A stretch of DNA of 64,000 nucleotides from Spirosoma profusum (GTDB lineage Bacteria > Bacteroidota > Bacteroidia > Cytophagales > Spirosomataceae). Below the pieces are notes generated by a model that ran no database searches, had not been told where the DNA came from, and was given only the letters and a program-made list of their open reading frames with translations. This document shows, in pieces, positions 1 to 64,000 of this stretch. The position numbers and the translations under genes were made by a program. How positions within the stretch are numbered: the stretch's first letter is position 1; each line of letters starts with the position of its first letter. The stretch is taken from the NCBI RefSeq assembly GCF_014699005.1, contig NZ_JACWZY010000004.1:62001-126000 (forward strand). Reading direction: 5' to 3'.

Positions 1-145
1 TACGTATCAGTGATGTTTTGCCGGCCCCGTTCGGCCCTAGTAAGCCAAAAATGCTGCCCTGGGGCACCGACAGACTTACATCGTCCAATGCCCGGTGTTC
101 GGCATACTGTTTAACAATGTGGTGGACTTCGAGAATATTAGTCAC
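1..145 (-). CDS. ABC transporter ATP-binding protein (5' part only)
   Basis: The first 48 residues of an ABC ATPase are visible and the rest lies beyond the window edge. The reverse strand reads a GTG start followed by an [11 protein letters not shown] strand and the Walker A loop GPNGAGKT at residues 37-44, which binds the ATP phosphates. This spacing from the N-terminus is normal for short-chain ABC-2 type exporters, so this is probably the nucleotide-binding subunit of an efflux or export system; the permease is not visible. GTG at 145 is the only start between the upstream in-frame TGA and the conserved domain. Family assignment is firm, substrate unknown. Confidence 0.85.
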
Positions 146-314
146 GTGAGTAAGTTGAAGGCGGTCGTTTCACCCATGTAAATGACGGATGATGGTCAAA
201 GGTAAGTGCGAACGGCAAAAGTCGTGTATACCGGCGTAAACTTCGACTTACAAATCCACATTTTTTACCTCAACAGGGATAATCGGCTACTCAACCCCAG
301 CAATGGCTATAAAA

Positions 315-342
315 AAGCCACAACCTGCGCAGGTTGTGGCTT
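315..342. terminator. Bidirectional intrinsic terminator
   Basis: A perfect 14-bp stem (arms 315-328 and 329-342) is flanked by an A-run on the left and a T-run on the right. It sits just past the stop of the RDD gene on the minus strand and probably ends that transcript. Confidence 0.8.
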
Positions 343-364
343 GATTTTTTAAGATACGTATTGA

Positions 365-811
365 TTATGCTTTCACTACGATGGTTTTTGCCCATTTATC
401 ACCAAACCGTTTGCGGTCATCGCTAAATACCATCAGGGCATCGATAATACCAAATAGGGGGATAATCAACGACACCTGGCGGGTGATGGCCGTTCCGTAA
501 TCGCCAACGAGGGTGGCCCCTGAATCTTCTTTAATGGCTTTGATACCCATCAGTTTTTTTCCGATACTTTGTCCGCCTAAAAAGCCACCCGTTGCTGGAA
601 GCGCATCTTTGGTCAGCTGATACGCAATCGCTACAGCATAACCTACCATGGCCAGATTGTAGGATATAAGAATAAATATGTAAGCGGGAATGTAAGCGAT
701 AACGCCATCGATAAAGGCGGCAATAAAACGTTGTACTGGAGTAGCCTTAACGTAGGTACTCAGCGGAGAATAAGAGGGTTGCACAAGCGTAGAGGGTTTA
801 GTGTTAAACAA
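365..811 (-). CDS. RDD family membrane protein
   Basis: A protein of 148 residues with the RDD signature: an Arg and an Asp in the first helix (RFIAAFIDG, residues 28-36), a small-residue segment around GGQSIGKKLMGI, and a late RQVSLIIPL helix followed by FGDKWAKTIVV. Two to three membrane segments are evident. RDD proteins are small membrane proteins of mostly unknown role; some have been tied to transport or stress. The gene stands alone between the partial ABC gene and the symporter, all on the minus strand, with its own terminator. Family assignment is firm; the function is not known. Confidence 0.85.
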   Translation of the reverse strand: MFNTKPSTLVQPSYSPLSTYVKATPVQRFIAAFIDGVIAYIPAYIFILISYNLAMVGYAVAIAYQLTKDALPATGGFLGGQSIGKKLMGIKAIKEDSGATLVGDYGTAITRQVSLIIPLFGIIDALMVFSDDRKRFGDKWAKTIVVKA

Positions 812-888
812 TTGATAAACATTACCCCCTAACCTACGAAATCAGGGGCAAATCCCAATGTAATCCTTCCCAAACGACAAACGATTTA

Positions 889-2133
889 TTAAACGGTAAC
901 TTCGTCTGTCTCAACCGGCTGCGTCCGAAACTCGCCTTCCCATTTCGAAATGACGCAGGTAGCCACGGCATTCCCTGCTACGCTCGTTGCTGAACGACCC
1001 ATATCGAGCACCTGGTCGATTCCCAGCAACAGCGCCAGTCCTTCGATGGGCAGGTTGAACAGCGACATGGTTCCGGCAATAACCACCAGTGAAGCCCGTG
1101 GCACACCCGCAATTCCCTTCGACGTAATCATCAGGGTCAGCATCATGGTAATCTGCTGCTCGATGCTAAGCGGTACGTGGTAAGCCTGAGCAATGAACGC
1201 CGTAGCAAACGTCATGTACAACATCGAGCCATCGAGATTGAAGGAATAACCCAGCGGTAACACGAACGAAATGATACGTTCAGAACAGCCAAACCGACGT
1301 AGTGCTTCAATTGTCTGCGGAAATGAAGCTTCCGAACTCGCCGTACTGAACGACAGAATAATGGCCGAACGGACTTCCCGAAGTAAAGCAAAATACGGAA
1401 TCCGGGCTACCAGACAAATGGCGAACAAAATAACGAAAATGAAAAACAACAACCCCCCGAAAAAGCAGACAATCAGGTAAACATAGCCCGACAGAATACC
1501 TAATCCCTGTTTCGCTACCACGGCCGCAATAGCACCCAGTACGCCAAACGGAGCAAACGACATAACGTAGCTCGTAATTTTGAACATGATGTGCGACAGC
1601 GCGTCGAGAGCCTTAATCATGATTTTACCCTGCTCACCGACTGCACCCACGGCAATGCCGAAGAAAATACTGAAGACTACGATCTGAAGGATTTCGTTCG
1701 TGGCCAATGCATCAATAAAACTTGTTGGTACAATGTGCGTAATGAAGTTATCGAACGTTAGTTTCTGCACTTCCACGCCCGTATCGGTGCCTTTTGCGGG
1801 GAGCGGGAGGTTCATTACCTCACCTGGCTTCATAATGTTGACGACCAGCAGCCCGACTACCAGCGACAGAATGGTAGCGAAGTAAAAATAAGCCAGTGTT
1901 TTCAGGCCAATACGTCCAACTGTACCAAAATCGCCTAGTTTGGCAATGCCGACAACCAACGTAGCAAAAACAAGCGGCCCAATAATCATTTTGATGAGCC
2001 GAAGGAAAATTTTAGAGAGGATGTTCAGGTCGCTTCCTGAAAAACCGGATCCCGTGTCGGGAAAAAAATAACCAATGGCAATCCCGAACACCATGCCGAG
2101 AAAAATACGCGTAGTCAGGTTGGGTAGCTTCAT
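889..2133 (-). CDS. Dicarboxylate/amino acid:cation symporter (DAACS family)
   Basis: A 414-residue inner-membrane carrier that takes up dicarboxylates or glutamate/aspartate with Na+ or H+. Visible family marks are the hairpin-1 serine-rich stretch STASSEASFP (about residue 262), the FNLDGSM segment that replaces the usual NMDGT motif (about 295), and the hairpin-2 segment SKGIAGVPRASL (about 334). The ATG at 2133 was chosen because it opens the usual MKLPNLTTRIFLGM helix and because a -7 promoter box lies at 2162-2169, inside any longer frame. The gene is monocistronic. Substrate cannot be decided from sequence; glutamate and C4-dicarboxylates are both possible. Confidence 0.92.
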   Translation of the reverse strand: MKLPNLTTRIFLGMVFGIAIGYFFPDTGSGFSGSDLNILSKIFLRLIKMIIGPLVFATLVVGIAKLGDFGTVGRIGLKTLAYFYFATILSLVVGLLVVNIMKPGEVMNLPLPAKGTDTGVEVQKLTFDNFITHIVPTSFIDALATNEILQIVVFSIFFGIAVGAVGEQGKIMIKALDALSHIMFKITSYVMSFAPFGVLGAIAAVVAKQGLGILSGYVYLIVCFFGGLLFFIFVILFAICLVARIPYFALLREVRSAIILSFSTASSEASFPQTIEALRRFGCSERIISFVLPLGYSFNLDGSMLYMTFATAFIAQAYHVPLSIEQQITMMLTLMITSKGIAGVPRASLVVIAGTMSLFNLPIEGLALLLGIDQVLDMGRSATSVAGNAVATCVISKWEGEFRTQPVETDEVTV

Positions 2134-2161
2134 GCAGTCTGTTGAAATGAACCGTAGTGAA

Positions 2162-2169
2162 CAAATGTA
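2162..2169 (-). promoter_or_regulatory. -7 promoter box (TACATTTG) of the symporter gene
   Basis: The reverse strand reads TACATTTG, an exact match to the Bacteroidota -7 consensus TAnnTTTG, about 28 nt upstream of the chosen ATG. No clear -33 TTTG is seen at the standard spacing, so this is a single-element call. Confidence 0.45.
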
Positions 2170-2360
2170 ACGGAATCCGGCCACATCCGAAAGTGGCAAT
2201 ATATACGTATCAAGGCTTTTTTAGTATGTCAAAAGCTGATTTGGCCAAAAGAAAATGGGTGATATCCTTGTGTCACTACGTTTGTAAATGGTGGCTCAAG
2301 TTCTAATCCGCTCTGGTTTTACTACGTCAAGATCTTCCTAGACCGGACTTTCGGCTTTAC

Positions 2361-2957
2361 CTAGTTCGACTGAATTTGTTTGTCCTGAATTTTTGAGAGA
2401 AAAAGAATAAAACAGATTGCTCCTATGGTGGCGTACAACATATCAGACTGGGTATCCCAAACATAACCCTGTGTTCCTAGAAACGATTCAGCCGATTCGC
2501 CAGAGAGTTCGGCTACCAGCCATTCCAGAAATTCGTACAATACGCTGATCGTAACACATACGCAGACAGTCAGAAACGCAAGCCAGCCACCCGGACGAAC
2601 AACTTTTTTCCGAATCAGCAACTCTCGGGTAATACTCGCCGGAATAAAACCCTGAGCAAAGTGACCTACTTTATCATAATTGTTCCGGCTCTGATGAAAA
2701 GCCTCCTTAATCCAGTCAAAAAGTGGCACCTCGGCATAAGTATAGTGTCCCCCGATAAAAAGAATGTAGCAATGAATGAGTATCAGTATGTAAACCAGAT
2801 CGGTAAATCTAAATTTACGAAACGTAAGAGCTAAGGTCAGAAAGCCAATAATGGCCGGGGCTACTTCCAGTATCCACGTAAAATAGTCGTGAGGTTGAAT
2901 CGCCGAAACAATTAATCCCAGAATAAATAAGGTAATCAGAACGTAGTACTTTTTCAT
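2361..2957 (-). CDS. DUF2238 / YjdF-like inner-membrane protein
   Basis: A protein of 198 residues with about five membrane helices. The motif DKVGHFAQGFIPA (about residues 96-108) and the later YEFLEW and WDTQSDMLYATIGA stretches are characteristic of the YjdF/DUF2238 family of integral membrane proteins. The conserved acidic residues and histidines within helices suggest a membrane-embedded active or binding site, but no activity is established for the family as far as I know. The gene is monocistronic on the minus strand, with non-coding sequence on both sides. Family assignment is good; function unknown. Confidence 0.8.
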   Translation of the reverse strand: MKKYYVLITLFILGLIVSAIQPHDYFTWILEVAPAIIGFLTLALTFRKFRFTDLVYILILIHCYILFIGGHYTYAEVPLFDWIKEAFHQSRNNYDKVGHFAQGFIPASITRELLIRKKVVRPGGWLAFLTVCVCVTISVLYEFLEWLVAELSGESAESFLGTQGYVWDTQSDMLYATIGAICFILFLSKIQDKQIQSN

Positions 2958-3220
2958 ACTTCTATGGTATTGCCTGTTAAATCACAGCTATCACTAAGAA
3001 CACGTAGTAGCTCTATTTTTCGATACGTCGGCGACCTCTGTGTTTACTACGTTATAGGTCAATTTGACTAAAAGTCAACCCGAATCCTGAAAGCGTTACG
3101 TAGCCCTGTGAGGTAAAGTGCAAATCCTATACAGTCGAAATAAAATCAATTCTTTGTAAATTACACAGATCCGACGTAGTATGTGGTTAAATCTACCAAC
3201 GTAGCAGACAAAACGGAAAC

Positions 3221-3676
3221 TTACGTACGCTTAAAAACACGCTTGTAAACCGGTTTCCGGCACGCAAATTGTAACCAAAGAATCGGGTATACTAAATAAT
3301 CCGTTAATCGGAAGGGAGTTCTGAACGTAACGTCGTCTACGATAAGCGTCTGAAGACCAGTTGCATCGTTCGGAAGCGAAATTAACCTGTGACGGTGATG
3401 CCAATACGTCAGGAAGAAAGGAAGTTTTGCCCCGTGGTCGATAAAGTAGATTTCCTGTTCGGTGGAATTCTGGTCAACAATGTGGCTTATCCAGTCCTGA
3501 CGGAGCAGGAAAAAGTTTAGTTGCAGGTGAACTATATCGCCCCGTAAGCAGCCATCGAAACGTACCACCTTGACGGGCGGAAACGTGGGCGTCAGTTGCT
3601 CAAAGAGCTTGCGGTTAAATCCTGCCCAAACCTGAGTCAATTGCTGCTCAACGGGAGTTTTATGAATAAGGTGCAT
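3221..3676 (-). CDS. SRPBCC-fold (START/Bet v1-like) protein
   Basis: A soluble protein of 151 residues. The pattern GAKLPFFLTYWHHRHRL, followed by LIVDDVTFRTPF and a closing amphipathic helix RLTDYLVYPILWLQF, matches SRPBCC proteins found in many Bacteroidota, which form a deep hydrophobic pocket for lipids or other ligands. The ligand is unknown. Its ATG (3674-3676) shares bases with the first possible ATG of the divergent sensor gene, so the two genes must use a very compact divergent control region or the sensor starts further in. I am fairly sure of the fold and not of the function. Confidence 0.65.
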   Translation of the reverse strand: MHLIHKTPVEQQLTQVWAGFNRKLFEQLTPTFPPVKVVRFDGCLRGDIVHLQLNFFLLRQDWISHIVDQNSTEQEIYFIDHGAKLPFFLTYWHHRHRLISLPNDATGLQTLIVDDVTFRTPFRLTDYLVYPILWLQFACRKPVYKRVFKRT

Positions 3677-3689
3677 GAACGGTGAACGA

Positions 3690-6600
3690 ATGGCTGAGCG
3701 AAGTACGCGAATACAAAAACATCCTTTTTCAGAAAACGGCCGCGCTACGTTGGTACAGATAGCTAAACGTAGTGTCCAATCGTTTCGTTATCAATTTCAT
3801 AAAAATTCGCTACGTAATGGCCTGCGCTACATATTGCCCACTTTCCGAACAATTTTTCTAATTATCTGGCTGTTAAGCCCACTGTCCCAGGTGCGTGGAG
3901 CCTTGCCGGAACCTGAGTATCTGACCGTACGCAACGGGCTGCCACAGGGCTACATCAGTTCGTTGATTCAGGATCGCCGTGGTTTTATCTGGATGGCTAC
4001 CCGCGATGGGCTTTGCCGCTACGATGGCGTTCGATTTCGCATTTACGCACACGATCCGCAGGAAGCCAGTTCCTTAATTTTCAGCAGTATTGCCGAAATC
4101 AAAGAAGACAAACGCGGATTTCTCTGGATTCGCACCGAAAACGAAAATATCGACCGTTTCGACCCGACCACTGGTCAGGCCTTACATGTTTCCAGTTCAT
4201 CCGCTTTCAGTAAAGCTTTAGGTCAGGATCAACTGGTTGGTATTCAGCCCGATCCGATGGGTTCGGTTTGGGTAGCCACACGTACTGGCGGCTTTTTCCT
4301 GCTGAACTCAAACGGCACTGTAACCCACAGACACGCGACCCTTCCCGATAACCCAGACAAGCCTCTGATCAACAGCCTGTTGATCGACAAACGACACCGC
4401 TTATGGCTGGCGACTCAGGCTGGGCTTTATTCGTACGAACCATCTTCAGGGCAGTTTACTACGTTTCGAGCCGCGCAGGGATTACCGCGTGCCGATGTTT
4501 ATCGGCTTCACGAACGCCGGAATGGAGAGTTGATGCTAGGATTTCCGGGCCAGTTTGCCTTATTCGACCCATTAGGTGGCCGCGTTCGGAAACTAATCAA
4601 GTTAGCAAACGCGACCGGTCTGCCACTCTTCGGCAGTGATTATCGGGGAATCGACTATGTGAATCAGAACCGCTTTAATGACGAAAGTGGTGTAGTACCG
4701 CTATTGGCTGATCCGGCTGAGGAATCGCCAAAACTAGCTCGATTCGCGGTAGTATCGCTTCTGGTCGACCGAACCAATGTATTATGGCTGGGGCTAAATG
4801 GCGACGGCATTATCAAGTACGATTTAATTAAACGGCCGTTTCAGCCCATTCCTTACACGGCCAATTTCCAGACTGACTGGTTAACTCAGCAATTAAGGAT
4901 ACCGCGAGATGCTATTCCAGCTCCGATCAGACTACAATCGTCGGCCCGGATCCGGTACGGGTTTGATGGACAGCGAACGCTCTGGATTAGTAGTCCGGAA
5001 ACGCCACCGTACCGATATAATGCTGCCGCACAGACATTTACCACGGTTTTGCCGACTGGTATTGAAAGTCGCTGGCTGACGAATGGCCAGTTCCGGCTCA
5101 CGGCTCTCTCGACCGGTGCACAGGGTGAAATCTGGGGGTTACTGGGTCCGACGAATCAGGCAGTGGTTCGTCATAATCCAGTTCAGGAAACGTTTACAGC
5201 TTTCCCGCTACCCTTACCTGCCAATCACCCTTACGTGATTACAGCTATGGTGGTCGACGGAGGGCGTGTGTATCTGGCCACCCAAAATTACGGCTTACTC
5301 CGGGCCGACCTGTCGAATAAACGACTCATTCACTGGAAGAATGCGCCCGACGACCCCAAGTCACTCCCTGGAAATTCGCTGTTGTGCCTGGCTCAGGACC
5401 CTAAACAATACAACTTTCTCTGGATTGGTACGTTCGGCGATGGCCTTTGCCGGCTCGATAAAATGACGGGACGGATTCAACGGTTTACCATCGGGCAGGG
5501 TTTATCGAATAACGTTATCTACGCCATCCGCCCCGACCGCAACGGGTATCTCTGGTTGAGTACTAACCGGGGTCTGTGCCGATTCGACGCCCGAAAACAG
5601 GAAGTGAGAACCTACATGGCCGACGACGGACTCCCCAGCGAAGAATTTCGGCAGTTTCACGACGTAACACTACCCGACGGGCGGCTCATTTTTGGAGGTA
5701 TCGGCGGCTACACCGCTTTTAATCCGCTACGTATCCGGGAGGACGTAGTGAAACCCACCATAGCCCTAACGGCACTACGTATCAATAACCAGCTTGTCCG
5801 TCCGAATACGCCCGATTCGCCCCTTCAGAAAGACATTAACGAAACGCGTGAAATTGTCCTGAACCATCAGCAGAACTTTTTATCCATCGATTTTACGGCT
5901 CTGGAATTTAATCAGAGTTATAAAAATCAGTATCGCCATAAGTTAACCGGGCTTGAAGACGACTGGGTATACAGTCAGAATCTGTCGACTGCTACATATA
6001 CAAATCTGCCGCCTGCTACGTATACGTTCTATGTCAATGCGTCTAATACGTCGGGAGTCTGGAGTCCTTATACGCATACGTTACGAATTGTTATTGAACC
6101 ACCGCTCTGGGCAACATGGTGGGCGTATACAGGCTACGTATTGCTCGTTCTGTGCGGACTGATTCTATTTTTTCGGGTTCGTATCCACCGGATTCGTCTG
6201 AAAAGTCGCATGGAGCTACGGGAGCAGGAATCGCGTCAACTTAAGCATCTCGATGAGGTAAAATCGCGGTTCTTTTCGAACATTACCCACGAATTTCGGA
6301 CACCACTCACCCTAATTCTAACACCGTTAGAAGAAGTTCTTAATGAAAGTGTCAACTCGCCCTATCACGGAAGGCTTCGACTTATCTATCAGAATGCCAA
6401 CCGATTACTACGTTTAATTAATGAATTACTTGACTTAGCGAAACTTGATGCCGGTAGTCTTACCGTTACACCTACCCCTGCTGATTTGCCGGAATTTATT
6501 AAACGTACATTGGGCGTTTTTTCGGAAGAGGCCCAACGTAAACGAATTCAGTTGCGGCTTAACCAGCAATTTGATCAGCCTTACTACTGGTTTGACCCCG

Positions 6601-7814
6601 ATAAACTCGAAAAGATACTGACCAATCTGCTGTCTAATGCCCTGAAATTCACCGATGAATCGGGCCTAATCGACGTATCGATACAGGTCGACCCGATCGA
6701 TGGTAATTCAGCCAATACCGACTTAATCCAGTTGACCGTACATAACACGGGAACAAGCATTCCCGGCGATAAGATACCGCATATTTTCAATCGGTTTTAC
6801 CAGGCTGATTCCATAGCCAATACGATGGTCAACGGTTCAGGAATTGGGCTGGCCCTTGTGAAAGAATTAGTGGAACTGCTCAAAGGGAAAATTTCGGTCG
6901 AGAGCCACCGCACAATGGGTACTACGTTCCAGGTCGAATTACCCTTTAGACAGGCCCACCCCCAATTGGCTAACGAGTCCAACTCACTAACTTCGCCTGA
7001 CTCGTCGATGACGTCTGAAGCTCAGCAGGCAACGTTTACGGAAAATGCGCCCCGGCTTCTGCTCGTAGAAGACAATGATGGCATCGCCGACTACCTCATT
7101 TCCATTCTTACACCTGAGTGGCGAATTCGACGTGTAAATAATGGTCAGGCCGGTTTGGATGCCGCCATAGCCGACGGCCCTGATTTTATCATCAGCGACG
7201 TATTAATGCCTGAAATGGATGGTCTGATGCTTTGCCGCCAGCTTAAACAGAATCCGGTCACAAGCCATATTCCTATTCTGCTGCTCACGGCCAAAGCATC
7301 GGTCGAAAGTCGGCTGGAGGGCATTGCTGCGGGTGCCGATGATTACGTGGCGAAGCCTTTTCAGGTAGACGAATTACGAGGTCGAATTCGGAACCGGCTC
7401 GATCAGCAGCAGCGGATTCGACACCATCACCGTACACAACTCGTACGGGAAGGTTATTTGCCTGTAGCAGGTGAGAATCCGGAAGATGAGTTCATGAATC
7501 GGATTTATGCAGTGCTCGAAGCCCGGTTGGACGATCCTACGTTTGGAGTCGAGCCATTAGCCGATGCCATTGGGATGAGTCGGATGCACCTGAACCGCAA
7601 AGTGAAGGCTATGACCGATATGACGCCCAATGAATTGATACGTATCGTCCGGCTAAACCGGGCGGCTGCTCTGCTGGTTACTGGTGTTTCGGTATCGGAA
7701 GTGGCCGACCGGGTGGGTTTCGATACGCCCGCTTACTTCTCTAAAGTGTTCAAAGACCACTATCACGTAACCCCTTCTGAGTACGTTGATAAAAATCGGC
7801 ATGAACTCGCCTGA
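3690..7814 (+). CDS. Hybrid two-component system protein (HTCS): sensor kinase, receiver and AraC regulator in one chain
   Basis: A one-piece signalling protein of 1374 residues. In order: signal/anchor segment (about 52-70), a large periplasmic propeller of reg_prop repeats (for example RDGLCRYDG, NRGLCRFDA), a Y_Y_Y domain (about 724-802), a membrane helix (about 807-830), HisKA with FFSNITHEFRTPL and phospho-acceptor His867, HATPase (NLLSNALKFTDE; GSGIGLALVKELV), a receiver domain with acceptor Asp1170 (SDVLMPEMDG), and a C-terminal AraC helix-turn-helix (about 1269-1374). HTCS proteins usually sense glycan fragments and switch on a neighbouring polysaccharide-utilisation locus, but none is adjacent here. 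The start is uncertain: the first ATG (3675) collides with the divergent gene, and an in-frame TTG at 3834 would give an ideal signal peptide. Confidence 0.93.
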   Translation: MAERSTRIQKHPFSENGRATLVQIAKRSVQSFRYQFHKNSLRNGLRYILPTFRTIFLIIWLLSPLSQVRGALPEPEYLTVRNGLPQGYISSLIQDRRGFIWMATRDGLCRYDGVRFRIYAHDPQEASSLIFSSIAEIKEDKRGFLWIRTENENIDRFDPTTGQALHVSSSSAFSKALGQDQLVGIQPDPMGSVWVATRTGGFFLLNSNGTVTHRHATLPDNPDKPLINSLLIDKRHRLWLATQAGLYSYEPSSGQFTTFRAAQGLPRADVYRLHERRNGELMLGFPGQFALFDPLGGRVRKLIKLANATGLPLFGSDYRGIDYVNQNRFNDESGVVPLLADPAEESPKLARFAVVSLLVDRTNVLWLGLNGDGIIKYDLIKRPFQPIPYTANFQTDWLTQQLRIPRDAIPAPIRLQSSARIRYGFDGQRTLWISSPETPPYRYNAAAQTFTTVLPTGIESRWLTNGQFRLTALSTGAQGEIWGLLGPTNQAVVRHNPVQETFTAFPLPLPANHPYVITAMVVDGGRVYLATQNYGLLRADLSNKRLIHWKNAPDDPKSLPGNSLLCLAQDPKQYNFLWIGTFGDGLCRLDKMTGRIQRFTIGQGLSNNVIYAIRPDRNGYLWLSTNRGLCRFDARKQEVRTYMADDGLPSEEFRQFHDVTLPDGRLIFGGIGGYTAFNPLRIREDVVKPTIALTALRINNQLVRPNTPDSPLQKDINETREIVLNHQQNFLSIDFTALEFNQSYKNQYRHKLTGLEDDWVYSQNLSTATYTNLPPATYTFYVNASNTSGVWSPYTHTLRIVIEPPLWATWWAYTGYVLLVLCGLILFFRVRIHRIRLKSRMELREQESRQLKHLDEVKSRFFSNITHEFRTPLTLILTPLEEVLNESVNSPYHGRLRLIYQNANRLLRLINELLDLAKLDAGSLTVTPTPADLPEFIKRTLGVFSEEAQRKRIQLRLNQQFDQPYYWFDPDKLEKILTNLLSNALKFTDESGLIDVSIQVDPIDGNSANTDLIQLTVHNTGTSIPGDKIPHIFNRFYQADSIANTMVNGSGIGLALVKELVELLKGKISVESHRTMGTTFQVELPFRQAHPQLANESNSLTSPDSSMTSEAQQATFTENAPRLLLVEDNDGIADYLISILTPEWRIRRVNNGQAGLDAAIADGPDFIISDVLMPEMDGLMLCRQLKQNPVTSHIPILLLTAKASVESRLEGIAAGADDYVAKPFQVDELRGRIRNRLDQQQRIRHHHRTQLVREGYLPVAGENPEDEFMNRIYAVLEARLDDPTFGVEPLADAIGMSRMHLNRKVKAMTDMTPNELIRIVRLNRAAALLVTGVSVSEVADRVGFDTPAYFSKVFKDHYHVTPSEYVDKNRHELA

Positions 7815-7994
7815 TTGTGATGTAAATACACGAAATCCCCGGGCCTGACTACATGACGTATTATTGATTTGAAAAACATCTAAGTATGTTACAAATTTTA
7901 TAGTGCTTGTTACGAATGAGCAAGAGCAAAGAAAGTAACGGTTATAGTATTGTGTCATCAATGCTTAGCCAACTTTTAAAAACTCCCTACTCAG

Positions 7995-8390
7995 ATGCTC
8001 ATGTCTTCCTTTTCTTCGTCGACACGCACGACCACCACGGAATGGCCCCCACTCAAACTATATCTACGCGACGCCGGACGGCAGTCCTTTTCCGTAACAG
8101 ATTTAGTTTATCTCCAGGCCGTTGCTAATTATAGCTGGTTAAATTGGGTAGACGGCAGCCGTATGCTGATGCCCCGAACGCTCAAATATTACTCACCTAA
8201 ATTACCGTCCGAACTGTTTATCCGGCTTCATCGCAATTGCGTAGTGAATCGGCGGTTTGTTGAACGGCTGGAACGTACCGAAACCGGTGGTCTGGTTCAC
8301 CTGAGTACCGGTGAAACCTTACCCGTATCACGTCGGCGATGGAGCACTGTCCGTCGACAGTTGGCCGGCGCCCGCTCTTTTATGAATTAA
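7995..8390 (+). CDS. Stand-alone LytTR DNA-binding domain protein
   Basis: A protein of 131 residues consisting of little more than a LytTR domain: LVYLQAVANYSWLNWVDG, then FIRLHRNCVVNRRFV and a closing LPVSRRRWSTVRRQL. LytTR domains bind direct repeats in promoters through a beta-strand fold. There is no receiver domain, so it cannot be phosphorylated in the usual way; the 25 N-terminal residues are a Ser/Thr-rich tail. It follows the HTCS gene by 180 nt on the same strand and ends in a strong terminator. It may be constitutive, controlled by its own level, or act with another protein. Confidence 0.85.
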   Translation: MLMSSFSSSTRTTTTEWPPLKLYLRDAGRQSFSVTDLVYLQAVANYSWLNWVDGSRMLMPRTLKYYSPKLPSELFIRLHRNCVVNRRFVERLERTETGGLVHLSTGETLPVSRRRWSTVRRQLAGARSFMN

Positions 8391-8423
8391 TTGTTTGGTT
8401 TATACTTCTATCTTACATGTCTG

Positions 8424-8465
8424 TAACAATAATGCCCCGATCAGGCTGACGGGGCATTATTGTTA
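8424..8465. terminator. Intrinsic terminator between convergent genes
   Basis: A perfect 16-bp stem (8424-8439 with 8450-8465) and a 10-nt loop lie between the LytTR gene and the convergent glycyl-tRNA synthetase gene, suiting termination from both sides. Confidence 0.8.
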
Positions 8466-8502
8466 TAAGTACTATGGAAAATCGCCGGTACGTTGATCTG
8501 GA

Positions 8503-9996
8503 TTACATTTGCTCCAGCACACGCTCCATCGAAACTTCCTGACCGATATACGCTTTGAGGTCGCGTATGGGAATACGAATTTGCTCGGTTGTGTCGCGGT
8601 GCCGAATGGTAACGGTATCGTCTTCAAGCGTTTGGTAATCTACCGCAATGCAGAATGGCGTACCGATCAAATCCTGGCGGGTATACCGTTTCCCGATGGC
8701 GTCGCGCTCTTCGTAAATAACCCTGAATTCCGAACGTAAGCTCTTTATTATTTCTTCTGCTTTTTCAGGCAGACCATCCTTACGTACCAGCGGGAATACG
8801 GCTGCTTTCACAGGAGCCAACGCTGGGTGAAGTTTCAGGTAGGTACGTTCTTTCTGCTGCTCGCCCTCCCCTACAGTCTCTTTGGTGAACGCATTACAGA
8901 ACACTGCCAGAAACAGCCGATCGGCACCGACAGACGTTTCTACTACGTAGGGAATGTAATTTCCGTATGGCTTTCCGGTAGCCTCGTCAATGTCATTATC
9001 GAAATATTGCTGTTTCTTTTTGCTCAGTTCCTGGTGTGATTTCAGGTCGAAATCGGTACGCGAGTGGATACCTTCCATTTCCCGGAAACCAAACGGAAAC
9101 TGAAACTCAATATCAACAGCCGCGTTGGCGTAGTGTGCCAGCTTTTCGTGGATATGAAACTTCAGCTTTTCGGCGGGCAAACCTACTGCTTGATGGAATT
9201 TCAACCGCGCATCACGCCAGCGCTCGTACCATTCCATTTCGGTTCCGGGACGGACAAAAAACTGCATTTCCATCTGTTCAAATTCGCGCATCCGAAACGT
9301 GAACTGCCGGGCTACGATCTCGTTACGGAATGCTTTACCAATCTGGGCAATACCAAACGGAATCTTCATCCGGCCAGTTTTCTGCACATTCAGGAAGTTG
9401 ACGAAAATACCCTGCGCCGTTTCGGGACGAAGGTAAATCAGGCTGGCATCTTCTGCCACCGAACCCACCTGCGTTGAGAACATGAGATTAAACTGCCGGA
9501 CCTCGGTCCAGTTGTCAGTTCCCGAAATTGGGTCTTTAATGCCTTCGGCTATGATGAGGTTACGAAGGCCATCCATATCTTCAGCGCCTTGTAGCCGGCC
9601 GAGTTCATCACGTAACGCCTGCCCACGTGCTACGTCGCCGGCTTTTTCGTATTCTTCCGCTTTGAGTTCAAGCAGTTGATCGGCGCGATACCGCTTTTTC
9701 GAATCGCGGTTATCGATCATCGGGTCATTAAACGAATCGACGTGTCCCGATGCTTTCCAGGTAAGCGGGTGCATGAAAATGGAGGCATCGATGCCCACTA
9801 CGTTGTCGTGGAGTTGGGTCATAGCCTTCCACCACAGCGTTTTGAGGTTATTTTTCAGTTCGACACCATTCTGCCCATAATCGTAAACAGCCTGTAGACC
9901 ATCGTAAATTTCAGACGACGGAAAAACGAAGCCATATTCTTTGGCGTGGGCAATAATGTCTTGTAAAGATGTAGCAGGAGCTTGTGTAGTATTCAT
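8503..9996 (-). CDS. glyQS: Glycyl-tRNA synthetase, single-chain (alpha2) type
   Basis: A 497-residue class II synthetase that charges tRNA-Gly with glycine in the cytosol. The N-terminal part has the HPLTWKASGHVDSFNDPM stretch around motif 1, then LRPETAQGIFVNF and FRNEIVARQFTFRMREFEQME (motif 2 region), and a C-terminal anticodon-binding domain beginning near LAPVKAAVFPLV. The length fits the eukaryote/archaea-like homodimeric form that Bacteroidota use in place of the alpha2-beta2 enzyme. The ATG at 9996 was preferred over one four codons upstream, because it opens MNTTQAPATSLQDII and a -7 promoter box lies at 10006-10013. Function is essentially certain. Confidence 0.97.
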   Translation of the reverse strand: MNTTQAPATSLQDIIAHAKEYGFVFPSSEIYDGLQAVYDYGQNGVELKNNLKTLWWKAMTQLHDNVVGIDASIFMHPLTWKASGHVDSFNDPMIDNRDSKKRYRADQLLELKAEEYEKAGDVARGQALRDELGRLQGAEDMDGLRNLIIAEGIKDPISGTDNWTEVRQFNLMFSTQVGSVAEDASLIYLRPETAQGIFVNFLNVQKTGRMKIPFGIAQIGKAFRNEIVARQFTFRMREFEQMEMQFFVRPGTEMEWYERWRDARLKFHQAVGLPAEKLKFHIHEKLAHYANAAVDIEFQFPFGFREMEGIHSRTDFDLKSHQELSKKKQQYFDNDIDEATGKPYGNYIPYVVETSVGADRLFLAVFCNAFTKETVGEGEQQKERTYLKLHPALAPVKAAVFPLVRKDGLPEKAEEIIKSLRSEFRVIYEERDAIGKRYTRQDLIGTPFCIAVDYQTLEDDTVTIRHRDTTEQIRIPIRDLKAYIGQEVSMERVLEQM

Positions 9997-10005
9997 ACGT
10001 GGGGG

Positions 10006-10013
10006 CAAAAATA
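10006..10013 (-). promoter_or_regulatory. Candidate -7 box (TATTTTTG) of glyQS
   Basis: The reverse strand reads TATTTTTG, matching TAnnTTTG, 10 nt upstream of the glyQS ATG, which would give an almost leaderless mRNA. No good -33 element is seen. Confidence 0.35.
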
Positions 10014-10126
10014 CGTTTTTATGCGCAAGTGCCTACTTCCTTGTTCTATTTCATGAATCCGCGCCCATAATTAGACATTTACCCGAATCCAAGTTACTTT
10101 CTCTACCTATCTTGCGTCTAAGACGC

Positions 10127-11125
10127 ATGTTTACCCGCTTCCAAGCCCTTATCCGAGACTACTTCGGATTTTCCCATAAAGAAACCCGAGGATTTCTGGT
10201 ACTGCTTTTCCTGACAATCCTTTGTCTGCTAGCTCCATTTCTATATCGGATAATCGTCAAATCAGACGTTCCTGATACGTCGGTTGCCGACCAACGAAAG
10301 CTGGACAGTCTGGTAACATTGATGCAGGCTGAAGAAGCTAAACAACCCCAATTTAACCGCCGGATTGACAATGATAAAACGACATCCGAGCGATACAGCG
10401 AACCGAAGCTTTTCCCTTTCGACCCAAATACAATCAACGTAGCAGACTGGCAACAGTTGGGACTTCCACGCTGGCTGGCTGAACGTATCGACAAGTACCG
10501 TAGCAAAGGCGGTCAGTTTCGCAAAAAAGAAGATTTGCTACGTATCTACGACTTCCCACCTGACCTGTATGACCAATTAGAACCGTATATTACGTTGAAA
10601 GAAAAAGCTGAAACGAAGAACGTAGCAGGCGATTTTGATCAGAAGGAACGTAACGAATTTACCAATAAACAACCAGTCTCTCCTGAACGTAACGGACGCT
10701 ACGTTTCCGAACGTCCGGCGAAACCAGCCCTACAACCGTTCGATATTAATACGGCTGACACGTCGCAATTGATAGCGTTAAAAGGTATCGGTGCTACGTT
10801 GGCCGGGCGAATTATCAAATTTCGGGATGCGCTCGGCGGTTTTGTTTCCCCCGAGCAGTTTCGCGATATTTATGGAATTGATTCGCTGGCGCTGGACGAA
10901 TTAGTCAAATTCGGCAAAATCCGCTCGGGCGTTCGTAAGATTCCGGTTAATACGGCTTCGGCTGAAGAACTTGACCGATTGCCATTTTTGTCGAGTCGGC
11001 AGGCACAGGTGATTGTGAACTACCGCGAACAGCACGGAGCATATACGTCAGCCGAGTCGTTGAAACCGATTCGAATTCTGGATGCTAAAACCATTGAGAA
11101 AATTGCGCCTTATCTTGAATTTTAA
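10127..11125 (+). CDS. ComEA-like protein with three helix-hairpin-helix units
   Basis: A 332-residue protein with one N-terminal membrane helix (LVLLFLTILCLLAPFLY, about 23-40) and three ComEA-type helix-hairpin-helix units: FDPNTINVADWQQLGL (about 97-154), FDINTADTSQLIALKGIG (about 204-265) and IPVNTASAEELDRLPFL (about 271-332). HhH units bind the DNA backbone without sequence preference. A membrane-tethered HhH protein is what is expected of a DNA receptor in transformation, although proteins of this type are widespread in Bacteroidota without proven uptake. The linker between units 1 and 2 is packed with ACGTA words. The ATG at 10127 removes a frame running back over the glyQS promoter. 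Confidence 0.85.
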   Translation: MFTRFQALIRDYFGFSHKETRGFLVLLFLTILCLLAPFLYRIIVKSDVPDTSVADQRKLDSLVTLMQAEEAKQPQFNRRIDNDKTTSERYSEPKLFPFDPNTINVADWQQLGLPRWLAERIDKYRSKGGQFRKKEDLLRIYDFPPDLYDQLEPYITLKEKAETKNVAGDFDQKERNEFTNKQPVSPERNGRYVSERPAKPALQPFDINTADTSQLIALKGIGATLAGRIIKFRDALGGFVSPEQFRDIYGIDSLALDELVKFGKIRSGVRKIPVNTASAEELDRLPFLSSRQAQVIVNYREQHGAYTSAESLKPIRILDAKTIEKIAPYLEF

Positions 11126-11138
11126 CTACTGGCTATTC

Positions 11139-11942
11139 ATGGCTCCTTTCGCTTACCGGTACACATCAATACTTCTACTTTTGTTTTTTATACGCTTTAC
11201 AGGCCATGCGCAACCTATTGAGTGGCCCAACGGTGCCAAAGCGGCTATTATTTTGACGTACGACGATGGGATGTACAGCCAGGTCGAACAGGCTATTCCC
11301 GTACTGAACGCGTCGGGGCTACACGGTACGTTCTTTCTCAACTCCATCACCGAAACCCGTCTGGCTGACCAGTGGCGACAAGCCGCAAAACAAGGGCATG
11401 AGTTGGCTAATCATACATTATTCCACCCTTGCCTGGCCGCCAAAGGTTGGAAAGGCGAATGGGCGCTGGAAAATTATACTATGAGTCGCATGCTTCGGGA
11501 AATTCAATCGATGAATAGCCAGCTTTACTTACTGGATGGCCGAACTGAAAGCCGGACTTTTGCCTTTCCCTGCGTCGACGTAATGGTCGGTGGCGTTTCC
11601 TGCGTTGATACGCTTCGCAAGTCGGGACTAGTCAGTTTTGCCCGAATGGGGGGTGACGCCAACGCGATTGTCACAAATTTTTCCACCCTCGACCCAATGC
11701 AGGTACCAGCCTGGGGTGTGCAACCCAGTAATACCGCTGCCGACCTAATTGGGTTTGCCGAAAAAGCGGCTCAGCAGGGTGGGATGGGCGTTTATATGTT
11801 TCATGGTATTGGTAACCAATGGATCGCCGTACCGACTGCGGAGCACAAAAAACTGGTTGACTATCTCTCCAAAAACAAGCAGAAATTCTGGGTCACTACG
11901 TTCCGGGAAGCCATGACGTATCTTAATCAACGCAGTAAATGA
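11139..11942 (+). CDS. Polysaccharide deacetylase family protein (NodB fold), secreted
   Basis: A protein of 267 residues beginning with a signal peptide (about 1-25, ending GHAQ). The NodB fold is shown by the catalytic/metal aspartates in TYDDGM (about residues 40-45) and the metal-binding H-x3-H of HTLFHP (His92 and His96), with a later MFHGIG histidine. Such enzymes remove N- or O-acetyl groups from chitin, peptidoglycan or xylan outside the cytoplasm. It starts 13 nt after the ComEA-like gene and is likely cotranscribed with it. The substrate is not predictable from sequence. Confidence 0.88.
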   Translation: MAPFAYRYTSILLLLFFIRFTGHAQPIEWPNGAKAAIILTYDDGMYSQVEQAIPVLNASGLHGTFFLNSITETRLADQWRQAAKQGHELANHTLFHPCLAAKGWKGEWALENYTMSRMLREIQSMNSQLYLLDGRTESRTFAFPCVDVMVGGVSCVDTLRKSGLVSFARMGGDANAIVTNFSTLDPMQVPAWGVQPSNTAADLIGFAEKAAQQGGMGVYMFHGIGNQWIAVPTAEHKKLVDYLSKNKQKFWVTTFREAMTYLNQRSK

Positions 11943-12000
11943 ATGTGAATAATGACTATTGTATCAATATGATTTATTGATAATCAGTAGTTTGGGTAAA

Positions 12001-12098
12001 GCTATTTTGTCATCCTGAGGTACGAAGTATCTTGAAGCGTTCTTACCTGAGAATAAAGACACTTTAAGATACTTCGTACCTCAGGATGACAAAATAGC
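12001..12098. repeat. Inverted repeat, family A (33-bp perfect arms)
   Basis: The arms 12001-12033 and 12066-12098 are perfect reverse complements around a 32-nt loop, between convergent genes. The core TTTTGTCATCCTGAGG followed by GAAGTATCTT is shared, with base changes, by the repeats at 19767 and 29522. It can act as a bidirectional terminator but is far longer than one needs to be. Confidence 0.85.
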
Positions 12099-12125
12099 AC
12101 AAATCAATCATCCATTAAACATTGC

Positions 12126-13574
12126 TCATTTTTTAACCAGCAGTGCTACGTTCTCGACGTGATGTGTATGTGGGAACATGTCTACCGGCTGCACATCTGC
12201 GATCCGATATCCTTCATCCAGAATACCCAGATCACGAGCTTGCGTAGCAGTGTTGCAGCTTACATAAACAATACGTTCTGGGGCGGATTTAAGTAACTGC
12301 CGCGTAACGGCTTCGTCCATACCCGCACGCGGTGGGTCGGTAATCACTACGTCGGGGCGACCGTGCTCCTCGAAAAAACTGTCGGTTAGAATGTTGCGCA
12401 TATCGCCGGCAAAAAAATTGGCGTTGGTAATTCCGTTTACCTCCGCATTGATACGCGCATCCGCTACCGATGCTTCAACGTACTCAACGCCAATAACTTC
12501 GCGGGCTTGTCGGGCTACAAAAAGGGCAATAGTACCCGTACCAGTATAAAGGTCATAAACCCGTTCATTACCTGTCAGGCCCGCCCAGTCACGAGCTACT
12601 TTATACAGGTTGTGCGCTTGTTCAGCATTAGTCTGATAAAACGATTTGGGGCCAATCCGGAAGGTTAGTGGCGGGAAATTTCCACCCGTTTCCATACGCT
12701 CCTCAATGTACGGTTTGCCCCCCCAATTAATCACTTGCTGGTCCTGATAACTATCGTTCTTCTTGGTATTCAGGATGTAATTCAATGATGTAATCTGCGG
12801 AAACTGCTGCATGAGATGACGTAGCAGCCCGTCACGCAGCTCCGGGTTATCCTGCGCCACCTGCAACGTTACCATAACCTGTTGCGTAGTATCGGCAGTG
12901 CGGATAATGAGCGTCCGCAGGAAACCTGTATGCAGTTTCAGGTTATACAACGTTAAATCATGCTCAAAAACGTAATCGGTTATGGCTTTTCGAATGGCGT
13001 TAGAGGGGTCGGGTTGAAGGTAGCAATGGCGAATGGGCAGCACCTTATCGAATCGACCGGGAACGTGAAACCCGACGGCGCGAGGGTCCAATGGTGCATC
13101 GGTACGTACTTCGGCCTGGGTCATCCAGCGTCCTTCGGCGCAGGTAAATTCTAGTTTGTTCCGATAATATTGCGTAGGGTGAGCCGCCAGAATCGGGCGG
13201 ATGGGCGGCAAGTCTACTTTGCCGATACGTGTCAGGTGATCAACTACCTGCTGATGTTTAAAATTCAGTTGTTCTGCATACTCAATATGTTGCCATTTAC
13301 AGCCCCCACACGTACCAAAATGTTCGCAGAAAGGCTCGGTACGTACCGTCGACCATTCGTGCACCTGTTCGGCAACGGCCTCGCGATACTGTTTTTTGCG
13401 GTTGGTGATACGTAGGTCTACTACGTCGCCCGGCGCCACACCCGGCCCACCAGTTGGATTGTCGACAAAAATGACGCCCTCGTCGGTACGTACCACGCAT
13501 TTTCCCTCGGCAGCAACGGTATCAATACGAACGCGCTCCAACCGTTCGGGTATTTTATGAATCTTCCTACGCAT
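12126..13574 (-). CDS. rlmD: 23S rRNA (uracil-5-)-methyltransferase, RlmD/TrmA family
   Basis: A 482-residue SAM-dependent enzyme that makes 5-methyluridine in RNA. An N-terminal TRAM domain (about 14-75) is followed by the iron-sulfur cysteines CEHFGTCGGCKW (about 83-94), a Rossmann-like SAM site with DLYTGTGTIALF, the ITDPPRAGMD motif, and the catalytic cysteine in YVSCNTATQ. The Fe-S cluster and length fit RlmD, which modifies U1939 in E. coli numbering; Bacteroidota often carry several TrmA-family paralogs, so the target position is an inference. It lies alone between a hairpin repeat and the divergent T9SS protein gene. Confidence 0.92.
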   Translation of the reverse strand: MRRKIHKIPERLERVRIDTVAAEGKCVVRTDEGVIFVDNPTGGPGVAPGDVVDLRITNRKKQYREAVAEQVHEWSTVRTEPFCEHFGTCGGCKWQHIEYAEQLNFKHQQVVDHLTRIGKVDLPPIRPILAAHPTQYYRNKLEFTCAEGRWMTQAEVRTDAPLDPRAVGFHVPGRFDKVLPIRHCYLQPDPSNAIRKAITDYVFEHDLTLYNLKLHTGFLRTLIIRTADTTQQVMVTLQVAQDNPELRDGLLRHLMQQFPQITSLNYILNTKKNDSYQDQQVINWGGKPYIEERMETGGNFPPLTFRIGPKSFYQTNAEQAHNLYKVARDWAGLTGNERVYDLYTGTGTIALFVARQAREVIGVEYVEASVADARINAEVNGITNANFFAGDMRNILTDSFFEEHGRPDVVITDPPRAGMDEAVTRQLLKSAPERIVYVSCNTATQARDLGILDEGYRIADVQPVDMFPHTHHVENVALLVKK

Positions 13575-13642
13575 AAGTCCTAAAAAGGTGCTAATTTAAG
13601 CAGCCGTTTTCGGACGGTCTTAATACCGAACTGTTTCAGTGT

Positions 13643-15898
13643 ATGTGGAATGTGTACCGGACGTGGTGGTTTAGCTTATTTTTAACGGGTCTGTTACTGG
13701 TTCTGAGCCATTTGGCTGTAGCCACGCACATTGTAGGTGGCGAGTTGGAACTTCGTTATCTGGGAACGCAGAGCCGTTATACCCATCGCATCAATTTAAA
13801 TCTCTATTTCGACGATATCAACGGCGACCCAGGCGCGAATGATGGGCTGGTTTCGGTCGGCATCTTTGTCAAACGAACGAATCAGTTGGTCGGCTTCGTG
13901 GCGCTTCAACGCATAAGTGAACAGATGGTTACCTATACTAATCAGACCTGTTCCAGCGGCAATCTGCGCACCCGTTTGATTCGTCATAGCCTCGATTTAA
14001 CGCTCGACCCTAACATGTTTAATGACCCTGGAGGGTATTACATGTCCTGGGAGCGCTGCTGCCGAAACGGTACCATTGCTAATATTCAGAATCCTGGAGC
14101 AGCCGGTTCTACCTTCTATCTCGAATTTCCGGCCCTTATCAACGGCTCGGCCCGCGTCAATAATTCGTCGCCGGTATTTGCCATACCTAAAGGTGACTAC
14201 GCCTGTATTGGCCAGCCTTTTACGCTCGATTTCAGTGCGACTGACCCAGATGGTGACAGTCTTTCTTACCAGATGGTTACGCCTTTTAATGGATACAGTA
14301 CGTCAGCCGTTCCAAATCCAGGTGCTATAAATCGTCCTGTAGACCCCGTATTTTATCCCGGTCCTTATCCTGATATTCGCTGGAACAGCGGTATTGCTAT
14401 TTCAAACCAGATACCCGGCCCAGACCCGCTGCACGTAAACCCAAAGACGGGCTTGCTAAGCGTAACCCCCAATCGGCAGGGTTTATACGTATTTTCTGTG
14501 GAGGTGAGTGAATATCGGGCGGGTAAGGTTATTGGAAAGGTTCGGCGCGATTTTCAGGTGCTGGTCATCGACTGTCCACGTAACGATGCGCCCCAACTCC
14601 TATTTCGTCCCGCCGGACAAGCGACTTTTTATCGGGAAGGCACAGTGATTTCCATTGCCGAAAAAGATACGAATTGCCTGAATCTATATATTACCGACAT
14701 CAACCCAAATCAACGTATCACAGTCACCAACATGAGTGGTTCGCTTCCCGGACTGACCCTTGCCCCTACCGACCTCTTCACGCGAACGGCCCGTGATACG
14801 TTGCAGGCCAGATTCTGCTTTGGGCGGTGCGTTGGGGGCAATGGTACGCCTGTTACGCTCATCATTCGCGCAACAGACGATGGTTGTCCGCAGGGACTCA
14901 GCGATACGATCACGGTTCGGTTAAATATCATTCCTTCGGATAACAATAAACCGGCGGCAAGTACAAATCTGCCCAACAACAAGGCCAGTATAACGGTCGG
15001 TACGTCGATGTCGTTTACGGCATTCGGGAATGATATCGATAACGATAACATTACAATTCAGGCGGTTGGTCGTGGCTTTACGCTCGCGCAGGCGGGCATG
15101 ACGTTTGGCTCAGCATCGGGCGTGGGAAAAGTTGCTCAGCCTTTTACGTGGAAGCCAACCTGCGCCCAGGCCACAAAGTCGGACTACGTCGTTGATTTCA
15201 TTGTGACCGATACACGCTGTAGCCGTAACCTGCGCGATACGGTTACGGTCAATCTGGCGGCTACGGGTATACCCAGCCAGCCGCCCAGCGTTCGAACTAC
15301 CCTCCCCCAACCTGTTGTTGAGATTACAGTTAGTCCGGGTGAAGCGGGTGGTCAGGCCATCTTCGACGTACTGGGAAATGATCCGGACCGTGATACGTTA
15401 TTGATGACAGGTACAGGACGAGGATTCGATATGAAGACCGTTGGTATGAGCTTCACCAATAAAAATGGAGTACCAACCCTTCAATCCCCTTTCACCTGGA
15501 AGCCGACCTGCGAGCTGATGGCCGGAAAAACGGAAGCTACGTTTGTGGTTGATTTTGTGGTTGATGATCGGTCATGTCAGCCGCAACATACAGATATGAC
15601 TACCGTTACGTTCGTACTTAAAAATCCGACAGCCAACGTCGATATTAAGATTCCAAACGTATTTACGCCCAACGGAGACGGCTTCAACGATTATTTCGCC
15701 ATCAGTGATTTCCCGGAAAATTCGTGCGACGAGCAGTTTGTTTCTATCGAAATCACGAATCGCTGGGGGCAGGTGGTCTATAAGTCCAACGATCCGAAAT
15801 TCCGTTGGTATGGTACCGATGCCTCGGTTGGTACGTATTATTATCTCTTACAAACAACGAAGCGAACCCTGAAAGGCCCGCTCACGCTGATCCGGTAA
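13643..15898 (+). CDS. Secreted multidomain protein with type B T9SS (gliding-motility) C-terminal domain
   Basis: A 751-residue exported protein. It has a signal peptide (about 1-27), an N-terminal region starting THIVGGELELRYLG typical of large Bacteroidota surface proteins, then two tandem repeats of about 105 residues, each carrying a VGRGF or TGRGF turn and PFTWKPTC, and a C-terminal CHU_C domain opening with IPNVFTPNGDGFNDYF (about 668-751). That last domain directs export by the type IX secretion machine and is associated with gliding proteins. The body is probably an adhesin-like stalk. No partner gene adjoins it. Export route is confident, the binding role inferred. Confidence 0.88.
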   Translation: MWNVYRTWWFSLFLTGLLLVLSHLAVATHIVGGELELRYLGTQSRYTHRINLNLYFDDINGDPGANDGLVSVGIFVKRTNQLVGFVALQRISEQMVTYTNQTCSSGNLRTRLIRHSLDLTLDPNMFNDPGGYYMSWERCCRNGTIANIQNPGAAGSTFYLEFPALINGSARVNNSSPVFAIPKGDYACIGQPFTLDFSATDPDGDSLSYQMVTPFNGYSTSAVPNPGAINRPVDPVFYPGPYPDIRWNSGIAISNQIPGPDPLHVNPKTGLLSVTPNRQGLYVFSVEVSEYRAGKVIGKVRRDFQVLVIDCPRNDAPQLLFRPAGQATFYREGTVISIAEKDTNCLNLYITDINPNQRITVTNMSGSLPGLTLAPTDLFTRTARDTLQARFCFGRCVGGNGTPVTLIIRATDDGCPQGLSDTITVRLNIIPSDNNKPAASTNLPNNKASITVGTSMSFTAFGNDIDNDNITIQAVGRGFTLAQAGMTFGSASGVGKVAQPFTWKPTCAQATKSDYVVDFIVTDTRCSRNLRDTVTVNLAATGIPSQPPSVRTTLPQPVVEITVSPGEAGGQAIFDVLGNDPDRDTLLMTGTGRGFDMKTVGMSFTNKNGVPTLQSPFTWKPTCELMAGKTEATFVVDFVVDDRSCQPQHTDMTTVTFVLKNPTANVDIKIPNVFTPNGDGFNDYFAISDFPENSCDEQFVSIEITNRWGQVVYKSNDPKFRWYGTDASVGTYYYLLQTTKRTLKGPLTLIR

Positions 15899-15934
15899 AT
15901 TAGGCTCCGGCTGGCTATAACTGTCGGAGTCTGC

Positions 15935-16465
15935 TTAAGGCTGGCTTTTGCTCAGAGAGTCTTTTTTAGGTGCAGGTGGCCGGAATCCGCCCACTTCTTT
16001 CTGCATATCCTCTTTTTTGGACTGATACGTTTCCCATTGCTCTGGAGTGAGAATGGTTTTGAGCTTATCTTCTTTTTCTTCGTTCAGCATCAGCATCATG
16101 TCCTGAATTTGCTTGCGCGTTTCAGGGCCGGGCTTGCCGCTTGAGCCGACAATATCTTTGATGGCATCCTGCTGCTGGCTGGCGTACTCGTTGTTCAGGG
16201 TTTTCACCGCTTTCAACTGATCTTTCGTCAGCGACAGGTTTTCCTTCAGCCACTTGGTTTCTTTCTGAGCGATATCACCCGCAATATTGGGAATATTAGC
16301 CCGAGGACTGCTCGACATGGTGGGGTCCATACCACCCATCCGGCGTCCATACCCACCGCCACCATAGCCCATGCCACCTCCCGGATAATATTGACTAAAT
16401 ACCTGATTGACAGACAAAAGACACAGAATAATAAAAAAGAACGTACTGGTTAAAATCGATTTCAT
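15935..16465 (-). CDS. Spy/CpxP-like periplasmic protein
   Basis: A 176-residue exported protein: a signal peptide ending near VFSQ (about 1-25), a Gly/Tyr/Met-rich segment (about 26-50), then two helices with TKDQLKAVKTLNNEYASQQ and LKTILTPEQWETYQSKKED, the LTPEQ-type repeats of the Spy/CpxP fold. Spy-like proteins act as ATP-independent periplasmic chaperones or envelope-stress modulators. The ATG at 16465 is preferred over one 63 nt upstream because it opens a proper signal peptide and a -7 box sits at 16507-16514. The C-terminus is Lys/Pro-rich. Fold is likely; role inferred. Confidence 0.75.
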   Translation of the reverse strand: MKSILTSTFFFIILCLLSVNQVFSQYYPGGGMGYGGGGYGRRMGGMDPTMSSSPRANIPNIAGDIAQKETKWLKENLSLTKDQLKAVKTLNNEYASQQQDAIKDIVGSSGKPGPETRKQIQDMMLMLNEEKEDKLKTILTPEQWETYQSKKEDMQKEVGGFRPPAPKKDSLSKSQP

Positions 16466-16506
16466 GATTTCTGAGTGGTCAGTATGCTTGCTGAACGTAA
16501 CAACTG

Positions 16507-16514
16507 CAAAGGTA
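16507..16514 (-). promoter_or_regulatory. -7 promoter box (TACCTTTG) of the Spy-like gene
   Basis: The reverse strand reads TACCTTTG, identical to the box in front of rnpB and matching TAnnTTTG. It lies about 42 nt upstream of the chosen ATG. Confidence 0.45.
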
Positions 16515-16617
16515 CGTATAAACAGCATTTTCTCGAAGCCCCCTTTTTACCGAAATGTTTCTGGTGCTACGTTGCCAAAACCAAACTTTTCAGTCATACA
16601 GACCGTTAGCTGAGTAT

Positions 16618-17292
16618 ATGGAAACGCTCGAAAAAATCCGTAAAGCGTACACGGAATACGTTCTTGAACACGGAAAACAACCGGTTTCTGTGTTCCAGTT
16701 TGCCAAAAAACTGAAACTTTCCGAACCTGAATTTTATACCCACTACCCTTCGTTCGACGGTATTGAAGCTGATATCTGGCTGACTTTTTTTGAAGAAGCC
16801 AAAAACACAGTCGAAACTGATCCTACCTCGCAGCATTACTCGGTACGGGAAAAATTGCTGGCATTTTATTATACCTGGATCGAATTGCTGAAATCACAGC
16901 GCAGTTTTGTTGTCTACAGCTTTGGGCGATTGAAGGGCATGGAGCAGGGAGTACGGGGCAGAAGGTTGCATGGAGAATGGCGGGTTATCCAGAACACACA
17001 GGTAGTTAAGCCGTTTAAGGAAGCCTTTTTCGATTACGCCCGCGACCTGCTGGCCGAAGGTCGGGAAAGTAAAGAAGTGGAACCTCGTCCATTTATCACC
17101 GACCGCTACCCGGATGCTCTTTGGGGACAGACGCTCTATCTACTCGATTTCTGGGTACGTGATGTGAGCAAAAATTTCGAGAAAACCGATACGGCTATCG
17201 AAAAATCCGTCAACACCGCGTTCGATCTTATTGGCCGCTCCCCACTGGACACCCTCTTCGATTTCGCCAAGTTTATGTACCAAAATAAATAG
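16618..17292 (+). CDS. TetR-like transcriptional regulator
   Basis: A 224-residue all-helical protein. The N-terminal part (about 1-60) has the shape of a TetR HTH: IRKAYTEYVLEHG, a turn, VFQFAKKLKLSEPEFYTHYPSF, where YTHYPSF is equivalent to the usual recognition-helix ending YYHFPSK. The long C-terminal domain would bind a ligand and dimerise. It is followed after 64 nt by an ABC1/UbiB kinase gene on the same strand, a pairing that suggests a shared operon. The ATG at 16618 opens the conserved METLEKIRKAY helix; earlier codons are not TetR-like. The ligand is unknown. Confidence 0.75.
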   Translation: METLEKIRKAYTEYVLEHGKQPVSVFQFAKKLKLSEPEFYTHYPSFDGIEADIWLTFFEEAKNTVETDPTSQHYSVREKLLAFYYTWIELLKSQRSFVVYSFGRLKGMEQGVRGRRLHGEWRVIQNTQVVKPFKEAFFDYARDLLAEGRESKEVEPRPFITDRYPDALWGQTLYLLDFWVRDVSKNFEKTDTAIEKSVNTAFDLIGRSPLDTLFDFAKFMYQNK

Positions 17293-17356
17293 CATAGGGC
17301 GGCTGTTAACGCTAGTTTTACCCTCTTCCCTTAGCCCTCTACCCCATGCATACGCT

Positions 17357-18688
17357 ATGAAAACACAAACCTCCGTTCCGACCAGTAAAGTTGCCCGCGC
17401 CAGCCAGTTTGTGAAGGCGGGGGTGAAAGTTGGCGGAAACTATATAAAGCATTACAGTAAAAAGCTCATCGACCCAGACCTGTCGAAAGAGGAGTTGCAC
17501 AGGGATAACGCAGCCGACATTTATGACGCCTTGAGCGAATTGAAAGGCTCGGCACTGAAAATGGCGCAAATGCTTAGCATGGATCGGGGGCTTTTGCCGG
17601 TAGCATACTCCGATAAATTCACAATGGCCCAATATTCGGCACCACCGCTTTCGGGGCCGCTTGTTGTGAAAACCTTTAAGACGTATTTCGGAAAATCCCC
17701 AGCGCAGTTATTTGATACGTTTGATATGGAGGCTGTCAATGCGGCCAGTATCGGGCAGGTACACCAGGCCTGGAAGGATGGCAAAAAGCTGGCAGTGAAG
17801 GTGCAGTATCCAGGCGTCGCCGATGCCGTTAGTTCAGACCTGAAAATTGCCAAACCATTGGCGGTACGTCTGCTGAACCTGAATGAGCGCGATATTGATC
17901 GCTACATGGGCGAAGTGGAATCAAAACTATTGGAAGAAACTGATTATGAGCTTGAGTTACGTCGTTCTATCGAAATTTCGCAGGCTTGCGCTCATCTGGA
18001 CGGATTGGTTTTCCCGAAATATTACCCAGAATTTTCCTCGAAACGCATCCTGACAATGGATTGGCTTGACGGGCTGCATCTGCGGGAGTTTCTGAAAACA
18101 AGTCCCTCGCAGGAAGTGCGCGACCGTATTGGACAATCGCTCTGGGATTTCTATGATTTTCAGATTCATACGCTACGTCAGGTTCACGCTGATCCACATC
18201 CTGGTAACTTTCTGATGAACGCTGACGGCACGATGGGCGTAATCGATTTCGGTTGTGTGAAAGTAATTCCCGATTTCTACTACGACAATTACTTCCTGCT
18301 CGTCAATCCCGATACGCTCGACGACCCGAAGCTGACGGCTGAAATCTTCAATAATCTGGAGTTTTTAACCCCTGAAGATTCGGCAAAAGATCGGACGTTT
18401 TTCACCGATTTATTCAAGGAAATGACGCTTATGCTCGCCGAACCGTTCGCCGTTGACACGTTCGACTTTGGTGACGATTCATACTTTACAAAAGTGTACG
18501 CGTTTGCCGAAGGTCTGTCTGCGCTTCCCGAACTAAAAAATTCGAAAGTAGCGCGGGGGTCGCAGGATGGGCTTTATGTAAACCGAACGTATTATGGCCT
18601 CTACGCCATGCTCAACGAATTGAAAGCTAAAGTTGTAACGACTAAACCCGAGTGGCTACGTTCGAAGAAGCTGGCTGCTGTAACGTAG
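17357..18688 (+). CDS. ABC1/AarF/UbiB family atypical kinase
   Basis: A protein of 443 residues with the ABC1 kinase signature: the family N-terminal motif here as LKGSALKMAQMLS (KxGQ variant), the Ala-rich nucleotide loop AASIGQVHQA, the invariant lysine in LAVKVQYP, EETDYELE, then HADPHPGNFL and VIDFGC, which take the place of the HRD and DFG motifs. UbiB-type proteins bind or hydrolyse ATP and support quinone and lipid metabolism at the membrane; no other quinone gene is nearby. It follows the TetR-like regulator. The ATG at 17357 was chosen because the longer frame overlaps that gene. The C-terminus lacks obvious membrane helices. Confidence 0.9.
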   Translation: MKTQTSVPTSKVARASQFVKAGVKVGGNYIKHYSKKLIDPDLSKEELHRDNAADIYDALSELKGSALKMAQMLSMDRGLLPVAYSDKFTMAQYSAPPLSGPLVVKTFKTYFGKSPAQLFDTFDMEAVNAASIGQVHQAWKDGKKLAVKVQYPGVADAVSSDLKIAKPLAVRLLNLNERDIDRYMGEVESKLLEETDYELELRRSIEISQACAHLDGLVFPKYYPEFSSKRILTMDWLDGLHLREFLKTSPSQEVRDRIGQSLWDFYDFQIHTLRQVHADPHPGNFLMNADGTMGVIDFGCVKVIPDFYYDNYFLLVNPDTLDDPKLTAEIFNNLEFLTPEDSAKDRTFFTDLFKEMTLMLAEPFAVDTFDFGDDSYFTKVYAFAEGLSALPELKNSKVARGSQDGLYVNRTYYGLYAMLNELKAKVVTTKPEWLRSKKLAAVT

Positions 18689-18708
18689 TGATTTAATTTG
18701 CTCGCGTA

Positions 18709-18814
18709 TTGCTTTCGCGTGGGACTTCGACAGGCTCAGCCTGAAAGTCAACTTAAAATCCTAGACTCATGCTTACTGTCAGGCTGAGCCTGTCGAAGCC
18801 CCACGCGAAAGCAA
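18709..18814. repeat. Inverted repeat, family B (about 40-bp arms)
   Basis: Arms 18709-18748 and 18775-18814 pair with few mismatches between two convergent genes. The core CTTCGACAGGCTCAGCCTGA recurs at 27161-27271 and, altered, at 46710-46801. A terminator role is possible. Confidence 0.8.
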
Positions 18815-18818
18815 CCTA

Positions 18819-19733
18819 TCATGACAACGGCTGCGGTGGTGGCATTCCCGCTGGTTTTGATTTATCCTGAGGTAGCGGCACAAATTCCTCATTATCATTA
18901 GGTGGCAAGGCGATACGTCCAGCTTCCCAATCAGCTTTAGCCTGTTCGATACGTTCCTTACGTGACGAAACGAAGTTCCACCAGATGAACCGTTCTCCCA
19001 GCGGTTCGCCACCAAGCAACATGATAGTTGACGTTTCGATAGCCGTGATTACGGGGTCAATACCCGGCGTAAAGACAAGCAACTGGCCTGCTCCATACCG
19101 ATTTCCATTCACCTCCACAGTCCCTTTTGCTACGTAGGCTCCCCGCTCGGGATAGCCTAATGGGAGTCCAAAACGAGTGCTCGCTTGCAACACTACGTGG
19201 GCGTAAAACAAAGGCGAATGCGTTTTGACTTCATTCCGTAACCCAAACGCATTACCAGCGATGAGCCTCATCCAGACGCCTTTATCCGTAAAAATGGGAA
19301 GTTCGTGCGGTTGATAATTATCGAACGCTGGGGACGATTCTTCGTCGGCCTCGGGAAGAGCTACCCAGGTTTGAATCATTTCCAACGTACCACCCGCCAA
19401 CGTAGCAGGGTCCTCGAATCGCTCCGAGTGCGCGATACCGCTACCGGCTGTCATCCAGTTCACTTCACCCGGCCGAATAATTTGCTGCACACCCAAACTA
19501 TCACGATGCGTTACCTGACCGTCAAATAGATAACTCACCGTCGAAAGTCCAATGTGCGGATGCGGAAGTACATCCATACTTGAGATTTTTTCAGGCACCA
19601 GACTAACTGGCCCGCCATGATCCATGAAAATAAACGGCCCCAACATCCGGCGCAATCGGTATGGCAGAATACGCCGAACGTTGAATCCGTTACCTAACGA
19701 AGCCGGTCGAGCATCAATAACGAGGTCAAGCAT
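18819..19733 (-). CDS. Pirin family protein (bicupin)
   Basis: A 304-residue bicupin. The N-terminal half has the pirin signature: GPFIFMDHGGP, then the metal ligands in PHPHIGLSTVSYLFDG and HRDSLG, and the GEVNWMTAGSGIAHSE box. Pirins bind iron; some are redox sensors and others, such as E. coli YhhW, act as quercetin 2,3-dioxygenases. The C-terminal cupin is degenerate, as usual. The last residues form a Pro-rich tail. The gene stands alone between two long hairpin repeats. Family assignment is firm, activity unassigned. Confidence 0.92.
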   Translation of the reverse strand: MLDLVIDARPASLGNGFNVRRILPYRLRRMLGPFIFMDHGGPVSLVPEKISSMDVLPHPHIGLSTVSYLFDGQVTHRDSLGVQQIIRPGEVNWMTAGSGIAHSERFEDPATLAGGTLEMIQTWVALPEADEESSPAFDNYQPHELPIFTDKGVWMRLIAGNAFGLRNEVKTHSPLFYAHVVLQASTRFGLPLGYPERGAYVAKGTVEVNGNRYGAGQLLVFTPGIDPVITAIETSTIMLLGGEPLGERFIWWNFVSSRKERIEQAKADWEAGRIALPPNDNEEFVPLPQDKSKPAGMPPPQPLS

Positions 19734-19766
19734 GGAGTGATCAGATAGATTTTATAAATGAGCGAA

Positions 19767-19854
19767 TTTGTCATGCTGACGCAGGAAGCATCTTAGTGTT
19801 TCCTGATTCACTTGTAAGGCGAGTTAAAGATGCTTCCTGCGTCAGCATGACAAA
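19767..19854. repeat. Inverted repeat, family A (28-bp perfect arms)
   Basis: Arms 19767-19794 and 19827-19854 are perfect reverse complements. The core TTTGTCATGCTGACG followed by GAAGCATCTT is close to the repeat at 29522. It lies in the pirin promoter region, just beyond the 3' end of the oxidoreductase gene, so it may end that transcript. Confidence 0.85.
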
Positions 19855-19879
19855 AAATAACTTCACAAGGGAACTTGAT

Positions 19880-20902
19880 TTATCGCTCAGCCGATTGATA
19901 AATCTGTTCCACAATAGCCTGGAGTTTTACCCCTTGCTCCGCTGTACAGACATTCGATGGTTTACCGTCACAGGCATCCAGAAAAGCGGCTGTATTTTTT
20001 AATTGAATATCGGTTTCTTCGAGAAACGGAAATTGAACGTCGGCCAATTCACCCGCTAATTCGGTGTGCAGCAAGAACGGAAACAACGTAGCACCACCTT
20101 TGCTACCAAAAATTTCCAGATTTCGCTCTTTCTCGGCTTTCATATTCAGCGCAAAAGACGCCGAAAGCATAATCGAAGCTTTGTTCGGAAATGAAAGATA
20201 AGCCGTCGCCCCATCTTCAACCTCGAACGTAGCTGGATTCCAATCGCCCAGCAGCCCTTTGCCGCCGTTTTTTCCGATAAAATCATACGTATTACCAAGC
20301 ACCTGATCGGGCATAGCATAATCGAGCGCGTGCAAAGCCAGGTCCAGTACGTGTACGCCAATATCCATAAGGGCACCCCCACCCTGCATTGCTTTGTTCG
20401 TAAAATAACCCCATCCGGGAATTCCCCGCCGACGCAGAAAATTCGCCTTGATGTGGTAAATATCACCGATCAAGCCATCAGCTTTACAGCGCATGAGCAA
20501 ATTCCACTCGCTGACCTGACGAAGCTGGAAATTATAAGCGAGCGTTAAGCCCTTCTGAGCAGCCAGATCGGCCATTTCGCGGGCGTGTTGGGCATTCAGT
20601 GCCGGTGGTTTTTCGCAGAAAACGTGGCAACCGTTTGTCAGGGCTTCCATGGTCTGCGGGTAATGGAAGTTGTTAGGCGTACAGATAACCACTACGTCGG
20701 GTGCGGCTTGTCGATACAGTTCGCTGGTGTTATCGAAGGCTTGTGGGATGTCATATTTATCAGCCAGGGCGCGGGCTTTGGTAAGATCACGGCCGCAGAC
20801 GGCTACGATCTCGACCTGTTCAGAAAGTTGTTTGAGGGCGGGAATGTGGTTTTTATCGGCAATATTGCCCCCGCCAATGATGGCTGCTTTACGTTTAGAC
20901 AT
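19880..20902 (-). CDS. Gfo/Idh/MocA family NAD(P)-dependent oxidoreductase
   Basis: A 340-residue oxidoreductase. The N-terminal Rossmann fold shows AAIIGGGNIADKNHIPAL, then DVVVICTPNNFHYP and the catalytic EKPPALN motif; the C-terminal dimerisation domain has GGGALMDIGVHVLDLA with the conserved Asp and His. Members oxidise or reduce sugars, inositols and related polyols. The ATG at 20902 opens MSKRKAAIIGG; a longer frame would overlap the control region shared with the divergent glycerate kinase gene. The pairing with glycerate kinase could point to sugar-acid metabolism, but this is only suggestive. Confidence 0.92.
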   Translation of the reverse strand: MSKRKAAIIGGGNIADKNHIPALKQLSEQVEIVAVCGRDLTKARALADKYDIPQAFDNTSELYRQAAPDVVVICTPNNFHYPQTMEALTNGCHVFCEKPPALNAQHAREMADLAAQKGLTLAYNFQLRQVSEWNLLMRCKADGLIGDIYHIKANFLRRRGIPGWGYFTNKAMQGGGALMDIGVHVLDLALHALDYAMPDQVLGNTYDFIGKNGGKGLLGDWNPATFEVEDGATAYLSFPNKASIMLSASFALNMKAEKERNLEIFGSKGGATLFPFLLHTELAGELADVQFPFLEETDIQLKNTAAFLDACDGKPSNVCTAEQGVKLQAIVEQIYQSAER

Positions 20903-20974
20903 GCTGTAAAGAAAGCGAAAATTTAATTTCTCCTGACCACCGGAGCGATACAATTGCTTACTTGCAGCATCGCT

Positions 20975-22105
20975 ATGAAAATTTTACTTGCTCCCGATAA
21001 ATTCAAAGGCTCACTGACGGCCTCCGATGTGTGCGCAGCCATGACCCGTGGCATTCTACACGTCAACCCCACAGCTCAAATTGTGTCCGTTCCAATGGCC
21101 GACGGGGGCGAAGGTACCTCCGACGTACTAACGAAAGCTACCAATGGCCAATGGAAAACGATACGTGTTCAGGACCCGCTGGGGCGACCCATCGAAGCAG
21201 GTTACGGCATCTCTGGCGATGGAGAAACGGCCTTCATTGAGATGGCACAGGCATCGGGGCTTCGTTTGTTAAAGAATTCTGAACTTAATCCGTTTCAGGC
21301 CAATACGTATGGAACTGGCAAATTGATTCGTCATGCAATCCAGGCGGGTGTTCGGCGAATTGTGCTGGGCATTGGCGGAAGCGCTACCAACGACGCCGGC
21401 ACCGGTATGGCTTCAGCGCTTGGCTGGGAGTTTAGGGACAAATCTGGTCAGTTGCTACGTCCCTGCGGGGGTAATCTGAGTCAAATTCATACGATTATTC
21501 CACCAAACGATCCCTGGAAATGGCCCGTCGACGTAGCGTGCGATGTAACAAATCCGCTGATAGGACCGCAGGGTGCTACGTATATCTATGGTCCGCAAAA
21601 GGGCGCTCAACCTGTCGATTTACCCATACTTGATGCCGGTATGAAGCACTTTGCCGACGTAGTAAAAAGCGCATTTGGCGTTAATTTGGCCGATGTGCCG
21701 GGGGCGGGTGCGGCTGGTGGGCTGGGCGCAGGTTCGCTGTTTTTTTTAGGTGGAAAACTTACCGAAGGCGTCAATCTGGTAATACGCCACACTCGGTTAG
21801 CCGAGCTGTTGCCCAACGTTGATCTGGTCTTAACCGGCGAAGGACGTATTGATAATCAAACACTTCAGGGCAAATTGATTGCGGGGATCGTTCAACTGGC
21901 CCGGGTGCAGAAGATTCCGGTTGTGGCTTTATGTGGCTCGTTGCAGCTTACGCCTGATGAACTGGATGAACTCGGTTTAACCAGCGCCTTTTCCATTATG
22001 CCGAGTCCTGTTACGTTAGATGATGCGCTGGCCAATGCCGCTACGTATCTCGAACGTAGTACGTTTCAGGTTTTCCGATTATTAACTAATCAATTTGGTA
22101 AATAA
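20975..22105 (+). CDS. Glycerate kinase (GlxK/GarK family)
   Basis: A 376-residue kinase phosphorylating D-glycerate, feeding it into lower glycolysis. The family opens with MKILLAPDKFKGSLTA and continues with PMADGGEGTSDVL, GIGGSATNDAGTGMASALG, the GAAGGLGAG loop and LVLTGEGRIDNQTLQGK, all present. Length is normal. Most GlxK-type enzymes make 2-phosphoglycerate. It is divergent from the oxidoreductase with a 72-nt gap. The source of glycerate is not visible in the window. Assignment is firm. Confidence 0.95.
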   Translation: MKILLAPDKFKGSLTASDVCAAMTRGILHVNPTAQIVSVPMADGGEGTSDVLTKATNGQWKTIRVQDPLGRPIEAGYGISGDGETAFIEMAQASGLRLLKNSELNPFQANTYGTGKLIRHAIQAGVRRIVLGIGGSATNDAGTGMASALGWEFRDKSGQLLRPCGGNLSQIHTIIPPNDPWKWPVDVACDVTNPLIGPQGATYIYGPQKGAQPVDLPILDAGMKHFADVVKSAFGVNLADVPGAGAAGGLGAGSLFFLGGKLTEGVNLVIRHTRLAELLPNVDLVLTGEGRIDNQTLQGKLIAGIVQLARVQKIPVVALCGSLQLTPDELDELGLTSAFSIMPSPVTLDDALANAATYLERSTFQVFRLLTNQFGK

Positions 22106-22133
22106 TGGTTGCTCGAAACAACGTTTTATAAAT

Positions 22134-23126
22134 TCATTTGCAAAGCGTAGCCATAAATTTTCCTTCCATATACATATCGCCGTATTTACCGTTTGATATA
22201 TCTCCACCTTTAACTTTTCCCTCAACAGTTGTAGCCGTAATTTTTGTAATAAGAATTGAAGATCCAAAAAATGAAGTAGATCCTTTTATATCAGACTCAT
22301 AGAAAAAAGGACCGTCGCCCGTGAATGCACCAAGTTCAAGTTTTGTCATGAAAAAAGAAGCGGGCGGTGTTCGATTTGCGCTACAGCTCATGTCAGTATC
22401 ATAAAATTCAAAGCTGTAGCCCACTTCACCAAAACGTGTTTCGCGTTTGCACAAAATTGTTTTAGGACTAAATAATTTTGTGGCAGACATTTTCACCTGA
22501 ATTGGCTGCTCACTAATTGTAGCAACATTTACTCTATAATTCTGGCTACTTCCATTTTCAGCGGTAACCGTATATATTACAAACTCATTAAAATTTTTGG
22601 GTACGCCTGAGGCTGGCGAAAGGCTGGCCCTATCTGATGTGACAACACTTGGGGCAAGTTTTGACAAATCGGTCCCAAGTGGTAAAATGGCTGTAATTAC
22701 CTGTTTTGACGTATCGATTGAGGCTGTTACAGCAGGCGATACGCTATTGAATGTGAAGCTATTAATCGATTTAGCTGCACTTTTCAGGACACTAATGTTC
22801 ACTGTATAGGTCCTACTACTCCCATCTTCAGCGGTTACTTTGTACTGTACAGGCTTTCGAAAATCCTGTGCCACACCCGTTGCAGGCGTAATAGTGGCTC
22901 TTCCCGAAATTGTAATTGTCGGTACTAGATTGATAATATCCGTAGCAACGGGCAACGTAGCTTTTATTACTCCTTGAGTGCTATCAATTGAAGCAATGAC
23001 TGGTGGATTTAACGTATTAAATACATACGTAATAATACTTTTCGCCGAGCTTTTTACAGGTTCTGGATTCTCCTTCGAGCACGAAATTAGTAGTAAAATC
23101 AGACAGCAGTAATAATATTTTCTCAC
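22134..23126 (-). CDS. Lipoprotein with two DUF5018-like Ig-type repeats
   Basis: A 330-residue lipoprotein: short signal with lipobox ISC at residues 14-16, then two tandem domains of about 80-85 residues (about 26-110 and 113-198), each running from SIxxYxFN or SINSFTFN through ATLPVATDI or AILPLGTDL to VTAEDGSSRTYTVN or VTAENGSSQNYRVN. The C-terminal 130 residues are unlike anything I recognise. Similar repeats occur in surface lipoproteins of Bacteroidota, probably as spacers. The DNA is more AT-rich than its neighbours. It may be surface-exposed; function unknown. Confidence 0.78.
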   Translation of the reverse strand: MRKYYYCCLILLLISCSKENPEPVKSSAKSIITYVFNTLNPPVIASIDSTQGVIKATLPVATDIINLVPTITISGRATITPATGVAQDFRKPVQYKVTAEDGSSRTYTVNISVLKSAAKSINSFTFNSVSPAVTASIDTSKQVITAILPLGTDLSKLAPSVVTSDRASLSPASGVPKNFNEFVIYTVTAENGSSQNYRVNVATISEQPIQVKMSATKLFSPKTILCKRETRFGEVGYSFEFYDTDMSCSANRTPPASFFMTKLELGAFTGDGPFFYESDIKGSTSFFGSSILITKITATTVEGKVKGGDISNGKYGDMYMEGKFMATLCK

Positions 23127-23293
23127 AAGACCCCTTAAGATTTATTGTTATTAAATTAAATATCTCAAAACATTTTTACAAATATGAATCTAAAATTTCA
23201 ACTTTTAAATAGTCAATCTTCTTACAATAATTTTTAACAAAACGTATTTACAAAAATAAATTCAACTGAAATCTTTAGCTATTTATAAACTTA

Positions 23294-23341
23294 AAACGGG
23301 TTTCACTATTTACTAATCATAATAAATAGTGAAACCCGTTT
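23294..23341. terminator. Intrinsic terminator
   Basis: A perfect 19-bp stem (23294-23312 with 23323-23341) and 10-nt loop lie just past the stop of the response-regulator gene on the minus strand. It probably ends that transcript. Confidence 0.8.
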
Positions 23342-23366
23342 ATCTAAATATTTTTTCTAACTGCAA

Positions 23367-24179
23367 TTATTTCCCCATCCACTTCTTGAATTCAGTGGCC
23401 CGTTCACGGCTGACCAGTACTTCGTCGTCGGCGGCTGGTTTCAGGGTCAGTTTTAATTTGTTGTTGAAATATGGGTGAATCTGCTGCACAGAATTGATGT
23501 GTACGATAAACTGGCGGTTGGCTCGGAAAAACTGGCTGGGGTCCAGCATATTTTCCAGTTCGTCGAGGGGATAATCGAGCGAGAATTTCTGATTGGTGGT
23601 TGTGCGGAACAGACTGACGCCCTCTTCCGAATAGAAAAACGCAATATCACTTACTTCCACTGGCACCCACTGTTGAAGGTGTTTCACCAGAAAACGACGT
23701 CGATAATCGGCGGGTTGAATCTGTTGACGAAGCTGCTGCACCAATGCGTCTATATCTACAGGCCCTACGTCGTTACTACGTGTTTCCACCGAATCGCCAT
23801 TGCTGCCTCCTTTCGTCCGTTTGTATTTAGCCAGACTTGCTTCGAGTTCGTGGCGTTTGATGGGCTTCAGAAGGTAGTCGATACTATTGACCTTAAAGGC
23901 TTTCAGGGCGTATTCATCGTACGACGTAGTGAAAATCACCGGAGCGCCGACTGTAGTCTGCTCAAAAATCTCAAAACTCTGGCCGTCAGCCAGTTCAATA
24001 TCCATCAAAATCAGGTCGGGCGCCAGCGGTTTCCCTGGACCGTTTGCCGTGAGCCAGGCCACTGACCCCCGCACACTGGCCTCCGTCCCAACAATCTGAA
24101 CGGTTGGATCGACATCCTGCAGGAGTTTTGTCAATTTACGAACCGCCAGTTCTTCATCTTCAATCAGTAATACGTTCAT
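23367..24179 (-). CDS. LytTR-type response regulator
   Basis: A 270-residue response regulator: receiver domain (about 1-125) with the acidic pair ED at 7-8, phospho-acceptor Asp60 in LILMDIELADG, TTSYDEYALKAF and the lysine of YLLKPIK; then a linker and a LytTR DNA-binding domain (about 165-270) with DIAFFYSEEG, FFRANRQFIVHINSV and SRERATEFKKWM. Regulators of this class are normally paired with a LytS-type histidine kinase next door. None adjoins it, but four such kinases without a regulator begin 5.5 kb further on, so it is a candidate partner. It is monocistronic. Confidence 0.93.
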   Translation of the reverse strand: MNVLLIEDEELAVRKLTKLLQDVDPTVQIVGTEASVRGSVAWLTANGPGKPLAPDLILMDIELADGQSFEIFEQTTVGAPVIFTTSYDEYALKAFKVNSIDYLLKPIKRHELEASLAKYKRTKGGSNGDSVETRSNDVGPVDIDALVQQLRQQIQPADYRRRFLVKHLQQWVPVEVSDIAFFYSEEGVSLFRTTTNQKFSLDYPLDELENMLDPSQFFRANRQFIVHINSVQQIHPYFNNKLKLTLKPAADDEVLVSRERATEFKKWMGK

Positions 24180-24532
24180 CGGGGCAAGAGGTTAAGGCCA
24201 TTTTTTGATTTCACTTACCAAAGTAATACGTATACGAGCGCATCTGCAATGCCTAACCGGCATAAATCGGCAAAATAAACCGCCGAAACGGTACGAACGT
24301 AGGATGAATTGTCATAGGGTTTTCCGTCACCAGGCATCTTAAAAAAAGCCTAGAACGGCTTGAATCAAGGTTTTAACCCTCAAATCTTTCGTTCCGGTTG
24401 ATAACGCTCTTTATTCATTTCAACAGCCTGGAATGCCGTTTCAGCTATAACACAACTGGTATGGAAGACTAGCCCTATCAGTTTTGTGCCAGTTAGCAAA
24501 CGCTACCATTCTCTTTTCAACCAACAAATACA
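24180..24532. other. Non-coding divergent control region
   Basis: About 350 nt lie between the response-regulator gene and the divergent cytochrome gene. I see no ORF of note, no hairpin and no TAnnTTTG box; it presumably holds both promoters. Confidence 0.5.
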
Positions 24533-25513
24533 ATGAAAAAATTTGCTAAAATTCTTGGTCTCGTGCTGGCAGGCGTGGTACTGCTGCTGGCAGGTTTCTG
24601 TACCTATGTAGCCATAGTAGGCGCTCCCACCTACGACCCGCCAACCATCCCTGAAGTGACGGTCGAACATACACCAGCCCGCGTGGCTCGCGGTGAGGTA
24701 ATCGCCCAGATTCAATGTATGTCGTGCCATGCCAACAAAGACAATCGTCTGACTGGCAAATACTTAGCAGAGGTTCCCGCCATGTTCGGGAAACTGTATT
24801 CCAAAAATATCACTCAGGACAAAGAAAAAGGCATTGGCAAATGGACCGATGCCGAACTGGTTTACTTTCTACGTACCGGACTGCGCCGTGATGGTACGTC
24901 GGGCGGTATTATGCCGCAGTATCCCAATATGGCCGATGAGGATCTGAAATCGGTTATTGCCTGGCTACGCTCCGACCGTTTGCCGGTGCAGCCTATCAAC
25001 GAAGAAGCACCCGCTTCCGAATTCAGTTTTGTGTCGAAGTTGCTGATGAACACGCTGATAAAGCCTATTCCGTTTCCCGAAAAGTTCATTCCCCTACCCG
25101 ACAGTGCCGATCAGATCGCGTTGGGCCGTTATACGGCGAACGCCATTGGCGATTGCTACGGTTGCCATTCGGGTGATCTCATCGATCAGGATAAAATAAT
25201 CCCTGAAAAGTCTAAAGGATTTTACGGCGGTGGCATCGAGATGATCGGTGAAGGGGGTGAGAAAATCATAACGGCGAACCTGACTTTCGATGACAAAACC
25301 GGGATTGGCCGCAAATACACCAAAGAACAGTTTATTAAGGCCGTAAAAGGTGGGGTTCGTCCGGATGGTAGTATCCTGAAATACCCGATGGAACCCAAAC
25401 TCTCGCTGTCAGATCAGGAAGTGGGTGCCATTTACGAGTACCTAAAAACGGTACCGAAAATCCAGAACGACATCGAGCAGAAGAAAGCCGAACTCCAGCT
25501 GGCTAACAAATAA
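24533..25513 (+). CDS. Diheme cytochrome c, membrane-anchored
   Basis: A 326-residue c-type cytochrome anchored by an uncleaved N-terminal helix (about 7-29). Two heme-attachment motifs are visible: CMSCH at 62-66 and CYGCH at 208-212, each followed by its own cytochrome c domain with candidate methionine ligands (MPQYPNM; YPMEPKLS). Proteins of this layout carry electrons between periplasmic dehydrogenases and terminal oxidases. The next gene follows after 34 nt and is very likely cotranscribed. No dehydrogenase or oxidase gene is nearby, so the partner is unknown. Confidence 0.9.
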   Translation: MKKFAKILGLVLAGVVLLLAGFCTYVAIVGAPTYDPPTIPEVTVEHTPARVARGEVIAQIQCMSCHANKDNRLTGKYLAEVPAMFGKLYSKNITQDKEKGIGKWTDAELVYFLRTGLRRDGTSGGIMPQYPNMADEDLKSVIAWLRSDRLPVQPINEEAPASEFSFVSKLLMNTLIKPIPFPEKFIPLPDSADQIALGRYTANAIGDCYGCHSGDLIDQDKIIPEKSKGFYGGGIEMIGEGGEKIITANLTFDDKTGIGRKYTKEQFIKAVKGGVRPDGSILKYPMEPKLSLSDQEVGAIYEYLKTVPKIQNDIEQKKAELQLANK

Positions 25514-25547
25514 ACGTATCATTCACTCACTCTTCCTTGTTTCTATC

Positions 25548-26510
25548 ATGAAAACGCTATTTCAATCACTCCTCCAGGCAATGTTCCTGGTTGGCCTTCT
25601 GGTCGCTACGTTAATTTGGCTGGCTGCCCGCCCCACCGACGTAATGACGGATCTGCAACTGACGACCGAACATCTTCAGAATCAGGTCATGAATCAGCTT
25701 ACAACGAACGACGCTACGTTCGATCTGCCCTATAAAACTCGCCGGATTGGTCGGCAACTCTCGGCCGAAGCCCGGACATCGGCCGTAAAAGCAATGGGAG
25801 CGGTGCTACGTGCTTATGTAAAATCGGCGGATTTCCGGAGCCGTTACGACCAGCAAATGCGCGACAGGTACCACGTCAGCGATGCTCAGACCAAAGAAGC
25901 CGAACAAACTGAAAAAACCACGATGAACGACGTACAGGCGATTGCTAATCAGCAGATTGCACAAACGTCTACAGTGTTTACTCAGATGCCTCCTGCTACG
26001 TTGGCGATGATGCTTCAGCAACAGATGTTGCAGTTTCAACAGCAGATGGCAACGGCCAGTGCTCCAGAAAAAGCGGCCCTCGCCCGCGATCTGGCGGTAC
26101 TACGTCAGTTACAGCCGATGGCCAGCTCGAAACCTGCCGAATTTAAAACGCAGTATCTGGCTTTTATGAATCGGTACATGGCTCAGCAGATGAACAAAGG
26201 GCTTGAGAATGAGGAAGAAAACCTGGCCGATAACAAAGCCAAAGCGGCTGATTACCGTACTCGACTGGCCGAATACAATGCGAATGCAAAACCAGAAACA
26301 GCCATTAAAAAACGACTTCAGGCATTTATCACGCTGGCTGAATCCGTTGATTTCGACGCGAAAGTTGTACCACAGGGAAGTAAAATGGAGTTCGTTCGGG
26401 CCGATTACCGCAGCCAGTCCGACGAGTGGAAATTAATGTATCGCATTGGCCGTGAACCCGTTCTAGCCGCTCGGGATGTAGCACGCACCTGGCTGAGTGA
26501 ATTAAAGTAA
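25548..26510 (+). CDS. Unknown membrane-anchored, Gln-rich helical protein
   Basis: A 320-residue protein I do not recognise. An N-terminal helix (about 8-27) anchors it, followed by a long helical body with Gln/Met-rich stretches (MMLQQQMLQFQQQM, about 151-164) and acidic coiled-coil-like segments (LENEEENLADNKAKAADY). The C-terminal third (from about 245) is more globular with a YRSQSDEWKLMYRI segment. It probably faces the periplasm. It starts 34 nt after the cytochrome c gene, with its own Shine-Dalgarno-poor leader, and is likely an accessory of that cytochrome. No family assignment is offered. Confidence 0.7.
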   Translation: MKTLFQSLLQAMFLVGLLVATLIWLAARPTDVMTDLQLTTEHLQNQVMNQLTTNDATFDLPYKTRRIGRQLSAEARTSAVKAMGAVLRAYVKSADFRSRYDQQMRDRYHVSDAQTKEAEQTEKTTMNDVQAIANQQIAQTSTVFTQMPPATLAMMLQQQMLQFQQQMATASAPEKAALARDLAVLRQLQPMASSKPAEFKTQYLAFMNRYMAQQMNKGLENEEENLADNKAKAADYRTRLAEYNANAKPETAIKKRLQAFITLAESVDFDAKVVPQGSKMEFVRADYRSQSDEWKLMYRIGREPVLAARDVARTWLSELK

Positions 26511-26540
26511 ACGTACCGGAAAATCGTTCCACGTAACGCG

Positions 26541-27092
26541 ATGGCATTTGCTAATAAAATCATTCAAAATCCGAAAACCGGGCAACAACTTCGATTCATT
26601 CGGACCAGTAAGGACACAAACGGTGAGGTTCTCGAAATGGAATCAACGTATCGGTCACGTAGCATAGAACCAGCCCCTCATTATCACCCAAATCAGGTCG
26701 AAGATTTTAGGGTAGTTGCGGGCGAACTGACAGTTACTATAAATGGCCAGACCAACGTACTACGTCCGGGGGATACGTTGCATGTTCCTGCCAATACGAT
26801 TCATTCGATGTGGAATGCATCGGACGCCAATACGGTTGTAAACTGGCAGGTTCGTCCGGCGCTGAACACCGAAGCCTTTTTTGAAACGACGTTCGGTTTG
26901 GCTAGTGATGGTAAAGTCAAAGAAAACGGTATGCCGCCTTTTCTACAGACCGTTACGTTAGCGCGCCATTTTTCGAATGTCTTTCGACTGGCCAAGCCAC
27001 CTAAAGTTATTCAACAGGTTATTTTTGGTCTGCTGTCGCCTATAGCGCGTCTGGTGGGTTATCGACCCGTTTACCAAAAGTATCTGGATTAG
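26541..27092 (+). CDS. Cupin-domain protein
   Basis: A 183-residue protein with a single cupin barrel at about 35-110. The metal-site motif is clear: PAPHYHPNQVEDFRVVAGEL with two histidines and a glutamate, then PGDTLHVPANTIHSMWN with the last histidine. The C-terminal 70 residues are helical and end in a hydrophobic stretch. Such cupins can be dioxygenases, isomerases or binding proteins. It begins 30 nt after the unknown gene and may belong to the cytochrome operon. The substrate is unknown. Confidence 0.85.
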   Translation: MAFANKIIQNPKTGQQLRFIRTSKDTNGEVLEMESTYRSRSIEPAPHYHPNQVEDFRVVAGELTVTINGQTNVLRPGDTLHVPANTIHSMWNASDANTVVNWQVRPALNTEAFFETTFGLASDGKVKENGMPPFLQTVTLARHFSNVFRLAKPPKVIQQVIFGLLSPIARLVGYRPVYQKYLD

Positions 27093-27108
27093 TTACGGAT
27101 AACTAGCT

Positions 27109-27300
27109 TACTTAACGTGAATAACGGATTGAATAGGTTGTTAACCCATTCGTTTACAGTGTATTGCTAACGCCAGGGCTTCGACAGGCTCAGCCTGACA
27201 GTCAAGCTTGACTCAGGGGAATTAAGTTGGCTGTCAGGCTGAGCCTGTCGAAGCCCTGGCGTCAGCAATACGTTGAATTAACTATTATTCACGTTAAGTA
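27109..27300. repeat. Nested inverted repeat: family B core inside a second 16-bp inverted repeat
   Basis: An inner family B hairpin (27161-27201 with 27231-27271, one mismatch, core CTTCGACAGGCTCAGCCTGAC) lies inside a separate perfect outer inverted repeat, TACTTAACGTGAATAA at 27109-27124 and its complement at 27285-27300. The segment lies between convergent genes. Confidence 0.8.
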
Positions 27301-27359
27301 TTACTCGTGTCCCTGCTTTCTCCGTATATAGAAAAGGCGGGGACACTAGCATTATTTGA

Positions 27360-27719
27360 CTACCGTACCGTAACTGACTCCAGAGATAAATAAAAATATT
27401 TGTTACCAGCTATCCCGAAAACGGCCTTATCGTACTCATAATAGCTACCGCTAAAAGCTACCTTTAAACCCGCTTGCTGGAAATTATTGGCTAGATTACA
27501 GGCAAACCCAATGTCGTGCGAATCGAAACTATTTGGCACACGAATGAACCAGCTAACCTGCGATGAATCATAAAAGACCTCACCCCTGGCATCCCGAACA
27601 CGCTTGACATACGCCCCCGCGTTGGGGCAGTTAGCCGACGGCGTTTCCTCCCGACGGCAGGACGAAACAGCGACACTTACCAGCAGGAAAGTAGACGCTA
27701 TCAGTTTCTGAATGTTCAT
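27360..27719 (-). CDS. Small lipoprotein of unknown function
   Basis: A 119-residue lipoprotein: signal peptide with lipobox VSSC (Cys at 21), then a mature domain with two further cysteines (NCPNAG and GFACNLA) that could form a disulfide. The body mixes strands and a helix (IGFACNLANNFQQAG), ending KYFYLSLESVTV. Similar short lipoproteins are common in Cytophagales but I recognise no named family. It is monocistronic and convergent with the cupin gene across the nested repeat. Its location would be the outer or inner membrane surface. Confidence 0.7.
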   Translation of the reverse strand: MNIQKLIASTFLLVSVAVSSCRREETPSANCPNAGAYVKRVRDARGEVFYDSSQVSWFIRVPNSFDSHDIGFACNLANNFQQAGLKVAFSGSYYEYDKAVFGIAGNKYFYLSLESVTVR

Positions 27720-27783
27720 TATTGAGTGCTTTGCTGTACTACCGACTCGTTTCGTTACCGAATGGTTGTAAAACCGGGACAGA

Positions 27784-27921
27784 TCAGTCCGACGATGATT
27801 TACCGAAGTTGAGTTGGTAGTCCGCTGGCGTAGAAATCAGGTTTAATTCCGAAATCAATTGCCCAACCAGAAAAGCCACTTCATCAGTGGCTTTTACCGT
27901 TTCAGGCACGATGCCCTTCAT
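27784..27921 (-). CDS. Possible 45-residue small protein or gene remnant
   Basis: A reverse-strand frame starts MKGIVPETVKATDEVAF and ends in a Ser-rich tail before TGA. Its composition is protein-like and the open frame extends upstream without ATG for about 21 more codons, to a stop near the divergent gene start. A 10-bp hairpin (27871-27880 with 27886-27895) falls inside it and could equally be a terminator. It may be a real small protein, the tail of a decayed gene, or chance. I recognise no family. Confidence 0.3.
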   Translation of the reverse strand: MKGIVPETVKATDEVAFLVGQLISELNLISTPADYQLNFGKSSSD

Positions 27922-27986
27922 GGCCCGCTGCGGGGCTGATAATTTTGCCAGCGTAAACAACAAACCCCGCAGCAGCGGACCTCTTT

Positions 27987-29507
27987 ATGAAACCAACAAC
28001 ATACACCCTCAATCTCCGCGTACAACCTATTTTCGATGTCGTCATTACTAAATGGCTCATTCTGTTCGCGATGGCGAGCCTGTTTTTTCTAACGGGCTGT
28101 AAAAAAGAAAACGACGTAACGCCAGTCGGCACCATTACGGCCAACGCTGGTCCAGATCAACAGGTGCAGGTCGGTCAGGCTGTTACGCTCGATGGCTCGG
28201 CTTCGGTCGACAACCAGGGAAAGCCGCTCTCTTTCCAGTGGAACATTTTGCGTAAGCCCGCGAAAAGTACCGTTACGTTAGGCGGATCTACTACGTTCAA
28301 ACCGACTTTCAAACCGGATGAAGTTGGCGAATATGAAATGGAACTGACCGTAACGAGCGCTACAGGCAAAAGCTCTGACAAAGTCATTGTTGCGGCATCC
28401 GTTGCCGAACCACTCGCTATTACGGCCAGCATCACTGTAAAAACCAACCTCATCGACCGGGTTTTGAATCCCGAACTGCCTGATTACATCGTCACGAAAG
28501 GTATCGACGTAACGAATGAACTAACCATCAACCCCGGCGTGGTGATTGCCTTCGAGCGCGACGTACGTATGAATGTGAACGACAATGGAGGTATCATCAT
28601 CGCGAAAGGCACTCCTGAACAGAAAATCAAATTTGTAGGCGTACAGAAAACCAAAGGCTACTGGGTTGGTATGGCCTTATATTCGGGCAGTAACGTCAAC
28701 GTACTGGAAAACGTCGAGGTGATGCACGCGGGAAGCCGTCCTATCTTCAGCACCACCAAATCGGCCCTGTTTGTTAGCGGAAGCAAAGCACAGATTTCGC
28801 TAAAAAACACGCTGTTTTCCCAGAACGATGGTTATGGCATATACGTTTATGAAGGCGGTCTGCTGAACGAATTTTCGAAAAACGCATTCACAAACAATAC
28901 CGAAGCCGGCCTGATGATCGACGCAGCGAACGTACCGAAACTCGACGCAACCTCTACGTTCGGTGGTGGTAACGGCCGCAACGTAGTGGAAGTAACGGCA
29001 TCGGCCATCGCTAAAAACGCTAACGAAATTGTCTGGACCAATTTTACCGACAAAACAGCCTACCGGATCAATGGTGAACTGACGGTAAATGCAGGCTGGA
29101 AACTCAATCCCGGTGTTACGTTGGAAATGAACCGCGATGCCGTTATCCGTATCAACACCGACGGCTACATAAGCGCGAAAGGCACGACCACCGAGAAAGT
29201 TGTCTTTACCGGTGCGACTCGTTCGGCGGGTTTCTGGCGAGGATTGATCTGCTACTCGCAGGATAGCAAAAACCTACTTGAAAACGCTGAAGTGAGTTAC
29301 GCGGGCAGCAACGTTATCGTATCGGGGAAGAAAGCCAACGTAGCAATCTACGGCACCCGGGCTGCCATGACTATCAAAAATACACGTATCAGCGGCAGCG
29401 GTGGCTACGGGGTTTATGTCGCCTACGGCGCATCGGCCAACACCGACCTCAATACCGCCAATACGTTCGAAACCAACGCGCAGACCAACGTAATGATTGA
29501 AAAGTAA
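27987..29507 (+). CDS. Lipoprotein with PKD domain and right-handed beta-helix
   Basis: A 506-residue lipoprotein. After a long signal with lipobox LTGC (Cys about 38) comes a PKD domain (about 47-135: ANAGPDQQVQVGQAVTLDGS, then SFQWNI and VGEYEMELTV). The rest is a parallel beta-helix built as two internal copies: the first has LTINPGVVIAF, IIIAKGTPEQKIKFVG and GYGIYVYEGG; the second LNPGVTLEMN, YISAKGTTTEKVVFTG and GYGVYVAYGA. Such proteins bind or process polysaccharides at the cell surface. An alternative start at the internal MASLFF methionine would still make a lipoprotein. No enzyme active site is evident. Confidence 0.85.
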   Translation: MKPTTYTLNLRVQPIFDVVITKWLILFAMASLFFLTGCKKENDVTPVGTITANAGPDQQVQVGQAVTLDGSASVDNQGKPLSFQWNILRKPAKSTVTLGGSTTFKPTFKPDEVGEYEMELTVTSATGKSSDKVIVAASVAEPLAITASITVKTNLIDRVLNPELPDYIVTKGIDVTNELTINPGVVIAFERDVRMNVNDNGGIIIAKGTPEQKIKFVGVQKTKGYWVGMALYSGSNVNVLENVEVMHAGSRPIFSTTKSALFVSGSKAQISLKNTLFSQNDGYGIYVYEGGLLNEFSKNAFTNNTEAGLMIDAANVPKLDATSTFGGGNGRNVVEVTASAIAKNANEIVWTNFTDKTAYRINGELTVNAGWKLNPGVTLEMNRDAVIRINTDGYISAKGTTTEKVVFTGATRSAGFWRGLICYSQDSKNLLENAEVSYAGSNVIVSGKKANVAIYGTRAAMTIKNTRISGSGGYGVYVAYGASANTDLNTANTFETNAQTNVMIEK

Positions 29508-29521
29508 CCAGTCAGTAACTA

Positions 29522-29615
29522 TTTTTTGTCATGCTGACGAAGGAAGCATCTTAAGATTTCCTCACCCATAAGTCAGGAGGTTCTAAGATGCTTCCTTCGT
29601 CAGCATGACAAAAAA
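29522..29615. repeat. Inverted repeat, family A (32-bp perfect arms)
   Basis: Arms 29522-29553 and 29584-29615 are perfect complements with a T-run and A-run at the outer edges. It is close to the copy at 19767 (GACGAAGG in place of GACGCAGG). It follows the beta-helix lipoprotein gene and can serve as its terminator. Confidence 0.85.
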
Positions 29616-29726
29616 GTAAAGCAAACAAATTTATAAGCAGTAAATTTTTATTCTCATATTCTACTGATCGTCAACTGCTTACTAGCGCCGAAGTTTCAGC
29701 AGAATCATTCACTACCCAATACGCCA

Positions 29727-31070
29727 ATGACGTTCCAGTTGTGGGGAGCCGTTTTTACTGGTATGGTCCTGTCCATTATGCTGCTGAACGTAGTGCAGTG
29801 GACAACGTACCGCGACCGTAGCTACGGCCTGTACACGCTCTATATGTTCGCCTGGCTTTTTTATTTTGGCCTACGCGTTTCAGAATTCCGGGAGTGGTTT
29901 TCCGATGAAACCAATTATTTCGTTCGGGGGGCGGCTCCGATGGGGGCTTACTACGTCTATTTCGACTTTGCTGATGCTATTCTGGATTTACGCCGTCGAC
30001 TGCCCCGCTTTTACCGACACTTGCAGTACGTTAAAATTGGCCTTGTCGCTTACGTTGTCTGGCAGGTAGCGCTTTGCTACGTTCTGCCTTGGTCGCCAAC
30101 AGTTTACGAAATCTGGTTCATCGTTATGCGACTGGCGATGGCTGTTGTGGGCGTATATGGAATCCGACAGATGATGAGTTTAGGCGACCCGGTATCCCGC
30201 GCTTTTGCCACAGGCACGATTTTTCTGCTTATAGGCGGACTGGCGTCCATGTTTATGTCTTTTATATGGTCCGACGGAGATTGGTCGGGGCCATTCTGGA
30301 AAGTATCGCCTACCTACATGCAGATTGGCATTATTGCCGAACTGGTCTGTTTTACGCTGGGATTGAGCTACCGACAGCGGCAGGCGGCCATACGTAGCGC
30401 AATGGTTGAGCAGGAACTTACCCACGAACGCGCTCAACATCACCGCAACCAACTCGAAGCGGAACTGGCGGTGCAACGGCTCGAAAAAGAAAAAACAGAA
30501 GTACAGATCCGGGCGCTACAGGCACAGGTGAATCCGCATTTTCTGTTCAACAGCCTCAACTCGCTCAGCGCGTTGATCGACGATGACAGGCAACAGGCCA
30601 GCCTGTTTCTGGACGAGCTGAGTTCCGTATATCGGTACTTACTACGTGCGAACGATCAGGTACTGACCACCCTCGGGACCGAACTGGTATTTATTCAATC
30701 TTACTGCCATCTGTTAAAAACCCGGCATGGCGAGGCACTCCGCATTCTCCTGCATGTTTCTCCGGAACTCATAACCAGGCAGCTACCTCCCCTGACGCTC
30801 CAGCTTTTAGTCGAAAATGCGGTGAAGCACAACGTAGCACTACCGAACCAGCCGCTGACCATTTGCATCGGAACGAACAGTTATGGACAGTTGCAGGTAC
30901 GTAATAACGTGCAGCGAAAAGTAGTTCGGGTTAATTCGCCCGGTGTAGGGCTGGCCAACATCTGGTCGAAATATGAAATGCTCAGTCAGCCTTCACCCAG
31001 CATCAGTGAAGAAAACGAACAATTTGTCGTAACGCTACCCCTGATCGACGACCACAAAACGATTTTTTAA
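29727..31070 (+). CDS. LytS-type sensor histidine kinase, 7-helix membrane sensor (kinase 1 of 4)
   Basis: A 447-residue kinase of the LytS/YehU class. The N-terminal 225 residues hold about seven membrane helices, then a coiled coil (about 230-262) leads to the His_kinase motif QVNPHFLFNSLNSL with phospho-acceptor His271. The ATP domain has LLVENAVKHNV and a short G-box VGLANI. It opens a same-strand array of four such kinases, and it is the longest, with a sensor unlike the other three. No response regulator follows. The ligand is unknown. Confidence 0.93.
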   Translation: MTFQLWGAVFTGMVLSIMLLNVVQWTTYRDRSYGLYTLYMFAWLFYFGLRVSEFREWFSDETNYFVRGAAPMGAYYVYFDFADAILDLRRRLPRFYRHLQYVKIGLVAYVVWQVALCYVLPWSPTVYEIWFIVMRLAMAVVGVYGIRQMMSLGDPVSRAFATGTIFLLIGGLASMFMSFIWSDGDWSGPFWKVSPTYMQIGIIAELVCFTLGLSYRQRQAAIRSAMVEQELTHERAQHHRNQLEAELAVQRLEKEKTEVQIRALQAQVNPHFLFNSLNSLSALIDDDRQQASLFLDELSSVYRYLLRANDQVLTTLGTELVFIQSYCHLLKTRHGEALRILLHVSPELITRQLPPLTLQLLVENAVKHNVALPNQPLTICIGTNSYGQLQVRNNVQRKVVRVNSPGVGLANIWSKYEMLSQPSPSISEENEQFVVTLPLIDDHKTIF

Positions 31071-31094
31071 GGCTGAAACCTAGTACGTTATAGG

Positions 31095-31769
31095 CTATTC
31101 AATCATTTGTAAGGCAAAACGCTGAACAGGATGGTCGATTACCAGACGGTATGTAAACGTGTGAGCGGGATGGCCAATCTTTAGGGTGTAATTCCCACTT
31201 TGTAACTCCTGAAGATTCAACGAAAATTTGTAGCTCAGATCGGCAAACGCTCCCTGATAATAGGTTTTTCTATTTTCGTCTTCCAGCGTTATCTGACTGA
31301 TACGTTTCTTCGACTGAGCGCAGTGAATAGTTAATTTACCAGCCTGATCTATCGTCGGATCAACAAAAAAAATGGCCTTCCCTCCTTTTATAAACGATTG
31401 TTTAAGGCTTTTCCCGCTTGCGGGCATCAGATAAGCAACCGAATTTTCTGATAAATCGGTTTGATTTTCGGGCAGATAGGCCGTAGCCAGAATGCGATTA
31501 TTGACCAGATTAGCTAACAATACGTCCAAAGCCCGCTGCGTCTGTCGGTTCAGATGTCGGACGTTTTGCGGAAGCTGCTCCTGATAAAGCAGTTGATGAC
31601 GGGCATTATAGAACTGGACCAACGGGGTCTGGTCGGTAAAGTCGGCACTTAATTTCCAGTAAGCCCGTGCCGAATCAGGGCGGGCATAAGCCTCGGTCGA
31701 CTGCGCTTTTGCTGAATAACCAACCGTCAGAAAGCCAATCATCGATAACGCAAACAGGATAGTTCTCAT
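31095..31769 (-). CDS. Exported protein of unknown function inside the kinase array
   Basis: A 224-residue protein with a signal peptide (about 1-22, ending AKAQS). The mature part has a helix-rich middle (LNRQTQRALDVLLANLV) and a beta-rich C-terminal domain (about 150-224) with SGNYTLKIGHPAHTFTYRLVI, similar in look to the C-terminal sandwich of T9SS cargo but without certainty. It lies on the minus strand between kinase 1 and kinase 2, so it is transcribed against the array. It could be a target or ligand carrier for these sensors; that is a guess from position. Confidence 0.65.
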   Translation of the reverse strand: MRTILFALSMIGFLTVGYSAKAQSTEAYARPDSARAYWKLSADFTDQTPLVQFYNARHQLLYQEQLPQNVRHLNRQTQRALDVLLANLVNNRILATAYLPENQTDLSENSVAYLMPASGKSLKQSFIKGGKAIFFVDPTIDQAGKLTIHCAQSKKRISQITLEDENRKTYYQGAFADLSYKFSLNLQELQSGNYTLKIGHPAHTFTYRLVIDHPVQRFALQMIE

Positions 31770-32149
31770 CGTATTTATTGTTTACAGCGTGTGCATGCTT
31801 ATCGTGTTACGTTCAACTGCTGTGCCATCTTGCAAAAACGGCCTCTAAAGCCAGGAAATGGGCTTTTCACTACGTAACACTGTCCACAATCGGACGTAGC
31901 GGTGTCCGGTTTGACCGGATTCTTTATTCATGCTACGTTGGTTCATCCCTATTTTTTACCGTTTCATGGAATTTCTGATTGGGTGATACGTTTTCCATTA
32001 CTTACTTGAAGGTTGCTTTCTTAATCACTACATCAAACGGCTGTTAGAAACCCTGTATCGGGTCAATTTTTGAACGTACCAGAATTTATAAGCTACTTTT
32101 CATATATAGTTCGTTGACGCTTATCTTTACTAAAAATGCCTTCCTCGTC
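31770..32149. other. Non-coding region between divergent genes
   Basis: About 380 nt separate the exported-protein gene from kinase 2. Several ACGTA/TACGT words are present but no hairpin, family repeat or clear TAnnTTTG box. It should hold the promoters of both genes. Confidence 0.5.
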
Positions 32150-33256
32150 TTGACTAACGTAAATGATAAATGGCTGCGCATCGTCGGCATTACGATGCTA
32201 CTGGCGGTTAGCATCGTCAGCAATGGGTTTCATCACAAGCCGCTGACGGTTGAAATTCTGTTGCGGATTCTCATCAGCTTTGTCTCCATTACCGTTACCT
32301 GGCATGTCATCCGGGCGCTCATTTTTCATTTCCGGCGGAAGTACTTTTCCCGTCATGATATCCTCAAACGGCTATTTTTTACATTTCTGACAGGCAGCAT
32401 CGCCACCACCATAATCATCTGGATTACGGCCGCATTCCGATACCTGGCCATTTACGGAAATCTGGACAATTTCCGAAGTACCGGCCACAGCGCCAGTGTT
32501 ACGGTCAATAACATGACCATTTCCCTCAATATGTTTGGCTTCGACTTTGTGCAGGCCGCCACTAATTTTATTTTCTTTCAGGTCATTTACGAAGCGCTGT
32601 TTTTTGCCCGCGATTCAAGGCAGTACCAGCAAAAACTCAAGGTGGCCGAACAGGAACAGGAAAAATTACGAATGGCCAATCTGCAAAGCCAGCTCGACAC
32701 GCTCAAGCAGCAGGTGAATCCACATTTTCTGTTCAACAGCCTGAACGTACTGGATTCACTCATCGAAGATGACCCCAAACAGGCCCGCGTTTTTCTGGAA
32801 GAACTCAGTACGGTATATCGGTACTTACTCCGCGCCAACGAGCAGCACCTGACCGACCTCGGCACCGAGCTTGATTTTATTCACTCGTATTACCATTTGC
32901 TGAAAACCCGTCATGGTCCGGCACTTCAACTTAATGTTACCATCGATGAGCGGTATCAATCGCACCGTATACCGCCTTTAACGTTGCAGTTACTCATTGA
33001 GAATGCGGTGAAACATAACATCATTTTGCCCGACCAACCGCTGCAAATTGATATTATAACCGATCAGGATTCCCGGTTGCAGGTACGTAACAACGTGCAG
33101 CGCAAAACGATGCGGGTTGTTTCCAACGGTGTTGGGCTCACGAATATTCTGACGAAATACAAGATGCTAGCCCAACCAGCGCCCATTATCAGTGAAAACG
33201 ACGGCCAGTTTATAGTAACATTGCCCCTGATCGAAACGGCGGTTCACCAGACGTAA
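32150..33256 (+). CDS. LytS-type sensor histidine kinase (kinase 2 of 4)
   Basis: A 368-residue kinase with four membrane helices in the first 160 residues, a coiled coil, and the catalytic core: QVNPHFLFNSLNVLD with His192, LLIENAVKHNI and VGLTNI. No ATG precedes the first helix; a TTG at 32150 gives MTNVNDKWLRIVG, aligning with the GTG start of kinase 3 (MRTFNDKTIRIIG) and the ATG start of kinase 4 (MNDARLRVLG), so TTG is the best call. A further in-frame TTG exists at 32114. It is followed by kinase 3 after 67 nt. Confidence 0.9.
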   Translation: MTNVNDKWLRIVGITMLLAVSIVSNGFHHKPLTVEILLRILISFVSITVTWHVIRALIFHFRRKYFSRHDILKRLFFTFLTGSIATTIIIWITAAFRYLAIYGNLDNFRSTGHSASVTVNNMTISLNMFGFDFVQAATNFIFFQVIYEALFFARDSRQYQQKLKVAEQEQEKLRMANLQSQLDTLKQQVNPHFLFNSLNVLDSLIEDDPKQARVFLEELSTVYRYLLRANEQHLTDLGTELDFIHSYYHLLKTRHGPALQLNVTIDERYQSHRIPPLTLQLLIENAVKHNIILPDQPLQIDIITDQDSRLQVRNNVQRKTMRVVSNGVGLTNILTKYKMLAQPAPIISENDGQFIVTLPLIETAVHQT

Positions 33257-33323
33257 CGTGATAATTCAGTAACTTACCAGACCAGAAATTTATTTATAAC
33301 CGCCCGAACAAGACCGTTGCGCT

Positions 33324-34373
33324 GTGAGAACCTTCAACGACAAGACGATACGTATCATCGGCCCGTTCATCCTGTTTCTGGTAGGTACCCTGTTCTTTCG
33401 AATGAACTGGTACCTGGAGCTTTCGTCGAACAGTATCGTACGTTCCGATATTATCGCGCTGGCGGCTGGCTATACGTGCTGGAACGTAGCACGATGGATT
33501 ACGATACGTTTGCAGAAACGATATCCCGGTCTGGCCAATACCCGATACCGCCTTATCTGGATGGGGGCTTTGCTGCCGGTACTAGTCAATTTCGCCTGGA
33601 CGATTCGGCAGGTGGGGCATATGGTACTGAACAACACGCCCCAGCTTTCGCACACCCTGTCCAACTATACCTACGCCATTGGCATCCAGATTTTTTACCA
33701 CTGCGTTTATTTTGTGATTTATGAAGGTAGTTACGTGCTACGTGCCTGGCAATACACATACGAGCAAAATGAGCACCTGAAAAAGAACAAACTGAAGCAC
33801 CAGCTCGATACGTTGAAGGCACAAATTAACCCGCATTTTCTGTTCAACAGCCTCAACTCACTGTCGATGCTTATCCACGATAACCCGAAACAGGCCGAAG
33901 CGTTTGTCGATGAAATCAGTAGTGTGTATCGGTATTTGCTACGTGCCAATGATCAGGCGCTCACTACGTTATCGCAGGAATTACAGTTTATCAAATCGTA
34001 TTTTCAGTTACTCAAAACCCGCTACGGGGCCAGCATTGATCTTCTGGTCGACGTAGCAGATCGTTTTTTAGAGTGCCGAATTCCACCCCTTACGCTGCAA
34101 CTGTTAGTCGAAAATGCAGTAAAACACAACGTAATGCTGCCCGACCGTCCGTTAGTAGTTGAGATTTCGATACGAGGTCAATCGCTGGTGGTGCAGAACA
34201 ATTTACAGCGAAAAAACACGCCTGTTTTATCGAATCAGGTAGGTTTATCGAATATTTCGACAAAATACCGATTGCTGGGGCAGCCCGACATCAGTATTCG
34301 GGAAGATAACGGCCGATTCACGGTTGTTCTTCCACTTCTTAGTGCCCAACCCGAAACCAACGTACTCTCATGA
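33324..34373 (+). CDS. LytS-type sensor histidine kinase (kinase 3 of 4)
   Basis: A 349-residue kinase starting at GTG. Four membrane helices fill about residues 10-140, then comes the coiled coil HLKKNKLKHQLDTLK, the INPHFLFNSLNSLSML phosphorylation motif with His171, the ATP-site LLVENAVKHNV and the glycine box VGLSNI. Its stop overlaps the ATG of kinase 4 (ATGA), so the two are translationally coupled and likely form a complex or are made in equal amounts. It is closely similar to kinase 4 in size and sensor layout. Confidence 0.93.
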   Translation: MRTFNDKTIRIIGPFILFLVGTLFFRMNWYLELSSNSIVRSDIIALAAGYTCWNVARWITIRLQKRYPGLANTRYRLIWMGALLPVLVNFAWTIRQVGHMVLNNTPQLSHTLSNYTYAIGIQIFYHCVYFVIYEGSYVLRAWQYTYEQNEHLKKNKLKHQLDTLKAQINPHFLFNSLNSLSMLIHDNPKQAEAFVDEISSVYRYLLRANDQALTTLSQELQFIKSYFQLLKTRYGASIDLLVDVADRFLECRIPPLTLQLLVENAVKHNVMLPDRPLVVEISIRGQSLVVQNNLQRKNTPVLSNQVGLSNISTKYRLLGQPDISIREDNGRFTVVLPLLSAQPETNVLS

Positions 34374-35419
34374 AGCCCATGAACGACGCCCGCCTTCGCG
34401 TGTTAGGGCCCATTGGGCTCTACGTGTTTGTGAGCGTATTTTTCCGGCTCGAACTCTATCAGGAACTTCCGATACGTGCCTTGCTAGTGAATTTTCTGGT
34501 GGCCCTACCTTCCGGAATTCTATGCTGGAATGTATCGCGTTGGGTGGTAATACGTTTGCAGAAGCAGTATCCGGGACTGGCCAATTCGCGGGTGCGGCTG
34601 TTGTGGTTATCGGCCCTGCTACCGGTGTTGGTCGGGTTTGCCTGGTTGATTCGTCACGTTGTCCGTTACCTCATCGAAGGTACGTTCGTTCCCTACACCA
34701 CCGCCGTCGAACTGAGCCGCAATCTCGGCATCCAGATTTTTTACCACTTTATTTACTTCGTGGTGTATGAAGGCTGGTACATTATGCGGCAGTGGCAGCA
34801 GGAAACCATCGAAACGAGCACATTGGAAAAAATTTCGCTGCAAAGTCAGCTTACATCCCTTCAGCATCAGGTCAATCCGCACTTTCTGTTCAACAGTCTC
34901 AATTCACTTTCGTCGCTGATTGGGGAGAATCCGGTGCGTGCCGATGCTTTTCTGGACGAACTGACGGCGGTTTTTCGGTACCTGCTCCAGGCCAGCGAGC
35001 ACCGGTTGGTTCCGCTACGTAATGAAGTTGATTTTATTAAGTCGTACTTTCACCTGCTCCAGACCCGATATCAGGCCGGACTGAAACTTGAATTAGGCAT
35101 CGATGCATCGATGGAGTCATTGTTATTACCGCCACTTGCCTTACAGGTGCTGGTCGAAAATGCGGTACGTTACAACATCATTCTCGCCGACCAGCCGTTG
35201 CACATACGTATCTATACAACTCCCGATCAGCGGTTGTACGTAGCGAATACATTGCAGCGTAAAAACCTCCGTGTAGAAGCAGACGGCGCAGGGTTGACGA
35301 ATCTGGCCGCCCGCTACAAACTCCTGAACGAAGGCGACGTACTCATCGAAGAAACCGGCGACTGGTTTATCATCAGCCTTCCTCTGTTGAGCGAAGGAAA
35401 ACTGGCCGAAGTGGTTTAA
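34370..35419 (+). CDS. LytS-type sensor histidine kinase with altered ATP-site box (kinase 4 of 4)
   Basis: A 349-residue paralog of kinase 3 with the same four-helix sensor, a coiled coil and QVNPHFLFNSLNSLSSL carrying His171. The N-box reads VLVENAVRYNI where the other three kinases have NAVKHN, so the conserved lysine and histidine are Arg and Tyr. The G-box is AGLTNL in place of VGLxNI. These changes may reduce ATP binding, leaving a phospho-acceptor partner for the other kinases. The ATG overlaps the stop of kinase 3. The paralog pair appears to be a tandem duplication. Confidence 0.92.
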   Translation: MKPMNDARLRVLGPIGLYVFVSVFFRLELYQELPIRALLVNFLVALPSGILCWNVSRWVVIRLQKQYPGLANSRVRLLWLSALLPVLVGFAWLIRHVVRYLIEGTFVPYTTAVELSRNLGIQIFYHFIYFVVYEGWYIMRQWQQETIETSTLEKISLQSQLTSLQHQVNPHFLFNSLNSLSSLIGENPVRADAFLDELTAVFRYLLQASEHRLVPLRNEVDFIKSYFHLLQTRYQAGLKLELGIDASMESLLLPPLALQVLVENAVRYNIILADQPLHIRIYTTPDQRLYVANTLQRKNLRVEADGAGLTNLAARYKLLNEGDVLIEETGDWFIISLPLLSEGKLAEVV

Positions 35420-35447
35420 AAGCAGTCTACCACGAAATCTAATTCTT

Positions 35448-35497
35448 AATTTTACTCAATATTTCCATTAATTTCACTCAATATATTGAGTAAAATT
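35448..35497 (+). promoter_or_regulatory. CTCAATA palindromic operator touching the ATPase start codon
   Basis: A perfect 15-bp inverted repeat (35448-35462 and 35483-35497) has its right arm directly against the ATG at 35498. A 14-bp palindrome CTCAATATATTGAG (35477-35490) overlaps it. The word CTCAATA thus appears three times in 50 bp. It could be a repressor operator or a hairpin hiding the ribosome site. Confidence 0.6.
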
Positions 35498-36682
35498 ATG
35501 TTCGAACGAAGTGAGTTAAGTGTACTTAAGGCAAGGATTAATGAGCCTCGCCGGTTTGTGCAAGCGCTTATTGGTCCCCGTCAGATTGGCAAAACAACCC
35601 TGGTGCGTCAATTAATACCGCAATTATCTTTTCCGGCTAAGTACGTCTCTGCCGATGCTGTTGGTGCAGCAAACTCCGCCTGGATTGCTCAGCAGTGGGA
35701 AGCCACCCGTTTTCAACTCCGTACAAGTGGTGCCAGTGAAGGGCTACTTATCATTGATGAAATACAAAAAATTGATAACTGGGCTGAGCAGGTTAAGGCA
35801 CAGTGGGACCAGGATAGTTTCGATCAAATTCATCTTAAAGTCATCTTATTAGGGTCTGCACGACTATTAATTCAGCGAGGTCTAAGTGAGTCACTAGCTG
35901 GCCGCTTTGAATTGATGCCGCTAACCCATTGGAACTTGGTTGAAATGCAGGAAGCCTTCGGTATTTCGGCTGATGAGTTCGTCTGGTTCGGTGGCTATCC
36001 GGGAGCCGCTCCTTTAATTCATGAACCGGATCGATGGCGCGATTACATACTGAACAGTCTGGTAGAAACGACCGTCTCGAAAGACATCCTGATGATGACG
36101 CGAGTGGATAAACCCGCTCTGTTGCGACAGTTGTTCGAGTTAGGTTGTAGCTACTCAGGGCAAATTCTGTCGTACACTAAATTGCTGGGCCAGCTTCAGG
36201 ATGCGGGCAATACGACGACCTTATCTCATTACATTCAACTATTGGATTCGGCCGGGCTGTTGAGCAGTTTGGAGAAATATGCCGTAGATAAAGCACGACA
36301 ACGTGGGTCGATTCCTAAATGGCAGGTGCAGAGCAGCGCGTTATTTAGTATTTTCTCACCTTATAATTTTGAACAGGTGCGAGCAAATCCAGTCGAGTGG
36401 GGCCGTTGGGTAGAAACAGCCGTTGGAGTTCATCTAAGCCGGGCGGCACAGACAGGCAAACTAAACTTATTTTATTGGCGGGAAGGAAATGATGAAATTG
36501 ATTTTGTTCTTCAGCGCGGGAATCATGTGGTAGGACTAGAAGTAAAAAGTGGTAGACGGCAAAGCGCCCCTGGCATGACTGTCTTTAAGCATAAAATGCA
36601 TCCAACTAAAGTCATGCTGGTTGGACAAAGCGGTATTCCCTGGGTTGACTTCCTACAAGCCGATCCACTTACTCTATTTTAA
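35498..36682 (+). CDS. AAA ATPase with DUF4143 domain
   Basis: A 394-residue ATPase of the AAA_14/DUF4143 type. The P-loop reads GPRQIGKTTL (about 26-35), Walker B LLIIDEIQKI (about 83-92), and the C-terminal DUF4143 domain has YWREGNDEIDFVLQ and VGLEVKSGRR, a restriction-endonuclease-like D/E-x-K pattern. Such proteins are widespread, patchily distributed, and poorly understood. The gene has only one ACGTA/TACGT word in 1.2 kb against roughly one per 130-150 nt around it, and its own palindromic operator, both suggesting recent acquisition. ATG 35498 was preferred to an in-frame TTG at 35486, which lies in the operator. Confidence 0.9.
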   Translation: MFERSELSVLKARINEPRRFVQALIGPRQIGKTTLVRQLIPQLSFPAKYVSADAVGAANSAWIAQQWEATRFQLRTSGASEGLLIIDEIQKIDNWAEQVKAQWDQDSFDQIHLKVILLGSARLLIQRGLSESLAGRFELMPLTHWNLVEMQEAFGISADEFVWFGGYPGAAPLIHEPDRWRDYILNSLVETTVSKDILMMTRVDKPALLRQLFELGCSYSGQILSYTKLLGQLQDAGNTTTLSHYIQLLDSAGLLSSLEKYAVDKARQRGSIPKWQVQSSALFSIFSPYNFEQVRANPVEWGRWVETAVGVHLSRAAQTGKLNLFYWREGNDEIDFVLQRGNHVVGLEVKSGRRQSAPGMTVFKHKMHPTKVMLVGQSGIPWVDFLQADPLTLF

Positions 36683-36739
36683 CCTTTGGCACACATTAGC
36701 TAATCGCATTGAATTCTTTCAACCAGACATTATACCAAA

Positions 36740-37084
36740 ATGGTAAAACGAACACTCCTACTATTGTCGCTCGTAGTGATATACACCGGTTGTGGCGATA
36801 CGAGTTGTGAAGATGAGGCAGATAGCTACCGCTACCGGAAATGTTCCATTAAAGTGACAAAGAAACAGTTTAACGGGCGCTGGTTCATGATCGAAGGAAC
36901 GAACGTAACGAACGGGCATCAAAATAAATTCGCGGGATTGGGCAGATGGTATCCTTTGTTTAGCCAATACATTGAGATTGGCGATACGGTTGTAAAGCAC
37001 AAAGACGAGCTCGTGTTTTACGTTCACAAAAAAGATACGCTTTTAACTTTCCCGTATAAATGCGGAGGGCAGATTATCGAGTAA
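36740..37084 (+). CDS. Small lipoprotein of unknown function
   Basis: A 114-residue lipoprotein with signal and lipobox YTGC (Cys about 18). Three further cysteines appear (DTSCED, YRKCSI and the late YKCGG). The mature part is predicted as strands with a Lys-rich surface. No family is recognised. It starts 57 nt after the ATPase gene and could share its transcript, but the composition differs, so association is unclear. Confidence 0.65.
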   Translation: MVKRTLLLLSLVVIYTGCGDTSCEDEADSYRYRKCSIKVTKKQFNGRWFMIEGTNVTNGHQNKFAGLGRWYPLFSQYIEIGDTVVKHKDELVFYVHKKDTLLTFPYKCGGQIIE

Positions 37085-37280
37085 GCAACGTAGTATTTCC
37101 AAAAATACACTACGCACCAATCGCCCATTTACTACGTATTAAGGCGCATAAGCGCACTTCATCCCCCGCTTTTGACAGTTCATCGGATTTACCTTGATAG
37201 ACGTAGCATTTTCCACGAATTTTGACTTCGTAAACAACATAATCATACGTATCGGCCGGCCGGTAAACTCTCCTCTACTA

Positions 37281-38018
37281 ATGAAAATTCTTGACATTGA
37301 ACTTCACACAACCGACCTCGACGCCACGCGCCTTTTCTACGTTCGTCGCCTGGGCTTACCCATGCTGTCACAGTCTACGAACCATCTGACTGTGTTGATT
37401 GGCTGGACACGCCTGACGTTCCGGTTGGTGCATCATCCAGTGGCGCCTTACCACCTGGCAATCAACGTACCACGCGAATCGCTGGAAGTGGTGATGTATT
37501 ATTTCGACCTCGCGTACTTGTCGACCCAGGCTCCCGGCAAAACCATCGCTGACTTTACCGACTGGCGGGCCAAAGCCTGTTACTTTTACGATAGTACCGG
37601 CAACCTGCTCGAATTTATCGCCCGCACGGATCTCAGTCTGGACGACCCCAATCTGACTTTCACCGATTTGTTTCAGGGCGTGAGCGAAGTGGGAATGGCC
37701 TCAGAAGACGTAGCGTACACGGCAGAACAAATTCACCGTCGGTTTGGGGTAATGCAGTTCACCAAATCGCAACCGCAAGCCGATTTCAATGCGATTGGCG
37801 ACGATAACGGATTATTTATTCTGTCGAAAGTTGGGCGAAAATGGCTCTTTTCCGATACGTCCGCCGGTCTGAACCACTGCCGGATTCAGTTCATCAGCAA
37901 GCCAGGTGGGGCGGTTCAGGAATTGTATTCGTACGAAGTCAATCGGTTGCCAATAGGCAGAACAACGGCTGGATTCACGTCCACTACGTCCAGCCCTGTC
38001 GGAACCGTTACGTATTAA
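37281..38018 (+). CDS. VOC superfamily (glyoxalase/dioxygenase fold) protein
   Basis: A 245-residue protein with the paired beta-alpha-beta-beta-beta modules of the VOC fold: it opens MKILDIELHTTDLDATRLFYVRRLGLPML and has ACYFYDSTGNLLEFIARTD closing the first module; the second runs from about 130 (VSEVGMASEDVAYTAEQI) to the end. Metal ligands are suggested by His8 and the glutamate in LLEFI. Members include glyoxalases and extradiol dioxygenases; the substrate is unknown. ATG 37281 was chosen at the fold start; the longer frame begins with a TTG. Its C-terminus is Thr/Ser-rich. Confidence 0.85.
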   Translation: MKILDIELHTTDLDATRLFYVRRLGLPMLSQSTNHLTVLIGWTRLTFRLVHHPVAPYHLAINVPRESLEVVMYYFDLAYLSTQAPGKTIADFTDWRAKACYFYDSTGNLLEFIARTDLSLDDPNLTFTDLFQGVSEVGMASEDVAYTAEQIHRRFGVMQFTKSQPQADFNAIGDDNGLFILSKVGRKWLFSDTSAGLNHCRIQFISKPGGAVQELYSYEVNRLPIGRTTAGFTSTTSSPVGTVTY

Positions 38019-38076
38019 CGTAGCAAGCTATATAAGATTTTTAACCACCCAGCTTCATTGTTCAAAATTCCCTAGT

Positions 38077-38554
38077 CAACTCAGGCCTATAAGCCGGGTT
38101 CTGTCCTCCCACTACTACAGTGGAATGGCTTATCATTTATCTGGGATGCCGGTCACCCGACACCTCGTTCGACCTACCCGCGTTGGGTCCGCTCTTGCAA
38201 GCTTCTGGCAGCGAGCAGCCACGCTCCAACGCTTATTTGGTCTTTCAGCCCCTAAGGGTTACCGTGCCCCGTTGGTCGCCCAACGAGCGGTAGGCTCTTA
38301 CCCCACCGGTTCGCCCTTACCAAGTTTAAAGGCGAAAGAGTGAAAGAGTGAAAGAGTGAGTTGGCTACGGTAGCCTTTCGCTCTTTCTCTCTCTCGCCCT
38401 TTCACTCGTTAAATTTTGGCGGTATATTTTCTGTTGCCCTGTCTGTCGAACGGCCGTTCCCAGCCGCCCGCCTTCCCGTTAGGAAGTAGGATGCTCTGCG
38501 CTGCCCGGACTTTCCTCATCCGATTACTCGGACGCGATAAGCCAGCCTGAGTTG
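38077..38554 (-). ncRNA. rnpB: RNase P RNA
   Basis: The catalytic RNA of RNase P, which trims the 5' leader of pre-tRNAs. On the reverse strand helix P1 pairs CAACTCAGGC (38554-38545) with GCCTGAGTTG (38086-38077). The hallmark GAGGAAAGTCCGGGCA lies near the 5' end and ACAGAACCCGGCTTA near the 3' end, forming P4. At about 478 nt it is longer than the common 350-400 nt, mostly from one arm (38325-38410, probably P12) built of GAAAGAGT-type repeats. The 5' end matches a -7 box at 38566-38573. Confidence 0.95.
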
Positions 38555-38565
38555 TTTAGGGACGA

Positions 38566-38573
38566 CAAAGGTA
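38566..38573 (-). promoter_or_regulatory. -7 promoter box (TACCTTTG) of rnpB
   Basis: The reverse strand reads TACCTTTG about 12 nt before the start of P1, placing the transcription start where the RNA should begin. The -33 element is weak. Confidence 0.55.
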
Positions 38574-38621
38574 CGTTTGTTCAAGCGGTTTCTCACGTTT
38601 TATCAGAATTTACAGCAACAA

Positions 38622-38662
38622 AAAACTCCCGGTTCAGCTGCAATGCCAATACCGGGAGTTTT
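38622..38662 (-). terminator. Intrinsic terminator of the susCD operon
   Basis: A perfect 12-bp stem (38622-38633 with 38651-38662) ending in a T-run on the reverse strand lies about 30 nt past the SusD stop. Confidence 0.8.
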
Positions 38663-38691
38663 GGATTCACTCAGGTAATCAATTCAGGTTG

Positions 38692-40341
38692 TTATTGTTT
38701 CGGATTTTTGGTTGGGGCGCTACCTGCCGCTGGCGCGTTATAAGCAATCTCGTTATCAGGCACGTCCCAATAATCCAGATAGCCGTAAGTGATGGTTGCG
38801 TTTCGGCTGACAGCCCCCGTCCGACTTAAGGCAACGGCGCCCGTCCGACCCGTTTCCAGCAAGCCCCAACGACGTGCATCGTAGAACGGCAATCCTCGGA
38901 ACAATAAGCCAATACGTCGTTCGCGACGGAGTTCTTCTTTTGCGGCATCAAGCGTCAGGCTTATTCCGGCAACGGCTGCCAGACCAGCGCCCTGTGCTTT
39001 ACGTACTTCGTCGATCAGAGCCAGACCGTCTTCGATTTTCCCGGTGTAAATGGATGCTTCGGCTTTCATCAACTGGTTTTCTTCGTAGGAACTGGCCAGG
39101 AATAATTCGTAACCTCCCGCATTCGTGTTTGAGAACGTAATGACCGACGCGCTACCTTCCGAACCAGCCGCGCCCCGGTTAACCAGATCAAACCGAGTAA
39201 AGAACGCATTCCCCCGCGACGTTTCGCCGATATAGGCCGACGTACGCTGTTTGAAATTATTGGTAAAACGCAGGTCTCCTGCTTTGAAATCCTGAATCAG
39301 CCGTTCCGAAATTTTGTAGGTGTTATTGGCACCCGTCGTTTTAGCCGAAACAGTTCCGGTAGTTGGCGAAAGGAAGTCGCCAGTAGCGTTCGAGCGACCT
39401 GTAAATACAAAATCCGCTGCCTGAATACCCGCATTGGTAAGCGTTAGAATCTCAGCCCATTGTGCTGCTGTCATAGCACTAACACGCGTGTTTACCAAGA
39501 TATTACGAGCTTTCATGGTGTTGATGTTTCGTATCCACATGGCAGGCGTTATAACACCACCTTTACCAACCCGGTTGAAGCTCGGAATCAACCCCTGCAT
39601 ACTCGCCGTATAGTCGGCGTTGGCAGTCAGGCCAACCAGAATTTTAGAAGCTGCGTCGAAGTTTTTATTGGCTTCTGCAATCATCGCTTCTTTCGCTATG
39701 TAAGTCCCATTAGTGCCATTCAGGACTTCTCCGTTGGCTTTGTCATTGATAATGCCAGCGTAATACATAGACCCAATGTGCGAATACGCATATCCTTTCC
39801 ACCAGTAAGCCCAGGCTTTCAGCACGCCTTTTTTCGTCTCTGCATCACCCGTGAACGTAACACCGTCGACGTTGGTCAGAATCGTATTGGACGCGTTGTT
39901 AATGTTATACATATACGCCCACTCGTAATACGTTGAGTTCTGAAAACCAGTCGAGTTTACGTTGGCCGTAATCCGGATAAAATCTATCTGTTTGTTCGGC
40001 GCATTTGGGTTGAGCAGCACCGTACCGTCGTCGAGCGTAACCTGATTGGGGCAACCAATCTGATTGATAAAGACGTTGGCAATGTCCGTTCCGATTACGT
40101 CGCCCATCAATTCGTGGTTAGCGATAGTACCCGACCAGAAATAGCCCGGAACGCCATCGTAGTATTTTACATCTCTAAAACCGGTAAGGTAAACGCCCTG
40201 ACCAAAAGAGATCAATCCGCTCTCCGTTTTCAGAGCCGGAGAAGAAGGCTGGTTTGGGTTCTGAACCTCAAGCTGTTCTTTACAGGAGGCCATCAACCCG
40301 GAGAAAACCAGCGTTAACGCATATATTTTTAAGGTATTCAT
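38692..40341 (-). CDS. SusD/RagB-type nutrient-binding lipoprotein
   Basis: A 549-residue surface lipoprotein with lipobox MASC (Cys20). The body shows the SusD tetratricopeptide-like helices (KGVLKAWAYWWKGYAYSHIG) and the C-terminal GLALIDEVRKAQGAG and RRERRIGLLFRGLPFYDARRWG pattern. SusD forms a lid over the SusC transporter and captures large nutrients such as glycans or peptides. The gene lies 21 nt after susC on the same strand and ends before a terminator. No glycoside hydrolase or regulator is next to the pair, so the substrate is not predictable. Confidence 0.93.
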   Translation of the reverse strand: MNTLKIYALTLVFSGLMASCKEQLEVQNPNQPSSPALKTESGLISFGQGVYLTGFRDVKYYDGVPGYFWSGTIANHELMGDVIGTDIANVFINQIGCPNQVTLDDGTVLLNPNAPNKQIDFIRITANVNSTGFQNSTYYEWAYMYNINNASNTILTNVDGVTFTGDAETKKGVLKAWAYWWKGYAYSHIGSMYYAGIINDKANGEVLNGTNGTYIAKEAMIAEANKNFDAASKILVGLTANADYTASMQGLIPSFNRVGKGGVITPAMWIRNINTMKARNILVNTRVSAMTAAQWAEILTLTNAGIQAADFVFTGRSNATGDFLSPTTGTVSAKTTGANNTYKISERLIQDFKAGDLRFTNNFKQRTSAYIGETSRGNAFFTRFDLVNRGAAGSEGSASVITFSNTNAGGYELFLASSYEENQLMKAEASIYTGKIEDGLALIDEVRKAQGAGLAAVAGISLTLDAAKEELRRERRIGLLFRGLPFYDARRWGLLETGRTGAVALSRTGAVSRNATITYGYLDYWDVPDNEIAYNAPAAGSAPTKNPKQ

Positions 40342-40362
40342 GTTATCTGTTTTGAAGTTCGA

Positions 40363-43300
40363 TTAAAAACCAATGTTTAAAGCAGCCTGATACGATTTGA
40401 AGTTCGGCATCGTGCTGTGGTCAGTTCCGCGATCCCAGGCCGAGTTCGACGTTCCCGAACTGATTTCCGGATCAAAGCCCGTATACTTGGTTAAGGTCCA
40501 GATGTTACGTCCCGACAGGATAAGCTGAAGCCGCTTTACGCCCGGAATTCTGAACATGCGACCGAAATCAAGGCCAACCGAGATGTTACGTAGGCGCAGG
40601 AACGACGCATCTTCGTAGAAATAATCTTTCGTACCATTGGCCGTACGTTGCGCGTAAACACCCCGGTAGAAAGCCGTCCAGGCACCCGTTTGTCCGTCAA
40701 TCGTGAATGGATTGGCGTAATCGCTGTGAATACCATCGCGGTACATCCATTCTTTCGTCTGGTTATAAAGGTGATTACCGTTTACCCAGTCGAGCTGTAC
40801 GTTGAACGTCAGGAAGTTTCTGTAGGTAAAGTCGTTGATGAACGACATGTTGAACTTCGGATTTGGATCGCCAAAGCTGAATTTGTCCGCCGTAAAATAG
40901 GGCTGTTTGGTTGCCTTGTTTACTACGTATCCATTGCTGGCAACGGTGTATAACTCCTGTTCAGCCTGCGTAATAAATAAGTTTCCGTTCGGGTCTCTGG
41001 CATCCACCGCACCAATGGTTTTGTAACCGTAGAGCTGCCCGATTTTCTCACCAGCTTTCAGTACGTAGTTGGTGCTACCCGCATTCGACGTAACAACAAT
41101 CGGCGCATCGCCCCGAACCGCAATGATTTTTGACGATTGCTTGCCGAAATTGACGGTTGTATTCCACTTGAAGTTCGATCCACTATATACCGTTGAATTC
41201 AACGACATCTGAAGCCCGTTCGATCCCAGCGTAAAGGCGTTGTCTGTCAATTTACCCAAACCAACCGAAGGCGCTACGTCGACCTGATATATGGCGTCTT
41301 TCGTTTTCCGATCCCAGTACGTAGCAGACAGTGCAACCGCGTTCAACCAGCTAGATCCTTTCAACAGGCTGAATACCATGTCGGTACCTACTTCAAGCTC
41401 TTCCGATACTTCCACACCCAGTGCCGGATTGCTTTGCTGGTTAGCGTAGTAAAAAGCGGTGGTTGTACCAACGGTTGTTGGGGTAATGGTAACGTAGCGG
41501 TCAAACGGCTGTGGCTGAATACCAGCCTGACCATAGGCGGCCCGCAATTTCAGCTCAGGCAAAAACCCGTTTACGGTACCGTTCTGCCAGAATCCGAGCG
41601 ATGACAGACGCACATACGCGTCTCCGCGTGGGAACGTAAAGGGCTTAGCGCCCTGGCCAAATGCCGACGAATAATCGCTGCGAAAACCGCCCGATACGCC
41701 CAACCATTCACCGTACTCAAGCCGCTGGTTGACCAGATATCCATACGTAATGAATGGCTCGGCGTAATCGCGATAAACCCGCCACGATGATGCGTTCGTC
41801 GAATTGTATGGAGAGAAAGCAGCCGGCAACCCAAGTGCTACGTTGGTGTATTCGGTGTTTTTGCTGTTCCGATAATCAAAGGCAACCTGCGTAACCGCCT
41901 TGATGGGCAGGTTTGACGCAAAATCATCTTTAAAATCAAAAACTGCCGTAGCGGTTGCCAGGAAATTCTGGAACAATTTGGTGTTCAGATACTTAGTCAG
42001 ATCACCATTGGCGTTCGTGTTATAATTCGAAATATAGCTCGTCGAACCCTGCGTCAGCCAGTACTTGATATTGGCATTATTCGACTGATTAAAGAACTCC
42101 AGATCACGGTTCTGAAACTGGTAGTTCAGACCATATTTCGCGTCCAGTTCGACGAACTTTGGAAATTTGTAGTTCAGGTTCAGGTTCTGAATAATGTCGA
42201 CTTTGTTATCATTATTCCGCGTATAAGCCTGCCGATAGGATGTGTTCGATGCGTTGATACCAATCGTCTGGTTCATATTCAGCGGGATAGAACCGTCGGT
42301 CGTGGTCAACGAGAAATCGGCCAGTGGGTACGCGTTCAGCATGTTGTACAGAATCGTCCGGTCAACCGATTTCAGCGTGTTTTTGGTATAGGCCAACTGC
42401 GTAATGGAACGTAGCGTAAGCCCTTTCGCCAATTGCATACCGATGTTTGCCGACAGGTTGCTCCGATCCCAGTAACCATTGTTGAGAATGTTACTTTCCT
42501 GATGGCTGTTCGATACCGAAATACCAAAATCCGCTTTCTGACTTCCGCCCGAAATCGAGATACTGTTATTGAACGTATTAGCCGGTTTGAAAAAATAATT
42601 GAAGTGATCGTGGTATTGCAGGTTCGCGTTATACGGTTTGCTGTTGGTAGCAGTCGGATCGGTCGAGTTGTACTGCACGTTTTCCGTGTAAATACCATTT
42701 ACGGCATCATACGTAATGGGTTTGCCTGACGAACCGATGATGTTATTGCTGGCGTCCGTAGCAAATGCGTGATACATCGCCTTACTTACGCCCCCGTTAT
42801 TTAAATAGGTGTTTTGCGCGATGCTGGACGAAACATCGATGCTCAACTGGCCGTTTTTGCCTTTTTTGGTAAATAGCTGAATAACCCCGTTTGCACCCTG
42901 CGCACCATAAATTGTAGCAGCGGCAGCACCCTGCACAACTTCAACACGTTCGATAGAATTCAAGTCAATAGTTTGCAGGCTGGTAGCGCCCATCTGTATC
43001 CCATCGATCAGAATCATCGGCGACGTACCCCGGTTGATGGTGTTGATCCCACGTAGCAGAATGTTTACGTCGGCGCCAGGCGTGCCGCTGCGGCTGGTAA
43101 TCTGCGCACCTGGAATTTTTCCAATAAGTGCCTGATCTACAGAAGCGGAAGGCGTTTGAGGCAATTCTTTCGAGGAAACCGATTCAACTGAGATGGCCAG
43201 TTTTCGTTTATCAGTAGCCACCCCGACCCCGGTCACGACGATTTCCGAAAGTTGTTTGATATCGGATACCAGTTGAACATTTATGGTTGAGTTGTTCCCC

Positions 43301-43554
43301 AATTCAACCTCTTTCGTTTGCATCCCAATAAAGGAATAAATCAACGTGCCTTTCCCCGGAACTGACAGCAAATAGTTACCCTCGCTATCCGTGACCGACC
43401 CCACCGTAGTGCCTTTCAATACGACCGATACGCCCGGCAAAGAACTGCCATCATCGACAAGCGTCACCTTGCCCGAAATTTTCCGCTCCTGCGCCCAGCT
43501 ATAGGCGCAAATTGAGCATACACATAGTAAGCTCAATAGTAATTTTTGCCTCAT
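40363..43554 (-). CDS. SusC/RagA-type TonB-dependent outer-membrane transporter
   Basis: A 1063-residue TonB-dependent receptor. A signal peptide (about 1-21) is followed by a CarboxypepD_reg-like domain (about 25-98: ISGKVTLVDDGSSLPGVSVV), a TonB-box region SEIVVTGVGV, and a plug domain with GTPGADVNILLRGINTI and SIERVEVVQGAAAATIYGAQGANGVI. The rest is the 22-strand barrel, ending in ALNIGF. Energy comes from the inner-membrane TonB/ExbBD complex. It is transcribed with susD from a promoter at 43596-43626. Confidence 0.96.
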   Translation of the reverse strand: MRQKLLLSLLCVCSICAYSWAQERKISGKVTLVDDGSSLPGVSVVLKGTTVGSVTDSEGNYLLSVPGKGTLIYSFIGMQTKEVELGNNSTINVQLVSDIKQLSEIVVTGVGVATDKRKLAISVESVSSKELPQTPSASVDQALIGKIPGAQITSRSGTPGADVNILLRGINTINRGTSPMILIDGIQMGATSLQTIDLNSIERVEVVQGAAAATIYGAQGANGVIQLFTKKGKNGQLSIDVSSSIAQNTYLNNGGVSKAMYHAFATDASNNIIGSSGKPITYDAVNGIYTENVQYNSTDPTATNSKPYNANLQYHDHFNYFFKPANTFNNSISISGGSQKADFGISVSNSHQESNILNNGYWDRSNLSANIGMQLAKGLTLRSITQLAYTKNTLKSVDRTILYNMLNAYPLADFSLTTTDGSIPLNMNQTIGINASNTSYRQAYTRNNDNKVDIIQNLNLNYKFPKFVELDAKYGLNYQFQNRDLEFFNQSNNANIKYWLTQGSTSYISNYNTNANGDLTKYLNTKLFQNFLATATAVFDFKDDFASNLPIKAVTQVAFDYRNSKNTEYTNVALGLPAAFSPYNSTNASSWRVYRDYAEPFITYGYLVNQRLEYGEWLGVSGGFRSDYSSAFGQGAKPFTFPRGDAYVRLSSLGFWQNGTVNGFLPELKLRAAYGQAGIQPQPFDRYVTITPTTVGTTTAFYYANQQSNPALGVEVSEELEVGTDMVFSLLKGSSWLNAVALSATYWDRKTKDAIYQVDVAPSVGLGKLTDNAFTLGSNGLQMSLNSTVYSGSNFKWNTTVNFGKQSSKIIAVRGDAPIVVTSNAGSTNYVLKAGEKIGQLYGYKTIGAVDARDPNGNLFITQAEQELYTVASNGYVVNKATKQPYFTADKFSFGDPNPKFNMSFINDFTYRNFLTFNVQLDWVNGNHLYNQTKEWMYRDGIHSDYANPFTIDGQTGAWTAFYRGVYAQRTANGTKDYFYEDASFLRLRNISVGLDFGRMFRIPGVKRLQLILSGRNIWTLTKYTGFDPEISSGTSNSAWDRGTDHSTMPNFKSYQAALNIGF

Positions 43555-43595
43555 AAGTAATTAAGCTTATTTAAGTTAAGAAAGAAGTATTTCTA

Positions 43596-43626
43596 CAAAA
43601 GTATATTTGGCAAAATGCACATCAAA
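43596..43626 (-). promoter_or_regulatory. susCD promoter (TTTG, 19 nt, TACTTTTG)
   Basis: On the reverse strand a -33 TTTG (43626-43623) is followed by a 19-nt spacer and the -7 box TACTTTTG (43603-43596), matching both parts of the Bacteroidota consensus. The SusC ATG is about 40 nt downstream. This is the best two-element promoter in the window. Confidence 0.6.
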
Positions 43627-44091
43627 GCGAATTATTAAAAAAATTATATAATAGTTGGTATTATACAAGAACTGTATGCTTAAAATATAATTTCGTGTTT
43701 CCTTTAATTTACATTTATATTATAACGTTATTCCATAAACCATAAAATTATATATCATATTAACCTCAATTGCTAATAATATAATTTATTATTTGTCCCC
43801 ATATTAAAATAATTAATATTATTTATATCCTATTTAATTTGATCGATAATGGCAATTTTACAGAACAAATTTTTAGGTATTTATAGCTATAAATTAAGCC
43901 AAAAACATGCGAAACCAAATAATAAATTTCATTTTATCCATACTTATATAGTTAATATCGGCTATATCCATCTTAATAATATTTCATTTCCATTTTTTTC
44001 ATATTCACGAAATAATATAATTTAAAAATTGCATTAATGTATGTGAAAATAATGCGGCATATACGGGCTGAATTCTAGACTTGTTCTTAAT
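43627..44091. other. Very AT-rich non-coding region upstream of susC
   Basis: About 465 nt of strongly AT-rich sequence, unlike the roughly 50% GC around it, with no ORF and only scattered short palindromes. It is the upstream region of the susCD promoter and may bend DNA or bind a regulator; no defined site is identifiable. Confidence 0.5.
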
Positions 44092-44158
44092 CGCAAAAGA
44101 CGTTGAGCCACCATAAACAAGCTCCAATTCTGCTTATGGTGGCTCAACGTCTTTTGCG
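44092..44158. terminator. Long hairpin terminator (25-bp arms)
   Basis: Arms 44092-44116 and 44134-44158 are perfect complements around a 17-nt loop, just past the stop of the DUF4403 gene (minus strand). It belongs to neither hairpin family A nor B. Confidence 0.75.
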
Positions 44159-44182
44159 GTTATCTATAGATTATAGATGTTG

Positions 44183-45709
44183 CTACAATCCCTCTACTCT
44201 CACATCAATTCGTCCACGAGCATTCACGACGGCCAGCAGAGCAGTAGGTGTCAGGTACACCTGGTCGGGTTTGATTTCGTCGATTTGACCGTTGATAGTC
44301 ACGCCCTTGGCTAACTGGTTATTTTTAAGTTGCTGCTGTAACATCTTCTGCATATCGGCAATCTGAGAGCCAACCGGAATGGTTAGCTGCTTTTCCAGCG
44401 TTCGGGCAAACGTACCTTTTAGCAGCCAGTTCGCCGATTGAGCCAGTACGTTCCGGGTGTCCAGATCATATTCCAGATCTTTCAGCGAAATAGTCTGATT
44501 ACGAGGGTCATAATATGGGCGTCCACGCAGGTAGATGTCGCCGTTAATTGTTCCTTTCAACCCTGCTTTCACGATCAAATTTTCGTTCTGGCCGTACAAA
44601 TCCATGTTTGTGATGGTTATTTGATAGCGATTTTCGGCAAACGAAAACGACTTTCCGACAAACTCATCGGCGGCAATCCGGGCCACTTCGGGGTACGTAG
44701 CTTCGCTCAGGAGACCAATCTGAAAATCATCCCGAACCGTCGACACCACCGTTAAATCCGGCAACGATACTGCCGGTCTTACGTCAGGTTTGGCACCAGT
44801 TGTTGTAAGCGTATATCCTTCGATACCAATGGTTGAACGTATCAGGCGGCCCTCGAAACGTAACGGCGTGATAAGTACTCGTTTGGGGACAATCTGCAAA
44901 TACGTTCGGTACTTTTCCGACAATAGATACGGCTCCCGCAACGTATTCCAGGCTTTCAGAACCGGCGTTTTCAGGTCTACATTTCGTCGAATTTGCGTAT
45001 CGAGAGCTTTGGTGATGGTCCCCAAATTTTTGTCAATAGCACGCGAGACCAGACTCGTGACCGGTACGTTCATACCAACAATGTTCACGGTAGGTTTTCG
45101 CACCCAGCCGTAGCCATCGGGTTGCGTCTGCGTATGAACTGACCAATCCGGGTCCAGATCAAATTTAGTTTTAAAGCGCAAATCAATCTCGAACTCTGTT
45201 TCCTTATACTGCATAAAGCCCAGCACCGAAACGCCAGCTTTAGCCCAGATTTTCAGCGGAACGACAAGGTGAAACAGGCTATCCTGAGCACTCAGCAGAA
45301 TCGCGCCACGCTTCCAGACTTTCACCATAAACTGGTCGTTATGATTGTCTTCCAGGCTGTTATCTTCATAAATAAGGCCGTTCACCTGCGCATTGATTTG
45401 CCGTTCTATATCACTCAGTGCGATGGAGACTGGTATGTGTACCGTCGACAAAAAGCGTTCATTACGAACTTCCATTTCGGTAGTAGAATAGGCTTCTTTA
45501 GGCGCTTTCGTGGTTAAGCGCGTGCCGGTTAGTTGACCGCAACTTAAGAGAAAAAAATTGGAACACAGAGCCACATAGACTAAAAGTGGAGTTACCCGAA
45601 AAAACGCTGTGAAACTCCACTTTTCTCCGTATTCCTCTGCGAAATAACGCTTACCGAATTGTAACCTTTGTGGCACCATAGCCAAACTTCTGTTTCTGGG
45701 CGTCTTCAA
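44183..45709 (-). CDS. DUF4403 family lipoprotein
   Basis: A protein of up to 508 residues. After a hydrophobic segment with lipobox LLSC (Cys about 57) the mature protein has the DUF4403 pattern: TVHIPVSIALSDIERQINAQVNGLIYED, repeated lipid-binding-like beta folds, and a C-terminal GRIDVRVEGL. The family resembles tubular lipid-binding proteins and is seen as an envelope protein of Bacteroidota and Proteobacteria with unknown role. The start is doubtful: two ATGs (45709 and 45679) overlap the upstream gene, and the segment coding for the signal region (45545-45650) looks like intergenic repeat DNA. Confidence 0.8.
   Translation of the reverse strand: MKTPRNRSLAMVPQRLQFGKRYFAEEYGEKWSFTAFFRVTPLLVYVALCSNFFLLSCGQLTGTRLTTKAPKEAYSTTEMEVRNERFLSTVHIPVSIALSDIERQINAQVNGLIYEDNSLEDNHNDQFMVKVWKRGAILLSAQDSLFHLVVPLKIWAKAGVSVLGFMQYKETEFEIDLRFKTKFDLDPDWSVHTQTQPDGYGWVRKPTVNIVGMNVPVTSLVSRAIDKNLGTITKALDTQIRRNVDLKTPVLKAWNTLREPYLLSEKYRTYLQIVPKRVLITPLRFEGRLIRSTIGIEGYTLTTTGAKPDVRPAVSLPDLTVVSTVRDDFQIGLLSEATYPEVARIAADEFVGKSFSFAENRYQITITNMDLYGQNENLIVKAGLKGTINGDIYLRGRPYYDPRNQTISLKDLEYDLDTRNVLAQSANWLLKGTFARTLEKQLTIPVGSQIADMQKMLQQQLKNNQLAKGVTINGQIDEIKPDQVYLTPTALLAVVNARGRIDVRVEGL
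45545..45650. repeat. Repeat-like segment within the start of the DUF4403 frame
   Basis: A 12-bp inverted repeat (45582-45593 and 45613-45624) lies among phrases such as GAACACAGAGCCACATAG and CTCCGTATTCCTCTGCGAAA, which look like the dispersed CACAGAG-type intergenic repeats of many bacterial genomes. It overlaps the coding region for the hydrophobic signal segment. Confidence 0.4.
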
Positions 45710-46679
45710 AAAATTTAACGTTTGAATGCTGACCTAATCGTTTATGCAATTCCGTCCGCAGGGCACCGCTTCCGACGCCGTGAATGAACGTAATATCGTT
45801 CATACCGCTGGCAATGGCGTTTTCGAGAGTGCGTTCGAACGTAGTGAGTTGCAGTTTCAGCAAATCAGCCGGACTTCGATTGCCGACGCCATTGGGTAAA
45901 AGTGCCTCAACGTGCAAATCGACCACCGCACTTGGACGATCAACCGAAACCGGCTCCTGATCTGATTTCGAACGTAGCATTTCGGCTTTTAACTCATCGG
46001 GACGTAACGTAACGGATTTTGGCTGCACCGGCCGATTACTATTCGGCAACGTAGCATCTGATTCCGACGTATCAGCATCCAGTTGTGTCAGAAAACCCGG
46101 CTGATTAAGAACCGGAACAGTTGTTTTACTCTTGAAGAACGTAGCGGTACGTGCCTTGAACCGTTTCACGAGGGGTTGCCGTAACGACGATTTCCCCGCC
46201 CGGAACCATAAGCCCTGCACCACAAACGTGGGCCAGCCTTCGAAGGAAGCGTGAAGGTAGTGGTCGTTAAATTTCTGCTGCGATCTGGCTTTCAGTACTC
46301 CGCTCTGCAATCCCCGAAACTGTGTTCCGCCCCCCGGAGCCGCTGATTCTTCGCCCACTACGTAAGGAAATTCCCAATCCGTGTTATTGATAAGATGCAA
46401 CGTATATTCGCGGTCGTTGACGGCCACAAACGCCAGATAAACGCCCTGATTCGCCAGAATGGACGGCGTTGCTGGAGCAACTGTTTTCTGGGCTGCATAC
46501 GGATTATTTTTCAACAGGCGTTCAGCTTCCAGTGGTGATACCGGCACCAGTTCAGAGCGCATTACCGGCACTCGAAAGCCATCTTCAATCTCAATTTCAA
46601 TCATGCCATTCGGTAAAAACCGTGACACAACACCCTGCTCTTTTGCCCGGAGCAGCCGGACTTTATCGCCAATATTCAT
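45651..46679 (-). CDS. DUF2027 plus Smr domain protein
   Basis: A 342-residue protein with an N-terminal KOW-like DUF2027 segment (about 1-50: MNIGDKVRLLRAKEQGVVSR), a middle beta domain (about 75-170), a long low-complexity linker (about 180-240) and a C-terminal Smr domain (about 250-342) with VDLHVEALL and FIHGVGSGALRTELHKRL. Smr domains of MutS2 and stand-alone proteins have nuclease activity on DNA or mRNA, and have been linked to ribosome rescue; which applies here is unknown. The linker DNA carries seven ACGTA/TACGT words in about 185 nt. Confidence 0.88.
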   Translation of the reverse strand: MNIGDKVRLLRAKEQGVVSRFLPNGMIEIEIEDGFRVPVMRSELVPVSPLEAERLLKNNPYAAQKTVAPATPSILANQGVYLAFVAVNDREYTLHLINNTDWEFPYVVGEESAAPGGGTQFRGLQSGVLKARSQQKFNDHYLHASFEGWPTFVVQGLWFRAGKSSLRQPLVKRFKARTATFFKSKTTVPVLNQPGFLTQLDADTSESDATLPNSNRPVQPKSVTLRPDELKAEMLRSKSDQEPVSVDRPSAVVDLHVEALLPNGVGNRSPADLLKLQLTTFERTLENAIASGMNDITFIHGVGSGALRTELHKRLGQHSNVKFFEDAQKQKFGYGATKVTIR

Positions 46680-46709
46680 AATAAAAATTAGTCGTCAGTC
46701 GGTAGTCAT

Positions 46710-46801
46710 TAGGCCCCGACAGGCTCTGTCTGTTGGAGTCGCAATAGCGACTAACTCCAAGCCGTCCGGCAATTCCGACAGCCAGAGCCTGTCGGGGCCT
46801 A
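46710..46801. repeat. Inverted repeat related to family B
   Basis: Outer arms 46710-46728 and 46783-46801 are perfect 19-bp complements (TAGGCCCCGACAGGCTCTG) with a shorter inner stem. The GACAGGCTC core links it to family B. It lies between the eutC stop and the Smr gene start, on the same strand. Confidence 0.7.
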
Positions 46802-46846
46802 ACGCGAACTTTTAACGTATCGTTCGAGAAAATGTGTTCCGCTACG

Positions 46847-47638
46847 TCATGCTTCTTCAATTTCGCGATACGTATCGGCTCCGTCCAACCCGTCGTCTTC
46901 TTTCAGGGCAATACCGGTTAGTTGAAGTCGAAAGGCAGCCTGAATCAAGTGCATAATTTTATCGGCAGCCTGACTCGGTTTAAGGCCTTCTTCCCGAATA
47001 TTCGATATGCAGTTTCGGCGTTCGTCGGTAAGGCCCGATTTAGGTGCATACGTAAGATAAGCCCCCAGGCTATCGAACGAGCTGAGGCCCGGACGTTCGC
47101 CGATGAGTATCACCGCCAGTTTGGGACGTAACAAATCGCCGATGGCATCTGTAATGGCTACCCGCCCCTGTTCTACCAGCAAAATCGGCGCGAGTGAATA
47201 ACTAGCCAATTGCGCTTTTTCAATCAGACGACGTACCACCAAACCAGCGTTACGCATCACGGCAGTTGCCGATAAACCGTCGGCCACAATGATGCAAATA
47301 TCAGCAGATGGGCTTTGTAATTGGTTAAGTAATTTAACGGACGTATCGTCCAACCGTCGGCCGAAGTCTGGGCGTTGCAGATAAATGTCACGCGATGAAG
47401 CCTGACTATGCAGTACGTGAATCGGCAAACCGGCCGGCGCTAGTTTGGCCTGTAAATCATCTATTTGCAGTTGCGAATAAACAGCATCTTTAGCGTGAGC
47501 ATGAGCCAGCTTAAACGCCAGCGATTCCTTGAGCGGAACTGAAACACCCGTTTTTCCCAAAGCAATTCGAGCTTTCGTATACGTCCGAAGTGAGGCCCAT
47601 TCGTCGGGTTCTACACCTGATTTTTGAGGCTCGTTCAT
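46847..47638 (-). CDS. eutC: Ethanolamine ammonia-lyase small subunit
   Basis: A 263-residue subunit of the adenosylcobalamin-dependent lyase that splits ethanolamine into acetaldehyde and ammonia. Motifs are typical: RTYTKARIALGKTGVSVP, LAFKLAHAHAKDAV, CIIVADGLSATAV, and the cobalamin-side IGERPGLSSFDSLGAYLTY. The ATG at 47638 overlaps the eutB stop (ATGA), giving translational coupling and the expected 1:1 assembly; the longer frame overlaps eutB. The length is slightly below that of the E. coli protein. Confidence 0.95.
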   Translation of the reverse strand: MNEPQKSGVEPDEWASLRTYTKARIALGKTGVSVPLKESLAFKLAHAHAKDAVYSQLQIDDLQAKLAPAGLPIHVLHSQASSRDIYLQRPDFGRRLDDTSVKLLNQLQSPSADICIIVADGLSATAVMRNAGLVVRRLIEKAQLASYSLAPILLVEQGRVAITDAIGDLLRPKLAVILIGERPGLSSFDSLGAYLTYAPKSGLTDERRNCISNIREEGLKPSQAADKIMHLIQAAFRLQLTGIALKEDDGLDGADTYREIEEA

Positions 47639-49017
47639 GCCGGAAGTAACGCTGTGTATAATTTTTTGGCCGCTCCGCCCGACAATCGGTTTCCCTGGTT
47701 GTCGATAATCCCCTGCCGAACCAGCCATTCTTCAAATTCAGGGGCAGAACGAAGTCCAAGAGCTCTTCGTACATACAGGGCATCGTGAAAAGACGTTGAC
47801 TGATAGTTGAGCATGATATCATCAGCGCCAGGAACGCCCATAATGAAGTTGACACCAGCCACACCTAACAGTGTTAGCAACGTATCCATATCGTCCTGAT
47901 CGGCCTGCGCGTGGTTGGTATAGCAGATGTCCATGCCCATTGGCAACCCCATTAATTTTCCACAGAAATGATCTTCCAGCCCAGCCCGAATAATCTGCTT
48001 GCCATCGAATAAATATTCCGGCCCAATAAATCCAACGACTGAATTCACCAGAAAGGGCTTAAACTGACGGGCAACCGCATAGGCGCGAACTTCGCAGGTT
48101 TGTTGGTCGACGCCGTGGTGGGCATTGGCCGATAACGCACTCCCCTGCCCCGTTTCAAAATACATCAGATTCTGACCGAGCGTCCCACGTTTTAGCGAAA
48201 GTCCGGCTTCGTACGCTTCCTGCAACAGCGAACAGGTTATCCCAAAACTCGCATTGGCTTTCTCTGTCCCGGCAATGGACTGAAAAACAAGGTCGACCGG
48301 CATCTGTCGTTCCATCAATTGCAACGTAGTGGTAATATGACTCAGTACGCAACTTTGGGTAGGAATGGCAAAACGTTCGCGCAAATCATTCAGCATGAGG
48401 AGCAGTCGCGACGTAGCAGCGGGGCTATCGGTGGCTGGATTGATACCAATCATAGCGTCGCCACTGCCATACAGCAGTCCGTCGATAACGCTGGCCGCAA
48501 TTCCCTTCGCTTCGTCGGTGGGATGGTTGGGTTGCAGACGTACCGACAGGTGGCCGCGCAACCCCTGCGTATTCCGAAACCGGGTCACCACTTCGCACTT
48601 TTTCGCAACCAGAATTAAGTCCTGATTCCGCATCAGTTTCGAAACAGCCGCTACCATTTCGGGCGTAAGGCCAGGCGATACTTGCCGCAGTCGTTCAGAC
48701 GTAGCATGGTCGCTCAGCAGCCAGTCACGGAGTTCGCCAACTGTAAATGACTTGACGGGTGAAAAGGCCGCTACGTCGTGCGTATCAATAATCAGGCGGG
48801 TTACTTCGTCGGTTTCGTAGGGGATAACGGCTTCATTCAGAAACGTAGTGAGTGGTACGTCGGCCAGTGCCATTTGAGCAGCCACCCGTTCCTCGTAACT
48901 ATGCGCCGTAATCCCCGCCAACGTATCGCCCGAACGTAGCGGACTCGCTTTCGCCAGCAACTGCTTAAGGTCATCGAAGCGATACGTAAAACCACCGACT
49001 GTGAATAAATGAGCCAT
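47635..49017 (-). CDS. eutB: Ethanolamine ammonia-lyase large subunit
   Basis: A 460-residue TIM-barrel subunit holding the active site of ethanolamine ammonia-lyase. Recognisable segments are LMRNQDLILVAKKCEVVTRFRNT, DGLLYGSGDAMIGINPATDS, FETGQGSALSANAHHGVDQQT and NHAQADQDDMDTLL. It needs adenosylcobalamin and works in the cytoplasm with EutC. The ATG at 49017 opens MAHLFTVGGFTYRF; upstream codons are not conserved. The permease gene lies 77 nt upstream on the same strand. No EutA reactivase, aldehyde dehydrogenase or microcompartment shell genes are visible. Confidence 0.96.
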   Translation of the reverse strand: MAHLFTVGGFTYRFDDLKQLLAKASPLRSGDTLAGITAHSYEERVAAQMALADVPLTTFLNEAVIPYETDEVTRLIIDTHDVAAFSPVKSFTVGELRDWLLSDHATSERLRQVSPGLTPEMVAAVSKLMRNQDLILVAKKCEVVTRFRNTQGLRGHLSVRLQPNHPTDEAKGIAASVIDGLLYGSGDAMIGINPATDSPAATSRLLLMLNDLRERFAIPTQSCVLSHITTTLQLMERQMPVDLVFQSIAGTEKANASFGITCSLLQEAYEAGLSLKRGTLGQNLMYFETGQGSALSANAHHGVDQQTCEVRAYAVARQFKPFLVNSVVGFIGPEYLFDGKQIIRAGLEDHFCGKLMGLPMGMDICYTNHAQADQDDMDTLLTLLGVAGVNFIMGVPGADDIMLNYQSTSFHDALYVRRALGLRSAPEFEEWLVRQGIIDNQGNRLSGGAAKKLYTALLPA

Positions 49018-49094
49018 AGTTTTTATATGTATGAGATAGGATGTATGAAGCATAGATTAGACGTAGCATTTTTAAATACAGCATACCCCATACT

Positions 49095-50399
49095 TCATAT
49101 ATCTTTCTTCCTGTACCATCTTGCTCCCAGAAAAACGCCCATTACAACAACTAATCCCCCGAAGAAGAGAAGACTCAGATTGCTATAAAAATAAATCATC
49201 GCGGCCAGTGCTACAACGGCAATCAGTAGTGCAACCGCCGGAAAAACTGGGTAAAAAGGCGCTCTAAACGAACGAGGCAAAGCGGGCTGTATTTTCCGTA
49301 GCTGAAATAACGACAGCATACTGATGATATAAACGACAACAGCGCCAATCGTAGAAAGAATTACCAACTTACTGGTATCCAGCAATGCCAGTGCCCCGAT
49401 GCCAAACAAGGCTCCAACCAGCAACGCCCAAACCGGCACCTGTCTACTACTATTTACCACTGATAATCCCCGTGGTAAATAACCCTCTCTGGCCAGCGCA
49501 AAAATCTGCCGGGAATAGCTGATAATGATCCCATGAAACGACGCAATCAGGCCAAACAGACCAACGCTGGTAAAAAATTTCGTCAGTGGATTTTGACGAC
49601 CTAACACAATAGCAATCGCTTCGGGCATGGGATAATCGAGGTGATCGAGGTTTTCCCAGTGCGTAATACCCCCCACGCTAATCATCACCGTTATGGCTAG
49701 GAAAGCCAGCGTCAACACGGCTGATATATAGCCTTTTGCAATGGCGTTTTTACTATCTTCCACTTCCTCAGCTACCATTGCAATGCCTTCGAGACAGACA
49801 AACAGCCAGATGGCAAATGGCAAGGCCGCAAAAACGCCCGACCAGCCAAACGGCATTGGATTGTGCAGGAACGTATCGAGGCTGGTATGTGGATAAACAA
49901 CGCCGATGAAAAGCAGCAATTCCCCAATAGCAATAATGGTCATAATCAACGAAAACCAGGCTGCTTCCTTGATTCCCAGTAGATTAATACCTGTGAACAC
50001 CACAAACGCTCCCACCGAACACCACATTACCGGCACCGATGGGTACAGAAAGTGAATATAACTTCCCAGTGCCAGCGCGATGGCGGGCGTAGCAAATAAA
50101 AACTCAATTAACGTAGCATAACCAGCTACCAGCGCTCCTACTGGCCCAAACGCCCGGAACGCATACGCAAATGGCCCACCTGCATTCGGGATGGCCGTTG
50201 TTAGTTCCGTAAAGCTGAAAATGAACGTGATGTAGAGCACCGTAATGAGCAGAGCCGCCATCAGAAGTCCTACGCTACCTGCAACACCCCAGCCGTAGTT
50301 CCAGCCGAAATACTCACCTGATATTACCAGACCAACGCCGATGGCCCAGAGGTGAACGGGACCCAATGCTTTTTTGAGTACGGGAGATTTATCCGCCAT
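49095..50399 (-). CDS. eat: Ethanolamine permease (APC superfamily)
   Basis: A 434-residue carrier with 12 membrane helices. The APC start ALGPVHLWAIGVGLVISGEYFGWNYGW and the NAGGPFAYAFRAFGP segment are those of ethanolamine permeases, and its place directly upstream of eutB and eutC supports that. It would bring ethanolamine in, likely with a cation. A candidate -7 box (TATTTTTG) is at 50437-50444, so permease, eutB and eutC form one operon. The C-terminus ends in a cytosolic RWYRKKDI. Confidence 0.88.
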   Translation of the reverse strand: MADKSPVLKKALGPVHLWAIGVGLVISGEYFGWNYGWGVAGSVGLLMAALLITVLYITFIFSFTELTTAIPNAGGPFAYAFRAFGPVGALVAGYATLIEFLFATPAIALALGSYIHFLYPSVPVMWCSVGAFVVFTGINLLGIKEAAWFSLIMTIIAIGELLLFIGVVYPHTSLDTFLHNPMPFGWSGVFAALPFAIWLFVCLEGIAMVAEEVEDSKNAIAKGYISAVLTLAFLAITVMISVGGITHWENLDHLDYPMPEAIAIVLGRQNPLTKFFTSVGLFGLIASFHGIIISYSRQIFALAREGYLPRGLSVVNSSRQVPVWALLVGALFGIGALALLDTSKLVILSTIGAVVVYIISMLSLFQLRKIQPALPRSFRAPFYPVFPAVALLIAVVALAAMIYFYSNLSLLFFGGLVVVMGVFLGARWYRKKDI

Positions 50400-50436
50400 G
50401 AAATCAGGAAGTTATCGACAGGTGGTACGTTCTGGT

Positions 50437-50444
50437 CAAAAATA
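50437..50444 (-). promoter_or_regulatory. Candidate -7 box (TATTTTTG) of the ethanolamine operon
   Basis: The reverse strand reads TATTTTTG, matching TAnnTTTG, about 38 nt before the permease ATG. No cobalamin riboswitch is recognised in this gap. Confidence 0.35.
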
Positions 50445-50568
50445 CAAGCAATACGTTGTTAAAATGGCTGGATATAGACGTTAAATCTTGAGAAATTTGT
50501 TACGTTGATAAATCATCTCAAAAAACGAGCCCAATCAACGTAAAGCTACTCGTTAGTAGCTCCGACAT

Positions 50569-50600
50569 GTAAATTATTTACACGAAAATGCTTACATTTG
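50569..50600 (+). promoter_or_regulatory. Helicase gene promoter with overlapping palindrome
   Basis: A -7 box TACATTTG (50593-50600) lies 20 nt before the helicase ATG. A 13-nt palindrome GTAAATTATTTAC (50569-50581) sits where the spacer and -33 region should be, as an operator would. Confidence 0.5.
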
Positions 50601-50619
50601 ACCCTTTGTACGCCTTATC

Positions 50620-53073
50620 ATGATTGCCCCCGTCAACGAAAAACTTGAACTTGCTCATCAGTTTGTACTCCACACCAACCGAAACATTTTCCTGACCGGC
50701 AAAGCGGGCACAGGCAAAACTACGTTTCTGCACCAGGTTAAACAGATAAGCGCCAAACGACTGGCGGTCGTGGCCCCCACGGGCGTAGCAGCCATTAACG
50801 CCGGAGGTGTCACGATTCACTCATTATTTCAACTTCCTTTCGGTCCACTGGTTCCAGGTTCGACGCTACGTGAAAGCCGCAAGTTTAACAAAGAGAAAAT
50901 ACGACTCCTACGTACGCTCGACCTGCTGATCATCGACGAAATCAGCATGGTTCGGGCCGACGTGCTTGATGGAATTGATGAAGTGCTACGTCGGTATCGA
51001 AACAACGGACAGCCTTTTGGTGGCGTGCAACTGCTGCTCATTGGCGACATGCAGCAATTACCCCCCGTTATTCGGGATGAAGAGTGGTCGTTGCTGAAAC
51101 CACACTACGAAACGGGTTATTTTTTCGGGAGCAAAGCGCTACGTCAAATCCCTTACATATCGATCGAGCTGACCCATATTTACCGCCAGGCCGATGCACG
51201 ATTTATCAGTCTGCTCAATAGCATCCGTGAAAAAACGGTCACGCGCGATCAGTTGGCCGACCTCAACCAGCGCCATATTCCCAATTTTGCGCCCCACGAT
51301 AAAGAAGGTTACATTACGCTTTCGACGCACAATACTACTGCACAGCAAATCAACAGCAACAAACTTGCTGGTCTCCCAACTGGTTTACACACGTTCGAAG
51401 CCATTGTGGAAGGTGATTTCCCGACCAGCATTTACCCAACGGAAGCTAGTCTGGAACTGAAAGTTGGAGCGCAGGTTATGTTCATCAAAAATGACATCAC
51501 CCGCGAAAAACGGTACTACAACGGCAAAATCGGACAGATAGTCGACATCGACGATGACATTATCTACGTCCAGTGTGGTGACAACGAAGACGTAATTGAT
51601 GTACTTCCCGTTGACTGGACAAACTTGAAGTACACGCTAGATCCGGCTACCAAAGAAATTAAGGCTGAAGCAATTGGTACGTTCCGACAGTTTCCGCTTA
51701 AGCTTGCCTGGGCCATTACGATTCATAAAAGCCAGGGCTTAACCTTCGAAAAAGCAATTATTGATGCGTCGGCGGCTTTCGCGCATGGGCAGGTATACGT
51801 AGCGTTGAGCCGTTGCAAAACACTCGACGGCCTGGTGCTACGTTCACCGATTCCATCGCACAGTATCAAAACCGAGCAGACGCTGGAGGATTTTCACGAC
51901 GAAGTACAACAGCAAACACCCACCGAGCAGCACCTGCGCGACTCTCGACGTAGCAATCAGCAGGTACTACTTCAGGAGCTATTTTCGTTCGAACGTGCCA
52001 GTTCACTAACGTATCGTTGCCGCCGTGTCGTGAATGAACATACGAATAGTTTAGATGCTGAATGTTTCCCTATCCTTACTGAGTTACGTGATTTGTTGCA
52101 GAATAAAGCCCGCAATGTAACGAATCGTTTTCAGCAGCAACTACCTGTTTATTTCGAAGAAGAGACGTTACCCGAAGAAAACGATACGTTACAAGAGCGA
52201 ATTCGTAAGGCAACTGCTTATTTCCAGGCAGTGCTCGGTGACGAACTCCTACCCCTCCTCCACCGCTGTCCTACCGACTCCGACAACAAGCAGGTGCGCG
52301 AATCACTGCTGGAAGTGCTGGATGAACTGGAAAAAGAGTTGTTCGTAAAACTTCGCTCGTTTGAGAGCTGCCGGGATGGTTTTGACGCATTGTCTTATTT
52401 AAAAGCCCGTAACCACGCCGAATTAGACTTCCAGCCCGAACGTAAAAAACTTGAAAAAGAGGCAGCTACAACCACAGACAGCCCCGGTCGCGGAGGGTTA
52501 TATGGCGCGTTAATGAAATGGCGTAACGATCTGGCGGGCGAACATGATACGTCGGGATACATGGTACTGCCCCAGAAAACCATCGCCGAACTGGCAAAAC
52601 TTCGACCTACTACCCTTGATGAACTTTTGGCCATTAAAGGTTTTGGTAAAACAAAAGTGAAGCAGATTGGCCAGGACGTATTGGCCGTCATTAAAGACTT
52701 CCTTGAACGGCCGAAACCCACGAAAGAAACAAAAGAGAAGAAGGTAAAAGAACCGAAAGAAGCCAAAATTCCGTCTACTACGCAGACATTAGCGCTATTT
52801 CAGGCGGGTAAAACCATTGCCGAAATTGCTACCGAGCGCGGTTTCGCGGTTTCGACCATCGAAGGCCATCTGGCACAGTGCATTGGTCAGGGTGAATTAT
52901 CCGTTGAAGCTGTTTTACCACCCGAGCGAATAAAACTCATTCGCTCCCACCTCGAAACGGCTCCATCTACTACGTTCACTGAACTCATTCAGACTATTGG
53001 CAACGGCGTTACGTACAGCGAAATCCGTTTTGTCAATAGCGCGATACGGGCGGAGTTGGGAGAGGCTGAATAA
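50620..53073 (+). CDS. Pif1/RecD-like helicase fused to HRDC-like and helix-turn-helix domains
   Basis: An 817-residue superfamily 1B helicase. Walker A GKAGTGKTT at about 27-35, Walker B LLIIDEISM, then IGDMQQLPPV and the late motif AWAITIHKSQGLTFEKAII with VYVALSRC. After the helicase core (about 1-420) comes an acidic helical region, an HRDC-like domain (about 640-700: LAKLRPTTLDELLAIKGFGKTKVKQ), a Lys/Glu-rich linker, and a C-terminal HTH (about 720-770: GKTIAEIATERGFAVSTIEGHL). Pif1 helicases unwind forked DNA and G-quadruplexes in the 5'-3' sense. The added modules suggest DNA targeting. Monocistronic, divergent from the ethanolamine operon. Confidence 0.92.
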   Translation: MIAPVNEKLELAHQFVLHTNRNIFLTGKAGTGKTTFLHQVKQISAKRLAVVAPTGVAAINAGGVTIHSLFQLPFGPLVPGSTLRESRKFNKEKIRLLRTLDLLIIDEISMVRADVLDGIDEVLRRYRNNGQPFGGVQLLLIGDMQQLPPVIRDEEWSLLKPHYETGYFFGSKALRQIPYISIELTHIYRQADARFISLLNSIREKTVTRDQLADLNQRHIPNFAPHDKEGYITLSTHNTTAQQINSNKLAGLPTGLHTFEAIVEGDFPTSIYPTEASLELKVGAQVMFIKNDITREKRYYNGKIGQIVDIDDDIIYVQCGDNEDVIDVLPVDWTNLKYTLDPATKEIKAEAIGTFRQFPLKLAWAITIHKSQGLTFEKAIIDASAAFAHGQVYVALSRCKTLDGLVLRSPIPSHSIKTEQTLEDFHDEVQQQTPTEQHLRDSRRSNQQVLLQELFSFERASSLTYRCRRVVNEHTNSLDAECFPILTELRDLLQNKARNVTNRFQQQLPVYFEEETLPEENDTLQERIRKATAYFQAVLGDELLPLLHRCPTDSDNKQVRESLLEVLDELEKELFVKLRSFESCRDGFDALSYLKARNHAELDFQPERKKLEKEAATTTDSPGRGGLYGALMKWRNDLAGEHDTSGYMVLPQKTIAELAKLRPTTLDELLAIKGFGKTKVKQIGQDVLAVIKDFLERPKPTKETKEKKVKEPKEAKIPSTTQTLALFQAGKTIAEIATERGFAVSTIEGHLAQCIGQGELSVEAVLPPERIKLIRSHLETAPSTTFTELIQTIGNGVTYSEIRFVNSAIRAELGEAE

Positions 53074-53075
53074 AA

Positions 53076-53174
53076 GTTGTGACGCAGCGATGCCCGGAGG
53101 GTAAAGGAGATTCACAGAGAAAAATAAAACCTTTGTGAATCTCCTTTACCCTCCGGGCATCGCTGCGTCACAAC
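53076..53174. repeat. Inverted repeat with 41-bp perfect arms
   Basis: Arms 53076-53116 and 53134-53174 are perfect complements with a 17-nt loop, filling the gap between two convergent genes almost exactly. It shares no core with families A or B. Confidence 0.85.
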
Positions 53175-53177
53175 ACC

Positions 53178-55298
53178 TTAATATCCACCATAAAACTTCC
53201 TTAACCCCCACTCAACTGATGCCAGTGTGAGCACGAGGAAAAAGAGCCAGCGCCAGTTGATTAGCTCGTTCATTTCTTCGGTGCTGGTCAGGCGTGCCGG
53301 GTGCGGGCGAGAACCCAGATTACGTACCAGATCATCAATACGATTGGCGGTGTAAAACTGGCCGCCTGATTGTTGCGCCAATTGACGTAGCATTCCGTGG
53401 TCGGCGGTGGTGTTGATGGCTTCGAGCTGGAGATCACGTACCACAAACTGCCCCGCCGACTGTTCGGAACGGTTGTTTACATTTGCCGTAGCCCTGAACC
53501 GATATGCGCCCTGAGGCAGTCGGCTGATTTCGAATCGACGATTAGCCGCAGTGGGTGTATAATTGAAAGAACGAGTTACGCCTTTTTCATCACTGATTTC
53601 CAGACGAACGGGTTTGTCGAATACTTCTTCGTAAATGTCATTGTACATTTCCGTTTCGAAGATCACCTTCTCACCGGCCACAAACTCATTTCGAATCGGA
53701 TACACGCGAAGTTTCCGGCGGTCTTCCTTTACCGAAATCAACTGAATTACTTTCTGAAGCAACTCATCGACCACTTCCTGCTTATCAGTCAGCGCGTATT
53801 CTTCGAGTCGCCAACCCCAGAGTCCTTCCCCGGCCAGCACTGCCGTTTTTCGGGGACTTGTTACGTTCAGGGCTAGCAATGGCTTGGTAGTACGTACGCT
53901 ACCAACTTGCTGCCATAGCACCACTTCACTGCCCGGTTGAAGTCTAAATTCGCCGTAAGGAGCCAACAGGGGCGGCAATTTGGAAAGAATATCGAGCTTA
54001 GCCGCATCCAGATTCAACTGCTTAAACTCCGGGTTGAATACGCCCGTTACTTTATCACTCTGATTCGCCTGAGCGGCAATTTGTAATACCGAATTCGACG
54101 TATTGAACGGCCCCAGCGCCGACTGGTTGCCCAGCACGAACAACGTTGGCGTATTTCTGACTAAATATTTCTGAACCAATTGATTGCCGACTCCACCATT
54201 ATCCGGAATCTGGTGCAGAATAAGCAAATCGTACACTTTGTCGGGAAGTGGAGGTGCTTCGGCAGGAGTGCCTGTTAGAATACGGATATCGAGTTCGTAG
54301 TTCTGGTTTCGTTCCAGAATATTGCGGATGGCTTTTATATCGGGATGCGGGGCCAGCGCCAGCAAAAGCACTTTTTCTTTTCCATCAATTACGTCCAGAT
54401 AGACGTCCTGCCGGTTGTTACGTGTGCTGAACTCGCCCGGTTGCGGCAACACTTCCACTACATAGTGCTGTACGCCTTTTTGCGTGGCCGTTGTCGTAAA
54501 CGTGACCTGGTTGAATGTATCGCTCTTGCCAAAACTGATCGACTGTCGCCCTAATTCACGACCGTTCTGGCGAAGTACCACCGTAGCGCTACGTCCCTGA
54601 AAGCCGTTGCTGACAATTTCGGCCTGCACCGGAAACTGGTTACCGAGGTACGCAATTCGGTTCGCTATCACACCACGAAGCTGCACATCACGTTTCGCAA
54701 CGGTATCACCCAACCCCACGGTCTGTACCGTAAATGGATACTGCCCAAAGGTTGGCGAAAGCCCCTGATTGAAAATTCCATCCGAAACCAGTACTACGTC
54801 GGTCAGGTTACGCCCTTCATAATCAGAGCGAATACGCGACAAAAGGCCCGACAAATCAGTGGTACGTTGAGTGAATGGAATCTGCGTGAGGTCGCTTTCG
54901 GTAACGGTATCGCCAAACGTACGCACGGCTACGTCCAATCCTTTATCGGCCAATTGCTGACGTAACGTTTGCAAACCCGTCAGAGCCTGATTCAGCGCCG
55001 GTCGACCGGCAGCGGCTACCGACTCGGAGTTATCGACGGCCAATACCACTTTCGGCTTTTCGGTCAGTGTGCGCAGGCTGCGAATGAGGGGATTTAACAG
55101 CAGAAAACACAGAAAGCTGACGATGACAAACCGTAATGCTGCCAATCCATACGTAGTTCGCTTATCGAACCCACCCACGGTTGTAGACCCGCCCGCCATC
55201 AGCCGCGGCAAGGGTTGATACATAGCAAAAGCGTACGCGGCACCAACCAGCAGGCACACCAGAATCCACCAGGGAGAGGTCTGAAAGATGAAATTCAT
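53178..55298 (-). CDS. VWA-domain membrane protein
   Basis: A 706-residue membrane protein with two N-terminal helices (about 8-28 and 49-70), a von Willebrand A domain whose metal site shows AVDNSES (about 92-98), then beta-sandwich repeats, and a C-terminal helix (about 683-702) before a short tail. It resembles the BatA/BatB-like aerotolerance and glutamine amidotransferase-like membrane proteins of Bacteroidota that have a VWA domain between membrane helices. A role in envelope complex assembly is likely; the ligand is unknown. It is monocistronic and separated from fabG by a palindromic segment. Confidence 0.8.
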   Translation of the reverse strand: MNFIFQTSPWWILVCLLVGAAYAFAMYQPLPRLMAGGSTTVGGFDKRTTYGLAALRFVIVSFLCFLLLNPLIRSLRTLTEKPKVVLAVDNSESVAAAGRPALNQALTGLQTLRQQLADKGLDVAVRTFGDTVTESDLTQIPFTQRTTDLSGLLSRIRSDYEGRNLTDVVLVSDGIFNQGLSPTFGQYPFTVQTVGLGDTVAKRDVQLRGVIANRIAYLGNQFPVQAEIVSNGFQGRSATVVLRQNGRELGRQSISFGKSDTFNQVTFTTTATQKGVQHYVVEVLPQPGEFSTRNNRQDVYLDVIDGKEKVLLLALAPHPDIKAIRNILERNQNYELDIRILTGTPAEAPPLPDKVYDLLILHQIPDNGGVGNQLVQKYLVRNTPTLFVLGNQSALGPFNTSNSVLQIAAQANQSDKVTGVFNPEFKQLNLDAAKLDILSKLPPLLAPYGEFRLQPGSEVVLWQQVGSVRTTKPLLALNVTSPRKTAVLAGEGLWGWRLEEYALTDKQEVVDELLQKVIQLISVKEDRRKLRVYPIRNEFVAGEKVIFETEMYNDIYEEVFDKPVRLEISDEKGVTRSFNYTPTAANRRFEISRLPQGAYRFRATANVNNRSEQSAGQFVVRDLQLEAINTTADHGMLRQLAQQSGGQFYTANRIDDLVRNLGSRPHPARLTSTEEMNELINWRWLFFLVLTLASVEWGLRKFYGGY

Positions 55299-55302
55299 GA
55301 AA

Positions 55303-55388
55303 AGTCGTTAGTATTCGTCAGTCAATAGTGGTTAGTCGTCAGCCGCAATAACACTTTGCTATTGACTAACGACTGATAACTAACGACT
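55303..55388. repeat. Imperfect inverted repeat (AGTCGTTAGT type)
   Basis: The words AGTCGTTAGT and ACTAACGACT face each other around short direct repeats of GTCGTTAGT/GTCAGTC, between fabG and the VWA gene. A shorter echo (TAGTCGTCAGTCGG) lies at 46689-46702. Confidence 0.5.
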
Positions 55389-55392
55389 AGTA

Positions 55393-56139
55393 TTAAGTTA
55401 ACATTCCCCCATCCACTTGCAGCACCTGACCGGTGATGTAGCGCGAAAGGTCAGAAGCCAGAAAAACGGCACAATCAGCCACCTCGTCGGGCTGGCCACC
55501 CCGTTTCATGGGAATCTGTTGTTTCCAGTCTTCGAGGGCTTTCTCGTTGATTTCGCCCGTCATTTCCGTTTCGATAAAACCCGGCGCAATGGCGTTGGAG
55601 CGAATATTTCTCGACCCCAGTTCCAACGCAACCGACTTGGTAAATCCGATAATTCCCGCTTTCGAAGCCGCATAGTTGGCCTGTCCGGCGTTACCCCGAA
55701 TACCGACCACCGACGTCAGATTAATGATTGACCCGGCCTTAGCTTTCATCATGGGTTTGATGGCGGCTTTGGTGAGGTTGAAGACTGATTTTAAATTAAC
55801 GGTAATAACGCTGTCCCATTGTTCTTCGGACATCCGCATCAGCAGACCATCTTTCGTAATACCAGCATTATTAATCAATACGTCGAGTTTGCCGAAATCA
55901 GCAATTACCTGATTAATAAGCTCTTCAGCAGCCTGGAAGTCTGACGCATCGGAACGGTAACCTTTCACCTGACCACCAAACGTCCGAAGTTCTTCTTCCA
56001 ATGCCTGCCCTTTTTCAACGCTCGACAGATAAGTAAAGGCAACTGTGGCACCCTCCTTTGCAAATTTCTGAGCCATAGCCCGGCCAATTCCGCGCGAGGC
56101 ACCTGTAATTAAAGCAACTTTTCCCTGTAGTAAACCCAT
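55393..56139 (-). CDS. fabG: 3-oxoacyl-ACP reductase (SDR family)
   Basis: A 248-residue short-chain dehydrogenase that reduces 3-oxoacyl-ACP in fatty acid synthesis using NADPH. The cofactor loop TGASRGIGRAMAQKF is at about 13-27, NNAG at about 90, the catalytic Ser in INLTSVVGIRGN, Tyr and Lys in NYAASKAG, then PGFIETEM, and it ends YITGQVLQVDGGMLT, as FabG does. It is not next to other fab genes, which is common in Bacteroidota. Enzymes of other SDR activities can look alike, but the whole pattern fits FabG. Confidence 0.92.
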   Translation of the reverse strand: MGLLQGKVALITGASRGIGRAMAQKFAKEGATVAFTYLSSVEKGQALEEELRTFGGQVKGYRSDASDFQAAEELINQVIADFGKLDVLINNAGITKDGLLMRMSEEQWDSVITVNLKSVFNLTKAAIKPMMKAKAGSIINLTSVVGIRGNAGQANYAASKAGIIGFTKSVALELGSRNIRSNAIAPGFIETEMTGEINEKALEDWKQQIPMKRGGQPDEVADCAVFLASDLSRYITGQVLQVDGGMLT

Positions 56140-56344
56140 TTCAATGAATAAGTGAAATTAATAATGAATACTGTCATAAAAGGGTAAAGAACACGGCTGC
56201 TAGGCATTATTCATCATCCATTATACAGTATTCATTCGTAGCAGGTCAAAATTAGTGCTTTGGTCGGAAACGGCAAGGTGCCATCCGGGTTTTGGTTTCG
56301 TGAATAAGCTACGTTACTTTGTCAAAAATTAGTTGCCTACCGAC

Positions 56345-57094
56345 ATGCGCTACTACCTACTCTCTACCTTACTGTGGTTTACTTTGTCAAACAGCCTGGC
56401 GCAGAAAATCCACGCCCATAATGATTACGAAAAACCACGGCCTTTGCTGACTGCCTACGAACAACGGGCCGATTATATCGAAGCCGACGTCTGGCTTCAG
56501 AATGGCAAGCTGGTAGTCTCGCACGAACAGCCAAAAGCCGGCGCGCCAACGCTCGACTCACTTTATCTGAAACCTATTGCTGCTTTTTTTAAGCAATATA
56601 AAGATCGGCCCAGTCAGGAACGTGATTATACCTTTTCGCTGGTCGTCGACATTAAAGATAATCCGACTGATGTTCTGCCGAAACTCCTTGCCCTGTTACA
56701 GGAAAACCTGCCTTCCTTTAACCGAGCGGCTAATCTGAGGGCCATACAGGTCGTCATTAGTGGCAACCGGCCTAAAATTCCGGTTTATTTCGATTATCCG
56801 CTACTACAATTTGATGGACGGCCGAGCGAAGTTTACGATGAAGAAACACTTCAGCATATCGCACTCATTAGCGACAATTTTCGGTTATATTCACAGTGGA
56901 ATGGAGAAGGAGAAATGTCGGATGTCGACAAGGAAAAGCTAAAACGCGTTATCAAACGGGCACATAGCGACAAAAAACCAATTCGATTCTGGGGCATTCC
57001 CGATACGCCCAACGCCTGGAAACAACTCAAAAAGTTGGGCGTTGACGTACTGAACACCGATAAAGTAGTCGAATGTGTGGAGGCTATGCGCTAA
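56345..57094 (+). CDS. Exported PI-PLC/GDPD-like phosphodiesterase
   Basis: A 249-residue exported protein with a signal peptide (about 1-16, ending SLAQ) and the fold of phosphatidylinositol phospholipase C / glycerophosphodiesterases. HAHNDYE (about 20-26), YIEADVWLQNGKLVVSHE with its acidic metal ligand and histidine, and later LVVDIKDNP mark the TIM barrel. The C-terminal WGIPDTPNAW completes the barrel. Members cleave phospholipid headgroups. ATG 56345 was chosen over one at 56333 because it opens a normal signal peptide. Confidence 0.82.
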   Translation: MRYYLLSTLLWFTLSNSLAQKIHAHNDYEKPRPLLTAYEQRADYIEADVWLQNGKLVVSHEQPKAGAPTLDSLYLKPIAAFFKQYKDRPSQERDYTFSLVVDIKDNPTDVLPKLLALLQENLPSFNRAANLRAIQVVISGNRPKIPVYFDYPLLQFDGRPSEVYDEETLQHIALISDNFRLYSQWNGEGEMSDVDKEKLKRVIKRAHSDKKPIRFWGIPDTPNAWKQLKKLGVDVLNTDKVVECVEAMR

Positions 57095-57139
57095 CGTAAC
57101 ACCCGGACGTCGCTCAGCACGAACGTAACATCTGAATTA

Positions 57140-57832
57140 ATGTCAGCGAAGAATTTTTACCAGACGCTTTACCAAACTGATCAGCTTTTCCGAATCGCCG
57201 ACGAATCGTGGGGAATCGAAGTCGTTGACGACGTAGCACCCGCCACTACGTCCGTTTCTTCCGACTTACCCGGCGATCTGGAAGCCATCGCTCTCAACGT
57301 AGCACCCGTTACGTCGGAACCCGTTCACGTTACGTTGGTTTCTGACGTAGCAGTTACCGCCGAGCCAGCCGCAACGGTTTCAACCAACGTACCGGAACCC
57401 CTGCCCGAACCCGCACCTCGCCCGGTTGTTCCGTCGATTTTGCCGCCCATTCAACCCAAGCCCCGGATGCCGCAACTGAATCATAAAGTATTGTTGCTGG
57501 CCGACGAAGAACTGGACCCGAGCAACCTGCTCTTTCTGGAAAAAATCCTAAAAGCCGTCAATCTCAATATCGAAGGGGTCGACCTATTGAATTTGCATGG
57601 CGTGAAGGATATCAATTTTGCCGAACTGCTACGTGGCAAATACATCAACCATTTCATTACGTTCGGCGTCCCCTTCGAACGGCTTCATCTCGATATCATG
57701 ATGGACCGTTATTCGCCGGTACGTTTCGAGGGCATTACGTTCCTGATGGCCGATTCACTGCCGACTATCGAAGCCGACCAGAATCTCAAAAAGCGGCTCT
57801 GGGGCGCGTTACAGCGTATTTTCCTTCGGTAG
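57140..57832 (+). CDS. Unknown protein with Pro/Val-rich linker and compact C-terminal domain
   Basis: A 230-residue protein. A short N-terminal segment (FYQTLYQTDQLFRIADESWGI, here split by chance) precedes a Pro/Ala/Val-rich linker (about 30-115), then a globular domain of about 115 residues beginning HKVLLLADEELDP and ending LWGALQRIFLR. The domain has alternating strands and helices and resembles in layout the uracil-DNA-glycosylase-like psi subunits of DNA polymerase III, but I could not confirm that. No signal peptide. The linker DNA holds seven ACGTA/TACGT words in about 170 nt. The family is unrecognised. Confidence 0.65.
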   Translation: MSAKNFYQTLYQTDQLFRIADESWGIEVVDDVAPATTSVSSDLPGDLEAIALNVAPVTSEPVHVTLVSDVAVTAEPAATVSTNVPEPLPEPAPRPVVPSILPPIQPKPRMPQLNHKVLLLADEELDPSNLLFLEKILKAVNLNIEGVDLLNLHGVKDINFAELLRGKYINHFITFGVPFERLHLDIMMDRYSPVRFEGITFLMADSLPTIEADQNLKKRLWGALQRIFLR

Positions 57833-57836
57833 AAAC

Positions 57837-57844
57837 TACATTTG
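57837..57844 (+). promoter_or_regulatory. -7 promoter box (TACATTTG) of the serine hydrolase gene
   Basis: TACATTTG lies 16 nt before the hydrolase ATG, the third exact copy of this word near a start codon. A -33 element is not clear. Confidence 0.45.
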
Positions 57845-57859
57845 TAGAAATGAATTCAT

Positions 57860-58882
57860 ATGCATATCCCCAAAAACGTACTTATCTACACTACTATTCT
57901 TTGTCTTTTTTTGGCATTCGCACAGGCACAACAAACAGGCACAAAAAAATCACAAATAGAAACTTATCTGTTAAATGCTAACCAGAATGGTTTGTTCAAT
58001 GGTAATGTGCTGGTCATTGAAAACGGGGAAATTCTTTTTCGTAAATCCATAGGTTTCGCAGATGCGAGCAAGCAAGTTCCTCTGACGCCAGAATACCGGT
58101 TTCACATTGGTTCAATTGCAAAGGAATTTGATGCAGTGGGCGTCATGATGCTTGTAGAGCAGAGCAAACTGTCGCTCGATGACAAATTAGCCACGTTTTT
58201 CCCTGATTTACCTGAATGGTCGAAACTGATCAGCGTTCGTAACCTCCTGCAATACACCAGTGGTTTGCCAGAAATAAAGTATCAGACAGTGCATAATGAT
58301 GCGGATAACTGGAAAGATTTGATGACGCTCAGGCAGTTAGACTTTGCCCCGGGTAGCCAATACGCTTACAACAACAACAATACGTTCCTGCGTCGGAAGC
58401 TGATCGAAAAGGTTAGTGGAGTGAGTTTTAAAGAGTTTGCGGAGCAAACGATGCTGAAAAAAGTCGGTATTAAAAACGGTATCGCTGACCCTACGGATGC
58501 TGATCCGCTCATGGCCAAATCCTTCAACAACGACTTTAAACAGGATAAACTACAAGCGCCAATCTCTGGCTGGACCTGCGTCAATCTGGATGATTTATAT
58601 AAATGGTCGGAAAGTATCAATGCATTCACCCTGATCAGTCCCAAGTCGACAAAATTTATTCTGACGCCTTTTATGCCTGATAAACAGGCTGGACTAGGCA
58701 AAGGAACGATGGAGAATGAGCGGGTTCTTACCCACATACACGATGGAGCAGCGTTACGTTATCAGGCACTTCTGATGGTAGATAATTCCAAACGAAGAAC
58801 GATTATTCTACTCACCAACCAGAAACACGATAACGTTTACGATCTGGGCAACGGTATTACAGCAATTTTGGATAAGCCTTAA
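57860..58882 (+). CDS. Serine hydrolase, beta-lactamase/PBP family
   Basis: A 340-residue exported enzyme with a signal peptide ending AQAQ. Class C beta-lactamase/DD-peptidase motifs are visible: S-x-x-K in IGSIAKEF (about 93-100) and Y-x-N in QYAYNNNN (about 172). The third motif (usually HxG or KTG) appears as HIHDGA. These enzymes cleave D-amino peptides, esters or lactams; a resistance function need not be implied. It has fewer ACGTA/TACGT words than its neighbours (three in 1.0 kb) and somewhat AT-richer codons, a hint of later arrival. It is monocistronic. Confidence 0.88.
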   Translation: MHIPKNVLIYTTILCLFLAFAQAQQTGTKKSQIETYLLNANQNGLFNGNVLVIENGEILFRKSIGFADASKQVPLTPEYRFHIGSIAKEFDAVGVMMLVEQSKLSLDDKLATFFPDLPEWSKLISVRNLLQYTSGLPEIKYQTVHNDADNWKDLMTLRQLDFAPGSQYAYNNNNTFLRRKLIEKVSGVSFKEFAEQTMLKKVGIKNGIADPTDADPLMAKSFNNDFKQDKLQAPISGWTCVNLDDLYKWSESINAFTLISPKSTKFILTPFMPDKQAGLGKGTMENERVLTHIHDGAALRYQALLMVDNSKRRTIILLTNQKHDNVYDLGNGITAILDKP

Positions 58883-58974
58883 TTGGATGTAAGCTATGGT
58901 TTTGGTTAGGTATTAATCTCCAGTACGTCAACTGTAAGCATCTGACGTTGAGGACTATGAATGTACCAGTCTAC

Positions 58975-59361
58975 TTATTTTATCTTCATTCCAGGTACTA
59001 GAGGCACAGTATCGACTAGTTCAAGAGCTTGGACCATATCCTTGGTCGTCGTTTTATATTTTAGAAAATGCGGTGTCTGGATGTGCGCTTTGTAGGCAGC
59101 AGTATCTGCGTAAATCTCCAGAATTGTGATGTGTGTCGGTTTCTCTTTCTCCGAAACCGCATATAACGTTAATACACCTGGCTCAACCCGCACAGACGTT
59201 TCAATTTCTTCTTTAAGCGCAGTTTTATAGCTTTCCAACTGTTTCGGATCGATCTGGAGTTTTGCCAGACGTACCATTTGCTTTTTTTGTTGGGCAGTCG
59301 CCTTGTCGCAGCAAAAAAAAGTCAGTATTGCGATAACAGAAATAAAAAATTTAGTCACCAT
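58975..59361 (-). CDS. Exported ABM-domain (antibiotic biosynthesis monooxygenase-like) protein
   Basis: A 128-residue protein: signal peptide (about 1-23, ending ATAQ) followed by an ABM ferredoxin-like domain. MVRLAKLQIDPKQLESYKTAL leads into EPGVLTLYAVSEKEKPTHITILEIYADTAAYKAHIQTPHFLKYK, which has the conserved strand-helix pattern and HLxTPHF-like ending of this family. Members include quinol monooxygenases and heme-degrading enzymes, but most are cytosolic; an exported version is unusual. It is monocistronic. Confidence 0.85.
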   Translation of the reverse strand: MVTKFFISVIAILTFFCCDKATAQQKKQMVRLAKLQIDPKQLESYKTALKEEIETSVRVEPGVLTLYAVSEKEKPTHITILEIYADTAAYKAHIQTPHFLKYKTTTKDMVQALELVDTVPLVPGMKIK

Positions 59362-59460
59362 TCGTCAGGTATTCAGTTCCAGAAATACACGCTTAACTAA
59401 GATATCTCATTAAAGTTATCACGTAGGAGCGTTTCTTCTGCAAAAAGGCATTCAGAATGG

Positions 59461-60453
59461 TCAGGGCTGAACAGAAGCTTTTATATGATAAAAGGTGGCC
59501 GGAAGTTGTTCGTTACGTTCTTTATACTCCTTTTCGAAATACTGTACGTAAGATTTTACTGAAGAGCCATTGGGGGCAACGTAGTGTTTATCCGCCCCAC
59601 GCTGAATCAGCAGCCAGCAAACATCCCAATACCCAAACGATGACGCAAAAATGACTGGGGAGAAGTTTTCAGTATAGCGGTCATACGTTTCCACTACGTT
59701 ACAATCCGCCCCGTAATCGAGCAATAACTTTACTTTATCGATAGAATCTTCGCCACCGGCCCGAATTGCATGGTAAAGTATTGGTACGTGGTTTTCCCCA
59801 ATGGCGTTGGGATCGGCCCCGCGTTTGAGAAAAAATTCCAGCATATACGGAGGTGCATTCCAGACCGACGTAGTATGGGTAGCAGTCCGTTTGGGATTGG
59901 TACTGTTGATGGTTGCCCCAGCTTTGATGAGCAATTCCATGATACGTCGCGTCTTTTTCCAACCCTGTTTATAGGGGCTGTAATGACTGGCTGTGTAATC
60001 AAGAATCGTCATTTCGCCCTGTATGTCCAGGTCGTTGATGTGCGGAACGGGCTCACGTAGCAACGTTTCTACGTTCACTACGTCCTCATCGTAAATAGCC
60101 GATAGAATGGCTTTGCACTGTTTATCTGAAAAATAATCAGATCCATCGTAGTCGGATTTGGAATACGTAATGGCACTGACAATATCTTTTACAGGTTTCG
60201 CAACGCCATTCAGTACTAAAAAGGCGACTGGCAGCATCAACAGTGAAAAGGCCGAATATCTCGCCCAGTTAAATGGTAACAGATTGAGGATCAATAATAC
60301 ACCGAACGCAATGGAGGCAAATAGCAGAATAGCCTCCCCCATTCCGCGCCCTGCTGCATCGCCCCCTTTTGTTGGAAATACATAAGATATAGCCAGCAGA
60401 ACGCCAAGAATGGCAATAGCCAACCAGTTTACAATCGTAACGATTTTAAGCAT
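59461..60453 (-). CDS. Membrane protein with ankyrin repeats
   Basis: A 330-residue protein with three to four N-terminal membrane helices (about 5-90) and a soluble C-terminal portion of ankyrin repeats (about 105-310). Clear repeats are MELLIKAGATIN, YMLEFFLKRGADPNAIG, VKLLLDYGADCNVVE and CWLLIQRGADKHYVAP. Ankyrin repeats mediate protein contacts, here on the cytoplasmic or periplasmic face of the membrane. The repeats start at residue IYDEDVVNVETLLREP. It is monocistronic and no partner is apparent. Confidence 0.85.
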   Translation of the reverse strand: MLKIVTIVNWLAIAILGVLLAISYVFPTKGGDAAGRGMGEAILLFASIAFGVLLILNLLPFNWARYSAFSLLMLPVAFLVLNGVAKPVKDIVSAITYSKSDYDGSDYFSDKQCKAILSAIYDEDVVNVETLLREPVPHINDLDIQGEMTILDYTASHYSPYKQGWKKTRRIMELLIKAGATINSTNPKRTATHTTSVWNAPPYMLEFFLKRGADPNAIGENHVPILYHAIRAGGEDSIDKVKLLLDYGADCNVVETYDRYTENFSPVIFASSFGYWDVCWLLIQRGADKHYVAPNGSSVKSYVQYFEKEYKERNEQLPATFYHIKASVQP

Positions 60454-60534
60454 GGACGTAACGCGGATGGAAATTCGCGATTTGAGCCAATAATCGTGAG
60501 TTTCTTCCCACGTTACGTAATTCTATTCTTAGTA

Positions 60535-60969
60535 TCAGGAAACAACCATCCATTTCCAGATGGCTGAAATTGCGCTTCCGACACCCCAGACTGAGATCAG
60601 CATGAAGACAAATCCCATGCCTCCAAATACGTATACCAGCAGGTAATCTCCTTCTAATACTACGTCATCGGGTTGCGAAGGGTTGTAATAAAGGGTTACT
60701 TCCTCGCCAATCTGGTAAGCTGGGGGATTCCGGCCCTCCGAACTGTGAAAAACCCGTTCAATCCCATCGAGTGTCCGGTAACGTATCGACGGTGCTACGG
60801 GGTATTCGCGGGGTTTTATACGATGCATACCAATGACAATACCTTTGGTAGATATGCCATTTTTTACCAATTCCTGATGACTCCGGTAGATGTACCAGGC
60901 AATGCCAGCCAGCGAAAGGCCAATCAAAAAGAAGAAAAGAACAAATAAATCGCCAGTAGGAAATTTCAT
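60535..60969 (-). CDS. DUF3592 family membrane protein
   Basis: A 144-residue-scale membrane protein with one N-terminal helix (about 6-26), a periplasmic beta domain, and one C-terminal helix (about 105-130). The beta domain shows GISTKGIVIGM, YPVAPSIRYRTLDG and EEVTLYYNPSQPDDVVLEGD, a pattern of DUF3592 proteins. The function of the family is unknown. ATG 60969 was chosen because it opens MKFPTGDLFVLFFF, while the longer frame adds a basic, non-conserved segment. Confidence 0.82.
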   Translation of the reverse strand: MKFPTGDLFVLFFFLIGLSLAGIAWYIYRSHQELVKNGISTKGIVIGMHRIKPREYPVAPSIRYRTLDGIERVFHSSEGRNPPAYQIGEEVTLYYNPSQPDDVVLEGDYLLVYVFGGMGFVFMLISVWGVGSAISAIWKWMVVS

Positions 60970-61149
60970 AAAATGATAGTGAAGGTGGGTTTGTGGCCTA
61001 ATTTTCAATCATTAAAGCCCTGAAATCCAGCATAAGTCAATAACGGGTCCGGTTGAGCCAATAACAGGCTGGTTTTTTGCGTCAATCCGCAATTGGTTCA
61101 CTATCAGACAACTCAGTTAGTTATAGCAGATACTCCTGGGTTGATAGGC

Positions 61150-61210
61150 AAATAGCGCATTGCCTGCAAGGGTTACCCTAAAGTAATATCTTGCAGGCAA
61201 TGCGCTATTT
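61150..61210. terminator. Hairpin terminator (21-bp perfect arms)
   Basis: Arms 61150-61170 and 61190-61210 are perfect complements with a 19-nt loop, 15 nt past the stop of the radical SAM gene (minus strand). The core AAATAGCGCATTGCC is not shared with other repeats seen here. Confidence 0.75.
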
Positions 61211-61224
61211 AGGAGACAGTCAGC

Positions 61225-62388
61225 TTACGTCCAATACAGGATTGGTGCATTTGGGAAACGATGCTGCCACTCGGCATAAAAGAAGTTTTTCATTTCCTTC
61301 ATCTCCTCGGGCCGATAAACATACTTGGTGCCACCAAACTTATTGCGTTTCTGGGCGCGTGTCGCTTCGTCCATCTCCAGCGACGTGTTCGGATACCACT
61401 GCAACAGCACTTCCTTCGAACCGGGCGTAAAGCGGTGGCTGATAAATTCTACGTTCATGTCCACCAGACCGGCGTTCCGGGGAAAGTCAATAACCTCGGC
61501 GATACGGTCGAGCAGGGCGGTGTAATGCTCGCGCCAACCGGGAATGGGCATAATCGGCGCGATGACCACACCAACGGGATATCCGCCACCACCCAGTTCT
61601 TTTGGAAGAGCCAGTTTACGGAGCGCCTGCAAACGAGCTTCTACCGAAGCTGTGCCGCCCTCTAAACGACGGGCCACAATGTCGGCATTGATACTAAAAC
61701 GGGCGCGGGTTTGCCCGTTGTGAGGCAGATCGAGCAGGCTGTCTACCTGATCGTACTTGGAAACAAACCGCAGCTGGCCGTGTCCACGGTGGCCCATTTG
61801 CCGTTCACCAAAATGGCGGATACACTCGGCTAAGCTACCCGTCAGGTGCTCGATGCCCAGTACGTCGGTGTAACAGCTCACTTCAAACGTAGTTGGTCGG
61901 CTGGCGTCGTTGCCCTGCCAGCTCCGGTTGGGGGGGTAAGTGCCTTCGTAAGTGGCCGTGTGGGCCAGCATTTCAGGAAGATTGGCGTAGGCCCGCACCA
62001 CTGGCGGACCAGCCAAACTACCCGCTAAATAGCAGTAGTGGCAATGAGCCGGACAACCTTCAGCCAGGTTCATCTGCCAGTCGGCCGAAGGGGGAATGGG
62101 CTGAAGTTTGAAGGCACTCGGTGGAGCATTCACAATCGCTAACGTATTCTTAGCCAGGCGATACGTCTCACGCTCATCTGCTCCACGCAGACCGGTGATG
62201 CGATTATTTTTGGCAATTTCGATAGGCAGATCAAGGGCCGATATACGTTCGTAGATGGCTTGACCAAAAGGTTCGTTAATGGCATCGGCTGTAAAAACGA
62301 CCCGTTTGGGCATCCAAAGGCGAGGTGATTTAACAAGAGATCGAGTAGCCGGTTTAGCCGACGTAACGGGGATTGGTTGAAGCGTCAT
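61225..62388 (-). CDS. Spore-photolyase-like radical SAM protein
   Basis: A 387-residue radical SAM enzyme of the SPL family. The cluster motif is CPAHCHYCYL (C-x3-C-x2-C, about 117-126), preceded by MNLAEG and followed by AGSLAGPPVVRAY. The N-terminal part has PKRVVFTADAINEPFGQAI, and a later region EVSCYTDVLGIEHLTGSL is shared with SplB-type proteins. SplB repairs the spore photoproduct in Bacillus; relatives in non-spore-formers are known but their substrate is unclear. ATG 62388 was chosen as it opens MTLQPIPVTSAKP. It is monocistronic. Confidence 0.88.
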   Translation of the reverse strand: MTLQPIPVTSAKPATRSLVKSPRLWMPKRVVFTADAINEPFGQAIYERISALDLPIEIAKNNRITGLRGADERETYRLAKNTLAIVNAPPSAFKLQPIPPSADWQMNLAEGCPAHCHYCYLAGSLAGPPVVRAYANLPEMLAHTATYEGTYPPNRSWQGNDASRPTTFEVSCYTDVLGIEHLTGSLAECIRHFGERQMGHRGHGQLRFVSKYDQVDSLLDLPHNGQTRARFSINADIVARRLEGGTASVEARLQALRKLALPKELGGGGYPVGVVIAPIMPIPGWREHYTALLDRIAEVIDFPRNAGLVDMNVEFISHRFTPGSKEVLLQWYPNTSLEMDEATRAQKRNKFGGTKYVYRPEEMKEMKNFFYAEWQHRFPNAPILYWT

Positions 62389-62829
62389 AACGTAGTAGAA
62401 GAACGGGTAATACCAAGCAGAATAGCCCGCCACCCGTACACATTAATAACATATTTATCCCTTGGATAGCTCCCATATTATTTATATATTTTAACAATTA
62501 AACATCTGACTATCAATAATATAACCTCAGCTCCAAATAACTTTATTAGTAGATTAAAACCCCTTTATAAGCTCAACTCCAACATGCCTTTTTTGTCATG
62601 ATAAAGAAGTCAGGCCGCTGGAGCGGAAGCATGACAAAAAACGCAAGCTGGTATTACGTCGGTTAGTTTAAATAGCTGCGGACAGTTTCGATACGTAGCA
62701 GAAATTTTCCTAAAAATAATTGCCCTTCATCACATTGTATTTGCATTAGTGAAGCACTATTTACGTATTTACAGCCGTTTTCTGTTAACAACCTGTGCCG
62801 ATGATCGGACGTATTGTCCGAAGCTGATA
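62389..62829. other. Intergenic region with a hairpin near its middle
   Basis: About 440 nt between the radical SAM gene and the next gene. The first part is AT-rich; a family A-like hairpin lies at 62589-62641; a GTG-started extension (from 62749) precedes the chosen start at 62830. No TAnnTTTG box is evident. Confidence 0.5.
62589..62641. repeat. Degenerate family A-like hairpin
   Basis: Outer arms TTTTTTGTCATG (62589-62600) and CATGACAAAAAA (62630-62641) are perfect, with an inner CCGCT/AGCGG stem. The TTTTGTCATG edges match family A but the GAAGCATCTT core is missing. Confidence 0.6.
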
Positions 62830-63903
62830 ATGACGCTAACCCAACGCTTTCGTGCTTTTTTTTCACGGCCTACGCCCATAAGTTCCTCATTGCCTACTCC
62901 TACAGTTCGTAGTACTATGCCAACGGACGTAGCGCCAGTTAAACAGGATGTTGCTGCTACGTTCCTGCCCGCTCTCCCTGTTACGTTGGCGCCTTCCGAA
63001 CCTCTACCCGACTGGCTAGCTGATGAAGAATCTCTCCGCGACGAAGGTGTGCTGTTCGGTTTGTCAGACGCACGTCCAGACGGTAAGGTTGCCCAAATTC
63101 GGGCTTTTTTCGGGCAGCAGTCGGCTCCGCTGGAAGAATCCATCCACCAATACACCGAGCAAATTGGCGAAATCAATCAATTCATCAACGAACGAGAAAC
63201 ACGTATCGCCACACTACGTCATCAGTTGGACGAGTTGAGAAACGCTCAACCCGCTTCAACCAATTTGATTCGAACGGCTGCCAGTCTGCTGTTGTTGGAG
63301 GTCATGTGTGTTGGTACGTTCTTCCTGGTCGATGAAACGCTACGTCCTGCCTTCCCCAATCGCTGGGTGGCTGTAGGCGTATTTCTGGCGGGCATGTTCA
63401 ATTTAGCGGGCCGGACGTCGTTTTTTTATGAGACAGGCACGCGTTTGACCGCCCGTCGTCTGATCGAAGAAGTAGGGTTGCCATTAGCGGCATCGGTGTT
63501 TATACTGGTTCAAGCGCTGGAAACCAAGTCGACAGTGCAGGCAGTTGGCTTGTTTCTATTTGTATTTTTTCTGTTTCTGCTGGGTGGGAAACTTCTGCTT
63601 ACTACGTTGACTTCCCTTCAAAACGACATTAACGTAGTGCTTGCGAATCGTCGGTTACTAGTGCGTAAACAGGAAGACGTACCACGGTTAGAAGCCGAAA
63701 TAAATCAGCTTGTTCGCGAAGTGGATGGCTTGCGGACTCAGAAATGGCCGTTTGTTACGTCGCTGAATCAGACCGAAGCCAGACGGGTTCAATTGAACAC
63801 TCAGCGCGATAGACTTGTTAATCTATTTATAAGTGAGTTTGAACTTGCCAGAAGCCTTCGCGAACGACTTCCTGAGTCCCAACGCGAAGCCATGTTTAAA
63901 TAA
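62830..63903 (+). CDS. Unknown membrane protein with coiled coils
   Basis: A 357-residue protein I do not recognise. The first 60 residues are a Pro/Thr/Val-rich tail, then comes a coiled coil (about 110-155: EESIHQYTEQIGEINQFINE), four membrane helices (about 160-260) and a second coiled coil to the end (EAEINQLVREVDGLRTQ). The layout resembles membrane organisers or sensors with cytosolic stalks. The N-terminal tail DNA has three ACGTA/TACGT words in about 60 nt. ATG 62830 opens MTLTQRFRAFF; upstream GTG 62749 is less likely. Confidence 0.6.
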   Translation: MTLTQRFRAFFSRPTPISSSLPTPTVRSTMPTDVAPVKQDVAATFLPALPVTLAPSEPLPDWLADEESLRDEGVLFGLSDARPDGKVAQIRAFFGQQSAPLEESIHQYTEQIGEINQFINERETRIATLRHQLDELRNAQPASTNLIRTAASLLLLEVMCVGTFFLVDETLRPAFPNRWVAVGVFLAGMFNLAGRTSFFYETGTRLTARRLIEEVGLPLAASVFILVQALETKSTVQAVGLFLFVFFLFLLGGKLLLTTLTSLQNDINVVLANRRLLVRKQEDVPRLEAEINQLVREVDGLRTQKWPFVTSLNQTEARRVQLNTQRDRLVNLFISEFELARSLRERLPESQREAMFK

Positions 63904-64000
63904 GAGTTGTATGATGTAGAGTTGTAGAGTTGTAAGGTTATAGGGTTGTAAAGTTGTAGAGGCATGAAACTCTGTAACCTTATAACGCTACAACTTTACA
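63904..64000. repeat. AGTTGTA-type repeats forming an imperfect palindrome at the window edge
   Basis: Several AGTTGTAGAG/AAGTTGTAGAG units follow the last gene, and their complement (CTCTGTAACCTTATAACGCTAC region) begins before the edge. It is a candidate intergenic hairpin cut by the window boundary. Confidence 0.45.

Follow-up and report, generated by a model that had tools for sequence, protein, structure and literature searches.

A roughly tenfold excess of one short word in Spirosoma, absent from its closest sampled relatives, suggests a DNA-reading protein that stamps its own site across the chromosome

Why should a stretch of bacterial chromosome be crowded with one short word, and what exactly is the word? 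The 64,000-nucleotide region of Spirosoma profusum analyzed here (the window) was described in an earlier note as rich in ACGTA/TACGT, with hand counts of 22 sites in positions 1 to 3240 and 19 in a PIF1-like helicase gene (positions 50620 to 53073, plus strand; Pfam PIF1, HTH_40, and HRDC). These counts were close to exact: the first stretch has 23 distinct ACGT cores preceded by T or followed by A (28 if words are counted separately), and the helicase gene has 19 (22 words). The estimate that about half extend to ACGTAG/CTACGT holds locally (12 of the 28 words in the first stretch and 10 of the 22 in the gene), but window-wide the proportion falls to 162 of 491 (33%).

The word and its excess

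Rather than ACGTA, the real unit is YRNTACGT (complement ACGTANYR), a word that is strict and non-palindromic. The flanks of TACGT are asymmetric, with Y at position -3 in 78% of cases, R at -2 in 82%, and a disfavored G directly afterwards (9%), and the YRN flank is required on only one side of the core. The palindromic core noted earlier is not the unit. The palindrome TACGTA is found at 0.57 to 0.63 of the product of its halves, below expectation, and on these grounds both ACGTA and TACGTA were dropped. YRNTACGT has an information content of 12 bits and is present in 39,401 copies in the 8.73-Mb S. profusum genome (G000), 12.5 times the whole-genome count for the reversed-pattern control. 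The window (positions 1 to 64000) contains 335 copies, 171 on the plus strand and 164 on the minus strand, or one per 191 nt; the density is 15 to 30 per 4-kb block in genes and spacers alike, with 17 copies in positions 1 to 3240 and 13 in the helicase gene. No spacing between sites, helical or other, was prominent except the codon period of 3.

The Markov and synonymous-codon shuffle tests covered the window and 464 kb of genomic sequence. Relative to Markov models of orders 0, 2, 3, and 4, YRNTACGT is in excess by 10.3-, 5.8-, 3.2-, and 2.1-fold in the window and by 9.7-, 5.9-, 3.2-, and 2.0-fold in the 464 kb. Against its maximal-order (order-3) model, TACGT reaches ratios of only 1.37 (window) and 1.40 (464 kb), and the excess of the 5-mer alone is therefore modest; the comparison with higher-order models that the earlier note called for thus gives a clear excess to the full word and a modest one to the word as first described. 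Codon use, the other proposed way of dismissing the signature, fails to account for it, as coding sequences in the 464 kb contain 2013 copies of YRNTACGT compared with 335 to 356 expected from synonymous shuffles (5.7- to 6.0-fold). The intergenic excess is 6.9-fold over the order-0 model, comparable to that in coding DNA, and the observed-to-shuffled ratios for sense TACGT in the three reading frames are 1.49, 4.06, and 4.07. The word is thus present on both strands, in all frames, and between genes, as first reported, and both the per-frame ratios and the shuffles rule out codon or amino acid use as the cause. Base composition, codon use, and amino acid use do not explain the excess, and the description of a genome-wide signature word of the general kind of HIP1 is upheld.

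The dependence on an exact match is steep, with words having 0, 1, and 2 mismatches to YRNTACGT at 5.66-, 0.98-, and 0.94-fold of the synonymous-shuffle expectation. The 19 one-mismatch types have individual ratios between 0.60 and 1.50; types that miss at Y or R are raised (1.19 to 1.50), and those that miss at positions 5 to 7 are lowered for several kinds of substitution; CTC, a left triplet that lies outside YRN, is at 6.3-fold. Recognition is strict and near all-or-none, yet not perfectly so.

This profile bears on two explanations. Composition, codon-pair, or mutational context bias, acting without any protein that reads the word, is consistent with ACGT, TACG, and CTAC all being high in low-order models, and with the small order-3 excess of TACGT. 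We consider such bias a remote prospect, given the persistence of the full word over synonymous shuffles and the order-4 model, the sharp drop between 0 and 1 mismatch, and sister species of nearly equal GC content in which the word is not in excess. The lowering of near misses for several substitution types does not indicate a mutational bias of a single type, one of the causes suggested earlier, and the gains described below are too few for a direct reading. The second explanation, also suggested earlier, is an uptake sequence, in which competent cells import word-bearing DNA, recombination spreads the word, and loss of competence leads to its loss. The uptake sequences of Neisseriaceae and Pasteurellaceae are non-palindromic and in genome-wide excess, as is YRNTACGT, and a patchy distribution, occurrence on both strands, and sparseness in some DNA that appears to have been acquired are all compatible with uptake. 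YRNTACGT differs from them in being shorter in information and in lacking any graded excess of near misses, and we know of no uptake word in Bacteroidota. In the available part of PMC1939737, the excess of known uptake sequences falls gradually with mismatches, in contrast to the near-neutral one-mismatch words here, and we regard uptake as improbable.

Distribution among genomes and within the carrier

The genome analyzed is of Spirosoma type, and a search of it for 16S rRNA returned no hit. Five of 36 Spirosoma genomes are clear carriers of YRNTACGT, with ratios of 5.86, 5.70, 4.82, 4.55, and 2.78, compared with 1.15 for a pool of 15 negatives; a further genome, G033, may also be a carrier, although it is poorly sampled. 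The flank preferences are identical in the five carriers, with C the best letter at N and G after the word the worst. The three nearest relatives of the S. profusum genome, the sister clade of G004, G020, and G027, are without excess (1.15- to 1.21-fold), and GC contents are nearly equal (0.478 compared with 0.487 to 0.498). An excess is also seen in Fibrisoma limi and in two genomes from a further genus. The word is patchily distributed within the genus and is independent of genes, codons, and strand.

Ten ORFs in positions 38692 to 57094 of the window have orthologues in the motif-poor genomes G004, G027, and G020, and this block served for a position-by-position comparison of sites; the motif-rich orthologues are partial (seven ORFs in G031, S. 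endophyticum DSM 26130, and six in G008). Among six positives, 230 of 648 sites (ordered pairs) are common at aligned positions, with 102 expected if independent, and between positives and 14 negatives, 123 of 1696 are common, with 69 expected. The letters of 115 shared site pairs differ at Y, R, and N in 32, 20, and 15 cases, with the class kept. Sharing over independence is 2.26-fold among positives, 1.79- to 2.26-fold in comparisons with negatives, and 1.52- to 1.77-fold for control words; since the excess among positives is no higher than that with negatives, the sharing does not establish common descent of the sites over parallel gain. Clear one-step gains number 4 of 69 alignable sites in the window orthologues, and 5 of 106 when more genomes are included, each of a different type. 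Because divergence is too high and these gains are too few, the substitution spectrum is unreadable.

Within the carrier genome, two stretches (L005 and L020) have only 1.2 to 1.3 copies per kb compared with 3.5 to 6.9 in the other 19. Three of 116 genes of at least 1.2 kb are free of the word; one codes for a phage integrase and the other two are in L005 and L020. Acquired DNA seems to lack YRNTACGT, so the word may mark such DNA. We note separately that all 36 sampled genomes of the genus are nearly devoid of a different word, CGCCKC, although the reversed-pattern control is uninformative for CGCCGC, which is the same read backwards.

Candidate readers of the word

HIP1 (GCGATCGC) and the alternate HIPs of cyanobacteria are the closest known parallel, sharing a great genome-wide excess of a short word in genes and spacers, with sporadic variants among relatives. 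Methylase sites can have degenerate letters, as YRNTACGT does, and its strict recognition is enzyme-like. Under Elhai's model for HIP1 and the alternate HIPs, a resident methyltransferase would methylate YRNTACGT and methyl-directed mismatch repair would ratchet in new sites, which we consider possible, although unlikely. The available part of PMC4390886 describes alternate HIPs that are likewise sporadic among related genomes; the HIPs described there are palindromic, however, and occur at about 0.5 to 2.5 per kb, with only rCCGGy said to be higher, whereas YRNTACGT is non-palindromic, denser (4.5 per kb), and in a different phylum.

A methylase site, as proposed earlier, is possible, but no methyltransferase is shared by the carriers in the five Pfam families searched (PF01555, PF00145, PF02384, PF07669, and PF02086). 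S. profusum has three methyltransferase proteins in these families and none has an orthologue in G008, including those of PF02384 and PF07669; therefore, none is common to all positives, although a recently lost factor would escape this search. Matches to PF01555 are missing from G000 and G031, those to PF00145 from G031, G029, G008, and G003, and those to PF02086 from G000, G008, and G031. The family searches also returned C4 of G029 (959 aa) and C25 (1171 aa) and C41 (1718 aa) of G031, which lie outside the orthologue comparison. We note that avoidance is expected of a restriction site, in contrast to the strong excess here.

Chi sites, which are read by RecBCD or AddAB, are non-palindromic words of about eight letters, some with degenerate letters, and YRNTACGT resembles them in these respects. 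Of 34 genomes, 33 encode a PDDEXK_1-domain protein with an open frame of 879 to 1113 aa, which we take to be AddB-like, and the remaining genome is 71% complete. The protein is found in positives and negatives alike, however, including close relatives without the excess, so its presence or absence is rejected as the cause, and no residue column in its 793-aa aligned part tracked motif status under the set filter. Nor do the three best-sampled negatives have a strong word of their own, their top 6-mers being only about twofold over synonymous shuffles when words of 4 to 6 letters were ranked. YRNTACGT also lacks a leading-strand bias by GC skew, with 1140 and 1150 copies on the G-rich and C-rich strands of G000, and no strand bias is seen in the other clear carriers, G008, G029, G031, and G003 (binomial p of 0.31 to 1.0). 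A Chi-like site read by a helicase-nuclease of the AddAB/RecBCD type is thus highly improbable. Segregation words such as KOPS are also frequent and short, but YRNTACGT is unoriented relative to GC skew, which rules out a strand-oriented signal of this kind and leaves the segregation signal suggested earlier unsupported.

A lineage-variable DNA-reading protein

The reading that we prefer, at about even confidence, is that YRNTACGT is the site of a lineage-variable DNA-recognition protein, spread by site drive or weak selection. The reader is most likely either a DNA-modifying enzyme outside the five tested families or a chromosome-organizing protein, and the two are indistinguishable here; the protein searches described above yielded no candidate. 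We infer that a protein reads the word, that this factor varies by lineage, and that sites originate by point changes followed by a step of drive or selection. The protein would be present in some Spirosoma and Fibrisoma lineages and missing from most others. Point mutation would create sites that are then kept, with losses resisted, either through site drive, in which recognition is followed by biased repair (the proposal made for HIP1), or through a very small benefit per site. Synonymous and intergenic positions would gradually accumulate the word until it stood at roughly six times its neutral level; after loss of the factor, the excess would decay. At mutation balance, the scaled strength behind a sixfold excess is about ln 6 = 1.8.

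More speculatively, a system other than a classical methyltransferase might write this eight-letter signature by point substitution, branding resident DNA every 190 to 220 letters or so and leaving newly arrived DNA unbranded; with the near-total purge of CGCCKC in the same genera, it would constitute a pair of self marks written in sequence only. We consider this doubtful.

YRNTACGT in Spirosoma is best read as a HIP1-like phenomenon in non-palindromic form. Why some genomes fill with one short word, as those of cyanobacteria do with HIP1, is a standing question, and here the trait varies between species of one genus with exactly the same word, which allows a tree to give the order of its losses and gains. 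Because the trait differs among about 36 genomes of a single genus, the gene responsible should be findable by comparison.

The word YRNTACGT and its strength

The Spirosoma profusum sample comprises the window (G000:C44:62001-126000, within an 8.73-Mb genome of 81 contigs) and 20 further stretches of 20 kb, or 464 kb and ~5% of the genome. Several of the eight window proteins scanned carry Bacteroidota-typical domains (CHU_C of type IX secretion, SusD, and TonB plug), and the nearest named relatives of the PIF1-like helicase include Spirosoma, with 75% for S. spitsbergense in a list from which the window's own record was possibly left out. The protein at 61225-62433 (-) matches spore photoproduct lyase (PF20903, E 9.1e-88); this group is not known to form spores. 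A search for the bacterial 16S rRNA family gave no match in the assembly, which is 99.98% complete, and the control matched in 9 of 14 genomes.

Recounting bears out the ACGTA/TACGT hand counts of the earlier note, and TACGT is 3.6-fold over an order-0 model and 1.40-fold over a maximal-order model in the 464 kb. The proposed signature is thus in excess but is not the full unit; TACGT is preferentially flanked by Y at -3 (0.78) and R at -2 (0.82), position -1 is nearly free, and G after the T is rare (0.09), so that the word is YRNTACGT (complement ACGTANYR). With CTC (6.3-fold) set aside, the fifteen highest of the 64 left triplets are all YRN, and the lowest YRN triplet, TAT (1.8-fold), lies below several non-YRN triplets. 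Coding DNA contains 2013 copies, compared with 335 to 356 in synonymous-codon shuffles (sense, 1013 versus 170; antisense, 1000 versus 177), ratios that hinge on simple ORF calls (minimum ~100 aa, the longest frames being taken first; 357 ORFs over the 464 kb). The 69.8 kb that are intergenic by these ORFs have 257 copies versus 37.5 (order 0) or 47.9 (order 2) expected. Where TACGTA already holds one word, a second overlapping word is still favored, although less so (odds 3.2 versus 7.5).

An uptake signal and a segregation signal were both among the candidate causes in the earlier note, and neither is well supported. YRNTACGT fails the graded-mismatch test that applies to DNA uptake sequences, with ratios of 5.66, 0.98, 0.94, and 0.99 for zero to three mismatches; the 19 single-mismatch types range from 0.60 to 1.50, with misses at Y and R at 1.19 to 1.50 and those at positions 5 to 7 at 0.60 to 0.95. 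No orientation relative to GC skew was found, which argues against segregation, and the word fails the strand test that applies to Chi and KOPS. Strand counts per stretch do exceed binomial spread in G000 (chi2 39.8 for 21, p 0.008) and in the Spirosoma genome G029 (p 0.017), and the codon period of 3 is the sole period that stands out in the spacing. An AddB-like protein with a PDDEXK_1 domain was detected in all but one of 34 genomes, among carriers and non-carriers alike, and no residue column in its aligned 793-aa part passed the filter for following motif status.

Carriers within Spirosoma and Cytophagales

Whole-genome counts in 79 genomes, as forward plus reverse copies over a reversed-pattern control, identify five clear Spirosoma carriers: G000 (39401/3143, ratio 12.5), G029 (22928/2638, 8.7), G008 (22187/2862, 7.8), G031, which is S. 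endophyticum DSM 26130 (18007/3056, 5.9), and G003 (10207/1770, 5.8). Control ratios in the remaining 31 Spirosoma are 1.02 to 3.7, led by G033 (3.7), G007 (3.2), and G002 and G014 (both 2.8). G033, which is 71% complete, has 9 words versus 1.5 expected in 2.7 kb of coding sample and may be a sixth carrier. Synonymous-shuffle ratios are 5.86 in G000, 5.70 in G029, 4.82 in G008, 4.55 in G031, and 2.78 in G003, compared with 1.49 in a pool of five weak genomes and 1.15 in fifteen pooled negatives; most other genomes rest on 6 to 100 kb of sequence each, with single ratios up to 2.26 (G019, 14 versus 6.2). Flank preferences are alike among the positives, if less clear in G003.

Among 390 Cytophagales genomes, with ratios read by eye, only G365 (4.8) and G374 (4.7), both of genus g51, exceed 2.2 outside Spirosoma, followed by G395 (2.1). 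Coding DNA has 32 words versus 10.4 in a Fibrisoma limi locus (L071, which may or may not belong to g51) and 41 versus 10.1 in an S. endophyticum locus (L074), and the other eight named loci have ratios of 0.46 to 1.43. We note that three genomes of another genus, g67, almost totally lack the word (19, 42, and 34 copies in G143, G156, and G181 versus controls of 1280, 1396, and 1170), the opposite of the G000 excess.

Methyltransferases and avoided words

YRNTACGT works in like manner to HIP1, and a HIP-type reading predicts a cognate methylase common to carriers. However, none was found within the five families searched (PF01555, PF00145, and PF02384 in 36 genomes each; PF07669 and PF02086 in 26 each) and the word, unlike HIP1, is not palindromic; it is therefore not classed as a HIP. 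A search of part of the literature turned up no mention of YRNTACGT, nor of palindromes or methylation motifs in Spirosoma or Bacteroidetes.

Three G000 proteins belong to these families, one of them a C5 enzyme, one HsdM-like, and one type IIG-like (1125 aa). The C5 methyltransferase lies beside an MvaI/BcnI-type nuclease (L282:6490-9124), a pair that presumably has CCWGG-type specificity, and CCTGG is lowered to 0.61x in G000, as expected for such a system; the C5 family is missing from the four other positives. For the HsdM-like protein, identity reaches 56% with a G031 protein but just 21 to 29% with those of G003, G008, and G029. The type IIG-like protein, encoded next to a PLD/SNF2 helicase in a likely defense island that also holds an SNF2 helicase (L280:11-11490), is closest to that of motif-poor G035 (43 to 44%), with 29 to 30% to those of G003, G374, and G365; where proteins of G008, G029, and G031 were compared with it, the matches listed include none over 250 aa. 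Eco57I-type proteins of G031 (C80, L285) and G008 (C8, L289) are 67% identical over 457 aa, and another protein pair from there shares 93% identity across 180 aa, which points to a recent exchange between these species.

A separate word, CGCCKC, is almost gone from all 36 sampled Spirosoma genomes, with two CGCCGC and one CGCCTC in 1.72 Mb versus ~804 each expected at order 0; CCGCCG occurs 1210 times. Surviving G000 copies are at L005:8672, L005:12950, L297:7241, and L297:7249, the L297 copies being outside the 1.72-Mb sample. The word is absent from sampled loci of Larkinella (two), Rudanella, and Fibrisoma, and is near expectation in Fibrivirga (14 versus 15.3). Whole-genome CGCCGC counts in 16 genomes are 5 to 174, and in G031 one place on a 1.26-Mb contig is among the matches listed. 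One idea is that CGCCKC is an unmodified nuclease target. CTGCAG, CTCGAG, CCCGGG, and GATC are also well below expectation in the 464 kb (0.15 to 0.58x), as is GGATCC (0.07x of an order-1 model).

History of the word

In a tree from the helicase alone (window 50620-53073 [+]; 35 rows, 9 open forks, and long outgroup branches), the five positives fall apart from one another, the 30 Spirosoma rows need five changes, and the sister group of G000 consists of motif-poor G004, G020, and G027. Ortholog alignments of six positives have 230 of 648 sites in common (ordered pairs, each pair counted twice) versus 101.9 expected if independent, and positives share 123 of 1696 sites with 14 negatives versus 68.8 expected, a gap arising in part from the word excess itself. 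Relative to independence, sharing among positives (2.26) is at the top of, and not above, the range for comparisons with negatives (1.79, 1.93, and 2.26); control words are at 1.52 to 1.77. Sites common to G000 and G031 are kept in G004 in 2 of 20 cases, versus 11 of 24 for control words. Given these ratios and the G004 retention, site sharing may be compatible both with an old trait lost many times and with parallel gain.

Among 115 shared sites, the letter is changed within its class at Y in 32, at R in 20, and at N in 15, as maintenance of a recognition word predicts. Word density is 1.2 to 1.3 per kb in L005 and L020 and 3.5 to 6.9 in the other 19 stretches, and the 3 of 116 genes of at least 1.2 kb that lack the word are a phage integrase (L010), one gene in L005, and one in L020. 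It is plausible that YRNTACGT accumulates in resident DNA through point change.
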